A stretch of DNA of 64,000 nt from Paraphaeosphaeria minitans (lineage: Eukaryota > Ascomycota > Dothideomycetes > Pleosporales > Didymosphaeriaceae), in contig WJXW01000003.1 in NCBI GenBank assembly GCA_015832175.1, forward strand, positions 2,542,001 through 2,606,000. Direction: 5' to 3'. The translations under genes were made by a program, and so were the position numbers. The notes under the pieces were generated by a model. That model made no database searches. It was not told the origin of the DNA and saw nothing but the letters and a program-made list of their open reading frames with translations. Shown in pieces: positions 1-64,000 of the stretch; the first letter of the stretch is position 1, and the number at the start of each line of letters is the position of its first letter.

Positions 1-593
1 TTCACGATAGCTCATGCGTGCTGCAGTTGCAGTCGGCTCGCACTCGCCCGGCACAAGGCCAGCTTGGGCATCGTGAGGGGACGGGCGCCGAGTCGTGGCG
101 GCAGCAGCAGCAGCAGCGCAGCGCTTGGGTAAAAAAACACGGCTGGCAGCAGACACGTCAGCGTTTTCGCGCGGGCTACTGTGGGCTACTGTGGGCAGTT
201 GGCAGTGGGCAGTGGGCAGTGGACGACAGTAGACAGTGGGCAGTGGACGACAGTGGAGAGTGGTGTGGGCTGTGGGCGTGTGGGCTGTGGGCTGAGGACT
301 AGGGAGCTTATTAGGTACTAGGCAGGAGTGGAATTGCGATGGGCGGCCAGAGGGTGGTCCACTCGGGTCTCTCGGGCTCGGCGACGAGAGTGTTCTGGGA
401 TGCATCTGTCGCCGCTCCTGGTAGTCCATCCATGTAGTCTAGGCTATAAACTCTGTCGTCGCTCCTGGGATGGGTGGAATCATGCATGTGTCAGACGAGG
501 GCAAAGGGCGGAAATCTGGGGTTGGGGTTGGGGTTGCGGCTGCGGCTGCGGCTGCGGGTGCTGCAACATTACCTACTGCGTACACGTACATTG

Positions 594-626
<33 letters not shown>
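594..626. repeat. (GCCA)n microsatellite
   Basis: About eight uninterrupted copies of a 4-bp unit (GCCA), in the region upstream of the kinase gene. It is read directly from the sequence. Confidence 0.9.
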
Positions 627-1053
627 TGCTTATCGCGGCTAGGGAAAAGGCCATAAGGAACGTCGACCTGCGTTGGCAGTTGCGGGTGCGGTGCCAGGGT
701 GAGTGAGTGGGGCGTGAAACGCTGCGGCGCGCATTGGCACTGCTCGAGCCATCCGCTCGCTCGCTCGCCCGCCCGCCCGCTCCCTTGCCCGCCCGTCGGC
801 TCTTCGCTTTTTGCCAGCGAGCACTGAGCACTGAGCACGGAGCACTGACCTCTCTGCCCACCTCAGCGTCATATACCGCCGTCCCTCCACTTGCGCCAAA
901 TTCATCTGCCCTGCGTTCATCATTGCCTCTAACGGCTACTTCGTGCTGTCTGCCCGCTCGGTTGAGCTGCTAGTCCATCGCGACGTCGGGCCACTCGAAA
1001 GTGCCTGTCAGTGCCTGTCAGTGCCTTGTCTCAAACACCGCGGCCCGTCCAAG

Positions 1054-1103
1054 ACACCCAGCACACCCAGCACGCCCAGCACGCCCAGCACACCCAGCAC
1101 ACC
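1054..1103. repeat. 9-bp tandem repeat ACRCCCAGC
   Basis: Five to six head-to-tail copies of a 9-bp unit (ACACCCAGC / ACGCCCAGC), shortly upstream of the kinase start codon. Copies differ only by A/G at the third position. Confidence 0.85.
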
Positions 1104-1204
1104 CCTCCCCATCGCACTGCCAGACACGCCGCCTGCACAGCACGTCGCCTGCACCGAACAGCGCCTGCGCAAAACAGCGCACTGCCAGAACAGCGCCCAC
1201 CCGC

Positions 1205-1231
1205 TGAGCGAGCGAGCGAGCGAGCGAGCGT
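1205..1231. repeat. (GAGC)n microsatellite
   Basis: About six to seven uninterrupted copies of GAGC, located roughly 155 bp before the kinase start codon. Confidence 0.85.
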
Positions 1232-1385
1232 CGCTGCACCCCCGATCCCCAACCCCGCACCAGAATGCCACGGCCATCGCCCTCGCGCCCCTCCGACAAC
1301 CCATAAACGACGGCTGCAAGACATGGTCGTGCCATCTGCCTAACGGTGCGAGCCGACGTCGGCGCCATCTGGCGCCCGAGTCCGT

Positions 1386-4300
1386 ATGAATCCAAACCTG
1401 CACGACGCCCACCTTGCGGCCGCCATGGCCGACGACCCGGCTACGAGCTTGACAGCGGAAGACGTGGAACCGAGCTCAGCCGTTTCGCTGTCCCATTCGC
1501 CCTCGCCCGCCCTGTGCTACAGGCACGCAAACGAGGCGTCCGCGCCTGCCGTCCACGACTTTGCGCCCTTCCACACCAGCACTCAACAAACCACCACGGT
1601 AGAACATGAGGACAAGCCGGCAGAGCGAGGCGAGGCCGACAGCACCCCGCGCTCAGAGGTGCCCTCGGTCTCCAGCGCCGTCCACGAGACGCTGCTGCAA
1701 CACACCGCTTCGCTCAGCGCAGAGCCCAGCTACTTCTCGCCCCAGCCGCTGCGCGTCCTTCACTCCAAGATTCCCCACCCGAATTCCTCCACCGAGCCAT
1801 CTCCCACAGGCGACGATGCTTCCCTAGACCCGCCGCGCTCGAGCAGCTTCGCGTCCTCGTGGCGGGCAACCAGGCCGTCACCTGCACCTCCCTCGGAAAC
1901 GGATCGTCCACCCTATCAACGCGACCTCTCGAGCGCATCGACAGCCAGCGCTGCCACGGTGCGTGCGAACTCGGTAGACGCAGCCCATCCCCATCTCCCT
2001 CCAGAGCCCCGAGATGGTCCCATCTATCCCAACCAATCCTATGCCGCCCTCCAGCTGCAACGACACCCGAACCAGACCCCGTGCATCCTGCGTGCCAAAA
2101 GCTCGCAACCTTCCCACCACTCGGGCTATTCCATGTCGCACATATCCACTTTTGGGCTGCCCGGCGAGCACCATCGCGGCGGCCTCATGGACACAGGCTC
2201 TCGCACCGTTGGCAACTCTCCCGCGAGCAGCCCTGGCCTCTTCACTCCCAACGAGCCTCGACTGCGCCACAACGAGCAATCTGACGATAACCTCTACTCG
2301 GGCCCCTGGCTCCACTATACGCACAGACAAGCACCAAAAGAAACGCACGTGGCCGATGTGGATGTGGATCCCATGTCCGGACGCAAGATTGTCAATCACT
2401 ACGAGATCCTCGACGAACTAGGCCGCGGCATGCATGGTAAGGTCAAGTTGGGGCGTGATCTACAGAGCGGTGCCACGGTCGCCATCAAGATCATCGACCG
2501 CTACTCAAAACGCCGTCGCCTAGGGAAGAATACGAGCCACGAAGACAAAATCAAACGGGAGATTGCCATTCTCAAGAAGGCTCGCCACGAAAACATCGTC
2601 GGTCTTCTCGAAGTCATTGATGATCCCTCTAAAAAGAAGGTCTACATCGTCTTGGAGCACGTCTCACTGGGTGAGGTGAAGTGGAGAAAGGAAGGCGCCA
2701 AGGAAATCTGTCTCGTAGAATGGCGCCGCATCCAGCGGGAGTCCGAAGGCATCTTCGACAACGAAAGCGCCAAGATGGAGGATGATGCCATCATCAAGCT
2801 AGCTCACCAGAAGCTACAACGCCAACAGCGGCGCCAAGCCAGAAAACGTAGGCTCATGAAGATGCAAGAGACAGTGAATGAGGCTTGGAGTCTTGAGCTT
2901 GGTGGCGACTCGGAAGACGACTACTCGGACAACGAATACAGCCCTCGAGCGTCAGCACGTGAAGGCGAGAGACCTGCCAGTCGGTTGGCCTATTCTGATC
3001 GTCAGGGATCGAGCATCAGCCAGGATGCTGCCATGGAGACTGCCTTTCGCGCAGGTACGCCTTCAGCCAACGCTCGGGAGGGCCCGTCTTCCCCGACTGG
3101 CTTGGAAGGCACAATGTATGGGGCGTACGACACGGAAGCGTTCCGTGGTCGCACCCCAAGCATCGCTGGTAGCAGCTCGTCGCTCCTTGCCAATGCCGAG
3201 GACGAGGTGCCTGAGCATTTCCATTACGTCCCTGTCATGACCATTGAGAAAGCTCGGGCAGCGTTTCGAGACACCGTTCTCGGGTTGGAGTATCTCCACT
3301 TCCAGAATGTCATCCATCGCGACATCAAGCCTGCGAACTTACTCATGACATCTCTAGGCAGGGTCAAGATCTCCGACTTTGGTGTGTCGTACCTGGGGAG
3401 TGCGCCTCGTCAGGACAGCACCGGCGACCAGTCTGAATCCGATGCACCAGAAGTCGACGAGGCCATCGAGTTGGCTAAGACGGTTGGGACGCCGGCTTTC
3501 TATGCACCCGAACTCTGCAACACTGAGCTTGACGCCGAGCCTTACAAGATCGACAAAGCCATCGATGTTTGGGCGCTTGGCGTAACATTGTATTGCCTCA
3601 TCTATGGGCGTGTTCCGTTCCACGATCAGAACCAGTTCTTCCTGATGAAGCGCATTACCGATGACGAGCCGTACATCCCCACGTATCGGCTCAAGCCTGT
3701 AGATGATAGTCCCAACTCTCGGCCGAACTCGCATGGCCGCATGTTTTTGAGTTCCGGCGACAAGAGGATGGACCACGATCTCGACTACGAAACTGTAAAC
3801 GAAGACTTGCGAGACTTACTGCAGAGGTTGTTGATCAAGGATCCACGAAGGCGAATAACGATACCCGACATCAAGCGGCACCCCTGGCTTATGCAAGGCA
3901 TCGACAATGCAGATAAATGGGTAAAGGAGACCGAGAAGCAACTTGAGGGTAACAAGATCGAGATTTCAAAGGAAGATATCGAAAAGGCTGTCGTCCCGTT
4001 CGGCGCTCTATTTGAGAAGATGCGATATACCGTCACCAAACTCAAAGACATCACCCGGAGTCTGACACGTCGAGAGTCGAAACCACGAAACCGAGCTCAA
4101 AGCACGGCTAGCGGGCAAGATGGTCCTCCTATTCTCAGTGCAAATTCGTCGAGTAGCACCATCAGCCAAGAAGGCCGCCGGCCAAGTCTAGGTCCAGGCA
4201 TGTCTATATACGAAGCGCTCAGCAAGTCGAGAGAGTCTGAACATCCGCTATCCCATAGCGTAACTGCAAGCCCTGATACGAGCATCCGGTCGCGGTATTT

Positions 4301-5657
4301 TGAGGGCGCAAACTCTCGGACCGCGTCGCCGGCTCACAGCACCGAAAGCCGTGAGCATCCGTCCCCGTTGACTTTTGGCGGGCGCCCGCGTCTCCCTGAC
4401 CGTGCGCACTCCACATTGTCGTCGGCTGCTTCAATTCGCACTGTCCGCCCGGGAGACTGGTCTAGCCAGGGTTTTCCATCCTCACCGATCATTCCACCAG
4501 CGCTGCCGGGGACCCCGACGGCTCTCGATACTCCAGGTGGCTCAAACCTTGGCGGCATCTATGGCGGCATGCCCAAACGTTTAGTACATGATGCAAGGCC
4601 TGAAGAGAGGCGACTGATACCTCCCCGGGAGGTCAGTCGCGCAAAGTCCATCGACAGGATGTTCGGCTCAGGCGACGACCCTCATGGGACGGCCAGTCTA
4701 GCAGTAAGCACCGACTTTGCTTCTGGGACGGTTGACCAGCCGGATCTGCTCAAGGAACTCTCGCCTAGTATTCTGGGCACGTCTCCTCAACTGTCGGACT
4801 TGTATATTGCCAGCCGTGCGGAGAGGGCCTGGTCGCGACAGTCTTCGTTGTCCTCAATGTCGTCACGTCTACACAAGTCCTGGGCTGCCAACGAGTTGGA
4901 AGTCGGACCATCCCTGGATCTTGCTCCGATTCCTGCAGCCCCGCCTGCGGCTCAAGACACACCAGAAGACAGGTTCAACAGGGCCAAAGACGAATTTCTT
5001 CGCCGAAAGCTGAGAGAGGCTGAGCTTGGACGGCAGAGGGCCAACTCAAACCCCTCCCAACGATCTCCATCTACTCATAGCCAGAACGAGTGTCCTCCAA
5101 GCCCTGATGATGAGATCTTCCTCCAACACCACCATAAAGTCGAAGAGTTCCTCGGCCAGCAGCATGTGCAGCAGCCGCCATGCGCAACTAGTCCCGCCAC
5201 CAGACCAGTCACCACTCCAGCCCACGTGAGAACCATCGCGTCAAGCTCGTCAGAAGAGCAGTTCACCTGCATATCGCAGTCTACTTCAAACCCGTCGGTC
5301 CCTTCAGTGGCTTCTGCAACGTCGTCACTGGCCTTGGATAAACATGCGATGGCTAAGATGACGTCTGCAGCTTCTGGCAGCTCCATCCATATCAATCAGT
5401 TCAATGCACCGACTGACGACCCAGCCGGCTACGACGGAGATCATGCTGTCGAGAGCGAAGACGAAGACTCGGAGGAGGAGTTCCTAGTCATGGGGAAGAA
5501 GAAGAAGCCTGCGCCTGATCCTTCACGAAGCGAATCCATTACCAATGCCGAGTTTGCCCGGTCCAATGTTCGCAAAGAACTCGGATATCGACGTCGCTCG
5601 AACCGCAGCGGGAGTAACGGCACGGTGAAGAAGGTCCCGCCGCCGGGCACTGACTGA
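1386..5657 (+). CDS. Ser/Thr protein kinase, fungal SNF1-activating (Sak1/Tos3/Elm1, Ssp1)-like
   Basis: An intronless frame of 1423 codons. The kinase domain covers about residues 340-836: glycine loop G346-R-G-M-H-G351, VAIK with ATP-binding K368, catalytic HRD at 644-646 followed by IKPAN, DFG at 664-666, APE at 707-709, and a closing HPW motif around W834. A charged, low-complexity insert of roughly 190 residues (about 434-620) sits between the hinge (IVLEHVSLGEV) and the helix before HRD; I know this insert from filamentous-fungal homologues of yeast Sak1/Tos3/Elm1 and S. pombe Ssp1. By family, it would phosphorylate the activation loop of SNF1/AMPK in the cytoplasm. The N-terminal 340 and C-terminal 590 residues are Ser/Pro-rich and probably disordered; near the C-terminus an acidic run precedes KKKK. 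The first ATG (1386) has a poor context, whereas the in-frame ATG at 1425 lies in GCCGCCATGG, so translation may start at residue 14. The SNF1-activating subgroup is inferred; kinase identity is certain. Confidence 0.93.
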   Translation: MNPNLHDAHLAAAMADDPATSLTAEDVEPSSAVSLSHSPSPALCYRHANEASAPAVHDFAPFHTSTQQTTTVEHEDKPAERGEADSTPRSEVPSVSSAVHETLLQHTASLSAEPSYFSPQPLRVLHSKIPHPNSSTEPSPTGDDASLDPPRSSSFASSWRATRPSPAPPSETDRPPYQRDLSSASTASAATVRANSVDAAHPHLPPEPRDGPIYPNQSYAALQLQRHPNQTPCILRAKSSQPSHHSGYSMSHISTFGLPGEHHRGGLMDTGSRTVGNSPASSPGLFTPNEPRLRHNEQSDDNLYSGPWLHYTHRQAPKETHVADVDVDPMSGRKIVNHYEILDELGRGMHGKVKLGRDLQSGATVAIKIIDRYSKRRRLGKNTSHEDKIKREIAILKKARHENIVGLLEVIDDPSKKKVYIVLEHVSLGEVKWRKEGAKEICLVEWRRIQRESEGIFDNESAKMEDDAIIKLAHQKLQRQQRRQARKRRLMKMQETVNEAWSLELGGDSEDDYSDNEYSPRASAREGERPASRLAYSDRQGSSISQDAAMETAFRAGTPSANAREGPSSPTGLEGTMYGAYDTEAFRGRTPSIAGSSSSLLANAEDEVPEHFHYVPVMTIEKARAAFRDTVLGLEYLHFQNVIHRDIKPANLLMTSLGRVKISDFGVSYLGSAPRQDSTGDQSESDAPEVDEAIELAKTVGTPAFYAPELCNTELDAEPYKIDKAIDVWALGVTLYCLIYGRVPFHDQNQFFLMKRITDDEPYIPTYRLKPVDDSPNSRPNSHGRMFLSSGDKRMDHDLDYETVNEDLRDLLQRLLIKDPRRRITIPDIKRHPWLMQGIDNADKWVKETEKQLEGNKIEISKEDIEKAVVPFGALFEKMRYTVTKLKDITRSLTRRESKPRNRAQSTASGQDGPPILSANSSSSTISQEGRRPSLGPGMSIYEALSKSRESEHPLSHSVTASPDTSIRSRYFEGANSRTASPAHSTESREHPSPLTFGGRPRLPDRAHSTLSSAASIRTVRPGDWSSQGFPSSPIIPPALPGTPTALDTPGGSNLGGIYGGMPKRLVHDARPEERRLIPPREVSRAKSIDRMFGSGDDPHGTASLAVSTDFASGTVDQPDLLKELSPSILGTSPQLSDLYIASRAERAWSRQSSLSSMSSRLHKSWAANELEVGPSLDLAPIPAAPPAAQDTPEDRFNRAKDEFLRRKLREAELGRQRANSNPSQRSPSTHSQNECPPSPDDEIFLQHHHKVEEFLGQQHVQQPPCATSPATRPVTTPAHVRTIASSSSEEQFTCISQSTSNPSVPSVASATSSLALDKHAMAKMTSAASGSSIHINQFNAPTDDPAGYDGDHAVESEDEDSEEEFLVMGKKKKPAPDPSRSESITNAEFARSNVRKELGYRRRSNRSGSNGTVKKVPPPGTD

Positions 5658-6724
5658 TCCACTTGGTCAACCCACCCACGCCGATCCACTTGGGCTGCCG
5701 CGCTACAATCCATACTTATTTCCTGTTACTGATCCACATGTACCACTACCGTCTCATAATGTCCTGGTCACAAACGCATATACCCGTCGAGTTCGGTTTC
5801 CACATTGTTATCGTATATACCAGGAGTCAGCAGTCGTCGCATGTACCAAAAACAACACGCTCATAACACCTATTGCCCCCACCCACTGCAACCGGAAGGA
5901 TTTCTCACAAAATAACATGGGGCGGCGCACTTTCCTACCTATCGTATCTCTATCTGCGCGCTTTCTTGCTCTTCATTTCCGGCGGTCTTTGTGATTTTTG
6001 TTTTTCTTTCTTGTTCCTTTTGGCTTTGCATGTGCATATCATATGGGTGGGTGCGCGTTGTTTCATGATGTCGGGACGATGTGTGCTTTGTATACCTTTG
6101 ATGAGGGATGAATGGCAGGGTTGGACAACCGGGGGTTGCGCGTGTTAGATACAGTATGAATGATGGGATGGGACAGACGAAACTCTCTACTTTGACGGTG
6201 GGGTGGGATGCGTAATGATGAGACGAGATCAGGTGGATCGGTTTTAGCTGTATATATACCGTTCTGTGGACTATCGCGTCCTGCCTTGGATGTGCGTATG
6301 TATGTCATTGTGTGAGACCAAATCAGACTCTGGCCTGGGTAAACAACCCCATTCCATCTTTCTTCGACTTGTACCCGTCACTCAATACGCGGATTGGATT
6401 ATCATTGAAGACCTGCACCCACAAGCAGCCCCGCGCCTTCCCACATCGTGTGCACTAGCTCCATCTAGGCAATCGCCACTGCCGACTGGCTTCATCGCTC
6501 ACACAACTTGTTCACTTCAACAACTCTACGTTCAATTCTTCTTGGTGGCCGGATTACTTCTAATTACACAAGATTGATAGACGACTGCTAGGAGCGAGCG
6601 TCGCGAAGCAACAAAGCGAGTGCATTGGCAGGTGCGAAGACCGCCAGGGTATCATGACACGGAACTCCACCTGCCACCCAGAACTTCCTTCTTCGACAGT
6701 TCCACCTCAGCATCGGTTTTGTCA
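5658..6724. other. intergenic region between convergent genes
   Basis: This region separates the 3' ends of the kinase gene (+) and the Zn2Cys6 gene (-). It is T-rich around 5940-6030, as expected for 3' UTR and polyadenylation signals. No frame in it has recognisable domains, and I see nothing else. Confidence 0.6.
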
Positions 6725-8315
6725 TCAAGTAAGGCCCTCCGAATCCTTCCACGCTCGCTCGTAGTAATCTAGGTGCTTCTGTCCATATAACCTCATCATC
6801 GGATATCGCGTCACCTGCCTCGGCCACTCCATGTAATGTCTTAACTCTAGAGGCACGTTTTTGTAAATTCCATCGACCCATCCTGGAACAGAGGTTGGCG
6901 CATCGATACCCTGAAATCCTATCCTTTCGAGCATCAGAATCGGCGTTAACACAGCTTGAAGCGCGATGAAATGGCCCAACAGAATCTGAGCGATACTGTT
7001 GTTTGGATCGATGAAAGACTGGAACTCGTCGTACGTCCATCGCGATGGGATGTTGTACAGTTGTACAAAAGTAGTGTACGCTTGGATCGGTCTGTCATAG
7101 GCATTCTCCACTGTTCGAATCAACGCATTCCAGAACATCTTCTCCCCGTCGGTCATATTGAGTAATTCGATATCGTGGATCGACAGAGCGGCGAGATCCA
7201 GGTCACCTCGGTCCACAAGAGTCTTCTGCGACGCGCACATACGGGTTCGCATCGTCGCAAGATGCTCATCTTCCCGAAATGCCTGGATTGTTCAGCTTTT
7301 GTCTGTTATAAACCTGCCCGAGAATGGAACTGCACGCGAAACAAAGACTCACGTGAAAGGCCGAGTCGACGTTGTCCAGCGTGCCCTCTAAGGCGATCAG
7401 ATTGCAACCTCTCACCATCGTCAGAAATTCTAGGAGACCATCCTGGAGATGACTTGACTGAAATGCAAGTGCCAACGCCGCCGCCATTCTCGCATCACGC
7501 TCGTTCCTCGTCTTTGGCGGCACTGACAGCGCTTCATTCAATGCCTTGACTGCCAGTATCCGATGCGATATAGCCTCTTCGGCAACATTGGCACTCGACA
7601 CTGCGTCCAGATGCGATGCCGCCAGTGCGAGAATCGAATGAATCAAGTACTCGTACTGTAGATATCAGTGCTTATCCAATGGTCGTCCAACTATCTGCGT
7701 GCACAATTGTTGCGTCGAATACCATCATGACGCAGGGGGCAAACAAAGAGCTCTTGAAGCAGACATGACTTACATTATGTGCGAAGCTTGGTATCACGGT
7801 GATCCATATGTTGTCCGCGCCTACCGGCAGATGAGGATACGCTGTGATCAAAAAGTGATGGAACAGGCGCATATCCGCCATAGTCTACCTGCCACGTCAG
7901 ATGCTGCCGGGTAACGCAAGACATCTGGATCACTCACGAACACGCCAGGCGTTGAGCGCAAATTTAACATCTCCTGTGGATTTGGGGAGAGCTGTGATTG
8001 CTGCGTTGTCTGGATAATATTTTCTGAATACTCACACCGCAACCCTGCCTTCATGCAGTGGTTGCATTCCGGGTGTCTCTCGTTACACTTGATTCTACGT
8101 CGCTTGCAGTTGTAGCAGCCTCGTCTAGACTTGGTGTGGCCCTTCCTCGGAATCGGTTTGCGAGGCTGAGGAGGCGGCTGTTGGCTCTCTTCTCGGCTGT
8201 CGTTTCGACTGCGAATCTCAGAATAAGTATCTGGCGAACTGTTCGAGGTGCCGTCGGAATGGTCCATGGGTTGGCGATCAGGCAGCGATGGCAGCGACAT
8301 GGAAGATCTCAACAT
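6725..8315 (-). CDS. Zn2Cys6 transcription factor, Upc2-like
   Basis: Four exons on the minus strand, all joined in phase 0: 8315-7938, 7884-7774, 7655-7353 and 7282-6725. The introns are 53, 118 and 70 nt with GTGAGT, GTAAGT and GTGAGT donors and TAG, CAG and CAG acceptors. The product is 449 aa. Residues 67-94 form a canonical Zn2Cys6 cluster (C67, C70, C77, C84, C87, C94), preceded by the basic KSRRGC stretch. The C-terminal two thirds match the fungal-specific domain of sterol-uptake-control-type (Upc2/Ecm22-like) regulators, including the ADMRLFHHFL block, a YEYLIHSILALAASHL block and a PSRWTYDEFQ block. It should be a nuclear DNA-binding regulator; targets cannot be read from the sequence. 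The next in-frame ATGs (8300, 8270) are possible starts; none has a strong context. It diverges from the GH92 gene across a 2.7-kb gap. Confidence 0.88.
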
Positions 8316-10200
8316 GCGCAAGGCCGCAAACAGCCTCCCCCTGCGCGATATAAACAGCCCGCTTGACTGGTACGCACCAATTTACGAGAGAATTTGGGGG
8401 CTTATACCGGAGGTGTGGACCAGCTCCACGGGAAGATGAGGTGGAATGCCCAGCTGAGTCACTGCCTTGCTCGTATTCCGACGAATAGGAGTCTTTCTGC
8501 CACCGAACTGTCGGTCGCGCGACAGGCCTGGGGTCTTTAGCATGTCAAGATACAGCTCACTGGAACGCAGCCGACATAGATAGCGGGTTGAAGACCGAGC
8601 CGACACTGCATCAACTCGCAGTACGTCGGCATGCACAACGGGAGCAGAGCTTGAGGCTGCCACTGGACGCGTCTTCTACTTTTTTCGAAGTCGTATTCCT
8701 GTTGTTGAGAATGGCACTGTGCAACAAAATAGCAGTTTCAATACGCGCCCCTCACGTCCGAGGGTCGCAGGCTATTTTTGCGCTGTTGGAGAGACAAGCC
8801 TCGCCAAGCTCTGGGAGATTGTGTGGTGATAGGTACCGTACGGTAAGTAGGCGTAGGAGCACGACTCCGCATCCCCAAAGGGCACGCAACGAGCATATGA
8901 GGTCATCTGTGGACTCAAAGACAACCAGCACGACGTAATGATATCTCGAGCTGAAGATCAAACACCGCACATCCGCTGCATCGTCACCCGTCGGTGATGC
9001 AGCCGCAGGCACGCTGTCCATCTGGTTCAATCAATTTCAAGGCAATCTTGGGCAAGGCCAAGTGGACTAGGCCGTTCTTGACAGGTCTGGCGAAACGCTC
9101 CCTGACTGCCGGGTCTAGGCGATCACATGTGCTGCCGTTGTTGCTGCTATATCTGGCTTCGATACGAGCTCTTGTTGTAACCTACCAGCCCCATGTCCGG
9201 CCTCGCCGTCTTGGACGTTACCAGCTACGAGACACTCTAAAGCTCTTGTTGCACAAGAGTCTATCGTTCGTCCGAGGTATATCAAAATTCCCCTCGTCTC
9301 CAGCACCTGCGGAAGAAACACGGCTCGATCTTCATTCAAGCTTCTCGTAAAGATTAGATACTACACTTCAGGGTTCCCGAGCGCCTCCCATTGTGACAGG
9401 AGTTACTCACCCGCGAGACCCTCGGGGTCTTTCTTCAGAGCTACCACGGCGCACCAACACTTCCAGAAGGACACCACGAACACCAACTATGCGTCTGACC
9501 AGGCAGAATGTAGCAATGGCTTATGCTGCGTTGCAGATATGCTTCCTTGATGAAGATCTCTGGGTAGTTCTTGGTCGGCATGTTTCAATTGAGGCTGCGT
9601 GTGCACCTTACCCTCTTTACCTCCGAAGGTGGGTGGCTTCGTGGAGTGTCCCCTCTCCACAAATGCTGCCTTCCGGCGCCTGCCATGAATGGTTCCTATC
9701 CTGCTATTGTGACTTTTCAGTCAACGTATTGAGGTATTGAACGATGAGCTTGTTGCAACTAGATTAAGTCACTTCTTTTTTGAAGCACTGCTGCCTGCAC
9801 CTCGTGTCACTAAATTGGGGAGGGCAGGGGTTTCTACTTTGGTTGTGGCAGCCTTTGCGATAAAAAGATATATCAGCAGCGAGTGCGGCTATTGCGAAGA
9901 GATTCGGACAGTTTCTGCTGGATTAGTATGTGGCTGGCTTGTTCCTCTCGCCATCGCCGTCGACATCTCCATCGCGCCCAATCAATCATCATCGCGACAC
10001 TTTTCTAGCCGGCCTCGCTATGACTACCGGCCTACGTACCTTTTTCGACTGGCCTGGCACACGCTTCCCGAGTCAAGAGGTCTCACGAGGACGACGGAAC
10101 GTGGGAGTCTGTATACATTGACACTGGACCATACTCGCGCATACAGAACACAGCCAGTCCACAACTTTTCCATGCTAACACAAAAACACGTACCTAGGAG
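8316..10200. other. gene-free intergenic stretch
   Basis: This is the first part of the region between the divergent Zn2Cys6 and GH92 genes. Frames of 60-160 codons exist on both strands (for example 8752-9030 and 9115-9339 minus, 9737-10213 plus), but none shows a recognisable domain or a consistent exon chain. The composition resembles the coding region, so an old decayed gene, perhaps the missing part of the HET-like remnant that follows, is possible. A near-palindrome GGTACCGTACGGTA occurs near 8832. Confidence 0.45.
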
Positions 10201-10706
10201 ATGGGAAGCCTAAACAGCGGGATCGGCTTCGCAGACTATCCATACGGCTCCGATCTCGCTCGAATAGACGACATACGCGTCGAGCTTGCCACTGCTGACG
10301 ATCCGTACGGCTAAGTCGCGGCTGCAGAAATTATCTGGACGGGTCTGACTTTGATAATTGATGCATCGGCGTGACAGAACCTTCTTCCTAACCAAAGCCG
10401 GAGCAACAAATATGGAAAAGGAATATCAATGCAAATACACAATGACGAGACTCTTACAGTGATTTGCTTGCGAAGGGTGGAATTGAAGGCTACAGCGCCA
10501 CGTGCGGGTTACTTTTCGTAAGGCAGGATACAGAGACGTGGAGGCGCGTTGGGTATGCTGCGCTTGTGGATCGCGAGGGCAAGTGTTTGGATCAAGGGAC
10601 GGTAACGAAGACGGTGCGGATTGTATTATATCGTGCTCCAGTCGCGTTAGGATCATGCCTGCCAAAACACGATGCTGACGACTTTTTCCTGTTGTATGTT
10701 CAGTAG
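10201..10706 (+). pseudogene. remnant of a HET-type (heterokaryon incompatibility) protein C-terminus
   Basis: Two plus-strand segments in different frames resemble the C-terminal part of fungal HET-domain proteins. The first (10201-10311) ends with ELATADDPYG, like the 'DPYG-x-V-x-x-G-E-I' segment that follows the cysteine-rich core, and is broken by an in-frame TAA at 10312 before VAAAEIIWTGLTL. The second (about 10464-10640) reads YSATCGLLFVRQDTETWRRVGY, like the usual closing block with WRRVGY. Stops and frame changes separate them, and no N-terminal HET core was found upstream. HET genes often decay in ascomycete genomes. Identification rests on motif memory and is tentative. Confidence 0.4.
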
Positions 10707-11035
10707 CATCTAGTTTACTCATACATACACCAAGTGACAAGTCCACGACACGGGGTATGAGCGGACTTTCTTGTAATCGAGAGTTGGTCACAGGTTCGGA
10801 AACTTGGTCGAAGGATCGAACGGTAGGTACCGTAACGTTGGAGTTGCAGCATCGACAGGGTCAATAGTAACCCGACCCCGCATCGTACCACTCAATCAGG
10901 CAGGAGCCATATCGAGTGTGACGTCTTACGGGGCCTGCAATTCCATACGAGCATCTCTGATAAGAGGAATGATGCATCTTGATACTATGTTGCGATTTCT
11001 TTGTCGCAATTGTATTTTGCGATAGTAAGGTCATC
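10707..11035. other. probable promoter region of the GH92 gene
   Basis: No frame is supported here. The stretch directly precedes the GH92 start codon. A short near-palindrome, TAGGTACCGTA, lies near 10825; I see no clear TATA box. Confidence 0.4.
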
Positions 11036-13816
11036 ATGGTTCGTCACTGGCACTGGAGCATAACGGCGCTCTTATGTGTCGTTATTCCCGTAGGAGCAAG
11101 GAACCTTCCGAAGCGTGCGAATAGTTCCGATGTACTGGATTATGTTAATCCGTTGATTGGGAGTCAGGCGGGGGGCAATGTTTTTGCTGGTGCGACGTTA
11201 CCTTATGGCATGGTGAAAGGTGAGTAGCAAATTCGGCGGCATACAATTTCAGCACGGTCATGTTCCTGACTGCTGGGAATCAACCAAACTTACCCCGTTG
11301 AATTATACATGGTTCAAAGTGACGGAATACACACTTTGCTTTTGCACTTGATCCGCAAACGTATGTGCGATGGCTAATTTCTTCCCCAGCTTCCCCCGAC
11401 GTCAACGGTGAGAACACAGGTGGATTCTCTACTGATGGATCGCAAATCACTGGATTTTCAGCACTCCACGACTCAGGGACAGGCGGTAATCCCAGTCTCG
11501 GCAACTTCCCGATCTTTCCTCAAATATGCTCCAGCGACGATCTCAACACCTGCAAGTTTACCATAGGAACGAGGGCCATCAATTACATCAATGACTCCAT
11601 CATTGCGAAACCAGGTCACTTCGGCGTTACGCTTGAAAATGGTATCAAGACTGATATGACCGTGTCCGAACATGCTGCACTCTTCGAATTCGATTTTTCC
11701 GGGACCTCGAATGGGAACGGGAGTGGGGATCCGTTGATCATGCTGGACCTCACCGACCTCTGGGCTAGTAGACAAAATGCATCCATCAGCGTGGAGGAAG
11801 AAGAGGGAAATGAAGGAGGAAGACTAAAAGGAAACGGAACTTTCCTGCCCAGCTTTGGCGCGGGGTCGTACATCGCGTACTTCTGTCTGGATCTGAGTGG
11901 TGGCACCGTCAAGGATTCCGGTGTATGGGTGAACAATAGGGCTGGCACTGAGCCTAAGGACCTATACGTCACGCGTGGCTTCAATCTCTTTTATCTCGAA
12001 GCTGGAGGCTTTGTTCGTTTCAAAGGACCTCTATCTGGGCCAATCTCTGCGCGAATGGGCATCAGCTTTATCAGCACCGGCCAGGCCTGCCGAAACGCAG
12101 AGGACGAGATCCCTGGACCAGACTTTGACTTCGAAGGTACCGTGATCAAAACACAAGACGCATGGAGAGAAAAGCTTGCGCCAATTTCAATCGAATCCGG
12201 CGGAACTGACGAAAGCGGGCTTGTCAGCTTCTGGAGTGCCGTCTACCGCACCATGATTTCGCCGCAAGACTACACCGACGAGAACCCGCATTGGACTTCA
12301 CCAGAGCCGTATTTTGACAGCTTCTACTGCCTCTGGGATATGTGGCGGGTGCAACTACCTTTCCTCACTATCATGGATCCACTGCAACAGTCGCGCATTG
12401 TCAGAAGCCTTCTCGATATTTACAAGCACCGCGGATGGCTCCCCGACTGTAGCATGAGCACCTGCAAAGGCTGGACACAAGGCGGGTCTGACGCAGACAA
12501 CGTGCTTGTTGACGCCTACGTTAAGAATCTCACCAACATCGACTGGGACCTTGCATACGAAGCGATAGTCAACGATGCAGAAAAGGAGCCACTAGAGTGG
12601 AGCGTAGAAGGCCGCGGTGGGCTTGCCTCGTGGAAGCGTCTTAATTATATACCATACCTGGACTTCAATCCCAACGGCTTCGGCACCAATTCTAGGAGCA
12701 TATCGCGGACACTGGAGTACTCGTACAATGATTTCAACCTGGCGACTCTGGCGAAGGGTCTGGGGAAGGATACATACACGAAATATATTGGTCGTGCAGG
12801 CAGTTGGCAGAACTTGTTCAAGGCTGGTCAGACATCTGATATCAACGGAACCGATACAGGCTTCACGGGTTTCTTCCAGGTAAATGTTTTCACAACAAAC
12901 CAAATCAGTCCGCTAACTTTGCGATAGCCAAAGTATCTAAATGGGACATGGGTGAGTGGCTGTCTCTGTGTTACTGACTTACACTGACTTCGTTTGCGCA
13001 TCTAGGGATACCAGGACCCAATCGCCTGCAGTCCGCTCGCCGACTTTTGCTCGCTGACAAGCAATCCGAGTGAGACATTCGAGAGCAGTGCATGGGAGTA
13101 TATGTTTGTGAGTAGGCCAGGATCCATGCCCCACCACTACGTTCTAACGTGCCGACGTAGTTCGTGCCTCATGACATTGCCAAAATCATCGAACTCCTTG
13201 GCGGAGAAGAAACGTTCCTCAAACGCCTAGATTTCTTCCATACCTCTGGGCTCGCAGATATCGGCAACGAACCTGTCATTCTGACGGTCTACATGCCGCA
13301 CTATGCAGGCCGCCCCGGGCTCAGTGCGAAGAGAGCACACTACTGTAAGTTCATCAGCCTGCTTCTCGCCGTAGCGTTTTGTTCTTCTGACGCCGTCCAG
13401 ACATACCCTCTCGCTTCAACTCCTCCCTCGCTGGTCTCCCCGGCAACGACGACTCTGGGGCCATGGCATCCTTCACCCTATTTTCAACCATCGGGCTTTT
13501 CCCCAATCCCGGCCAAAACGTGTACTTTATCATTCCGCCCTTCTTCGAGGCTGTCAGCATTACCTCACCGGCTACCAACAAGACAGCAACGATAAAGAAC
13601 ATCAACTTCGACCCGGGGTACCAGAACATTTACATCCAGAGCGCCAAGTTGAACGGCGAGGACTATAGCAAGAACTGGATAGGACACGAGTTCTTCACCG
13701 AGGGATGGACGCTCGAACTAGTTCTCGGGCGTGAGGAAAGTATGTGGGGCACCAAGATGGAGGATAGACCGCCGAGTCTTTCGGATACGACTGGAAGTAT
13801 CGGCTACATGACTTAG
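11036..13816 (+). CDS. secreted glycoside hydrolase family 92 alpha-mannosidase
   Basis: Six exons: 11036-11219, 11390-12879, 12928-12951, 13006-13107, 13161-13344 and 13401-13816, with introns of 170, 48, 54, 53 and 56 nt, all GT-AG and keeping frame. The product is 799 aa, normal for the family. The N-terminus (RHWHW then ITALLCVVIPVGA) looks like a signal peptide cut near residue 21. GH92 landmarks in order: DYVNPLIGSQAGGNVF and GATLPYGMVK in exon 1, GGFS and FSALHDSGTGG early in exon 2, LWDMWR and TQGGSDADNV mid-protein, GFTGFFQPKYLNGTWGYQDP across the 24-nt exon 3, NEP with E637 in exon 5, YAGRPGLSAKRAHYY across the exon 5/6 junction, and GNDDSGAM at 676-683. Family knowledge assigns calcium-dependent exo-alpha-mannosidase activity, here extracellular on N-glycans or cell-wall mannan. 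Linkage specificity cannot be predicted. The first intron is unusually long for this window. Confidence 0.92.
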
Positions 13817-13859
13817 CGAAGATCATAAGTAGATGGAATGTTCTCCATACGATATAGTT

Positions 13860-14346
13860 CACGTGCAGTCGGCGACACTCGTACGACTCGTCACCATCCT
13901 CCCCAGGACAAGCTGTAAGCCCACCTTCTACAGCATACATGATGTCGGTCCTCGTGGTGTATCTCGTCCCCCATTTCCACGTCTCGTCCCGAGTGAAGAA
14001 GACCCTCATGCTGGGAGGTGAGCACACGGGCAGACGTGCAAGTCCAGGTCCGCGTCCGTGAACCGATTGTGAAACGTCGTTGCGCCACCTCTCAGCTGCG
14101 CCGTAGGTACCATCTTTTCCAGCAGACAGCGTCGTTCGGGTACAAATGAAGCGTGAAGAACGACGGCTCGGTTCTAATTGGCGTCGTGTACAAGCCATCT
14201 TCACGCGCTACCCAATCCAGGTATACGCGGGGCAGCCTTTTGCCGCGAAGTCGATGACTTACTTTTTTGAGTGCGGGGGTTGGGCCGGAGAGGATGCCTT
14301 CTGGTAAGTAGCTTGTATGAAGATATGGTGTTGGTAGAGCGGGTTA
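13860..14346 (-). pseudogene. frameshifted remnant of an unrecognised gene
   Basis: The minus strand carries protein-like sequence spread over three frames. Segment 1 (about 14346-14092) contains YLPEGILSGPTPALKK, LPRVYLDWVAREDGLYTT and RTEPSFFTLHLYPNDAV before a TGA at 14092-14094. Segment 2, in another frame (about 14120-14010), reads VPTAQLRGGATTFHNRF then DADLDLHVC. Segment 3 (about 14010-13900) reads VFFTRDETWKWGTRYTTRTD, and the next frame gives VGLQLVLGRMV. No intron chain with good splice sites joins all of them, and no ATG opens segment 1. I do not recognise the family. A decayed gene is more likely than a spliced one, but a gene with unusual introns is not excluded. Confidence 0.45.
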
Positions 14347-14772
14347 TGTCTGGAGCGAATCAACCTTCAGATCATTATTTTTGAGTGTTGTTTTTCCCTT
14401 CTTCTTCTAAAGACGTTAAGGTGGTTAAGGTAGGTATGCCTCAGCCTGGATGCAAGGCTGAGACGCTGCTGGTCAGTTACGGTAGGGACCTACCTAATCG
14501 CCTTTGCAATGTTTGAACATTGAATTTCTCGTTTCCGCTGCATCTACACTAAACGGCAGCGTAGCTTGGAGAACCTACGACACCTAAGCGGTCTAGCGCG
14601 ACTCCCCTCCCCCGAGCCGACATGATTGCCGATTGAATGCCGTTAGTTTCCGACCTCTACCTACCCGTACAGCTCCCACTTTCGACAGAACCAGTTTTGT
14701 CCTTTGGACACCTCAGGAGCACGACTAGAGAATTTAAATTCCCTCTACTTTTTCTTAAAAGCAAAAATAAAC
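14347..14772. other. intergenic region, promoter of the Dabb gene
   Basis: Nothing coding is supported. The stretch carries AGGTAGGTA / TACCTACC-type short inverted motifs (near 14430 and 14485), which recur in ascomycete intergenic DNA, and an A/T-rich leader before the ATG at 14773. Confidence 0.4.
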
Positions 14773-15243
14773 ATGTCGAGTGCCAAGCCAATCATACGGG
14801 TGACCCTCTTCAAGATCCCCTCCCCTCCGGACGCCGAAACCCTCCTCTTGCACTACCGCGGCATGCCCACCAACGCGCTCAAAGACGGAAAACCCTACCT
14901 CCTCTCCGTGACGGCTGGTCCTACGATTGAAGATGCAAGGAGCCAGGGCTTCAACTTTGCGGCAATCAGCAAGTTCAAGAGCAAGGAGGACATGGCGTAC
15001 TACGACGAGGGATGCGCCGCGCATGCGGCGTTGAAGGCGTTTGCCAAGAATGTTATTCAGGGACCTCCCATGGTCGTCTATCTCGAGGATGGGACTGCCG
15101 AGTGGAAAAAAGTAAAACGCAGAAGACGATTTCATCGGCGAAGATCTCAAATCGCTTATGCTACCATACCAAGCTCCCATGATGCGTCATTATACATTCA
15201 TCAAAACTATAGCGTCTTCTCAAAATCACTGCGTGTGCTTTGA
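14773..15243 (+). CDS. Dabb (stress-responsive alpha/beta-barrel) domain protein
   Basis: A 156-codon frame from an ATG in good context (AAACATGTC). An upstream in-frame ATG at 14704 adds 23 residues unlike the family and is not preferred. Residues about 6-105 match the dimeric alpha-beta barrel (Dabb) family: IIRVTLFKIP at the first strand, a FKSKEDMAYYDEGCAAH stretch (H84) and a final strand PMVVYLED. Members are small ligand-binding or polyketide-cyclase-like proteins; the role here is unknown. After K113 the frame becomes Arg-rich and unlike the family (VKRRRRFHRRR). The +1 frame over the same bases reads EDDFIGEDLKSLML, which looks more protein-like, so the C-terminus may be wrong because of a one-base frameshift in a GTAAAAC run at 15112-15118 or an unrecognised intron. 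The stop lies 12 bp before the stop of the convergent neighbour. Confidence 0.7.
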   Translation: MSSAKPIIRVTLFKIPSPPDAETLLLHYRGMPTNALKDGKPYLLSVTAGPTIEDARSQGFNFAAISKFKSKEDMAYYDEGCAAHAALKAFAKNVIQGPPMVVYLEDGTAEWKKVKRRRRFHRRRSQIAYATIPSSHDASLYIHQNYSVFSKSLRVL

Positions 15244-15255
15244 ACGAATATGCCT

Positions 15256-17029
15256 TCAGTTTCCCTTGTCTGATGCCATCGGACCACTCTTCATTTTCTT
15301 CATCAGCCCGCTTAGCTTTCCGCTCTTCCCCTCTATCTGCGATCCGGAGATGGGGAGACCACTGTATGGTGTTTTCCACTCGGTTTGCGGACCGACACTG
15401 TCGGCGTTGACTTTCGGTGGCACTTGCGATACAGGCTGGTGAACCTGAGACTGCTGAGACTGTGACTGCGGCTGGTATAGAGGCTTCTGCTGCTGGGGAC
15501 GGAACGACAAGGTCTCTACTTCTGATCGTCCTTTCTCAATTACAGCTTGGTTCTTGGCGTGGACAACCGAATCAGGTTTCGCAAATCGTTTGTCGACGGT
15601 TTGATTCAGCGTGCCGCGGAGTGCCTCGCCAGCGCCCTGATAAGATGTAAGCTGAGAAGAGAATAAATAATAAGTAAACTTACATGAATTCCAACAGCTG
15701 CCGTCTTCAGGTTCGCTAGAGTTGACTGCTTCTGTTGAGGCTGAGGTTGCTGTCCTGATCGAAGGGGTGCGGGGTGAGCGCGGTCTTCTAATCCTACCTG
15801 CTGGCGAGCTTGGTGCTGTTGCATGTGATAATAATGCTGTGAAGTAGGGACAGGCGACTGCTGAGAATGGTCAAACGATTGCTGGGGAGGCCCAAATGCC
15901 GAGCTGGAGGTATCGAATGGAGGCTGAGAGTTGAACCCCTGTGATATGGCTTGACGTGGGACGCCGGCCGGTGGTGCTCGTGCTGGATATGAGAAATTGT
16001 GCCCTGGCAGAATCGAAGGCGTGATAGGGCTGACCAAAGGATTGGGTCGTTCGATCCCGGGCGAGACTGAGTCCAACTCTACGCGATTGCGCATATTGTT
16101 CCGATCAGGAATGGGTGGCGAGGAGCTTGGCCCAGGCACGACTGACCCAGATTGCTTGGGAGGCGTACTGATTTCTTCCTGTGGTAAGGGCGGAGCTGGG
16201 GATGGTGGTCTGGGTCCAGAAGTACCCGTCACACTGGCCTGAGTCGATATAGTATCATCATGCCCTGCAGGTTGCTCCACGGTTGTAGAGCCGCCCGGTC
16301 CGGTTGTTGTAGTGGTCGTGGTTGTGGTCTACCAACAATGTCAGAGATCCCACTTTGAGGCTGTTGGGTTTAAGATATACTGACGGTCGTAGTCGTGGTC
16401 ACCACGTTCCCCGTTTTCTGGTCGGTATACGACTCTCTGTGCAAGTCGTCTGTCTGAGCTTGCACTGATGGTGAAGGCTGCGGAGGTATTTGCGCCTCGT
16501 GGCCCTGGCTCAGCGATGCAGAAGGCGTGGGCGGAGTAACACCAGTGGTCGGTGGCTGCAAATTTGCAGACGGCGCTTGTTGTTCACCACGCGAATGTCG
16601 TCTCATGTCGCTTGAGAAACTTGGGTGTCCACTTGTGTCGTTCGAGCTATTGACATGCTCGCTGCTAAAGTAGGCCGAGTCTCCTGCCGTGGCTGAGTGT
16701 CGTGCAGGCGGTGGCCTCTCCGCGGTATCTGAGCTTTGCACTGGGGCTGGGGCGGGGTCGCCAGCTGTGACTGCTACTGGATCTTTGCGGTCTTTGTCCT
16801 TGGTATGGAAAGGGTTCGAGAGCCGCCATTTTGATCGCTTCTCCTTCCGGCTGGGCGATGTGCTGGTTTCTTGTGGCATTGGAGTAGCTTCCAAATCTAT
16901 CGGTGGGACGGCGGGTGTATCCTGTTGCGAATGTCGGTTTCCGGACTGCGCACGACTGCGACTGGGAGAGGCACTGCCGGTTCGTCTTTTGACTAGTTTT
17001 CTTCCTCCTGGTCGTGGAGCTTCTGCCAT
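15256..17029 (-). CDS. conserved low-complexity protein of unknown function
   Basis: Three exons on the minus strand in phase 0: 17029-16385, 16328-15684 and 15636-15256. The introns are 56 nt (GTCAGT donor, TAG acceptor) and 47 nt (GTAAGT donor, CAG acceptor). The product is 556 aa. Exon 1 is Ser/Pro/Arg-rich with a short conserved-looking KRSKWRLSNPFHTKDKD patch (about residues 65-80). A Thr run spans the first splice junction. Exon 2 is Pro/Gln-rich. The end of exon 2 plus the start of exon 3 forms the most conserved-looking block: LANLKTAAVGIH then GAGEALRGTLNQTVDKRF at about 431-448. The C-terminus is basic (MKKMKSG). There is no signal peptide, membrane segment or catalytic motif. I have the impression of a filamentous-fungal family but no function can be assigned. 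Its promoter lies within about 300 bp of the RIP-affected block. Confidence 0.8.
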
Positions 17030-17330
17030 GTTTGGATAACAATACTGCAGGTAGTATCAGGGTGCGTTAATCGTAGTGGGAACGAGGGAAAAGCATCATA
17101 AACAGGCCTCCCACCACAGCTACCCAGAATGACATCATGGCTGGGGTTAGCCACATTGAGCCGCTTTATGTGGCTCATTGGCGCCGGCATAGGATCATCA
17201 TCCAATGGTGGCCCACTGAAACGTCAGTTCCCAACGTACAAGGAACGGTAAGAACGGGATTCATTTTAACCCAACGAAAATTTAGCGCCCCGTATTCGAC
17301 TAGCTGACTTAACCCCATCTAGGCAACCTT
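17030..17330. other. promoter side of the 15256-17029 gene and edge of the AT-rich block
   Basis: The first part is ordinary GC-balanced DNA, presumably 5' UTR and promoter. Base composition changes abruptly between about 17270 and 17340, with runs of A and T starting at 17335. No repeat end or target-site duplication is visible at this junction. Confidence 0.5.
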
Positions 17331-18358
17331 TACTAAAAATAATACTTTTTTTAAATTTGTAAAGAGTAGAAGTTAAACTTCTACTACTAAATTTATATAT
17401 TAAGGGCTAGAAGATTACACTTTAAGAACCTAATAGGCCTAAGGTTAAAATATACAAAATAAGAAAATCTATTAGGGTGTAGCCTATAATAAACCTCTCT
17501 AGCCCTAGTTAGACAGCGTCTAACTTAGAAGTAGTTAATTAACTAGATTAATTATTATTATTAGGTAGGAGGAGGGCTATTACGTGCTTAAAAGAAGAAC
17601 GTTAGTTTATTTATTATAGGTAACTATATTATTTATAGCCTTAATCTACTACCCTATAATAAACCTATTATTATTTATAGTACGTAGAGGTAGGTATAGT
17701 TTTTTTTTTAGAGTAGAGTTTTACGCTAGCGCTATTTACTAGGTTATTAACAATATCTCTATTATTATTATTATTATTATAGCCTCTCCTCTACTAACCT
17801 ATACTTCTTTCACTTAGATTTCTCTAAATTATTGCAGAAACTTAAAAAAATCCTAGTAATAGTAGTATGTAAATACTATACGTGCCACACTCCTAGTATG
17901 TTTTAAACCTTTCAGCATGTTTTAAACCTATATGGGGGTCAGCCACGACCTAACTACGTGCCTGGCATGCCCAGTATATAGGGTGGTAGGGCTGGCATGC
18001 GTGGTAGGTAGGTCTAGATAGGTAGGCAGGGCAGGTATACATGGTGGGCTGGGTAGGGCGGGCATGCGTGGCATGTTTTCCGCATGTTTTGCGCACACCT
18101 GGCATGTTCCTACCATGCCCGGCACGCCCAGCATGCCCAGCATGAATAGGCCGGTATACCGCGGATAGGTTGATTATGGAAGCGCAAAGAGATATATAAA
18201 ATATAGAGAAAAGGATTTTCTAAAAAAATAGCCTATTTAGACTTCTTATAACTAATCTATTTATAGAGATGAATGGTTTTTAAAAAGCGAATTTATAGAG
18301 TTTTAAAAAAAAACTTAAGTCTTTTCTATTTACGTAGATATATAAACTATGTTTATTA
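17331..18358. other. AT-rich RIP-affected flank with a GC-rich island
   Basis: The sequence has very few CA and TG dinucleotides, abundant TA, and no open frame, except for a GC-rich patch at about 17930-18165 described separately. A (TAT)n run lies near 17758-17780. No transposon end was recognised on the left; the right edge is the target-site duplication of the copia element at 18359-18363. Confidence 0.6.
17930..18165. repeat. GC-rich island rich in GCATG/CCCAGCATG motifs (left member of an inverted pair)
   Basis: A patch that keeps many CA and TG dinucleotides inside RIP-affected DNA. It contains repeated GGCATGC, GGTAGGTAGGTCTAG, GGCAGGGCAGG and CCCAGCATG motifs. The part from about 17979 to 18150 is similar in inverted orientation to about 40200-40350, on the other side of the copia element. 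Short length may have protected it from RIP. Confidence 0.65.
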
Positions 18359-18363
18359 ATTTA
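18359..18363. repeat. target-site duplication ATTTA (left) of copia element A
   Basis: ATTTA directly precedes the left LTR and is repeated at 39648-39652 directly after the right LTR, which fixes both ends of copia element A. Confidence 0.85.
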
Positions 18364-18558
18364 TGTTGTGGTAAAAAGGGCTCGAACTATCACAGGATAT
18401 TTAGGAGTAGAGTTGTAAAGAATACAAATAGCTAATCGTAGGAAAGGATGCTAAAAGGGCAGACTATATATAAAAGAAACGAGCCTCCTAGTAAGAATCC
18501 TATAATATAAATTAGTGGATCTAGAAAGAATTACAGAAGTAAGTGTTTTACTTTAACA
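18364..18558 (-). repeat. 3' LTR of copia A
   Basis: 195 bp, plus strand TGTTGTGG...TTTAACA. It matches 39453-39647 with differences of the C-to-T and G-to-A kind, and matches the LTRs of copy B in inverted orientation. It is less RIP-mutated than its partner at the right end. Confidence 0.88.
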
Positions 18559-18863
18559 CACCCCCTAGGTAATCGCTTAAAGCGGATTACCTATTCTAAG
18601 AAGTAATTTTTAATCGTCTAAATCCTTCCTAAAGATCTTTAAAAAACTATCTAAAGGCTATTTAAAGATTAAAAAACTATTAAGAATTATTCTTCTAAAT
18701 CTCCTTATTTTAAGAACAGCAATTCTATTACCCCCTATTTATTGAAGTAGTAAAACAATCGCTGTTTATCTTTTAAATTATAAATTCTATTATAAATTAT
18801 GTCTAGAATCTCTTCTTCTAGTAGGTTAGGAGCTTATAAGCACAGTATAAAGGCCTAGAGTGT

Positions 18864-19319
18864 TGTTAAATCCAAGAGGGTAGCTAGTCCTAAAGGGTTA
18901 AGGTTAGTTTTTAGGTAGGAGTACTTACAGAAAGTAGAAGGTCTTGTTAATATAATAGTATCTTGCGAAGTGTAATAAATTAACAATTTAGTCTACTAGA
19001 ATCTAAATAATAGATTAATAAATAGATTAAATATAAGTATAAGAAGCTTATTCTTGCGTTCTTATATACTAAGTAGTCCCACACTTCCTAGAATCCTATA
19101 TGTCCTAGAGTCCTATATGTCCTAGAGTCCTATATGTCCTAGAGTCCTGTGTGGGCGAGTCCCACGCGTTCTAGAGTTCCTGTATAGGTAAGACCTGTAC
19201 AGTCCTTAGGACCTTTAGAACCTATAACTTATTATCTAACTACTTAGTTAGCTAACTCTAGTAGACTAGTAGTCTAATAAGCTTACGCCCTACTACTTAC
19301 GTATAGCTAGATCCTAATA
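18864..19319 (-). repeat. 3' LTR of gypsy G1
   Basis: 456 bp, plus strand TGTTAAATCC...GATCCTAATA, nearly identical to 25155-25610. It contains three exact copies of a 17-bp unit (TCCTATATGTCCTAGAG) at 19094-19144. Confidence 0.9.
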
Positions 19320-19560
19320 TTATTTTCCCCCTTTAAGCTTAATGTCCTTATAAGTTAACTACCTATAAAGTTATTATCTTGTTCTATTTAATATCGCTAT
19401 AGTTAAGCTAATTATTTTAAGAAGGACTATGTTTTTGTAATAGTTGCCTATTTATACTACGCTAAGAAGAAATATACTTATTATCTTTCTTCTTTACACT
19501 TTTAGTGTACTAACTACGTTAGGTAGGGAAACTAAAAGTGTAAGCCTAAGGAGATTCCTT

Positions 19561-19950
19561 TACTAGATTATTTAAAAATAGATACTAAAATAGAGAGGTT
19601 AGAGAAGTTAGAGGCTAAAAAGGAGGTAAAACTCTATATTAAGAAAGAGCTAGCTAAGGCAGCTCTCCTTCGCGCTTATTAGGCGTAAAAGAAGATAGCG
19701 CGTCTATATAATTAGTAAAAGAAATTACATTAGAAGGAATAAGAATTATTTAATTATAGTATAAGTACTATAGATAAGTTAGAAGCGCTTAAAGCGTAGG
19801 AGGAGTTAGCGTAGGCTATTACGTTAATAAATCCTAACACGCTGTTAGGCGCTAAGGTAATTAACTAGTCTATTTTATAGGCTAGCCCTTATACTAGTAG
19901 TAATTCTTAGGTGCGTCCTAGTTATCTCTTTATAATTTCTAGCGTCTAAT
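19561..19950 (+). pseudogene. decayed antisense accessory frame in gypsy G1
   Basis: Opposite to pol, between the chromodomain and the 3' LTR. The frame starting at phase 19575 reads KIDTKIERLEKLEAKKEVKL then IKKELAKAALLRAY, and later STIDKLEALKA and INPNTLLGAKVIN. The only interruptions are TAG or TAA, the RIP products of Gln codons, with no TGA. It is highly charged and Leu/Ala/Glu/Lys-rich, predicting a coiled coil. Similar coiled-coil segments occur in repeat-encoded fungal proteins. Function unknown. Confidence 0.55.
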
Positions 19951-19984
19951 AATAGAAGTTGTTTATTTATTGTTAATAGTTAGA

Positions 19985-22900
19985 TAGGTTTTCCTTAGGT
20001 TCCTATATATTTTTACTAGACAAATACCCTTTCTATTTAATAAGGTATTCTTTAGTGTCTGTGTACGCGTTACGTACTTATAGGATTTATTCTACTTTAA
20101 ACTTAGTTTCTTCCTAAGCTTGGTAACAGAAGGTGGTTTTAACTAGTGTTTTAGGGTCTACTAGTTCTAGTAGTAATACGTGGAATACTAGGTGTATCTT
20201 TATATCTAGTGGTAGTTCCAACTTATAGATTACTAGTAATATTTGCTTAGAAATATAAAATAGTCTAACCTTAATATAATCTAGTTTCTTGTGTTTTCTC
20301 TTCTAAGTTTAAAAGTTCTTTGTAAGTAAATATGCTTTATCCCCCTTCTTTAGCTAAGGTGCTATTTTTTGTTTTTAATTTTAATAAGAAATTAATTACT
20401 ATTAAGCTTTTTTAAAGTTCTCTTAGAGTTGTTAGTATATTTTCTCTATATTATCTACTATATCTATAGCTTCTTTTGCTTTAATTATTGTAGGAAATTA
20501 TTAGTTAAAGAGATATAGGTGTCTTCTATAGTTTGTATAGAACAGTGTATGTCCTAATACTACTAATACTTTGTTATTATAGGCTAACTATGCTATAGGT
20601 AGTAATAAAACCTAGTTATTTTTTTAACTATTATAGTAGATGCGTAGGTACGTTTCTATAGTTTAGTTTATACGTTCTATCTATCTGTCTATTTATAGAT
20701 AGTAAGCTATTAATAGTTTTTGTTTTGTTCTAAGCAGTGCTATAAGCGTTGTCTAATAATTTAACGTAAAGAGCTTATCTCTGTTGCTAAAAATTATTTT
20801 TAGGATTCTGTAGTGTCTAATTAGTTAGTCTAGGATAAGAAAAGTGAGTTCCTTTACTATTATTCTTTTAAGACATAGAATAAGCTTAACATACTTAGTT
20901 AGTTAGTAGACTACTACTAGTATACTATTGTATTTAATTCTTGTTGTTAGATCCTTAGAGTTTAGAATTCCTGTAATAAAATCTATAGCAATATCTTCCT
21001 ATAGTGCTGTTAGTATTCTAATTGCTTACATCTCTCTATATTTAAGATATGTACTGTGTTTATTTCTCTAGCATTCTACATATTTGCGGATATAAGCTAT
21101 TATAGCTTTCTTAATTCCTTTAAAGGTGTAATTCCTTTAGATAAGTTCTATTATTTTTATAATACCTAAGTGTCCGTACATAGGGTTGTTGTAATATTAT
21201 TAGATAATCTTAGTCTGTAGATATTCTAGAACTTCTTAGTTAATTACTAAAAGTTAATTTAGTTCTACTATTAGCTCTAGAGATCTATCTTTAGCTTTAC
21301 AAAGGATTACAGAGAAGGTTTTTACCTTTTCTCTTACTAGATTACTTTATTAGCTAAGAGTGTCTACTCTACTATTTTCTTTTCTAGCTATATAGATAAT
21401 TTTAAACTTATACTACCCTATAGTTTACAACTATCTTTGTTGTTATAGCGTAAGTTCTTTTATTATTGTGAACTTTAGAAGGTTCTTATAATCTATATAG
21501 ATTTCTAGCGTTAAGTAACTAAGCGTATAAATCCTCTAGTGCTTTAAAGCTTTAACAATAGCGTAGAGTTCTTTGTTATATATATTATATTGTGTTTTGG
21601 CGTTATTAAATTTGCATAAGTAATAGGTAATTAGGTGCTATTTACTATTATATTCTTATTTAGCGTAGATGCGTAGCGTAAGATCGCTAGCGTCTATTTT
21701 AAAGCGCAGTAGTTTATTGCTTTTAAAATAAACAAGAATAGGTTCTATAATACATGCTATCTTAAGAAGTTAGAATAACATTCTATACTTATCTATCTAT
21801 TTAAAGGGTACGTTTTTCTTTATAAGATTTATTAAAGGTATTATAACCTTTACGTAATCTTAAATAAATTGTTAATTAAATCTATAGAATCCTAAGAATT
21901 CTTAGATGTTCTTAGCTATTTTTAGTATTAGCTAGTTCTTAATATATTCAACTTTACTTAGTGCTATCTTAATTCCTTCTATAGTAATAATATGTTCTAG
22001 GAATTTAAGTTATTTAACGTTAAACTTATATTTCTTAAGTTTAATGCAAAGGTATACTTTGTCTAGTGCTTCTAGTACTATCTACACATGCTTAGTGTAG
22101 TCTACTTTATTTTTAGAAAAAATAAGAATATCGTCTATATACGCGATAACAAATATGTCTAGATATTCATAGAGTACGTTGTTAATAAGTGCTATAAAAG
22201 CTGCTAGTGCATTTGTAAGTCTAAATAATATAACTTTATACTTAAATAGTCTATAGCGTGATTAAAACACTATTTTCTATTCTTTACCCTTTTTAATTTA
22301 TATAAGGTAGTAACTGTCTCTTAGATCTATTATTATAAATATCTTAGCTTAACATAGTTAATCTTGTAACTCTATAATATTTAGTAGTGGATATTAGTTC
22401 TTTATTGTTATATTATTAAATTATTAGTAGTTAACGTATAGTCTATCTAATCTATCCTTTTTCTTAATAAATATAAAAGGGCTTACTGCTAGTAACTTTA
22501 ATAGTTATATATATCTTTTCTTAAGGTTTGTCTTAATAAAATTACGTTCTTTAAGGAGTTCTTCACCTGTCTTACTATATAGTAGTCTAAAAGGTGGCCT
22601 CTTCCCTTCTTCTAGGTCTATTATAAGATCCTAGGGTTAATATTTAGGTAGGTTTACTTTTCCTTCCTTTTCTGTAAATATATATATCTATTTCCTATAC
22701 TCTCTTAGTAAGGTAAGGAGTGTGCTATTATCCTCCTTCTCGCGCTTCTTAACCTAGTAGTTCCTGCTAGCGTCTACTAAGGTGTATTTCCGTTTTTTAA
22801 CTATCTATCGCGGTATTATGTTATTAATAACTCCTTTATCTACTATTATTTTTAGTTAATGCGTAGGCTTTACTTATAATATATAATTACAGCGTTTAAA

Positions 22901-25100
22901 TAATATTTTCTTTATACCCTAGTTAATCTATAGGTTATGTATTATTAACTAAAGTAATTCTAAGACTAACTTATGCTTAGATCCTAGTAAGATATCTAAG
23001 GTAAGTTCCTCTCTATGTCTTTAGACTATTATTATAGTAGTAACCTCCTAGTATATCTAAGGTGTCTTAGGCATTAGGGATCTATTCGCGACATAGATAA
23101 TATAAAGTACTTCTTTCTCTAATATTATAAGTCCTACTTATTTTACTATCTAATAAGATATAAAGTTCCTTCCTACTCTTAAGTCTATAAGAGCTTAAGC
23201 CTATATTCCTTTAAGCTATACTAGTAGCTTAACTAATACTATACTTACTATAGCATTTAATTTAATAAAGGCGTTTTCTTATCTAAGTTTAGGCCTAAAA
23301 AAGACATCTATTTATATAGGTTATAGTTAAGTTCTAGTGCCTAGTATACATTTCTAAGCATCTGCTTCTATTATTATTCTTAAGTATATAGCTTGTGTAG
23401 ATTATTTTCTTCTTTTTCCTATAAGGATGTTCTTCTATTATTCCTCTTATAGTCTTTACTATTCCTATGTGCTAGTTAAATTAGTAGTTCTATTATTACT
23501 TCTTATATAGGGCAGTTTGTAAAGCTGTCTAAATGTTTAGCTATATAGTAGTATTCGCAGTCTTAGTTGAGACACGTATACTAGTATAGTTATATATAGT
23601 CTCTATTAATAAGTATATTATAGTATTTATTGCCCTTTAGCGTAAGGTAAGGAAAGTATTTTACTTATTATTTATCCTAGAGGTGTTTATTATAAGCTGT
23701 AATAAAGTAGTCTATCTATATCTATCTACAGCGCTATTTCTTTCTAGGTTATTTTTTATTTTTCTTTTTCTCTATCTTATGTTGTGCGTATATTAGTTCT
23801 TTGTAATACGTCTACATACAGAATTAGTGTGTAGGATTTTAGTAGTCTAGATAGTACTTTAGTACGTAGTCTAACTTCTTATTTTTATAAGGTTACATTC
23901 CTTTTAGTGCCTAGTAGGGTTCTATGTAGTTCTAAACATTTAGTTTATACTTAGGTAATATAGGGTTATCTTCTTCCCGCCTACTTTATAGATAAGAAGT
24001 AGGAGATCTTAGTATCTCTTCTACGTCTTCTGCGTTATAGTATATATTAGAGTCGTCTTCTAGATCTTTGTATAATTATAAGTTAGGTAAATCTAATTAC
24101 TTACTTTACTCTAGTGTAACGCGTTAGTAACTAAATAGTGTTGTAATAACTTTCTATTCCTTATTAGGTTCTTAGTCCTTAATAGTTAGTATATTTAACT
24201 TAGTTTAATAGACTTTATTCTTTAATCTATAGTTCCTTGCTATATAGTCTAGTTTGCTATATATAAAGTATTTACAGGTCTTAGTTATTAGTTATTAACT
24301 TCTATTAGAGACGCGTTTATTAGGCTGCTTAGGGCCTATCCTTCCTCCTTTTCCTTTGCCTAAGTAGTTAAACTAGACATCTTCTATTAGTTTGTATCTC
24401 TAGTAGTTCCTTAGCTGTTACTTTTAGATAATTCTAACAGGGTTCTTATAAACTATTTTTACTAGTTATTTAAAGCTTATTACTCTAGGGTTTTAGTAGA
24501 GCTCCTATTATAGTAAAAACTATTCTCTATTAATCCTAATAGTTTCTTTGTATAGTTCTTTAAGGTTAGTAATTTATATACTACTATGTAAGAGTTCCTT
24601 ACGTAGTTTCTATTTAAGTTCTTGTTTATATATATTCTAGAGAGATTTATTGTCCTAGTTAAGCTGTATAGCGTATCTACGAAACTTAGCTATATACTTA
24701 GCTACTAATTATTTCTAAGTTATAGTCTAAATCTTTACTTTTATAATAGAGTCTTTATTAGCGATCCTTAAGAGTTATTTAAGGTATTTCTTAAAGTTAT
24801 TATAATTCTTAATAATATTAACTATATTAGTGTGCTTGTTTACGTAATTATTATTATTATTATTGTGGTCTATTCCTAGGTACTTTTTAAGGTAAGAATA
24901 GATTTATAATCCTACATCTCTTTATATATATATTACTATAAAGATAACCTTCTTTTTGTCTTTAAGGGGTTTATCTAAGTTAAAGAAGTAGAGGTCTAAC
25001 TAGAGAATCTAGACGTTAGTTTAAGATTATTTGCTAAAGTAGAGATTAGGTTTATACGCCTTACTACTATTCTATATAAGAGTAATCTTAGCGGCACCTA
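19985..25100 (-). pseudogene. decayed gag-pol of gypsy G1
   Basis: Minus-strand remnants of one gypsy polyprotein: zinc knuckle (residue pattern TCKY...SK.D.IARN, with Cys and His codons changed to Tyr), reverse transcriptase, RNase H, integrase and a C-terminal chromodomain. Stops are nearly all TAG or TAA, as expected when CAG, CAA and TGG codons are hit by RIP. The chromodomain implies that the live ancestor targeted heterochromatin marked by H3K9 methylation, by analogy with MAGGY-type chromoviruses. Confidence 0.8.
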
Positions 25101-25154
25101 AAGCTATAGAAGAGGTAAGAGTTTATAAAGTACTTATGTTAAGGGTGTTTAAGA

Positions 25155-25610
25155 TATTAAATCTAAGAGGGTAGCTAGTCCTAAAGGGTTAAGGTTAGTT
25201 CTTAGGCAGGAGTACTTATAGAAGGTAGAAGGTCTTATTAATATAATAGTATCTTATAAAGTGTAATAAGTTAATAATTTAGTCTACTAGAATCTAAATA
25301 ATAGATTAATAAATAGATTAAATATAAGTATAAGAAGCTTATTTTTGCGTTCCTATATACTAAGTAGTCCTACACTTCCTAGAATCCTATATGTCCTAGA
25401 GTCCTATATGTCCTAGAGTCCTATATGTCCTAGAGTCCTATGTGGGCAAGTCTTACGCGTTCTAGAGTTCCTATATAGGCGAGGCCTATGCGGTCCTTAG
25501 GACCCTTAGGACCTATGACTTATTATCTAACTACTTAGTTAGCTAACTCTAGTAGACTAGTAGTCTAATAAGCTCGCGCCCTACTACTTACGCGTAGCTA
25601 GATCCTAATA
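25155..25610 (-). repeat. 5' LTR of gypsy G1
   Basis: 456 bp, plus strand TATTAAATC...GATCCTAATA. It carries the same three 17-bp units at 25385-25435. Differences from the left copy are mainly RIP-type transitions. Confidence 0.9.
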
Positions 25611-25925
25611 AGTGTAAATGCTTTTATTCTACTACTCTTTTTACTTACTTCCTATTAATTATAAGGTAATTTCCCCACTCTTACTAGCTTATAAGTATAA
25701 TAGGCAGGCGCGTTTTAATTAGGAAGGAGCAGTAGTAAGAGAAATAAGTAGTAAAAAAGGAGCGCATTTAGCGCTTAATAATTAGATAGGCGGTAGAGTA
25801 TATAAGCCCTTTACTAGCGCTTAATTTTCTCTCTTTAATCCTTTACTTTTAACACTTTAACTTCCTATCTAATTTAAGCCTACTATTTTAAGCCTTTAAA
25901 TCCTACTACTTTATAGTAAGTTCTT

Positions 25926-26700
25926 TTCTTTTAATTATTACTTTACGCTTTTTCTATTATTTAGAGCTTTACTAACTCTTTTAGATATCTAATAACCTAG
26001 CTAAAGTATACGTAGTAAAGGCTGTAAAAGCTATTAAATAAAGTTCCTAATTCTCCTACTAAGATCCTTTTACTTCTCCTACTCTACTAGCTCCTCCTAC
26101 CCTAGCTCTAGGCCTCTAGCGATCGCTTAGTGCTTTTAGATAAGTAAGCTGCTTAGACTACTTAAAGGGAGCTCTAGTAGAAAAAAGTAATAAACGCTAC
26201 TATAATAACGCTTTAAGTTTAGGTAAGCGCTACTATACCTACTTTACCTACTTTTACACTACTATATATAAGATTATCTTATTACTTTAGCTAATTTTAC
26301 TAATTATTTCTATAGCTAGCTACATATTTAGACTCTAGCTATAGATTTTTTCTGCTATTAACTATTAGAGGGTGCTAATATAAGCTTTTATTTTAAAATT
26401 CTTTTTAGGTTTAGCTAATACTTTTTATAGGAGAGGCTAATTACTAAGCTACGTAAAAGGATTAAAGTAGCCTTATAAGCTCCTCCTTCTACTAGTAGTT
26501 AGGAGGAGTAAGCTTAGTACATAGCTACTATTCTACTACCTCTTTTATAGCTAATCCTTAGTAGAGGATAGAGTAATTACCCTTCTACTCCACCTATTAA
26601 CGAGTAGCGCGGTCGCAGCTAATACACTAATTAAAATAGCTAAATAAGTGGCCTATTAGCTTTAAAGTAGGGTAGAGGGTAGGTAAGTACTTCTCCTCCT
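25926..26700 (+). pseudogene. decayed antisense accessory frame in copia A
   Basis: Plus strand, opposite to copia pol, between RNase H and the 3' LTR (interrupted from it by G1). Segments such as NNLAKVYVVKAVKAIK, DPFTSPTLLAPPTLALGL and DYLKGALVEKSNKRYYNNAL are joined by TAG/TAA only. Clusters of Tyr codons in CxxC-like spacing after LGKRYYTYFTYFY suggest former Cys/His residues, as RIP turns TGC and CAC into TAC and TAC/TAT. Copy B has the counterpart on its minus strand. Function unknown. Confidence 0.45.
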
Positions 26701-29700
26701 ACTAATTAAAAGAGGGAAGGCTAAGGTAAGGAATTACCTATTACTAATTAAAAAAGGGGAGGCTAGGGTAAGCTATTACCTACTACTAATTAAAGGAGAG
26801 GTAGAAGAGGTGGATAGAATAAAGAATTACCTACTATAGAGAAGAGGAGAGAAGGAGGATAGGGAGAATCTCCTACTACTAATTATAGGGGAGATTCTCG
26901 CATCCCTATAATTAAGCAGAAAAGGAAGAGGGTCTATAAGCTTATAGATAAGCTCTTTAATCTCCTTTTCCTCTAATTTCTATTCTTCCTCTAATTTCTA
27001 TTCTTCCTCTAATTTTTTCTTTCTTTTCTTTTTCTTTTTTTATTTCTTAGCTCTAAATTAATAATTCTAAGTAGTTAATAGATTAATTCTCTACTTACTT
27101 ACTCTTATTCTATAATTATTATGCTTATATTTTATAGACTTAATAGCCTTTTAAATCTATTAAACTACTAATAAGTAAGAGCCTTAGTAAAGCTATCTAC
27201 TAGTATTTCGCTAGTTAAAAGATATTCTACTTAAAATAATCCTTTTGTATACTCTTACTATAACTATATATTCTAAATATCTATATAGCGTAGTTAAGTA
27301 GTAATTCTTTCGTTCTTCTTTTTAATCACTAAATAAATAGTTTAAAGATTGTCATAATAGACCTTCTATAAAGGTCCTAGATCTAGAGTAAGCTTAGTAA
27401 AAAATCTCTTAATTACTATAGCTTCTTTACTTATATATTTAAGCGCTAGAAGCTCTACTTCTATTATTAAAGTAGTAATTATGTTCTATTAAGCTACTTT
27501 CTACAGGATAGCTCCTCTAAACAATAGAATAATATATCTATAGGAAGATCGCCGTAATATTAGATTATTAGCAAAAGAGGCATCTCTACATATTAGTAGA
27601 TTAGGTCCATTGTAGCCACTAAAGACTATAGCCTACTATCTAGTTTAATAGAGGTAAAGGATTATATAGTTAATAGCAGCAAAGTGTTCTTTATTTAGAT
27701 TTATTAGAAAGTGTAATAGCTTTAACACTGTAAAGGCTATATCTAGGCGTAGTATAATTACTATATAGAGAGCTAATCCTACCTCTTCTTAAAAGAGCTT
27801 TATTTCTTAAGGAGTGGCTTCTCCTATACTTAGAACAAGATTTTCTACTAATAGAGGTGTAGGAGAGAAGCTCCTAGAGTTTAAAAGATTAAACTTTTTT
27901 ATAATCTTATTAATATAGGTATTATAGACTAGAGAAATTAATCTTACTTCTCTGTCCCTAATTACTTAAACACCTAGGAACCACTCTACTAGTCCTTTTA
28001 ATTTAATCTTATATTTATTCGCAATTTTCTTCTAAAAATCTAGGGCTTCTTTCTCTTTACTCTTGTGATAGAGAAGAAGAATATTGTTAATATAAAATAG
28101 AATAATAATATTTTAATTACTATTAAAGAAAACGCATAGCTCTTCTAGCGAAGCTAAGAGTCTATAAGATTAAAGTAATCCCGCAAATTCCTTATACTAA
28201 AGAAGTGGTAAATTTCTTAAGCTATACAAAGCTTAATTTAATCTTACACACTTTCCTAGCTTTTTAAAACTGTTAGGTAATTTATAAGTTACTAGATTAG
28301 CGGCTGTAATAAAAGTATTTAGAAACGCTCCTACTATATTAAATTATAAGATTTCTAGATTAAATTCTGCTACTAGAGCTATAGCTAATTAAAAATATCT
28401 TACTGCTAGGGTAGTAGCATAGGTAGAGTAGATAGTATTCTTTTTCTAAAAATCTCTTTTTATAATAATTTAAGCTTTGCACTTTTTAAAGTATCTATTT
28501 TAATTAAACTTATAGGTAAAGACCTACTTTAAAGGAAGCAGTTACTCTAATACCTCTAATTATTTAATCTCTGTTTAGGTACCTTTATCTTATAAAGTTA
28601 AGATCTCCTTATAAGTAGTAAGGAGGAATAGCTTCCTATATAAATAATTATAAAGGTGTTTCTATAGGGTTAGCTCTAGTGTAAGATTGTCTCTATAAGT
28701 CTAAGCTGCATAAGACGCTCTAGGCGCCTTTCTAAGCATAGAAACAAATACTATTACATTTAGTGTAATATATTCTTCTTGCTTAAACTAGGCCTTTATT
28801 ACTCTTAGTATAAACATGTGCTCTAATATTATATTAAGATTACTTTAAAAATAATTAGTAATTAGTGTATAAACACCTAGCTTCTACCTACCCCCTAGCT
28901 AATTATTCTAATTATTTTACTTCCTTAATGTTTGTAATAGCAGATAGCGATTTATTAGTTAGTTAATTTCTAGTACTTTACCACAATTTCGCCTACTTAT
29001 TCTACTTACCTCTAGATAGATCTGCCTTCGCCTTTAGCGCGCTAGTAGGTTATCTACTTTATCTAGCGTAATTAAGTTATCTGCGCTAGGATAATTAGTA
29101 ACTTAATTAGTTTCTACTAATAAATAGGGTATTAAATCCCTAGATTCTAGCGGGCTAGCTCTCCTAGTGGTATTCTAGTGGCTGCTAGATATCTCTTAAT
29201 TACTTAATAGATCACCTCTAAGATCACCTAGCTCTAGTGTCTAATTAGGGGTTATAAGTCCTATGCTTCCTTTTCTACTTAAGTAAATTTTTAGCTACTA
29301 GCTAGCTAAGCTTACAGCTTACTTAGTAGTAGGTACTTTAGGTTTCTAATTACTTAGCTAGCCTACTTCGCTTTTAATTACCTAAGGGTTTCCTATAGAT
29401 CTAGTAGTAGTTCTTATATACTTATTTATTTTAGAAAGAATATTAAGCGCGTCTTTATACACTTCTCCTAGATTATTTAGGTCTCTTTCTTAGAGGCTTT
29501 CCACTATTTTTAATAATTCTATTTTTAGAATAGATTATTCTTTTAATCCTTTATAGAACAAGAACTTATTAAAACTTACGTTTTGTGTAGTAATTACTTA
29601 ATTAAGCTAGAGAATCTATATTTAGTAGATATTAGAAGCTTTATAGCCTACTAGGTATCTAATATAGCCCTTAGGATTCACTTTAAATCCTCTTCTATCT

Positions 29701-31625
29701 CGCCTAGCTGTACGCTCCTAATCTAAAGGGTAAGCTTAGTAGCTATAGGCGTAGATAGCATTCTAGTTTTAATAAAGATTAGCTGTCCTATATTATATTT
29801 TTGCTAGTTTACAATAACAAAAATATTGTCTAAACTAAGTATCTAACATTTTATTAGGTGATTAATAGCCTAATACTAGGCTAGGAATTATTTTTTAGAG
29901 CTAGCATGCCGCTTATATAATGTTAGGCTAGAGATTTAATAGCAGATTTACACTTATTTACATTTTAATTACTTTTATTATAAGCTCCTAGCCTACTCTT
30001 TTTATAGCGCCATTAGGCTTATGTGTATAGGGCAGTAGTCTACTAATTATTATCCTTTCCTAATTAGCCAAAAATTTGTACTAGGATTTTCCTCTCTATA
30101 GAAGTGTTACTATATTATTATCCTAGTAGATTTTTGTGATTTAAGGCTCGTATTTTGTATTAATAAGAGCTAAGAAATCCTGCTACACTCTTATTATTTT
30201 AAAAAGCGTCTTTGTTCTAAGATTAAAAACGTAAAGTTTCTTACTAAAATCTTCTTTAATTAGTAAAAACTAGTTTTCTCTATTTTAAGCAGTGGGCATA
30301 TTAAATAGATTCTAGAATAATAAGTAAAATAGTCTAGGTAATTATTCTCTAAGTCTTTTAGAGATTACCTAGGTTACGTGTATAGTAGCATAGTGCTTGT
30401 AATCCTTTCTTAATATTCTAGTAATCTTTACACCTTAGGCTATAGTTACTAGAGCTTATAAAGCTCTACTTCCTATATACCCTACTTAAAGGTGCTAGAG
30501 GTCCTTAGAATCTAATCTCTTAATATTAACCTAGGATAATCCTTTAGTAGTCACACTTATAATAATTAGATAAGAGCAGATTAGCTTATATTATAGAAAA
30601 GTAAAGTTATACTTGTATCTTAGGTCTACTAAAATAACACTTTATTCTAGGCTTCTAATTCTAAGAGTGTAATCTAAACTAAAGTATTAAATCTTTACTT
30701 TCTTTAAAAGAGCTTCTAATATAATATTCACATAAAAGCCTTCTACTACTCTTACTCCTTAGAGTAGTAGATCTTCTATAAATCTCTTATTTTTTCTATG
30801 CAAAGCGTTCTTAATTAGTCTATTACTAATTCCTAAGATTAGGAGGCTTTGTGTACCTACCTCTATACTTTTATTTAATAATTAAAATGTCCTAGAAACA
30901 AGTCTTTTGTAATTATTAACTAGGTAAACTACTATAGCACTGTCTAGTATTATACATTCTAATAAAGAATAAGTGTTAGAATATAAAGTAGAGTAGACAC
31001 CTAATACTCTATTATCTATAGGCAGATTAAATAAGTTTAGTAGAGTAGTAGTAATACTACTAGAATACTTAATAGTCCTAGTAGAGGATTGTTTCTTATT
31101 CTATCCTACCTTTATAATTATATTACAAAGGTTTAACCACTTAGGCTGCTTAAGTAAATTAAGAATCTCTAATTTTTCTTTATTAGTAAGATTAAATAAT
31201 AATATTCTATTCTAAGGTAATCTAGCTATCGCGGTTTAAAGTCTTTAGCACTCTATTAGTTTCTACCTATAAGTATAGGGCTTATAGGGACAGTTTAGTT
31301 GTTTCTTTGTCTAATTAGATAAACTAGAACTATTAGAGTTAGTAGATTGTCTTAATAATCTATTAAAAGTGGCGAATACCCTACTTGTTTTATTAGAACT
31401 AGATTAGATTAAATACTCCTAGATAAGCGCTAAAAATACCTTCCCTAGATTATCTAGCGTAATCTAATTCTATTCTAGTGTCTTATCCTAGATTAGCTAT
31501 TAGTTTATTAATTAGGCCTAATCTAGTGCTATACGCGCGGTAATTATATCTAAAAAATCTTAGGTAGTAAGTAGTCTACTAATTTCGCTAATTAAGTAGG
31601 TTTTCGCTTTTTAATAAAGGAGCTG

Positions 31626-31630
31626 CTACT
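31626..31630. repeat. target-site duplication CTACT (left) of gypsy G2
   Basis: CTACT precedes the left LTR at 31631 and recurs at 38767-38771 after the right LTR. Confidence 0.85.
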
Positions 31631-31823
31631 TATTATAGGCTAGCCTTAGAGAATAAACAGAACTATAAGTGCCAAATATAAAGGATGAATTCTAGGTATT
31701 AAGTCTCTATAGGGGGGTGTGCCGCTTATAAGAAGAGTTTTCCTTATTAGGTCTACTTTTTTTAGGGTAGTTCCTTTCCTTAAAATCCTTCTAAAGGCTA
31801 GGGCTATACCCTAGCCTATTATA
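31631..31823 (-). repeat. 3' LTR of gypsy G2
   Basis: 193 bp, plus strand TATTATAGGC...CCTATTATA, matching 38574-38766 apart from RIP-type changes and matching the G3 LTR (58080-58272) in inverted orientation. Confidence 0.9.
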
Positions 31824-31923
31824 TACCCTAGACCTTACTTAGTTTAAAATATCTTATAGTTACAAGATAAGCCTTAGAGATCTTAAGAGTATTATACTAT
31901 AGTAAGGTAGTAGTATAAAGGCG

Positions 31924-31944
31924 GCCCTAAGGCAGCCTTAGGGC
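31924..31944. repeat. 21-bp near-perfect palindrome in gypsy G2
   Basis: GCCCTAAGGC-A-GCCTTAGGGC: 10-bp arms around one base, followed by GGGCCC. It lies about 100 bp inside the 3' LTR. It might form a hairpin; role unknown. Confidence 0.8.
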
Positions 31945-32279
31945 AAGGGCCCTTACTAGGCAGTTTGTTTATTCACCTTATTATTATAAGGTAATAGGAC
32001 AGCGCTCCTACCCTTTCTAATATAATTATTATGTGTCTGTTGCCTTAGTAGTGCGTTACTATTATAGTTTCCTTATATTTACGTTACTTTGCCTTTTCTC
32101 TTCCCTTCTCTACTCTCTCTTTTCTATACTAACCCTAACCTACGCCTATTTTAACTTCCTTAACTATTTGTGACCACCTCTGTTCCTATCTCCTTTTAGC
32201 CCTAATCTGGTCCCCCCTATTTCTACGCTATACGCCCCTGTGCTTTTATTAGCCTTCTAGCCCTTTTCTTTAGCGTTCT

Positions 32280-33640
32280 ATTCGCGGCCACAGCTAATAT
32301 TAATATTATTAATAACAGCCTCTAAGGTGGCGCCGCCTTAGCAGATCTCTTTAGTCCTAGTAGTAGTAGTAGTAATAACCTTTTAGACCTAAACTAGCGC
32401 CTTACTAAGCCTAGCTATGCGTATACTAAGGAGGAGATTAATAACACTAAGATAGAAAAGATTCTCTAAAGCCTTAATACGCCTACGCAGTAGCCTAATA
32501 GTAGTAATTACCCTTACTTTTTTATAACCTCTAAAAGGCGCGTACTAGCTAATTACCCTAACTCTATTACTCTTACCTATACTCTAAAGCGGCTTTATAT
32601 TACTAAAAGCGTAGTCCTTTAAGGAGATAGTTTAGACAAAGAGCTAGCTAACCCTAATATAGGCCTTATATATATTAAATATATTAGGCGCCTAAGGTAG
32701 CTTAGGCGCATAGAGTAAGTCTATAGTCTTATATTCTAGGCTATTATTAATATTTATATAGCTATTAACTATTCTAGGGCTACTCCTATAGCGCCTACTA
32801 TTACACTAAGGCTACCTACTAGTACAATTCTGCCCCCTTTACTAATAATCTAGGCCTAAGACGGGCTCTGCGCCTCTAAATTAAATACGTAGAGTAAGGC
32901 TAGGTTAATAGCAATTTATATATTTATAATTCTAGAACATATAGCACTAACCCCTAGAAGCCTATAACTAGAACGCTGCCTACTTTTATAGTAGAGTTCT
33001 ACTGCTTAGCTTAGTAATATAAGTAGTACCTAAACTTAGCGCTTAAGAACTCTAGCCTAATTTAGGAGCTAGGCTTCTTTACTATACTTCTACTTTAGCG
33101 TAGTAACAGAATAGTAGTTACCCCCCCTAGTATAGATATAGCCCTAGTGGCACCTTCGCTCTAGATAACTCTAGTCTAGCGTAGTAGTAACTATAATTAG
33201 AATCTAGTAGCGTTAGCTAATTATATAGCGGGGTAGATAAACAATATAGGGAATTATATCTAGTAATCTAAAAAGAGTATAGGCTAGCGTCTAGATAAGA
33301 TAACCTAGACTTAAGTATAAACTGCTAACCTACTCGCCACTATTATAGAGCAACTTAAAATAGCTCCTAGCTAACACTACTCTACCCTTCTAGTGGCCCT
33401 AGCCTAATAGCGTATACCCTTTAACCTGTATTAAAAGCTTTATAGAGTGACTCCGCCTAAGCCTTTGTCTAGGGCTAGCTTAGTATACCCTTCTAGGTGC
33501 CGCTGCTACTAGTGCGAAGAGTAATATAGTTATTATAGCCCCTCTTTATTCTTATCTAGTGTTACTTTAGTGCCGCTTTAGTTATAGCGACCCTAGGGCT
33601 AATAGCCTTTAGTAGTTTTTAGATAGATAGCGCCTCTACT
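32280..33640 (+). pseudogene. decayed antisense accessory frame in gypsy G2
   Basis: Plus strand, opposite to pol. From about 32280 a single frame runs roughly 800-900 nt with only TAG and TAA interruptions and no TGA, including SSSSSNNLLDLN, SYAYTKEEINNTKIEKIL, TSKRRVLANYPNSITLTYTL and VVL.GDSLDKELANPNIGLI. A neighbouring frame continues with SPSGTFALDNSSLA and KQYRELYLVI then KEYRLASR and DNLDLSINC. The Ser/Thr-rich composition and lack of random stops argue for former coding. No domain is recognised; it is not the element's gag, which lies at the other end. Confidence 0.5.
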
Positions 33641-33779
33641 AGGTTAGTAGGGGAATAAATTTTTAAATACCTATTATAGCTTCCCTTATAATATTTATGT
33701 GTTCTTCCCTATAGGCTAAATAAGACTATTATTATGCCTATAGTCCTCCTAGGCGGTCTTAAAGCGGTCTAGAGCTATA

Positions 33780-36700
33780 GTGTTTATAATATTTTTAACT
33801 AGCACCTAAGTTAGTAATACTTATCTAGTTTACTTTACTAGCGCCTATTATTATTTTCCCTAAGTATTCTTAATGCGTAGAACCTCCTCTACTTTTTATT
33901 CGCGTAGGTCTAGGTCTACTTCTTCTAGCTCTAAGGCTAGGCTTAGCTAGACATTAGCCTAGGTCTAACTAGGTAGGGGATTGTCTACTACTTACTTAAA
34001 GAGGTTAACGTGGATAGTCTTATAAAAATTACTAGGCAGGTCTAGCGTTACTATAAGTAGGAATAGTATAGCTATTATAGTATACTTAACTTTAAGCTAG
34101 TTAAGTTTTTTTTTTAGCTAGTTAGTTTTTATGTTATATAGTAAGAACTATACTTTATTTCTAACTTAGAATTACTCTATAGGGTAGTAGGTATAGTTTA
34201 TAGCCTTTATAGTGCGCTGCTGTCTATAGGTAGTAGTAGTCTAGACTAAAGCTGTCCCTCTCTTAAGGTAGTCTAGAAAGTGCTTTACTCTCTAAGCGGG
34301 GGTGTAAGTAGACTCTACTAGTAAGGGGATTCTTTTAAGGAGATTAATGTAGTATCTATTTAGTAGAAAGTTTAGGCTTAGGCTTATAGTAGTAGATACT
34401 CTATTATTTAATATAAGCTAGTAGGCTAGGAGGCAGTCTAGCTAGTCTATTTATTTAAAGTTAACTATAATATAGAGAACTAAGAGTACTTTCTAGTTTA
34501 CCCTCTCTATACTACTGTTAGTCTAGGGGTGGTATACTATAGAGAGGAGTTGTTTTATTCTAGTTAATTTATATAGTGTAGTCTAGAACTTTCCTAGCTA
34601 GTCTAAGCCTCTATCTGTAATTAGTAAGGTAGGAAAGCTATAGAACTACTACTATACATTATAGAAGTAGGCTACACAGTACTTTACTATTATAGAAGTT
34701 ATAGCTTCTAGTTATATATACTTTAACAGCCTATTAGTAATTATAAGTAGGTATTGCGGTGCTGCTATAGAGGCCTAGGGGAGGTTTACTATAAAATCTA
34801 TTAAAAGTTGCGCCTAGTACTAGTCTATAATTAGGAGTGGCTATAAGAGACCTTACTACTTCTACTAGTCTGTATATACTTCTACGCAGTGGCAATTATA
34901 TATAAATTAGGTAACATCTTTAGACATATTATTCTAGTAGTAGTCCTAGTAGATAATCTTAAACGTAGAGTTCTTTCTAGAATAGCCTATAACTAGAGAC
35001 TTATATGCGCGCTATATAATAGCAGTAGTAAAAGGTTTCTAAGCTAGGACCTAAAGGACTCTACACTATAGAAGGAACTTATATATACTAATTATATAGT
35101 CCCTAATTTATTAGGAGGTAGCAGCTACTATAAGGAATATATAGTTACTGCGGTGCACCGCCTTAAGCCTAATATAGTAGGGGGGGAACTTTACTATAGC
35201 TATGTTCTAGAGTACCTATAAATATATATTAGTAAAGATCTAAGTCCCTACTAGCACTATTAAAGATCGCGTTTATACTAGGGTAGCCTAAATAGTCCTA
35301 GGCACTATTAGTAGGGCGTTTATTCTTATCTACTAAGCTATATCCTGCTTACGCTAGCTTAGTGCGTCTAGTTTAGCCACCTAGGATCTAGGCTAGTAGC
35401 GAAGGTAGAAGTAAAAGGTAGAGAGTAATTCTAACTACTAGTGCTAGCGCTTACTTAATTTTTAGATCTTTGTAAAGTATTTAAGGTTCTTATAGTCTAT
35501 TAGAATCTTAAAGGGGCGCGCTACTTCTATTAGCTCTAGTTTCTATACCTATAGGGCCTATATAATTATAAGCAGCTCTTTGTTATAAATAGTATAGTTC
35601 TGCTAGGCTAGTGTTAGGGCTGTAGAGTAGTAGGCTATAGGGTGCTAGATCCCCTTAATACGTTAAGAGAGGTAGGCCCTAATAGCGCCACTTAAGTAGT
35701 CCGCCTCTACTAGCGTATTACGCTCTAGGTCCTAGAGCGCTAGGATAGGGCCCTATATAAATATGTCCTTTAGGGCCTAGAAGGCCTCTTATTCCCTAGG
35801 ACCCTATTAAAACAGGACCCCTTTCTTAGTAAGGGTATATAGAGGTACGGCCTACTTAGAGAATTAGGGGAGAAAGTTATAATAGAAGTTAGCAAAGCTA
35901 ATAAAGTAGTAGACTACACATACTATAAAGAGGGCGTCCTATTAATTAATTACTTATATTTTTACTAGATTAGGGCGAATAGCCTTACCTACTATAATAA
36001 GATACCCTAGGTATCTAACCTCTATTATCGCGAATTTATATTTCCCTAGGTCTATATATAGTCTAGCTTCCTATAGGAGTCCTAGCACTTATCGCATATA
36101 GTCCTAGTATTAGTGTAGGGGCCTTATTATATAGATAAGGACATTATCTAGATAAGCTATATATATATTACTTAAAGTATCTTTTAGAGCGCTATTAATA
36201 TAGCGCTAGAATATAGTAGGTGCCCTAGTTAGTCTAAATAAAACTACTAACTACTTAAAGAGGCTAAACTAGGTGTAGAATATAATATAGTGTTCTTCCC
36301 CCTCTATAACTTATAGCTTATAGAAGGTGGCGTAGATATCTACCTTTATAAACTAAGTAGCCTAGGAGAGGGTACGTAGTATCTCTTTAATAAGTAGGAG
36401 GAGGTACTAATCTAGCTTAGAGATTATATTAATCTTTTAATAGTTAACGTATAGGCGCTATTTCCCCCTAGGCTTTAGGGCTAGAAGGACTAGAGCACCT
36501 ACTAAAAAGGAGCTAGCTTATATCTAGCCTTTATTTATAAGTTCTGTAAGTTAGCGCTAGAGTTCTACTAGCTAATCTCTAGACATGCTATATAGTAGGC
36601 CCTAGAGTAGTTTTAGGAGGGAGCTGCTTAAGGTCTACCTTAGGTAGATATAGTAGTCTAACATACCCTAGTGTAGTAGGAGGCTAAATGCCTTAGTCTT

Positions 36701-38560
36701 ATTAAAGATAGCAGCGTATTTTGCTAGTTCTAGAGGGAGAGTTCTGCTATCTTTAGTAAGGCCTAGCCCTACTATATTATAGGGGGGTAAAAGTCCTACT
36801 ATATAAGGAAGCGTTATTGTAAGTATCTAAGTAATATCCTAGAGTAAAGTTAAGAATACCTTTTTTTAGTCTTTATCTAGAGTATTAAAGGGTGTTACAT
36901 TATTCTCCTTATCTACTAGTATAGTAAGGAGGCCCCGCCTCTTTACCACCTAGGTGTTAAGAGCGATAAGACCCCTAGCTACGCTAATTATAATTTTACT
37001 ACTATAGATATCTACTACTACCCTAGACTTGGCTAGCTAGGGGGCCCCTAGGATTATATTCTAGTAGAGGTTAGGGATTACATAAGCGTAAAGGGTCTAT
37101 TACTATCTAGATATATTATAAGGCACTACTACTATCTCTATAATAAGGGTCTATAGTAATAACCTAGCGGCCTATTCTAGCTCCTAGGCTAGGATTGTAA
37201 TGCGCTATAGTAAGAGTAATCTACTAGTCTAGGGCTAATTACTGCGAAGTATTCACACCCTATATTAATTAGGGCCTCTATATACTGTGTGCTATTAAGG
37301 AAGATATAGAGGGTAGAAGTAGGCCTATTTATACCTACTCTAGCCCTAGCCACTCTAACTATCGCAGCTTGCCCTAATTATACCTCTATTAATGCTATTA
37401 CGCTTAGCCCCTGTATTAGCACTAGACTAGGGGCTATTCTTTTCCTAACTAGATACTTATTTTATTATACTAAAGTTAGGTTATAATTACCTAGAGTAAA
37501 ACTACATTAGGGTAGGCTCTAGCTATATAGTTAGGCTTACTATAGTAAGTGTACACGCCTATATTCTAGTGTTACTAGAAAATATATTTAGGTATCTAGT
37601 TTAGGCGCTACTTACCCACCTCTCTACTAGCTTAGGGCTAGGTTAAGGTTAAAGCTACTATAGGAGTTATATAGACATTACTATTACTATTCTTAAGAGG
37701 GGGCTAGCTACCCTTATAGAAAGTAGCTTAAGTAGTGAGCTTGTCTTCTAGGGCCTCTATTTTAAGGTCTGCCGCGATCTGTAAAAACCTAGTAATAGCT
37801 ATATTATAGTCCCTTTTAGGAATGTCGCAGTTAAGGGTAACTATATAGATATTACACTAGATTACGCAGTGTAACTTACGTAGTTTCTTAGCGTTACCCT
37901 ACTAGCTGCTGCCTACCTCTACTAAGGTCTATTTAAAGCAGACATAAAAGTTACAGAAACTCTTTCTAGGGCCTTACCTAATTATATTAAGGCGTGCTTT
38001 AGCCTTTTACTAGGCGTATTTATTAGTGTACACAAAGGTAAGGTACTATATAAATGTCTATAGGTTAAACTAGCTGTCTACTCCCCTAGTTTAGTAGAAG
38101 GCTGCTACTGTGTTCTAAGGACTATTATCTAGACAGTCCTATATTAGCGCCTATTCTTTTTAGGGGGAGCTAATAAACTGCTTATTAGCCTAGAGCTTAT
38201 AATCTATTATAACCTTTTAGGCCCTAAACTGTGTTTTTAAGTCCCTAAACTTAGTTAGGCTTAAGAGTAGTTTACGCTATAGGATTAGCTAGTCTATACT
38301 AGTAAATAGGGATCTACCCCCTATAGTAGAGGTGGATAGGCCTAGGGTAGTGCTAGTATAGGCCTATTAGTATATAAAGAGCTTGCGTAGCTCTTTATTC
38401 TAGAGTTATAGTGTTTATATAGTAGAGCGGTCTTTATCTCTAGTAGTAATTAAGTTCTGCAGTTGTTCTACTAACTTAGCGATATTAGAGGCATCTATTA
38501 GTAGGTTATTCTAGACTCTATTACGTTTCTCTGTTCCTTTAAACGACTCTTTTCTAAAAG
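33780..38560 (-). pseudogene. decayed gag-pol of gypsy G2
   Basis: Minus-strand polyprotein remnant parallel to that of G3: gag next to the 5' LTR, reverse transcriptase near 36121-36165, integrase, and the end near 33780. Interrupted throughout by TAG/TAA. Confidence 0.75.
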
Positions 38561-38572
38561 ACCTAGAATTTA
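38561..38572 (-). other. candidate self-primer binding site of gypsy G2
   Basis: The 12 bases ACCTAGAATTTA (plus strand) lie one base inside the 5' LTR and are exactly complementary to 38629-38640 within that LTR. This matches the Tf1/sushi self-priming arrangement; no tRNA 3'-end complement (TGG start) is visible. Confidence 0.55.
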
Positions 38573-38573
38573 A

Positions 38574-38766
38574 TGTTATAGGCTAGCCTTAGAGAATAAA
38601 CAGAACTATAAGTGCCAAATATAAAGGATAAATTCTAGGTATTAAGTCTCTATAGGGGGGTGTGCTGCTTATAAGAAGAGTTTTCCTTATTAGGTCCACT
38701 TCTTTTAGGGCAGTTCCTTTCCTTAAGATCCTTCTAAAGGCTAGGGCTATACCCTAGCCCATTACA
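38574..38766 (-). repeat. 5' LTR of gypsy G2
   Basis: 193 bp, plus strand TGTTATAGG...CCATTACA. It contains TAAATTCTAGGT at 38629-38640, the complement of the primer site just outside the LTR. Confidence 0.9.
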
Positions 38767-39432
38767 CTACTCTTTAAACTAGGTCTTAGGACTTTATCTT
38801 ACCTACTTAGCCTTCTTAAGATAAGCGCAGTATAAAGCTTAAACATTAGTCTATATAGCTTTTTTATTTAGTGCGAGATCTTCCTTTAAGAGTTAAATTA
38901 GAGACTAAAGCGTAGTATAGCGTGTATTAACTAAAGTGATTATAGTAGGAGTAAGTAGATTAGGCGATACTATAGCGTTTACCTAAGTCTAGAAATTCTA
39001 TATCTTAGTATAGTCTACTTGCTAGTCTAAAACTACTACTCCATATTCTACTATTTATAAAGAAAAGCTCTTTTTATCTATTTTATACTTAGTAAGCTCT
39101 TCTTTATATAATTAAATACTTACTATAGAGACTATATCCGCAATTAGTAATAGTTTCTATAGGAGTAAAGGTTGTTCTAGCTTTGCGTAATTAATTACTA
39201 GAGCGTTAATCGCCTTTAGGTTAATTTAGTTCTAGATTCCTTTTAAGTTTACTTAGAATTAAAGCTAGACAAACTAGTAGGGCTAGCTAGCGCAATTAAT
39301 AAGCTGTACTTTTACTATTTTAACAATTTTTATAATTAGAAATAGGGGGGTTATATCGTAGAGAGGTTCTAAATAGAGTGTTGTATAATAATTTAAGCGT
39401 TACTAAGTAAGTAGGGAGAATTATCCTATATT

Positions 39433-39452
39433 CTAAGCGCCAGGCTTATAAC
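39433..39452 (-). other. primer binding site of copia A (half tRNA-iMet type)
   Basis: Directly inside the 5' LTR the minus strand reads GTTATAAGCCTGGCGCTTAG. Allowing for RIP (TGA to TAA) it resembles the complement of the anticodon stem-loop of eukaryotic initiator tRNA-Met (CAU anticodon inside CUCAUAAC), the internal priming site known from Drosophila copia and relatives. Confidence 0.6.
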
Positions 39453-39647
39453 TATTATAGTAAAAAGGGCTTAAACTATTATAGGATATTTAGGAGCAGA
39501 GTTATAAAGAATACAAATAGCTAATTGTAGGAAAGGATGCCAAAAGGGCAGACTATATACAAAAGAAACGAGCCTCTTAGCAAGAATCCCGTGATATAAA
39601 TTAGTGGATCTAGAAAGAATCACGGAAGTAAGTGTTTTACTTTAATA
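39453..39647 (-). repeat. 5' LTR of copia A
   Basis: 195 bp, plus strand TATTATAG...TTTAATA; the terminal TG and CA have become TA through RIP. ATTTA follows at 39648-39652. Confidence 0.88.
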
Positions 39648-40199
39648 ATTTAACACTTCTAGAATTAAATAATACAGTTTAGTGGCCTAGAAAATAAAAA
39701 AGGTTATAGTTTATTAATAATTTAGAGTACTAGAGCTTTAGTAGCTTTAGGTTTTAGTAAGAGAGTTTAAAATAAAAACCTAAATATCTAAATTACTATG
39801 TTTTATAAACTTTTTTAAAAAATATAAATAGTATATGTAGTGCTTTAGGCTATGTAATATCCACTCTAGTTTCTAATATATACTTATATTCTTCTAATTT
39901 ATTAGTTATTAAGATTATAGTAGCCTCTTAACATTAAATCCCTTAATATAAGCTTTCATATTTTAAATTTAAAAAAAACAAAGAAGCTATATAGTAGATA
40001 ATATTAGTATATGTATTATATATATTTTAAAAGTCTTTATTTCCTAGTTCTAGCTAGTTTATTTATAGAATCCTAGAAGCACGTTTATTTAGAATTTTAA
40101 TATCTTTATTTCTAGATTTCCTATAATAATTATAAATAGTGCGTTTTGTAGAACTTGTTTCTCCATATTAAATATATTTCCTAGGACTTACGTAATTAT

Positions 40200-40340
40200 G
40201 CTAGGCGTTCTAGGCGTGCTAGGCATGCGTAAAATATATAGAAAACACACTACGCATGCCTACTATGTCCGCCCTACCTACTCTACCCACCCTGCCTGCC
40301 CTGCCTACCTACCTAGACCTACCTACCACGCACGCCCACC
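40200..40340. repeat. GC-rich island (right member of an inverted pair)
   Basis: Contains GGCATGCG, CGCCCTACC, CCTGCCTGCCCTGCC, CTAGACCTACCTACCACGC. Read on the minus strand it resembles 17979-18150, including GTGGTAGGTAGGTCTAG followed by GGTAGGCAGGGCAGG. Confidence 0.65.
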
Positions 40341-40590
40341 CTATAGTATAAATAATATAGCATCCTGCTAGGCGCCTAATATAAGTGCTATATATCTACC
40401 TCGGCCTACTAGGTTTAGTACGCCTACCTACCCTATAGTAGAAATAATATAGAACTCTGCTAGGCGTCTAGTATAAGTAGTATATATATACCTAGGCCTA
40501 CTAGGCGTATTCCGACTATCTAGCCTATAGTGTAAATAATATAGGATTCTGCTAGGCGCCTAGTATAAATAGTATATATAGTATCTATAC
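40341..40590. repeat. 92-bp tandem repeat, about 2.7 copies
   Basis: Units begin with CTATAG at 40341, 40433 and 40525, exactly 92 bp apart. Each has AAATAATATAG and CTGCTAGGCGYCTA at the same offsets. The third copy is incomplete. Confidence 0.85.
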
Positions 40591-40819
40591 ACTATGTATA
40601 GTAAACCTTTTTAAACTTATAAGTTTTTATAATATACTTTTATTTTCTTTAGTATTTTTTACTACTTTATATTCTACTTAGCTTTTATTTTAACTTTTAT
40701 TACTCTCGCTTTAATAGCCCTTTCTAATTATTATAATACACTATATAGTTTAAAGCACGCTTATACTAATAATAAATAAAACATTACTCTTTATAGTTTA
40801 ATACCTAGGACGCGTGTAG

Positions 40820-41034
40820 TGTAAAATCTAGTTCTAGGTAATTGTATTTGCTTTACAATAGGATAGATAGTAAAAAAATAACTTAATTATATAAAATAGA
40901 ATAATACTTAACTTCTATAAAGTTAGGGCGTAGTGTAGGTATTACGTAGTTAGCTTACTTAGCGCACAGGCCCCTTATAGGGTCTTGGCGCTAGATTTAT
41001 AACATTATAATAATATTATAATCTTTCCATTACA
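40820..41034. repeat. repeat D1, probable LTR of a further family
   Basis: About 215 bp, TGTAAAATCTAG...CCATTACA (TG...CA ends). It matches a split copy, D2, at 41580-41648 plus 44771-44917. The flanks do not give matching target-site duplications, so solo LTR versus element end is undecided. Confidence 0.55.
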
Positions 41035-41085
41035 CCTAGTTATAATAGGATAGTTAAGAAGTAGAAACTAATTAATAAAGCTAAC

Positions 41086-41579
41086 TGTCTATACAGTAGA
41101 TTGTATAAGTAGCACTAAGTAAAGTAGGGCCCTGCCTACCTATAGGGGCCCGCATAATGGCCCACTGCTTAGGGTAGCGCTAAGAGGCAAAGACTTTATA
41201 AGGTTCTTAGTGCCCCTTTATACAATAGATAAAACGTAATTAATTAAACCTACTTCTTACCCTTTGTATAATAGTATACTATTAACCCTTAAATGCTTAA
41301 TTATAGATTAAGCCAAACCTACACTAATTAGTAGTTAATTCTAATTAACTATAAACTAGTAAGGTCTAAAGACAGAGCGCCCTATAAGCTAGATGCGTAG
41401 GCTCTATATTATTACCTTTACTAGAGATTAAATTTTAGATTATATTATAAGTAGAAATAAAGCGCGCACATTTATAAAGAGTCGCACGATCTAGTCTAAG
41501 CTATCCTATAGGAAGAAAGGAGATAGTGAACCCCTTTACAACCCTAAAAAATATATTATATAATTAAACTAGCGATAAC
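41086..41579 (+). mobile_element. 5' fragment of a C-family element (C2)
   Basis: A 238-bp LTR (41086-41323, TGTCTATACAG...CCTACA) followed by internal sequence that parallels the region after the 5' LTR of C1 (from 41961), up to about 41579 where repeat D2 begins. The LTR holds only one copy of the 74-bp internal unit. The 3' part is absent. Confidence 0.7.
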
Positions 41580-41648
41580 TATAAGGTCTAGTTATAGGTA
41601 ATAGTACTTACTTTACACTAGAAAGGATAGTGAAAGAATAACTCTAGT

Positions 41649-41960
41649 TGTCCATACAGTTTATTGTACAAATAGCACTAAGTGAAATAGGGGCCTACCT
41701 ACCTATAGGGACCCGCATAAGGACCCACTACTTAGGTTAGCGCTAAGAGGCAGAGACTTTATAAGGCCTTGCCTACCTATAAGGACCTGTATAAGGACCC
41801 CCTACTTAGGTTAGCGCTAAGAGGCAGAGACTTTATAAAGCCCTTAGTGCCCCTTTGTATAATAAACAAGACGTAATTAATTAAACCTACTTCTTACCCT
41901 TTGCACGATAGTATACTATTAACCCTTAAATGCTTAATTGCAGATTAAGCCAAACTAACA
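41649..41960 (+). repeat. 5' LTR of C1
   Basis: 312 bp with two copies of a 74-bp internal unit (CCTACCTATARGGACC...AGAGACTTTATAA). Confidence 0.85.
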
Positions 41961-42639
41961 CTAATTAGTAGTTAATTCTAATTAACTATATACTAGCAAG
42001 GTCTAAAGACAAAGCGCCCTATAAGCTAGATGCGTAGGCTCTGTATTATTACCTTTACTAGAGATTAAATTTTAGATTATATAATAAGCAGAAATAAAGC
42101 GTATACATCTGTAAAGAGTCGCACGATCTAGTCTAAGCTATTCTATAGAAAAGAAAGGAGATAATACCTTTACTAGAGATTAAATTTTAGATTATACAAT
42201 AAGTAGAAATAAAGCGCGCACATCTATAAAGAGTTATATAATTTAGTCTAAGCTATTCTATAGAAAAGAAAGGAGATAGTAAGCACATTTACAACCCTAA
42301 AAAACACGTCGCATAATTAAACTAGCGACAACTAAACGCAGACACGTCGCACAACTAAGAAAAATAATAATAACATAGCCTTAAGACTAGGAGACTTCCT
42401 AGAAAAACTATAACCTAAGGACGTCGCGCAATAATTAATACTACCTCCTTAGTAAAAAGATAAAGTAACATAGCTTTAATAAGTAGAAGAAGTAATAAAT
42501 ATTAAGGCTATTACCTTAAGAAGAGAGATCGCACAAAAGTACTAAGTAGATAGAGTAAATTTACACAGCTACTCACCCCCTTCTCTAAAACAGCTAAACA
42601 CTTATATAGTGTACATAATTACGCAATATCGCGCGAGCA

Positions 42640-44100
42640 GCCTTAAAAGTAAAGAGGTAATTTCTTTTTTTACTAAAGACTTTAACAACTAGAAGGAGAA
42701 AACCTTTAATAAGATTAGTTGTGTAGTAAAAAAAGAGCTTATTACTTTTCTTATAAAAGAAGGCTTTGTTGCTACTAATTCTATAACAAAGGACACCTAT
42801 GCAAAGAAACTCTTTAAACTATTATAGCTTAACTATAAGCTATAGACCCTTTGCACAATAACGCTATAACTATAACCTAAACTACTTCGCACGATTCTAA
42901 TAATATAACCTACACTATTTATAGGTAATGTATATATACATAGAGCACAGCTAGGGCCTATCCCTATACGTATAAGGACAGAGACACTATATATAGAGCC
43001 ACACTAGTAGCAGTAGCCTAAAACCTAGACTGCTTTTGCCTAATAAACTACATTATACAAAGAGGCTAGACACTCCTAGTCTCCTTAATAACTAGGAGAT
43101 TATACTTATATTTAGCTAGACAAGATTATTCTCTTTTAGAAGGCTTAGAGTAAAGAGAATAACTACACTAGTAAGCTGTATAATATCTTAGTAGATAAGA
43201 TAAAAGTCTTTAGAGAACTATACTATAGGCTAGGCATACTATAAGACTAGTATATAAACATTTTCCTAGGAATCCTTTCTAATTGTGCGAGTACCTACTA
43301 CCTACACAACATTAGACTAGGACTTCTATAGGATAAATTATATAACAGACTAAATAGGCACTTTAATACTAGTGTTAATTATAATTAGTACTAGATAGAC
43401 TAGACTACTCTTACCTTTAAACGCTATAAAAGGGATAATCTAGCTGCTACATCGTATAAGGCCTTAGAAGTAATAATTAATAAGCTTACTTTAGCCTAAA
43501 GGGCTCTTAGATAAGGCTTTAGTAGTAAACTATAACTATACACTACTATTATACAAGTATACTATAGCTATCCTAACTTTAAATAAGCTATATTTAACCT
43601 AAAAAACATAGTAGAAGGCTTACTTAGCGACCTTTGTGCGTTACTCTAAGTTACTAAAGATAGGAAGAAGTTATAGTTTCTCTAAAATAGTAAAGAGGTG
43701 TACTACACTAATTAACAATACAATAATTCTAATTATATAAAAGGATCTAGCCTCTCTAGAGGCAGATTAACCTTTAGACTAAAAAGAAGAGGTAACTTTA
43801 GAAGTTTAAGCTCTCGCACGAAGTAGAAATGCTTTATATACTATAAAGAAGGATGCTAGTCCACTAACTATCTACTAAGGGATACCTAGTAAGCTAGAAG
43901 GTAATACATGTTATTGTACACTAACTTCTACAAATATAAACCCTCTGCTATAAATATACAAGTATATATCCTTAACTTTAAAGGAGAGCTAGAGGAAGAA
44001 GACTATTGCATAAAAGAGGAGGAAGATAAATAAGACTAATAAAGTAATAAAGAAGAAGCATAGAAGGCTACTTTATACCTTACTTTTACTATATACCTTT
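42640..44100 (+). pseudogene. decayed gag of element C1
   Basis: Plus-strand frame fragments such as VVKKELITFLIKEGFVATN followed by KDTYAKKLFKLL, and near 43830-43880 CFIYYKEGC.STNY, which fits a CCHC-type knuckle (C-x2-C-x4-C...H) of the kind seen in copia-type gag proteins of ascomycetes after RIP of Cys and His codons to Tyr. An acidic stretch follows. No protease or RT. Confidence 0.6.
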
Positions 44101-44453
44101 ATTATATAACTAGGAGCGATCCTTCTATACCTACTTACTAAGACCTAGCGCTAAGCATTATATTACTTAACACTCTACCTTCTGTTTGCGTATAAAATAT
44201 ATGCCTAGAAAGAGCCTTATCGCGCAATGTGACTCTACTACTATGCGAAGGGGTAGAGTAAGAACTAAGTAAGTTAGCTGTTACTACCTATTTACATAAG
44301 AGTAGGTGCAAATAGGACCTCTACTATATAGCAACACTGCACCTACCTTACAACCTGTTCTAATAGGGGAAGGCTAACTGTATAGATAGAGAAGGATAGG
44401 AAAGGGAAAGCGTATAATAGATATAAGCTATTGCACAAAAGAAAAGTTACTAG

Positions 44454-44765
44454 TGTCTATATAGTTTATTATATAAATAGCACTAAGTAAAATAGGGGTC
44501 TACTTACCTATAAGGACCCGCATAAGGACCCACTACTTAGGTTAGCGCTAAGAGGCAGAGACTTTATAAGGCCTTACCTACCTATAAGGACCTGCATAAG
44601 GACCCCCTGCTTAGGTTAACGCTAAGAGGCAGAGACTTTATAAAGCCCTTAGTGCCCCTTTGTACAATAGACAAGACGTAATTAATTAAACCTACTTCTT
44701 ACCCTTTGCACGATAGTATACTATTAACCCTTAAATGCTTAATTGCAGATTAAGCCAAACCAACA
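44454..44765 (+). repeat. 3' LTR of C1
   Basis: 312 bp with two copies of the 74-bp unit, same length as the 5' LTR; followed by CTAGT. Confidence 0.85.
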
Positions 44766-45019
44766 CTAGTAATATTAATAGAATAATACTTATTTTATAT
44801 AGAGTTAGTGTATAGTGTAGGTTTTACGCAGCTAGCTTACTTAGCGTATAGGCCCTCTATAAGGCCTTAGCGCTAGATACTATAACACCATAATAATATT
44901 ATAATCTACCTATTATAGAACCTCCCCCTCTAGCTGTAGTCCTCTGCAGCATACTACAGCCTTAATAAAAACCTCACCCTCTAGGAAAGGAAAAGAGTGT
45001 TTATAAAAGTGTATATTAT

Positions 45020-45024
45020 ATATG
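45020..45024. repeat. target-site duplication ATATG (left) of copia B
   Basis: ATATG precedes the 5' LTR and recurs at 52093-52097. Confidence 0.85.
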
Positions 45025-45218
45025 TGTTAAAGTAAACACTCACTTCCGTGATTCTTTCTAGATCCACTAATTTATATCACAGGATTCTTACTAAGAGGCT
45101 CGTTTCTTTTATATATAGTCTGCCCTTTTAGCATCCTTTCCTATAATTAGCTATTTGTATTCTTTATAACTCTACTCCTAAATATCCTATAATAGTTTAA
45201 GCCCTTTTTACTACAACA
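45025..45218 (+). repeat. 5' LTR of copia B
   Basis: 194 bp, TGTTAAAG...CTACAACA, less mutated than the 3' copy. Confidence 0.9.
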
Positions 45219-45236
45219 GTTATAAGCCTAGCGCTT
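45219..45236 (+). other. primer binding site of copia B (half tRNA-iMet type)
   Basis: GTTATAAGCCTAGCGCTT directly follows the 5' LTR and matches the site in copia A. After allowing RIP changes (TGA to TAA, CCCAG to CCTAG) it fits the complement of the initiator tRNA-Met anticodon arm. Confidence 0.6.
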
Positions 45237-45239
45237 AGA

Positions 45240-48200
45240 ACGTAGGACAATTCTCCCTACCTACTTAGTAACACTTAAATTATTATATAACACTCTATTT
45301 AGAACCTCTCTATAATACAACCCCCCTATTTCTAATTACAAAAAATTATTAAAATAGTAGAGATACAGCTTATTAATTACACTAGCTAGCCCTACTAGTT
45401 TGTCTAGCTTTAATTCTAAGTAAACTTAAAAGGAATCTAGAACTAAATTAACCTAGAGGTAATTAACGCTCTAGCAATTAATTACGTAAAGCTAGAACAA
45501 CCTCTACTCTTATAGAAACTATTACTAATTATAGATATAGCCTCTATAGTAAATATTTAATTATACAAAGAAGAGCTTACTAAGTATAAAATAGATAAGA
45601 AAAGCTTTTCTTTATAAATAGCGGAATATAGAATAGTAGTTTTAGACTAGCAAGTAGACTATACTAAGATATAGAATCTCTAGACTTAGGTAAACGCTAT
45701 AGTATTGCCTAATCTGCTTACTCCTGCTATAATCACTCTAGTTAATACACGCTATACTACGCTTTAGTCCCTAATTTAACTCTTAAAGAAAGATCTTGCA
45801 CTAAATAAAGGAGCTATATAGAATAATATTTAAGCTTTATACTACGCTTATCTTAAAAAGGCTAAGTAGGCAAGATAAAGTCCTAAAACCTAGTTTAAAG
45901 ATTAGTAGCTCCTTTATTAAAAAGCAAAGACCTACTTAATTAGCGAAATTAGCTAACTACTTACTACCTAAGATTTCTTAGATATAATTGCCGCGCGTAT
46001 AGCACTAAATTAGGCCTAATTAATAAACTAACAGCTAATTTAGAATAAGACGCTAGAATAGAATTAGATCACGCTAGATAATCTAGGGAAGGTATTTTTA
46101 GCGCTTATCTAGGAGTATTTAATCTAATCTAGTTCTAATAAAACAAGTAGGGTATTCGCCACTTTTAATACATTATTAAGACAATCTACTAACTCTAATA
46201 GTTCTAGTTTATCTAATTAGACAAAGAAACAACCAAACTGTCCCTATAAGCCCTATACTTATAGGTAGAAACTAATAGAGTGCCGAAGACTTCAAACCGC
46301 GATAGGTAGATTACCCTAGAATAGAATATTATTATTTAATCTTACTAATAAAAAAAAATTAGAAATTCTTAATTAACTTAAGTAGTCTAAGTAGTTAAAC
46401 CTTTGTAATATAATCACGAAGGCAGGATAGAATAAGAAATAATCCTCTACTAGAACTATTAAGTATTCTAGTAGTACTACTACTGCTTTACTAAATCTAT
46501 TTAATCTGCTTATAGATAATAGAGCATTAGGTGTCTACTCTACTCTACATTCTAACGCTTATCCTCTATTAGAATATACAATACTAGACAGTGCTATAGT
46601 AGTTTACCTAGTTAATAATTACAAAAGACTTATTCTTAGGACATTTTAATTATTAAATAAGAGTGTAGAGGTAGGTACACAAAGCCTCCTAATCTTAGGA
46701 ATTAGTAATAGACTAATTAAGAACGCTTTGCATAGGAAAAATAAGAGATTTATAGAAGATCTACTACTCTAAGGAGTAAGAGTAGTAGAAGGCTTTTATG
46801 TGAATATTATATTAGAAGCTCTTTTAAAGAAAGTAAAGATTTAATACTTTAGTTTAGATTACACTCTTAGAATTAGAAGCCTAGAATAAAGTGTTATCTT
46901 AGTAGACCTAAAATACATGTATAACTTTACTTTTCTATAATATAAGCTAATCTGCTCTTATTTAATTATTATAAGTGTGACTACTAAAGGATTATCCTAG
47001 GTTAATACTAAAAGATTAGATTCTAAGGACCTCTAGGACCTTTAAGTAGGGTATATAAGAAGTAGAGCCCTATAAGCTCTAGTAACTACAGCCTAAAGTG
47101 TAAAGATTACTAGAATGTTAAGAAAAGATTACAAGTACTATACTACTACACACGTAACCTAGGTAATCTCTAAGAGACCTAGAGAATAATTACCTCGGCT
47201 ATTTCACTTATTATCCTAGGATCTATTTATCATGCCTACTACTTAAAATAGAGAAAACTAGTTTTTACTAATTAAAGAAGATTTTAGTAAGAAACCTTAT
47301 ATTTTTAATCTTAGAACAAAGACACTTTCTAAGATAATAAGAGTATGGTAGGATTTCTTAGCTTTTATTAATACAAAATACAATAATTCCTAGCCTAGTA
47401 TTAGGCTATTAATCACCTAATAAAACGTTAGATACTTAGTTTAAATAATATTTTTGTTATTTTAAACTAGTAAAAACATAATATAGAACAGCTAATCTTC
47501 GTCTAAACTAGAGTGCTGTCTACGCCTATAGCTACTAAGCTTACCTTTTAGATTAGGAGCGTACAGCTAGGCAAGACAGAAGAGAATTTAAAGTAAATCC
47601 TAGGGGCTATATTAGATACCTAGTAGGCTATAAAGCTTCTAATATCTACTAAATATAGATTCCCTAGCTTAATTAGGTAATTACTACACAAAACATAAGG
47701 TTTAATAAGTTCTTATTCTATAAAGATTAGAGGAATAATCTATTCTAAAAATAGAAGCGTTAAAAATAGTAGAAAGCCTCTAAGAAGAAGAGCTAAACAA
47801 TCTAGAAAAAGTGTATAAAAACGCGCTTAACATTCTTTCTAAAATAAATAAGTATACGAGAACTACTACTAGACCTATAGGTAACCCTTAGGTAATTAAA
47901 AGCAAAGTAGGCTAGCTAAGTAATTAGGAACCTAAGGTACCTACTACTAAGTAAGCTATAGGCTTAGCTAGCTACCAGATAAGAATTTACTTAAGTAGAA
48001 AAGGAAGTATAGGACTTATAACCCCTAATTAGACACTAGAGCTAGGTAATTTTATAGGTAATCTATTAAGCGATTAAAAGATATTTAGCAGCCACTAGAA
48101 CACTACTAGGAGAGCTGGCCTACTAGAATCTAGGAATTCAATACTCTATTTATTAGTAGAAACTAATTAGGTTACTAATCCACCTAGCGCAAATAACTTA

Positions 48201-50140
48201 ATTACGCTAGACAAAGTAGATAACATACTAGTGCGCTAAAGGTGAAGGTAGATCTATCTAAAGGCAAGTTGAATAAGTAGGCGAAATTGTGGTAAAGTAC
48301 TAGAAATTAACTAACTAATAAATCGCTATCTGCTATTGCAAACATTAAGGAAGTAAAATAATTAGAATAATTAGCTAGGGGGTAGGTAGAAGCTAGGTGT
48401 TGATACACTAATTGCTAATTATTTTTAAAGTAATCTTAATATAATATTAGAGCACACGTTTATACTAGGAGTAACAAAGGCCTAGTTTAAGCAAGAAGAA
48501 TATATTATACTAAATGTGATAGTATTTGTTTCTATGCTTAGAAAGGCGCCTAGAGCGTCTTATACAGCTTAGACTTATAGAGACAATCTTACACTAGAGC
48601 TAACCCTATAGAAACACTTTTATAATTATTTATATAGGAAGCTATTCCTCCTTACTACTTATAAGGAGATCTTAACTTTATAAGATAAAGGTACCTAAAC
48701 AGAGATTAAATAATTAGAGGTGTTAGAGTAACTGCTTCCTTTAAAGTAGGTCTTTACCTATAAGTTTAATTAAAATAGATACTTTAAAAAGTGTAAAGCT
48801 TAAATTATTATAAAAAGAGATTTTTAGAAAAAGAATACTATCTACTCTACCTATGCTACTACCCTAGCAGTAAGATATTTTTAATTAGCTATAGCTCTAG
48901 TAGCAGAATTTAATCTAGAAATCTTATAATTTAATATAGTAGGAGCGTTTCTAAATACTTTTATTACAGCCGCTAATCTAGTAACTTATAAATTACCTAA
49001 TAGTTTTAAAAAGCTAGGAAAGTGTGTAAGATTAAATTAAGCTTTGTATAGCTTAAGAAATTTACCACTTCTTTAGTATAAGGAATTTGCGGGATTACTT
49101 TAATCTTATAGACTCTTAGGTTTGCTAGAAGAGCTATGCCTTTTCTTTAACAGTAATTAAAGTATTATTATTCTATTTTATATTAATAACATTCTTCTTC
49201 TCTATTACAAGAGTAAAGAGAAAGAAGCCCTAGATTTTTAAAAAAAGATTGTAAACAAATATAAGATTAAATTAAAAGGACTAGTAGAGTGGTTCCTAGG
49301 TATTTAAGTAATTAGGGACAGAGAAGTAAGATTAATTTCTCTAGTCTATAATACCTACATTAATAAGATTACAAAAAAGTTTAATTTTTTAAACTCTAAG
49401 AGCTTCCCTCCTACACTTCTATTAGTAGAAGATCTTATTCTAAGCACAGCAAAAGCCACTCCTTAAGAAATAAAGCTCTTTTAAGAAGAGGTAGAATTAG
49501 CTCTCCATATAATAATTATACTACGCCTAAATATAGCCTTTGTAGTGTTAAAGCTATTACACTTTCTAATAAATCTAAGCAAAGAACACTTTACTACTAT
49601 TAACTATATAATCCTTTACTTTTATTAAACTAGATAGTAGGCTATAGTCTTTAGTGGCTATAATAGACCTAATCTACTAATATGTAGAGATGCCTCTTTC
49701 ACTAATAATCTAATATTACGGCAATCTTTCTATAGATATATTATCCTATTATTTAGAGGAGCTATCCTATAGAAAGTAGCTTAATAGAACATAATTACTA
49801 CTTTAATAATAAAAGTAGAGCTTCTAGCGCTTAAATATATAAGCAAAGAAGCTATAGTAATTAAGAGATTCTTTACTAAGCTTACTCTAGATCTAGGACC
49901 TTTATAAAAGGTCTATTGTGACAATTTTTAAACTATTTGTTTAGTAATTAGAAAGAATAAAAGAATCACTACTTAACTACGCTATGTAAATATTTAGAAT
50001 ATATAGTTGTAGTAAGAGTATATAAAAGGATTATTTTAAGTAGAATATTTTCTAACTAGCAAAATACTAGTAGATAGCCTTATAAAGGCTCTTACTTATT
50101 AGTAGTTTAATAGATTTAAAAGGCTATTAAATCTATAAAA
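45240..50140 (+). pseudogene. decayed gag-pol of copia B
   Basis: Copia-type order. The integrase core region shows DLFIMPTTQNRENQF-like text near 47210 and KPYIFNLRTKTLS. The RT region shows FNIVGAFLNTFI (the D in the usual D-x-x-x-AFL motif changed to N), YINNILLLYYKSKEKEA at the active-site box (YVDD changed to YINN, codons GAT/GAC to AAT/AAC) and FLNSKSFPPTLL. RNase H shows ISKEAIVIKRFF, VYCDN and EYFLTSKILVDSLIKAL. Stops are TAG/TAA. Confidence 0.82.
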
Positions 50141-50559
50141 TATAAGTATAATAATCACAGAATAAGGGTAAGTAAGTAAAGAATTAATCTATTAACTACC
50201 TAGAATTATTAATTTAGAGCTAGGAAATAAGAAAAGAAAAAAAAAGAAAGAAAAAATAAGAAAGAGAATAGGAATTAGAGGAAGAGGAGATTAAAGAGCT
50301 TATTTATAAGCTTATAGACCTTCTTCCTCCTCTACTTAATTATAGGGGTGCGAGAATCTCCCCTATAATTAGTAGTAGGAGATTCTCCCTATTCTTTTTC
50401 TCTTCTCCTCTCTATAGTAAGTAATTCTTTACCCTATCTACCCCCTCTACCTCTTTTTTAATTAGTAGTAGGTAATAGCTTACTCTAGCCTCTTCTCTTT
50501 TAATTAGTAGGAGGAGAAGTACTTACCTAGCCTCTATTTTACTTTAGAGCTAATAGGCC

Positions 50560-51600
50560 ACTTATCTAGCTATTTTAATTAGTGTATTAGTTGCGACTAC
50601 GCTGCTCCTTAATAAGTAAAGTAGGAGGGTAATTACTCTATTCTTTACTAAGGATTAGCTATAAGAGAGAGAGTAGAATAGTAGCTATATACTAAGCTTA
50701 CTTCTCCTAACTACTAGTAGGAGAAAAAGCTTATAAAGCTACCTTAACTCTTTTATATAGCTTAGTAATTAGCCTCTCCTATAAAAAGTATTAGCTAAAC
50801 CTAGAAAGAATCTTAGAATAAAAGCTTATATTAGCACGCTCTAATAGTTAATAGTAGATAAAATCTATAGCTAGAGTCTAAATATGCGGCTAGCTATAGA
50901 AATAATTAGTAAAATTAGCTAAAGTTATAGGACAATTCTATATATAGTAGTATAAGAATAGGTAAAGTAGGTATAGTAGCGCCTACCTAAGCTTAAAGTG
51001 TTATTATAGCAGCGTCTATTACTCTTTTCTACTAGAGTTCCTTTTAAGTAGCCTAAGTAGCTTACTTATTTAAGAACACTAAGTAGTTGCTAAAGGCCTA
51101 GAGCTAAGGTAGAAGGAGCTAGTAGAGTAGAAAAAGTAGGAGAATTTTAGTAAGAGGATTAGAAGCTTTATTTAGTAGCTTTTATAGTCTTTACTATGCG
51201 TGCTTTAGCTAAGTTATTAGATATCTAAAAGAGTTAGTAAAGCTCTAAATAATAGAAAGAGCGTAAAGTAATAATTAGAAGAAAAGAACCTACTATAAAG
51301 TAGTAGAATTTAAAGGCTTAAACTAGTAGGCTTAAATTAGATAGGAAGTTAAAGCGTTAAAAGTAAAGGATTAAAGAAAGAAAATTAAGCGCTAGTAAAG
51401 GGCTTATATACTCTACCGCCTATTTAATTATTAAGCGCTAAATGCGCTCTTTTCTTACTACCTATATCTCTTCCTACTACTCCTTTCTAATTAAAACGCG
51501 CCTACCTATTATACTTACTAGCTAGTAAAAGTGGGGAAATTACTTTATAGTTAATAGGAAGTGAGTAAAAAGAGTAGTAGAACAAAAGCGTTTATACTTT
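50560..51600 (-). pseudogene. decayed antisense accessory frame in copia B
   Basis: Counterpart of the plus-strand frame at 25926-26700 in copia A, located between RNase H and the 3' LTR and running opposite to pol. The reading is degraded by RIP but the two copies remain alignable. Function unknown. Confidence 0.4.
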
Positions 51601-51898
51601 AGGCCTTTGTGCTACGCTTATAAGCTCCTAACCCACTAGAAGAAGAGATTCTAGATACGATTCATAATAGGATTTGTGATTTAAAAGATAAACAGTAATT
51701 GTTTTGCTATTATAATAAATAGGAGGTGATAGAATTACTGTTTTTAAGATAAGGAGATTTAGAAGAATAATTCTTAATAGTTTTTTAATCTTTAAACAGC
51801 CTTTAGATAGTTTTTTAAAGATCTTTAGGAAAGATTTAAATAATTAAAAATTACTTCTTAGGATAGGTAATCTGCTTTAAGTAATTACCTAGGGGGTG

Positions 51899-52092
51899 TG
51901 TTAAAGTAAACACTTACTTCTGTAATTCTTTTTAGATCTACTAATTTATATTACAGGATTCTTACTAAGAGGCTTATTTCTTTTGTATATAGTCTGCCCT
52001 TTCGGCATCCTTTCCTACGATTAGCTATTTGTATTCTTTACAACTCTGCTCCTAAATATCCTATAATAGTTTAAGCCCTTTTTACTATAATA
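51899..52092 (+). repeat. 3' LTR of copia B
   Basis: 194 bp, TGTTAAAG...CTATAATA, followed by ATATG. Confidence 0.9.
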
Positions 52093-52097
52093 ATATG

Positions 52098-53207
52098 TAA
52101 TAACAGCACGTTATAAGTAAATAGCGCACGTTGTAAACGTATTATATGTGTTATTTATTATAAGGCTCCTACTCCTTCTATTTGCTATAGCCTTTTATAA
52201 TATAGGGTAGTAGGGCTGTATAGTTTTAATATTGTTTTAATTTTTGTGTGCTCTCTACCTGTATAATATATAAATAATATATTCTTAGTATAGATAAAGC
52301 GCTTAATCTTTAAACAACCTCCTTAATTATCTACAATACTATACTATTTAGTGCCTAAGTATATTAAGAAGTCTAATCTCTATAATACTACTACCTTTAC
52401 GTTTAGTAGAGATACTTAGCGCGTAGACTATAACGCTATACTTATAAATTATATATACTGCGCGTAGAACCTAGTAAAACTCCCTAAGGACTATATAAAA
52501 GATAAAGATAAGCGCTATAACTATTATATTAAAAGTAATTGCGAAGGCTGTAACTTAGTATATCTAGAGTTGCGCAATATATATACGCTTTAGCTAATAC
52601 TTATAGGTGCTAAAGGCGATAAATAGGCGCCTTAATTACCTATACGCCCTTTATAACTGCTACTATATTATAGTTATAGAGACCCTAGATAGGCAGCGTA
52701 AGATAGATAAGTGTGTAAAGGTAGTAGGCTTAAAGCTAGCTTATTACTAAAAGTAATTTAACTTAGAGCTAGCTAACTACTAGTGTATTATAGCTTATAT
52801 TAGTACACTTATAGGTGTAGTAACCTAGGTGCCTACTACTAGCCCTTAGTACCTAGGCTTAATTCTAGTAGAGTAGCGTTAGATTACTAGTGCTTTTAAG
52901 GTAGTTATTCCTTTTATATAGTAGATAGTAAGTTCGCACGTTTTCTACACTTAAAACGTATACTAATAGCTTACCCTAGATTAATCTAGCGTCTACTCTT
53001 TGCCATAATAAGGGCAACTTAGATAATAGTAATAAAGAGAGTAAGGAGGAGGTTACTAGTTTCGCAACAGCCTCTATATACTACCTTAAGTGGTAATACT
53101 ATAAGCGCCTATACAAGGTAGCTTTACTAGCAGATATCTAAGACTATTATCTTGGATAACTAATAGAAGTTTTTTAAAATAATAATATTTATACTAGCAA
53201 AGGAAAG
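52098..53207. other. unclassified RIP-degraded repeat-like DNA
   Basis: No element ends found. On the plus strand one frame (about 52400-53000) reads through TAG/TAA only, with YNYYIKSNCEGCNLVYLELR and LELANY.CIIAYISTLIGVV, suggesting an old coding sequence of an unidentified transposon. Confidence 0.4.
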
Positions 53208-53212
53208 ATAAG

Positions 53213-53598
53213 TGTCTGTACAGTTTATTGTACAAATAGCACTAAGTGAAATAGGGGCCTACCTACCTATAGGGACCTGTACAAGGACCCACTACTTAGG
53301 TTAGCGCTAAGAGGCAGAGACTTTATAAGGCCCTGCCTACCTATAAGGACCCACACAAGGACCTCCTGCTTAGGTTAGCGCCAAGAGGCAGAGACTTCAT
53401 AAGGCCCTACCTACCTATAAGGACCCGCACAAGGACCCCCTGCTTAGGTTAGCGCTAAGAGGCAGAGACTTTATAAGGTCCTTAGTGCCCCTTTGTACGA
53501 TAGACTAGACGTAATTAATTAAACCTACTTCTTACCCTTTATATAATAGTATACTATTAACCCTTAAATGCTTAATTGCAGATTAAGCCAAACCAATA
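53213..53598 (+). repeat. solo LTR of the C family (C3)
   Basis: 386 bp, TGTCTGTACAG...CCAATA, flanked by ATAAG at 53208-53212 and 53599-53603, with no adjoining internal sequence: a solo LTR left by LTR-LTR recombination. It has three copies of the 74-bp unit, the most in the window. Confidence 0.87.
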
Positions 53599-53603
53599 AT
53601 AAG

Positions 53604-56600
53604 CGTATTAAAGTTAAATTTCTCCTAGCTAGATACCTATTATGTATAGTATATTTAGGCTAACTATTAATTTCTTATCTATTATAATATAATAGATTAA
53701 TAAGAATAACGCTTATAGCTACTAGAGGGTAGTATATAGTAAAGGTGCTATTATACCTCCTCTTTAGATAATTAGAATTTAGAATAGGTTATTAATAGTG
53801 CGCCTATTAATAAGAAACGTCGCAACCCTAGTAGAAGTGCAATGTATAATAGGCAAAGATACACTTCCTTTATTAGTAATTTATTTAAGTTAAGATAATA
53901 TTATTTTAATAACAAATGTCTTTCTAGTCCTAGCCTCTCTATCAAGGTTTAGAAGTAGCTAGGGAGGGCTACGTCCTCTTAGAACAGCTTTAAAATAATT
54001 AGCTACTATATTAAATACAACCCTTTGTTAGCTAGTAAGAATATTGGGGTTAGTATTAGTCCTTTTAGGTATAGGGACTAGGTGCTTATAGATAAGATTC
54101 TTCTAATAGGTCCTACTATTGAGTTCCCACTAATTATTATACTTAAGAGCGTCCTAATCTTTTACGTAATTAATAGGTCTACCTCTAAGATTATTAGGGT
54201 TAACTTTTTTACTATTAACAACAAAACCTTATATAGTGAGCTCGTCTACCTTAAACAGGTCTATAATAGGTATAGGCTCTAGGTTAGGGTCTTTCTCTTA
54301 AATTATAGGATTATCCTCGCTGTAGTAATTAACTAATTAATTATTGCAATAGGCCTAACAGTAGTAATAGGCTAAAGTATTAGTCTTAAAGAACTAACCC
54401 CTAACATTCCTAATATTATCTACTTGCTAGAATAGATAATAAAGTATAAGCTTTACTTAGTAGAAGTAAACTAGATCTGTAATAGGTAAGTAGTAAGAAA
54501 AATAGAAAAGAATATAAGGTTTTACTTTTAGCCTTAATACTAAAATCTTACGTCTATAGTTATAGTGTAGTAGAAAGTTAAGATAGCATATAAACTCTAG
54601 CGAAGTAGGGCGTAACTTATACTTCTATAGTATAAAAGTTCTAAATTAAAAAAGAGCAGCGTTAGGATCTAGATCCTTATTATACTACTAGTGTTAGCGA
54701 AAGTAAAAAGTAGTAGATTAAGCCTCTTTAGGTTAGTAATTAATAGAGAGTACAACTTGAGTAGACTAGGTAAGTAGAAGACTAAAACCCATATACATAA
54801 CCTCTTATGCAGAGTAGTCTTATTCCCTAACAGACTTATTTATAAGCTTTAACGTAAATAATGCTAGCAGACGCTTAGTATTAAAATATAGTAGAATTAA
54901 AATAGCTAGTGCATTATAAGACTATGTATACTTTTCAGCCTTTGCGGTATATACACTAATATACTAGGCTACACTAGCACAGCTAGTGTAGACCTAGATA
55001 TTAGTATTAGCCCACTAGTCTAATACTAACGCTAGATAGTAAGGGTTTAGCTGTATATAATTACGAATAGGTTTAAACTGTTTATATTATTTACCTAAAG
55101 GGACAATAAACATAGGCTCTAGACGTATTAGCTAAGAAGCGCAGAATCTATAGGTCTCTACGCTAGTATTTATATTCCTTATTATATAGTATCTAGCAAC
55201 GTATCGGTGAATAATACACTAAGTAAGAATAGATAATAACTTAAAGTAGTTAAATACTATGCGGTAGTAAGGTAGGAACAGTGGCGTAGCGTTGTTATAG
55301 GATATAGTTACGCTATTTAACTATAATAGTTTAGAATAGATTACGGATATAGTATTAGACTAGTATTACGTAAGTTGTTATAAATTAGTTTCTATAGCAG
55401 TAGGACCTAGTTCTTAATCTAGATTAGGGGCGTTACTAATATAATATAGGCTATAGGTCTGTGTGCTCCCACAACTCCACCACTTATATTAATCCTATAA
55501 CTCTTATATATTAAGTGGGGGTATAAGGACGTATTTCTTAAATAACTAAAAGCAGCAGTAGAAGTAGAAAGTAATAATAATAAGTAGTCTTTTATAAAGT
55601 CGTAGGCTAATTGTTATTGTATAACAGTAGAAGTAAGGCGCCACTGGTTAAATTATAGTATAAATTAAAGTAGGTTATACTAAAAGTTATTAGCAGCAGA
55701 GAAGGTTATAAAGAGAGTAGGGCTTTTTAGTTACTAAATCTAGGAGGTATTAGTATAGTATTAGACAATAGATAGTAGGCTGAATACGTACTATAGCATT
55801 AACCTTCTCCCCTTCTAGTTCCTAATATGGCCTAGTTCCTTGTATTTAAGCTTCTATGCGAACAATAGAGCTAATAAAGGACTATCCTTTATTATGTATA
55901 GAGAATGCAGCATAGATATCCTTAGCTTACATAGGGTTGCTATTTACACTATACCTTACTATAAAAGTAGTATAGGTAATAGAGGACTAGCGTATAATCG
56001 TGTTAAAAGTAGTAAATTAAAATTAAAAGTGTTTTATAAATCTTCTATCTTTATAGTAAAGAATAAACTGTATATAGGTAATAAGGTCTATAGTTTACAG
56101 GTAAGGTTTATTAAAGTCTTCTATACTAGTAGGGTATAGGGACAGAAAAGCTAGACTAAGATAGCGTTCACTTTAGGTAAATTTACTAATAGGTGTAGCT
56201 TATACTACACCTATAGAGAGGTATACTATGTTTATGCGAGGTTAAATTTAAGCGCAAAGAGCCTTAAACTCTAAAGTGTCTACTCTAAGATTAGGGATAG
56301 TAGATACCTTATAGGTTTTATAGTTAGCGTTATTTAGAGCTTTTTTATTTTACTATAATTAGCTAGTATATTCTTCTACATTATATTTACTCTTATAAAT
56401 ATTTATTACAGTAGATGCGGATAAGTGCGTAGCGCTAGATCTAGTCTAGGTGCTAGTATTAGGCGAGGTATTAGTACTAGAAGAACTTATAGAGGTATTA
56501 GGTAGAAACTAAATAACCTCTAAGTTCTACTCTATAGAACTATTAAGAGGAAGCAATATAAGCGTATCGTAATTAAGAATAACATTATTGTATCCTAAGT

Positions 56601-58079
56601 AGTTCATAGTTAGGAATAATAACCACTTTTATACTACATATTACTGCACTTAGTAGTATTTTTAAAATTACTAGTTAATTTAATTAGGATTATCGCTATC
56701 TACGTAGGTAGACTTTAGGATAATAATCTCTACTTATTATAGTAGATAATCAAGTTAAGTAAAAGGTATTATAGTGTTAACTGTAAAATTATAGATATAA
56801 CCTTTATAGTGGTATTAGGCGCCCTAGTACGTACAAACCTCTATTACAACTTAAACACGTGTAAGTAGGCATTCCTTTATATTAGTAAGGGGTCGTAATA
56901 ATAGAGGTAATAGGCTAGAATCTATGTTATTTTTAGCTCTATAAAGTGGTATAAGATTAGCGCTACTAAATTTGTTTTAATCCTTTTAACAGTCTACACA
57001 TTACCCTTAAATAATATCTAGGTAGAACAACCTATAGTTATAAGTAAGATAGACAGTTACTTATATCTATTTAAGTTTAGTATAGAACTTAGATATATAT
57101 ACACTTTCCTCTAGGAGAAGTGTACGCTCTTATAGGAAGTTTAGGGCTGTTAGATCTATAGGTAGGTAAGTAGGATTATTCTACTAATTTGTTTAATTAT
57201 TAGCGATTGCAAACTCCTAAGTAGTAATAGCTCTATTATTAAATTTGTTGTTACTAGAGGTCGTAGGGCTATTAAAGACTAATACTTAGTCTAATACCTC
57301 TAAAGTAGGTGTGTGTTACTAAGGAGTAGATGCTGTATATTATGTATATGTAATTGTGGACGTAGTTATTAACTATTGTGTAGCTAGTAGTACTAGACAG
57401 ATTTGAGACAAAGGTAGTTATAGTAATAGAACTCTAGATAGAGGTTACAGCGTAAGACCTATTTAATAAAATAATAATTAGGGCAGTAATCTAAATGCCT
57501 CTAGATGAGCTTATAGGCTATATATTAAAATATAAATTAGTATTAAGGTGTAAGTTAGTATTAAAGTGTGACTTAGTATTAAGGTGTAAGTTAGTGTTAA
57601 AAGAGGTTTAGTAAAGAGTTACGATAGAGATAGTAAGAATATTAGTAGCGTTAACGCTATATGTATAAAAGCTAGCAGATAATCCAGGGTACCAGCATTA
57701 AAGCTAAGAGAGCGCTGTTTATAAGGAGGGTATATAAGTAAAAGAAGAGCGTGTTTTCCTCTACACTATACATATCTTTTTATAAGTTTACTACTTTTAA
57801 AGGAATTAATAGCTAGGTTAAGAACATAACTACACTTAGTATAGTAGAGTGCTGTATATTAGCTAGCTATTAGTTATAGACTAGCTAAAGGGTAGTAGGT
57901 AAAGAGAGGTTACTAAAGCGTTTAAGAAGTAGTAGGTGTAAAAAACTATACGCAGAGTAGTAGCATATAGGAAAGTTTTACTAGATATTAGTCTTAGTAT
58001 TAGTTAATTTTTATAGGTAAAAAGCTAGCTAATAATTAAAAAGCGTAAAGTATTTATAGCGTATATTTAGCATAAATAA
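53604..58079. other. unclassified RIP-degraded DNA with two short open frames
   Basis: No LTRs, terminal repeats or known motifs were recognised. On the plus strand, 54082-54282 and 55840-56139 are open without stops (66 and 99 codons), unusual in this block, and adjacent frames continue through TAG/TAA only (for example GKFTNRCSLYYTYREVYYVY after 56139). The segment may be one or more old elements without detectable ends, possibly continuous with 52098-53207 across solo LTR C3. A TATATAAG motif at about 57730 precedes CT-rich sequence and could be a promoter relic. Confidence 0.45.
57531..57602. repeat. 18-bp tandem repeat, four copies
   Basis: Units start at 57531, 57549, 57567 and 57585 (consensus TGTAAGTTAGTATTAAGG), differing by a few transitions. 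Confidence 0.85.
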
Positions 58080-58272
58080 TGTGATGGGCTAGGGTATAGC
58101 CCTAGCCTTTGGAAGGATCTTAAGGAAAGGAACTGCCCTAAAGAAGTGGACCTACTAAGGAAAACTCTTTTTATAAGCGGCACACCCCCCTATAGAGACT
58201 TAATACCTAGAATTTATCCTTTACATTTTAGCACTTACAGTTCTATTCACTCTCTAAAGCTAGGCTATAATA
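58080..58272 (+). repeat. 5' LTR of gypsy G3
   Basis: 193 bp, TGTGATGGG...CTATAATA. A hairpin (GGCTAGGG-TATAG-CCCTAGCC) lies at 58087-58107. TATAA at 58172-58176 is 33 bp before ACCTAGAATTTA (58205-58216), the predicted transcript start if the element self-primes. Confidence 0.88.
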
Positions 58273-58273
58273 T

Positions 58274-58285
58274 TAAATTCTAGGT
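58274..58285 (+). other. candidate self-primer binding site of gypsy G3
   Basis: TAAATTCTAGGT, starting one base after the LTR, is exactly complementary to 58205-58216 inside the LTR. Confidence 0.55.
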
Positions 58286-58289
58286 CTTC

Positions 58290-61200
58290 TAGAAAAGAGT
58301 TGTTTAAAGGAATAAAGAAACATAATAGAGTCTAGAATAACCTACTAATAGATAGCTCTAATATTGCTAAGTTAGTAGAACAACTATAGAACTTAATTAC
58401 TACTAGAGACAAAAACTACTCTACTATATAAACACTACAATTTTAGAATAAAGAGCTACGCAAGCTCTTTATACGCTAATAGGCCTACGCTAGCACTACC
58501 CTAGACCTGTTTACCTCTACTATAGGGAGTAGATCCCTATTTACTAGTATAGACTAGCTAATCCTATAGCGTAAACTACTCCTAAGCCTAACTAAGTTTA
58601 GGGGCTTAAAGACATAGTTTAGGGCCTAGAAGGTTATAATAAATTATAAGCTCTAGGCTAATAAGCAGTTTATTAGCTCCCCCTAAAAGAAATAGGCGCT
58701 AATATAGGACTGCCTAGATAATAGTCTTTAAGACATAGTAGCGGCCTTCTACTAAACTAGGGGGGCGGACAGCTAGTTTAACCTATAGATGTTTATACAG
58801 TATCTTACCTTTATATATACTAATAAATACGCCTAGTAAAAGGCTAAAGCACGCCTTAATATAATTAGGTAAGGCCCTAGGGAGAGTTTCTTTAACTTTT
58901 ACGTCCACTTTAAACAGACCTTAGTAGAGGTAAGTAGTAGCTAGTAGGGTAACGCTAAGAAACTGCATAAGTTACGCTACGTAATCTAGCGTAATATCTA
59001 TATAGTTGCCCTTAACTATAATGTTCCTAAAAGGGACTATAACGCGGCTATTACTAGGTTTTTATAGATTATAGTAGACTTTAAAATAGAGGCCCTAGAA
59101 AATAAGCTTACTACTTAAGCTATCTCTTATAAAGGTAGCTAGCCCCCTCCTAAGGATAGTAATAGCAATGTTTATATAACTCCTATAGTAGCTTTAACTT
59201 TAACCTAGCCTTAAGCTAGCGGGGAGGTAGGTAAGTAGCGCCTAAACTAGATACTTAAATATATCTTTTAGTAACGCTAGAATATAGGCGTATATACTTA
59301 CTATAGTAAGCCTAACTATATAGCTAGAGCCTACTCTAATGCAATTTTACTTTAGGCTATTATAACCTAACCTTAGTATAATAAGATAAGCATCTAGTTA
59401 GAAAAAGAATAGCCCTTAGTCTAGCGCTAACGTAGGGGCTAAGCGCAATAGCATTAATAGAGGTATAATTAGGGTAAGCTGCGATAGTTAGAGTAGCTAG
59501 GGCTAGAATAGGTATAAATAGATCTATTCTTACCCTTAACGTCTTCTTTAATAGTATATAGTATATAGAGGCCCTAATTAATATAGAGTGTAAATACTTT
59601 ATAGTAATTAGCCCTAGACTAGTAGATTTACTCTTACTACAGCGCATTATAATTCTAGCCTAGAAGCTAGAATAGGCTGCTAGGTTATTACTATAGACCT
59701 TTATTATAGAGATAGTAGTAGTGCCTTATAATATATCTAGGTAGTAATAGACTCTTTATACTTATATAATCCCTAACCTCTACTAGAATATAATTCTAGG
59801 AGTCCTTTAGCTAGCTAAGTCTAGGGTAGTAGTAAATATCTATAGTAGCAAAATTATAATTAGCGTAGCTAGGGGTTTTATTACTCTTAATACTTAGATA
59901 GTAAAGAGGCAAGGCCTCCTCGCTACGCTAGTAAATAAGGAGGATAATATAACACCCTTTAATACTCTAAATAAAGACTAGAAAAGGGTATTCCTAACTT
60001 TGCTCTAGGATATTACTTAAATACTTATAATAACGCTTCTTTGCACAGTAGGACCTTTACCCCCCTATAATATAGTAGGGCTAGGCCTTACTAAAGATAG
60101 TAGGACTCTCCCCTTAAAACTAGTAGAGTACGCTATTATTTTTAATAAGACTAAGGTGTCTAGCCTTTTACTACACTAGGGCACATTAGACTACTATATC
60201 TACCTAAAGCGGACCCTAAGCAGCTCCCTTTTAAAACTACTCTAGGGCCTACTATATAGCATGTCTAGAGATTAGCTAGTAGAACTCTAGCGCTAACTTA
60301 TAGAACTTATAGATAAAGGCTAAATATAAGCTAGCTCCTCTTTAGTAGGTACTCTAGTCCTTTTAGGCCTAAAGCTTAGGGGGAAATAGCGCCTATGCGT
60401 TAACTATTAGGAGATTAATATAATTCCTAAGCTAGATTAGTACTTTTTTCTACTTATTAAAGAGATACTGCGTACCCTTTTTTAGGCTATTTAGTTTATA
60501 AAGGTAGATATCTACGCTGCTTTCTATAAGCTGTAAGTTATAGAGGGGGAAGAACACTACACTATATTTTATACTTAGTTTAGCCTCTTTAAGTAGTTAG
60601 TAGTCTTATTTAGACTAACTAGGGCACCTACTATATTTTAGCGCTATATTAATAGCGCTCTAAAGGATATCCTAGGCGATATATATATAGCTTACCTAGA
60701 TAATATCTTTATCTATATAATAAGGCCCCTACGCCAATACTAGAACTATATACAATAAGTGCTAGGACTTCTATAAGAAGCTAGACTGTATATAGACCTA
60801 GGGAAATGTAAATTCGCGATAATAGAGGTTAGGTACCTAGGGTATCTTATTATAGTAAGTAAGGCTATTTACCCTAATCTAGTAAAGATATAAGTAATTA
60901 ATTAATAGGACACCCCCTCTATAGTATATATAGTTTACTACTTTATTAGCTTTACTAACTTCTATTATAACTTTCTCCCCTAATTCTTTAAGTAGGCTGT
61001 ACCCCTATATACCCTTACTAAGAAAGGGGTCCTGTTTTAATAGGGCCCTAGGGAATAAGAGGCCTTTTAGGCCCTAAAGGACATATTTATATAGGGCCCT
61101 ATCCTGGCGCTCTAGAACCTAGAGCGCAATACGCTAGTAGAGATAAACTACTTAGGCGGCGCTACTAGGGCCTACCTCTCCTAACGTATTAAGGGGATCT

Positions 61201-63100
61201 AGCACCCTATAGCCTACTACTTTATAGCCCTAACACTAGCCTAGCGGAACTACACTATTTATAATAAAGAGCTACTTATAATTATATAGGCCCTATAAAT
61301 ATAGAGACTAAAGCTAATAAAAGTAGCACACCCCTTTAAAATTCTAATAAACTATAAGAACCTTAAATACTTTATAAAGATCTAAGAATTAAGTAAGCCC
61401 TAGCACTAGTAGTTAGAGTTACTCTTTACCTTTTACTTCTACCTTTACTACTAGCCTAGATCCTAGATAGCTAGACTAGACACACTAAGCTAGCGTAAGT
61501 AAAATATAGCCTAGTAAATGAGAATAAACGCCCTACTAATAGTGCCTAAGACTATTTAGGCTACCCTAGTGTAAACGCAATTTTTAACAGCGCTAGTAGG
61601 GGCTTAGATCTTTACTAACACGCATCTATAGGCACTTTAGAATATAGTTATAGTAAAGTTCCCCCTCTACTATATTAGGCTTAAGGTAGTGCACTGTAGT
61701 AACTATATATTCTTTATAGCAGCTACTACCTCTTAATAAATAAGGGACTATATAATTAGTGCGTATAGGTCCTTTTTATAGCGAGGAGTCTTTTAGGTCC
61801 TAGCTTAAGAACCTCTTATTACTACTATTATATAGCGCGTATATAAGTCTCTAGTTATAGGCTATTTTAGAAAGAACTCTACGTTTAAGATTATCTACTA
61901 GGACTACTACTAGGATAATATATCTAAAAACGTTACCTAATTTATACGTAATTGCTACTACGTAGAAGCGTATATAGACTAGTAGAAGTAGTAAGGTCTC
62001 CTATAGCCACTCCTAATTATAGACTAGTACTAGGCGTAACTCTTAATAGATTTTATAGTAGACCTCCCCTAGGCCTTTATAGTAGCACCGTAATACCTAC
62101 TTATAATTACTAATAGGCTGTTAAAGTATATATAACTAGAAACTATAACTTCTATAATAGTAGAGCACTATACAGCCTACTTTTATAATATATAGTAGTA
62201 GTTCTATAGCTTCTCTACTTTACTAATTATAGATAGAGGCTTAGACTAGCTAGAGAAGTTCTAGACTACGCTATATAAATTAACTAGAATAAAATAACTC
62301 CTCTCTATAGTATACTACCCCTAGACTAACAGCAGTATAGAGAGAGTAAACTAAGAGGTACTCTTAGTCCTCTACATTATAGTTAACTTTAAATAAATAG
62401 ACTACCTAGACTACCTTCTAGCCTACTAGCTTATATTAAATAATAAAGCATCTACTACTATAGGCCTAAGCCTAAACTTTCTACTAAATAGATATTATGT
62501 TAATCTCCTTAAGAGAATCCCCTTACTAGCAGAGTCTACCTATACCCCTACTAGGAGGGTAAAGCACTTCCTAGACTACCTTAAAAAAGGGATAGCTTTA
62601 GCCTAGACTACTATTACCTATAGATAGTAGTGTACTATAGAGGCTATAAACTACACTTACTACCCTATAAAGCGATTCTAAGTTAGAGATAAAATATAGT
62701 TCTCGCTACGTAATATAAAAACTAACTAGCTAAAAAAGAAACTTAACTAGCTTAAGGTTAAGTACACTATAATAGCTATACTATTCTTACTTATAGTAAC
62801 ACTAGACCTACCTAGCGATTTCTATAAGACTATTTATATTAACCTCCTTAAGTAAGCAGTAGACGATCTCTTACCTAGTTAGATCTAGGCTAACGCCTAG
62901 CTAGGCCTAGCCTTAGAGCTAGAAGAAGCGGATCTAGACCTACGTAAATAGAAAGTAGAAAAGGTCCTACGTATTAAGAATACCTAGGGAAAATAATAAT
63001 AGGCGCTAGTAAAATAGACTAGATAGGTATTACTAACTTAGGTGCTAGTTAAAAATATTATAGATACTACAGCTCTAGACCGCTTTAAGGCCGCCTAAGG
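58290..63100 (+). pseudogene. decayed gag-pol of gypsy G3
   Basis: Best-preserved copy of the family polyprotein in the window: gag (about 58290-59350) including the zinc knuckle, RT, RNase H, integrase and terminal chromodomain. Nearly all interruptions are TAG or TAA. Confidence 0.78.
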
Positions 63101-63109
63101 GGACTATAG

Positions 63110-64000
63110 GCATAATAATAGTATTATCTAGTCTATAAGAAAGAATACATAAATATTACAAAGGAAGCTATAATAGGTATTTAAGAATTTATTCCCCTAC
63201 TAACCTAGTAGAGGCGCTATCTATCTAAAAACTACTAAAGGCTATTAGCCCTAAGGTTATAATAACTAAAGCAGCACTAAAGTAACACTAAATAGGAATA
63301 AAGGAGAGCTATAATAACTATATTACTATTCGCACTAGTAGTAGCAGCACCTAGAAGGGTGCACTAAGCTAGCCCTAGATAAAGGCTTAGGTAGAGTTAC
63401 TCTATAAGGCTCTTAATATAGGTTAAAGGGTATACACTGTTAGGCTAGGGCTATTAAAAGGGTAAAGTAGTGTTAGCTAGAAGCTATCCTAAGTTACTCT
63501 ATAATAATAATAAGTAGGTTAGTAGTCTACGCTTAGGTCTAAGTTATCTTATCTAGGCGCTGGCCTATACTCTCTTTAAATTACTAGATATAATTTCCTA
63601 TATTATTTATCTACCCCGCTATATTATTAGCTAACGCTACTAGATTCTAATTATAGTTACTGCTATACTAGGCTAGAGTTATCTAGAGCAAGAGTGTTAC
63701 TAGGGCTATATTTATACTAGAGGGGGCGACTACTATTCTATTACTACGCTAAGGTAGGGGTATAGTAGGGGAGCCTAGCTCCTAGATTAGGCTAGAGTTC
63801 TTAAGCGCTAAGTTTAGGTACCACTTATACTACTAGGCTAAGCGGTAGAACTCTACTATAAAGGTAGGTAGCGTTCTAGTTATAGGCTTCTAGGGGTTAG
63901 TGCTATACATTCTAGGATTATAGATATATAAATTACTATTAACCTAGCCTTACTCTATATATTTAATCTAGAGGCGCAAAGCCCGCCTTAGGCCTAGGGT
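63110..64000 (-). pseudogene. antisense accessory frame of gypsy G3, partial
   Basis: The region after the chromodomain is homologous to 31824-33700 of G2 in inverted orientation, so the antisense frame runs on the minus strand here and is cut by the window end. Confidence 0.45.

What the first reader, a model, noticed from the sequence alone, without database searches (positions are those of the whole stretch)
19561..63999. Antisense accessory frames between pol and the 3' LTR in three different LTR retrotransposon families
G1 (plus strand 19561-19950), G2/G3 (32280-33640 plus; 63110-64000 minus) and copia A/B (25926-26700 plus; 50560-51600 minus) each have, on the strand opposite to pol and next to the 3' LTR, a frame interrupted almost only by TAG/TAA, the codons RIP makes from Gln and Trp codons. 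Two copies of each of two families carry it in the same place. The predicted products differ: a charged coiled coil in G1, a Ser/Thr-rich protein of several hundred residues in G2, a possibly Cys/His-rich protein in copia. Presence in both copia and gypsy elements suggests repeated capture and a shared benefit, for example antisense regulation or a host-interacting protein.
Basis: partly seen in the sequence, partly recalled or inferred. Interest (0 to 1): 0.78.

Follow-up and report, generated by a model that had tools for sequence, protein, structure and literature searches.

The report
One likely antisense gene, not three
In a fungal genome whose mobile elements have been riddled with mutations by the fungus's own defence, one retrotransposon family probably once carried a small extra gene beside its right end, most likely on the opposite strand; a second may have and a third was not shown to, and such backward extra genes are already known from plants and one other fungus.

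Summary
Partly supported. Frames broken "almost only by TAG/TAA" prove nothing here: RIP has removed TpG, so TGA averages 0.3 per 1-kb frame over all six frames. The paired copies differ mostly by transitions, so sharing the place is not independent evidence, and dN/dS cannot be measured.

G2/G3 family: the region beside the 3' LTR does hold a former coding segment. Its period-3 signal is the strongest of the 600-nt windows scanned (chi2 55.9; 44.9 with a microsatellite masked; pol median 21). Best reading: an antisense ORF of 162 or 207 codons, 32230-32718 or -32853, starting at a codon still ATG in 11 of 26 copies and opening with a hydrophobic, signal-peptide-like stretch. The claimed frame to 33640 fails, and the G3 coordinates lie almost wholly outside the ORF. 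A sense-strand reading is not excluded.

G1: a charged frame in the phase of 19560 (not 19561), weaker signal, no heptad pattern. Copia: no consistent frame; ancestral-type TGA stops interrupt it.

No relatives were found, but the protein-database searches had no positive control. [quoted passage not shown] Boty brtn).

The parts
32230..32853 (+). G2 candidate antisense ORF: start at 32230 (ATG/ATA), end either 32716-32718 (162 codons) or 32851-32853 (207 codons); now broken by RIP-type stops
   Evidence: Period-3 chi2 55.9, 44.9 masked; left edge of the signal 32225-32241, right edge about 32804; 12 stop columns in 220 codons to 32889, fewest of six frames; ATG in 11, ATA in 15 of 26 copies; hydrophobic residues 5-19 in 26 of 26 copies
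31822..32229 (+). Leader between the G2 3' LTR and the candidate ORF; a promoter here is inferred, not tested
   Evidence: Position between LTR and ATG; 2-nt indel at 32216 polymorphic between copies
31633..38764 (-). G2, Ty3/gypsy element nested in copia A, LTRs 31633-31821 and 38576-38764
   Evidence: RNase H domains on minus; LTR pair 7 transitions, 0 transversions
33740..37190 (-). G2 pol coding signal (minus, phase 2)
   Evidence: Pfam RT_RNaseH_2, RT_RNaseH
19560..19859 (+). G1 candidate charged antisense frame (phase 0); weak evidence
   Evidence: Period-3 p=0.003 for 19570-19869; in-phase signal ends at 19859; charged 33%; 11 of 107 codon columns carry stops
18866..25610 (-). G1, Ty3/gypsy element nested in copia A; chromodomain-like end of pol near 19955
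   Evidence: chromo 19.8 bits, below its cut-off of 25.1; LTR pair 32 transitions, 0 transversions
50292..51494 (-). Copia B: claimed antisense frame (phase 0), not supported as one ORF
   Evidence: TGA/TAA columns at 50826 (TGA 3 of 24) and 51471 (TGA 4 of 24); period-3 peak only over a 42-nt tandem repeat
25926..26700 (+). Copia A: same claimed frame, second copy; G1 separates it from copia A's 3' LTR
   Evidence: 20 stops in 257 codons in the best plus frame
18353..39645 (-). Copia A, interrupted by G1 and G2
   Evidence: LTR pair 18 transitions, 0 transversions
45023..52103 (+). Copia B
   Evidence: RVT_2 on plus, E=7.4e-16; LTR pair 16 transitions, 0 transversions
58084..64000 (+). G3, second copy of the G2 family, cut by the window end; the claimed frame 63110-64000 (minus) lies almost wholly outside the ORF

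Best explanation
The G2/G3 Ty3/gypsy family carried, before RIP silenced it, a small accessory ORF between pol and the 3' LTR, most likely antisense to gag-pol, of 162 or 207 codons, starting at 32230 and reading towards pol. I think it was expressed from its own promoter in the 0.4-kb leader beside the 3' LTR and made a small protein that entered the secretory pathway or a membrane, serving the element in a regulatory or particle-related role. Shown: a coding-type period-3 segment with an edge near the ATG, its presence in many copies, and the hydrophobic start of the frame. Favoured but not shown: the antisense strand. Inferred: promoter, expression, secretion, function. G1 may carry an unrelated charged ORF in the same place; for copia none is shown.
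For: Period-3 chi2 at 32240-32839 is the highest of the windows scanned and stays high with the microsatellite masked (44.9; 39.9-55.1 over 30 rows, four of them identical tandem copies; pol windows median 21.3, max 28.8 over 59). Other periods are flat. The signal's left edge (32225-32241) falls at a codon that is ATG in 11 and ATA in 15 of 26 copies, the change RIP makes. Residues 5-19 are hydrophobic (median Kyte-Doolittle 2.47) with no stop in the first 19 codons in 26 of 26 copies; 0.17% of 93,706 windows in the AT-rich part reach this. Stop columns 12 of 220, fewest of six frames. The shared 2-nt indel lies 14 nt before the ATG, outside the frame. 130 genome matches to the frame. Kind known from other elements.
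Against: The same period-3 pattern fits the minus frame of the same register; that frame has no TGA/TAA column in 32200-33000 and a stop in 26 of 26 copies at 32257, near the edge. The Helitron stretch shows that the mirror of a coding frame can have fewer stops than the coding frame. The cross-family codon model does not call the segment coding on either strand (30% and 61% of null frames score as high), though it ranked the true pol frame first in only 7 of 11 controls. In the ORF 7 of 12 stop columns are universal and one copy has a 2-nt insertion at 32309. No homologue was found.
Confidence: 0.5

Rival explanations
1. The G2 segment was a sense-strand (env-like) third ORF after pol, and the antisense frame is only its mirror image.
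For: RNY-type composition is nearly symmetric; minus phase 1 has no TGA/TAA column in 32200-33000; the Helitron mirror frame has fewer stops (36 of 533) than the coding frame (44 of 533); a stop in 26 of 26 copies at 32257 could end it.
Against: More stop columns (16 against 12) and more universal ones (11 against 7); the G1-trained codon model scores it lower than the plus frame in 4 of 4 windows over 32240-32989; no comparable start.
Confidence: 0.2
2. No gene: the frames are chance openings in compositionally biased, RIP-altered non-coding DNA.
For: TGA scarcity is general; copia and the rest of the G2 region show no consistent signal; no homologues found.
Against: The G2 period-3 signal is far outside other periods and above pol, in all 30 rows tested.
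Confidence: 0.12
3. One reading: all three families captured antisense genes for a shared benefit.
For: G2 good, G1 suggestive. In copia 5 of 5 indels of 3 nt or more starting in 50284-51750 are multiples of three, which would suit coding on either strand; minus phase 1 has no TGA/TAA column in 50292-51890.
Against: Copia's claimed frame holds TGA/TAA columns; two of the five indels match tandem-repeat units of 18 and 42 nt, and two lie at one place (51126, 51132); no period-3 over most of it; products unlike each other (A1 against A3 not run).
Confidence: 0.1

Closest known systems
Antisense additional ORFs between pol and 3' LTR of plant elements (Grande gene23, RIRE2, Retand, PvRetro13; PMC7264820, PMC11963269)
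   Same: Place, probable orientation, presence in many copies, no known relatives.
   Different: Fungal; product looks secretory or membrane-bound rather than nuclear or DNA-binding; sequence relation not tested; no expression data.
brtn of Boty-like Ty3/gypsy elements of Botrytis cinerea (Zhao et al. 2011, not held; known here from citing papers PMC7264820, PMC8365987, PMC4227169)
   Same: Fungal gypsy element with an additional antisense gene; Boty's gag-pol has a chromodomain, as G1 seems to.
   Different: brtn sequence not available here, so no homology can be claimed; in G2 no chromodomain was detected.
Env-like sense ORFs between pol and 3' LTR (Athila, Bagy2; PMC7264820)
   Same: Place; hydrophobic or membrane segments.
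   Different: Sense strand; this is only the rival reading of G2.

Membership tests
Antisense additional ORF between pol and 3' LTR | Lies between pol and the 3' LTR | tested here: met
   G2: pol signal ends near 33740, ORF 32230-32853, LTR ends 31821
Antisense additional ORF between pol and 3' LTR | Coding strand opposite to gag-pol | tested here: inconclusive
   Antisense favoured by stops, start and edge; sense not excluded
Antisense additional ORF between pol and 3' LTR | Present in most copies of the family | tested here: inconclusive
   130 matches in the genome, but the number of family copies lacking it was not counted
Antisense additional ORF between pol and 3' LTR | Sequence conserved as a protein (as reported for plant cases) | tested here: inconclusive
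   Copies differ almost only by RIP transitions; too few transversions
Antisense additional ORF between pol and 3' LTR | Transcribed from its own promoter (Grande) | not testable with these tools
   No RNA data
brtn (Boty) | Sequence homology to brtn | not testable with these tools
   brtn sequence and paper not held

The most novel reading that the evidence does not exclude
A fungal Ty3/gypsy family encoded, on the strand opposite gag-pol and beside the 3' LTR, a small secreted or membrane protein under its own promoter: an antisense accessory gene of a secretory kind, unlike the nuclear or DNA-binding ones reported in plants, with an unrelated charged antisense ORF in a second gypsy family of the same genome.
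Probability: 0.25. Interest if true: 0.6.

Novelty: new member of a known kind. Interest (0 to 1): 0.36.

Why it matters
Antisense accessory ORFs are described mainly from plant elements and, in the papers I saw, from one fungal element group; none has an agreed function. A second fungal family, possibly with a secretory-type product, would widen the kind. On method: under near-saturated RIP, counting TAG/TAA proves nothing, whereas period-3 composition, ATG/ATA and TGA/TAA columns and indel lengths can still carry the imprint of an old gene.

Tried and rejected
Stop counting alone: rejected, TGA is scarce in all frames, and the 1-kb frame with fewest stops (55850-56849, plus) is antisense, in the same register, to a DUF6570/Helitron-like reading.

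Universal-stop runs per frame: the pol frames also carry many, so RIP is too saturated.

dN/dS or transversions by codon position: 0-7 transversion columns per region shared by two or more copies, no power.

Codon models: one trained on G1 pol outlines the pol genes but gives the 3' frames weak scores; the cross-family one ranked the true pol frame first in 7 of 11 control stretches and does not decide the 3' frames.

Pfam: matches in pol frames; in the antisense frames nothing near a cut-off (A2: YpmT in 5 of 17 rows, best E 0.02; A1: none in 11 rows; single frames). Profile comparisons A2-A3 and A1-A2: nothing.

Protein database: A1, A2, A3, nothing at E<=10. All 3 searches went to these queries and none to a pol control, so I do not know whether fungal element proteins are in reach; these negatives are weak. 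IMG/VR: A3 and A2, no relatives, also without a control.

Coiled coil in G1: hydrophobic power at period 3.5 is not raised, so 'charged', not 'coiled coil'. From memory I thought the G1 frame resembled a repeated fungal protein type; no call supports this.

G2 as a host-gene capture: no stop-free relative longer than 31 residues among 130 genome matches.

Structure prediction and fold search: not run. Organism: not identified; that it is a filamentous ascomycete is inference from RIP, not tested.

Full report
What is there. From 17 kb on the window is AT-rich (26-38% GC per kb), with TpA/ApT of 1.8-2.3 in the elements against 0.66 in the first 16 kb. It holds a copia element (A, minus, 18353-39645) into which two gypsy elements are nested: G1 (18866-25610, LTR 454 bp) and G2 (31633-38764, LTR 189 bp). 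A second copia copy (B, plus, 45023-52103) and a second G2-type copy (G3, plus, from 58084) follow. Pfam places pol on the stated strands for copia B, G2 and G1; G1's pol ends in SH3- and chromodomain-like matches just below and below their cut-offs. The four LTR pairs (G1, G2, copia B, copia A) differ by 32, 7, 16 and 18 transitions and no transversion: recent insertions, changed almost only by RIP.

Why the first argument fails. TGA occurs 0.32 times per 1-kb frame over all six frames of 17.1-64 kb, out of a mean of 36.1 stops, as expected where RIP has removed TpG. The 1-kb frame with the fewest stops (15, at 55850-56849 plus) is the same-register mirror of a minus-strand reading with DUF6570 (E=1.9e-8) and a weak Helitron_like_N match (E=0.084). 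Over 55350-56950 the mirror frame has 36 stops in 533 codons and the coding frame 44. A low stop count therefore does not tell a gene from its mirror.

Tests that still work. (a) Period-3 composition, with pol as positive control and other periods as null. (b) Codon columns that are ATG/ATA or TGA/TAA between copies: RIP turns ATG to ATA and TGA to TAA, so TGA/TAA columns mark ancestral-type stops (or CGA codons). In the true pol frames there are 0 of 510 (G2) and 1 of 840 (G1) such columns; in the other five frames 0-2 of about 510 and 1-11 of about 840, so absence alone says little. (c) Indel lengths. Rows: G2, 29 loci plus window copy and G3, minus four identical tandem copies (L018-L021) = 27 (26 over most of the ORF, which G3 does not reach); G1, 17 loci plus window copy, minus four duplicates (L049, L050, L051, L053) = 14; copia, 10 loci plus window copies A and B = 12, later 12 more = 24. 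The loci are among the best-scoring places, not a random sample.

G2. Of the single-copy 600-nt windows scanned (3-16 kb and 18.9-64 kb without 39.7-45.0 kb), the one at 32240-32839 has the highest period-3 chi2, 55.9; the best host-gene window has 46.5, the Helitron stretch 34.5, the G1, G2, G3 and copia coding stretches at most 30.7. Part comes from a TAG microsatellite at 32358-32374; with 32350-32384 masked it is 44.9, and 39.9-55.1 over 30 rows (the four tandem copies included), against a median of 21.3 and a maximum of 28.8 in 59 pol windows. On multi-copy columns p is 4e-7 for 32240-32539 and about 0.5 for 32951-33700. A scan trained on 32300-32620 puts the left edge at 32225-32241 and the right edge near 32804, with a dip at 32711-32740. 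The plus frame in phase 1 has 12 stop columns in 220, fewest of six, 7 of them universal. At 32230 it has ATG in 11 and ATA in 15 of 26 copies, and residues 5-19 are hydrophobic in 26 of 26. Its end is either 32716 (TAA in 25, TGA in 1 of 26) or 32851 (TAG in 27 of 27). In 130 genome matches a TGA is listed in 2 (column not identified). Beyond 32890, 38 of 250 columns carry stops and 33448 is a TGA/TAA column (TGA in 3 of 27), so the frame 'of several hundred residues' to 33640 is not borne out. The shared 2-nt indel at 32216 (20 copies with, 6 without, the window copy among the latter) lies before the ATG; one copy has a 2-nt insertion inside, at 32309.

Strand of the G2 segment. The composition is of the RNY kind and nearly symmetric. 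For antisense: fewer stop columns (12 against 16), fewer universal stops (7 against 11), the ATG at the signal's edge, the hydrophobic start, and higher scores than the minus frame in 4 of 4 windows under the G1-trained codon model. For sense: no TGA/TAA column, a stop in 26 of 26 copies at 32257 near the edge, and the Helitron precedent. The cross-family codon model supports neither strand. I put antisense at about 0.7 given that the segment was coding.

G3. Window 63997 pairs with G2 32850, so 63110-64000 covers almost only the unsupported part; the matching ORF is mostly beyond the window end.

G1. The frame that reads as a charged protein is in the phase of 19560. It shows period-3 at p=0.003 (19570-19869; 0.006 for 19561-19950), stays in phase to 19859, beyond the training stretch, and then stops. 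Charged residues reach 33%, met by 0.6% of 97-codon windows, but hydrophobic residues show no 3.5 periodicity. Stop columns are 11 of 107, lowest of six frames there by little and like pol; TGA stands at 19560 in 1 of 14 copies. All 150 listed genome matches carry stops, 9 of them a TGA. Suggestive only.

Copia. The claimed minus frame (phase 0) has 9.2% stop columns with 12 rows, lowest of six. With 24 rows, TGA/TAA columns appear in it at 50826 (TGA in 3) and 51471 (TGA in 4), and three more beyond 51495. The only clear period-3 peak (50350-50699, p about 1e-4) covers a 42-nt tandem repeat. In favour of some coding: 5 of 5 indels of at least 3 nt starting in 50284-51750 are multiples of three (18, 42, 9, 6, 75), though two match tandem-repeat units and two lie at one place; single-base indels also occur there in single copies. 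The minus phase-1 frame has no TGA/TAA column in 50292-51890 and only 6 of 131 stop columns in 51495-51890, but no period-3 signal there. I leave copia as not shown.

Relatives. Three protein-database searches with multi-copy alignments (A1 copia, A2 G2, A3 G1) gave nothing at E<=10; no pol control was run there, so this says little. In the own genome 130, 150 and 110 matches were listed for the G2, G1 and copia frames (the last two capped); all carry stops except two G2 pieces of 31 and 26 residues. The G2-G1 and copia-G2 products show no similarity to each other.

What it works like. [quoted passage not shown] Grande's gene23 has its own promoter and a nuclear product. PMC11963269 (abstract and discussion) reports antisense coding regions in this place in all recently active Retand clusters. 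Boty's brtn is known to me only through citing papers: PMC8365987 and PMC4227169 (passages) and PMC7264820. So the kind is known in fungi. Searches listed no other fungal case that I recognised from titles and abstracts, but most subscription papers are not held.

Verdict. One probable member of a known kind (G2), one candidate (G1), one not shown (copia). Interest is modest unless the secretory-type start and the antisense strand are confirmed in an intact relative.

Noticed in passing
G000:C21:11825-41585 (L017-L021): Five G2-family copies in tandem at a constant 6,940-bp spacing, about the element's length minus one LTR; the five 5,001-base stretches are identical, RIP changes included. Either amplified after RIP, or an assembly artefact.
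   Followed up: partly
53500-57900, minus: RIP-altered stretch with DUF6570 (E=1.9e-8) and a weak Helitron_like_N match; its mirror frame on plus has the fewest stops of the 1-kb frames counted.
   Followed up: partly
32216: A 2-nt indel splits the G2 copies 20 to 6 (window copy among the 6), so two sublineages multiplied.
   Followed up: partly
51126 and 51750: Copia copies differ by a 9-nt and a 75-nt deletion shared by 10 and 5 of the 23 other rows, hinting at subfamilies.
   Followed up: no
41086-44866 and 53213-53699: Partly similar direct-repeat families (D1, D2, D4) between and beside the elements, about 60-95% alike.
   Followed up: no
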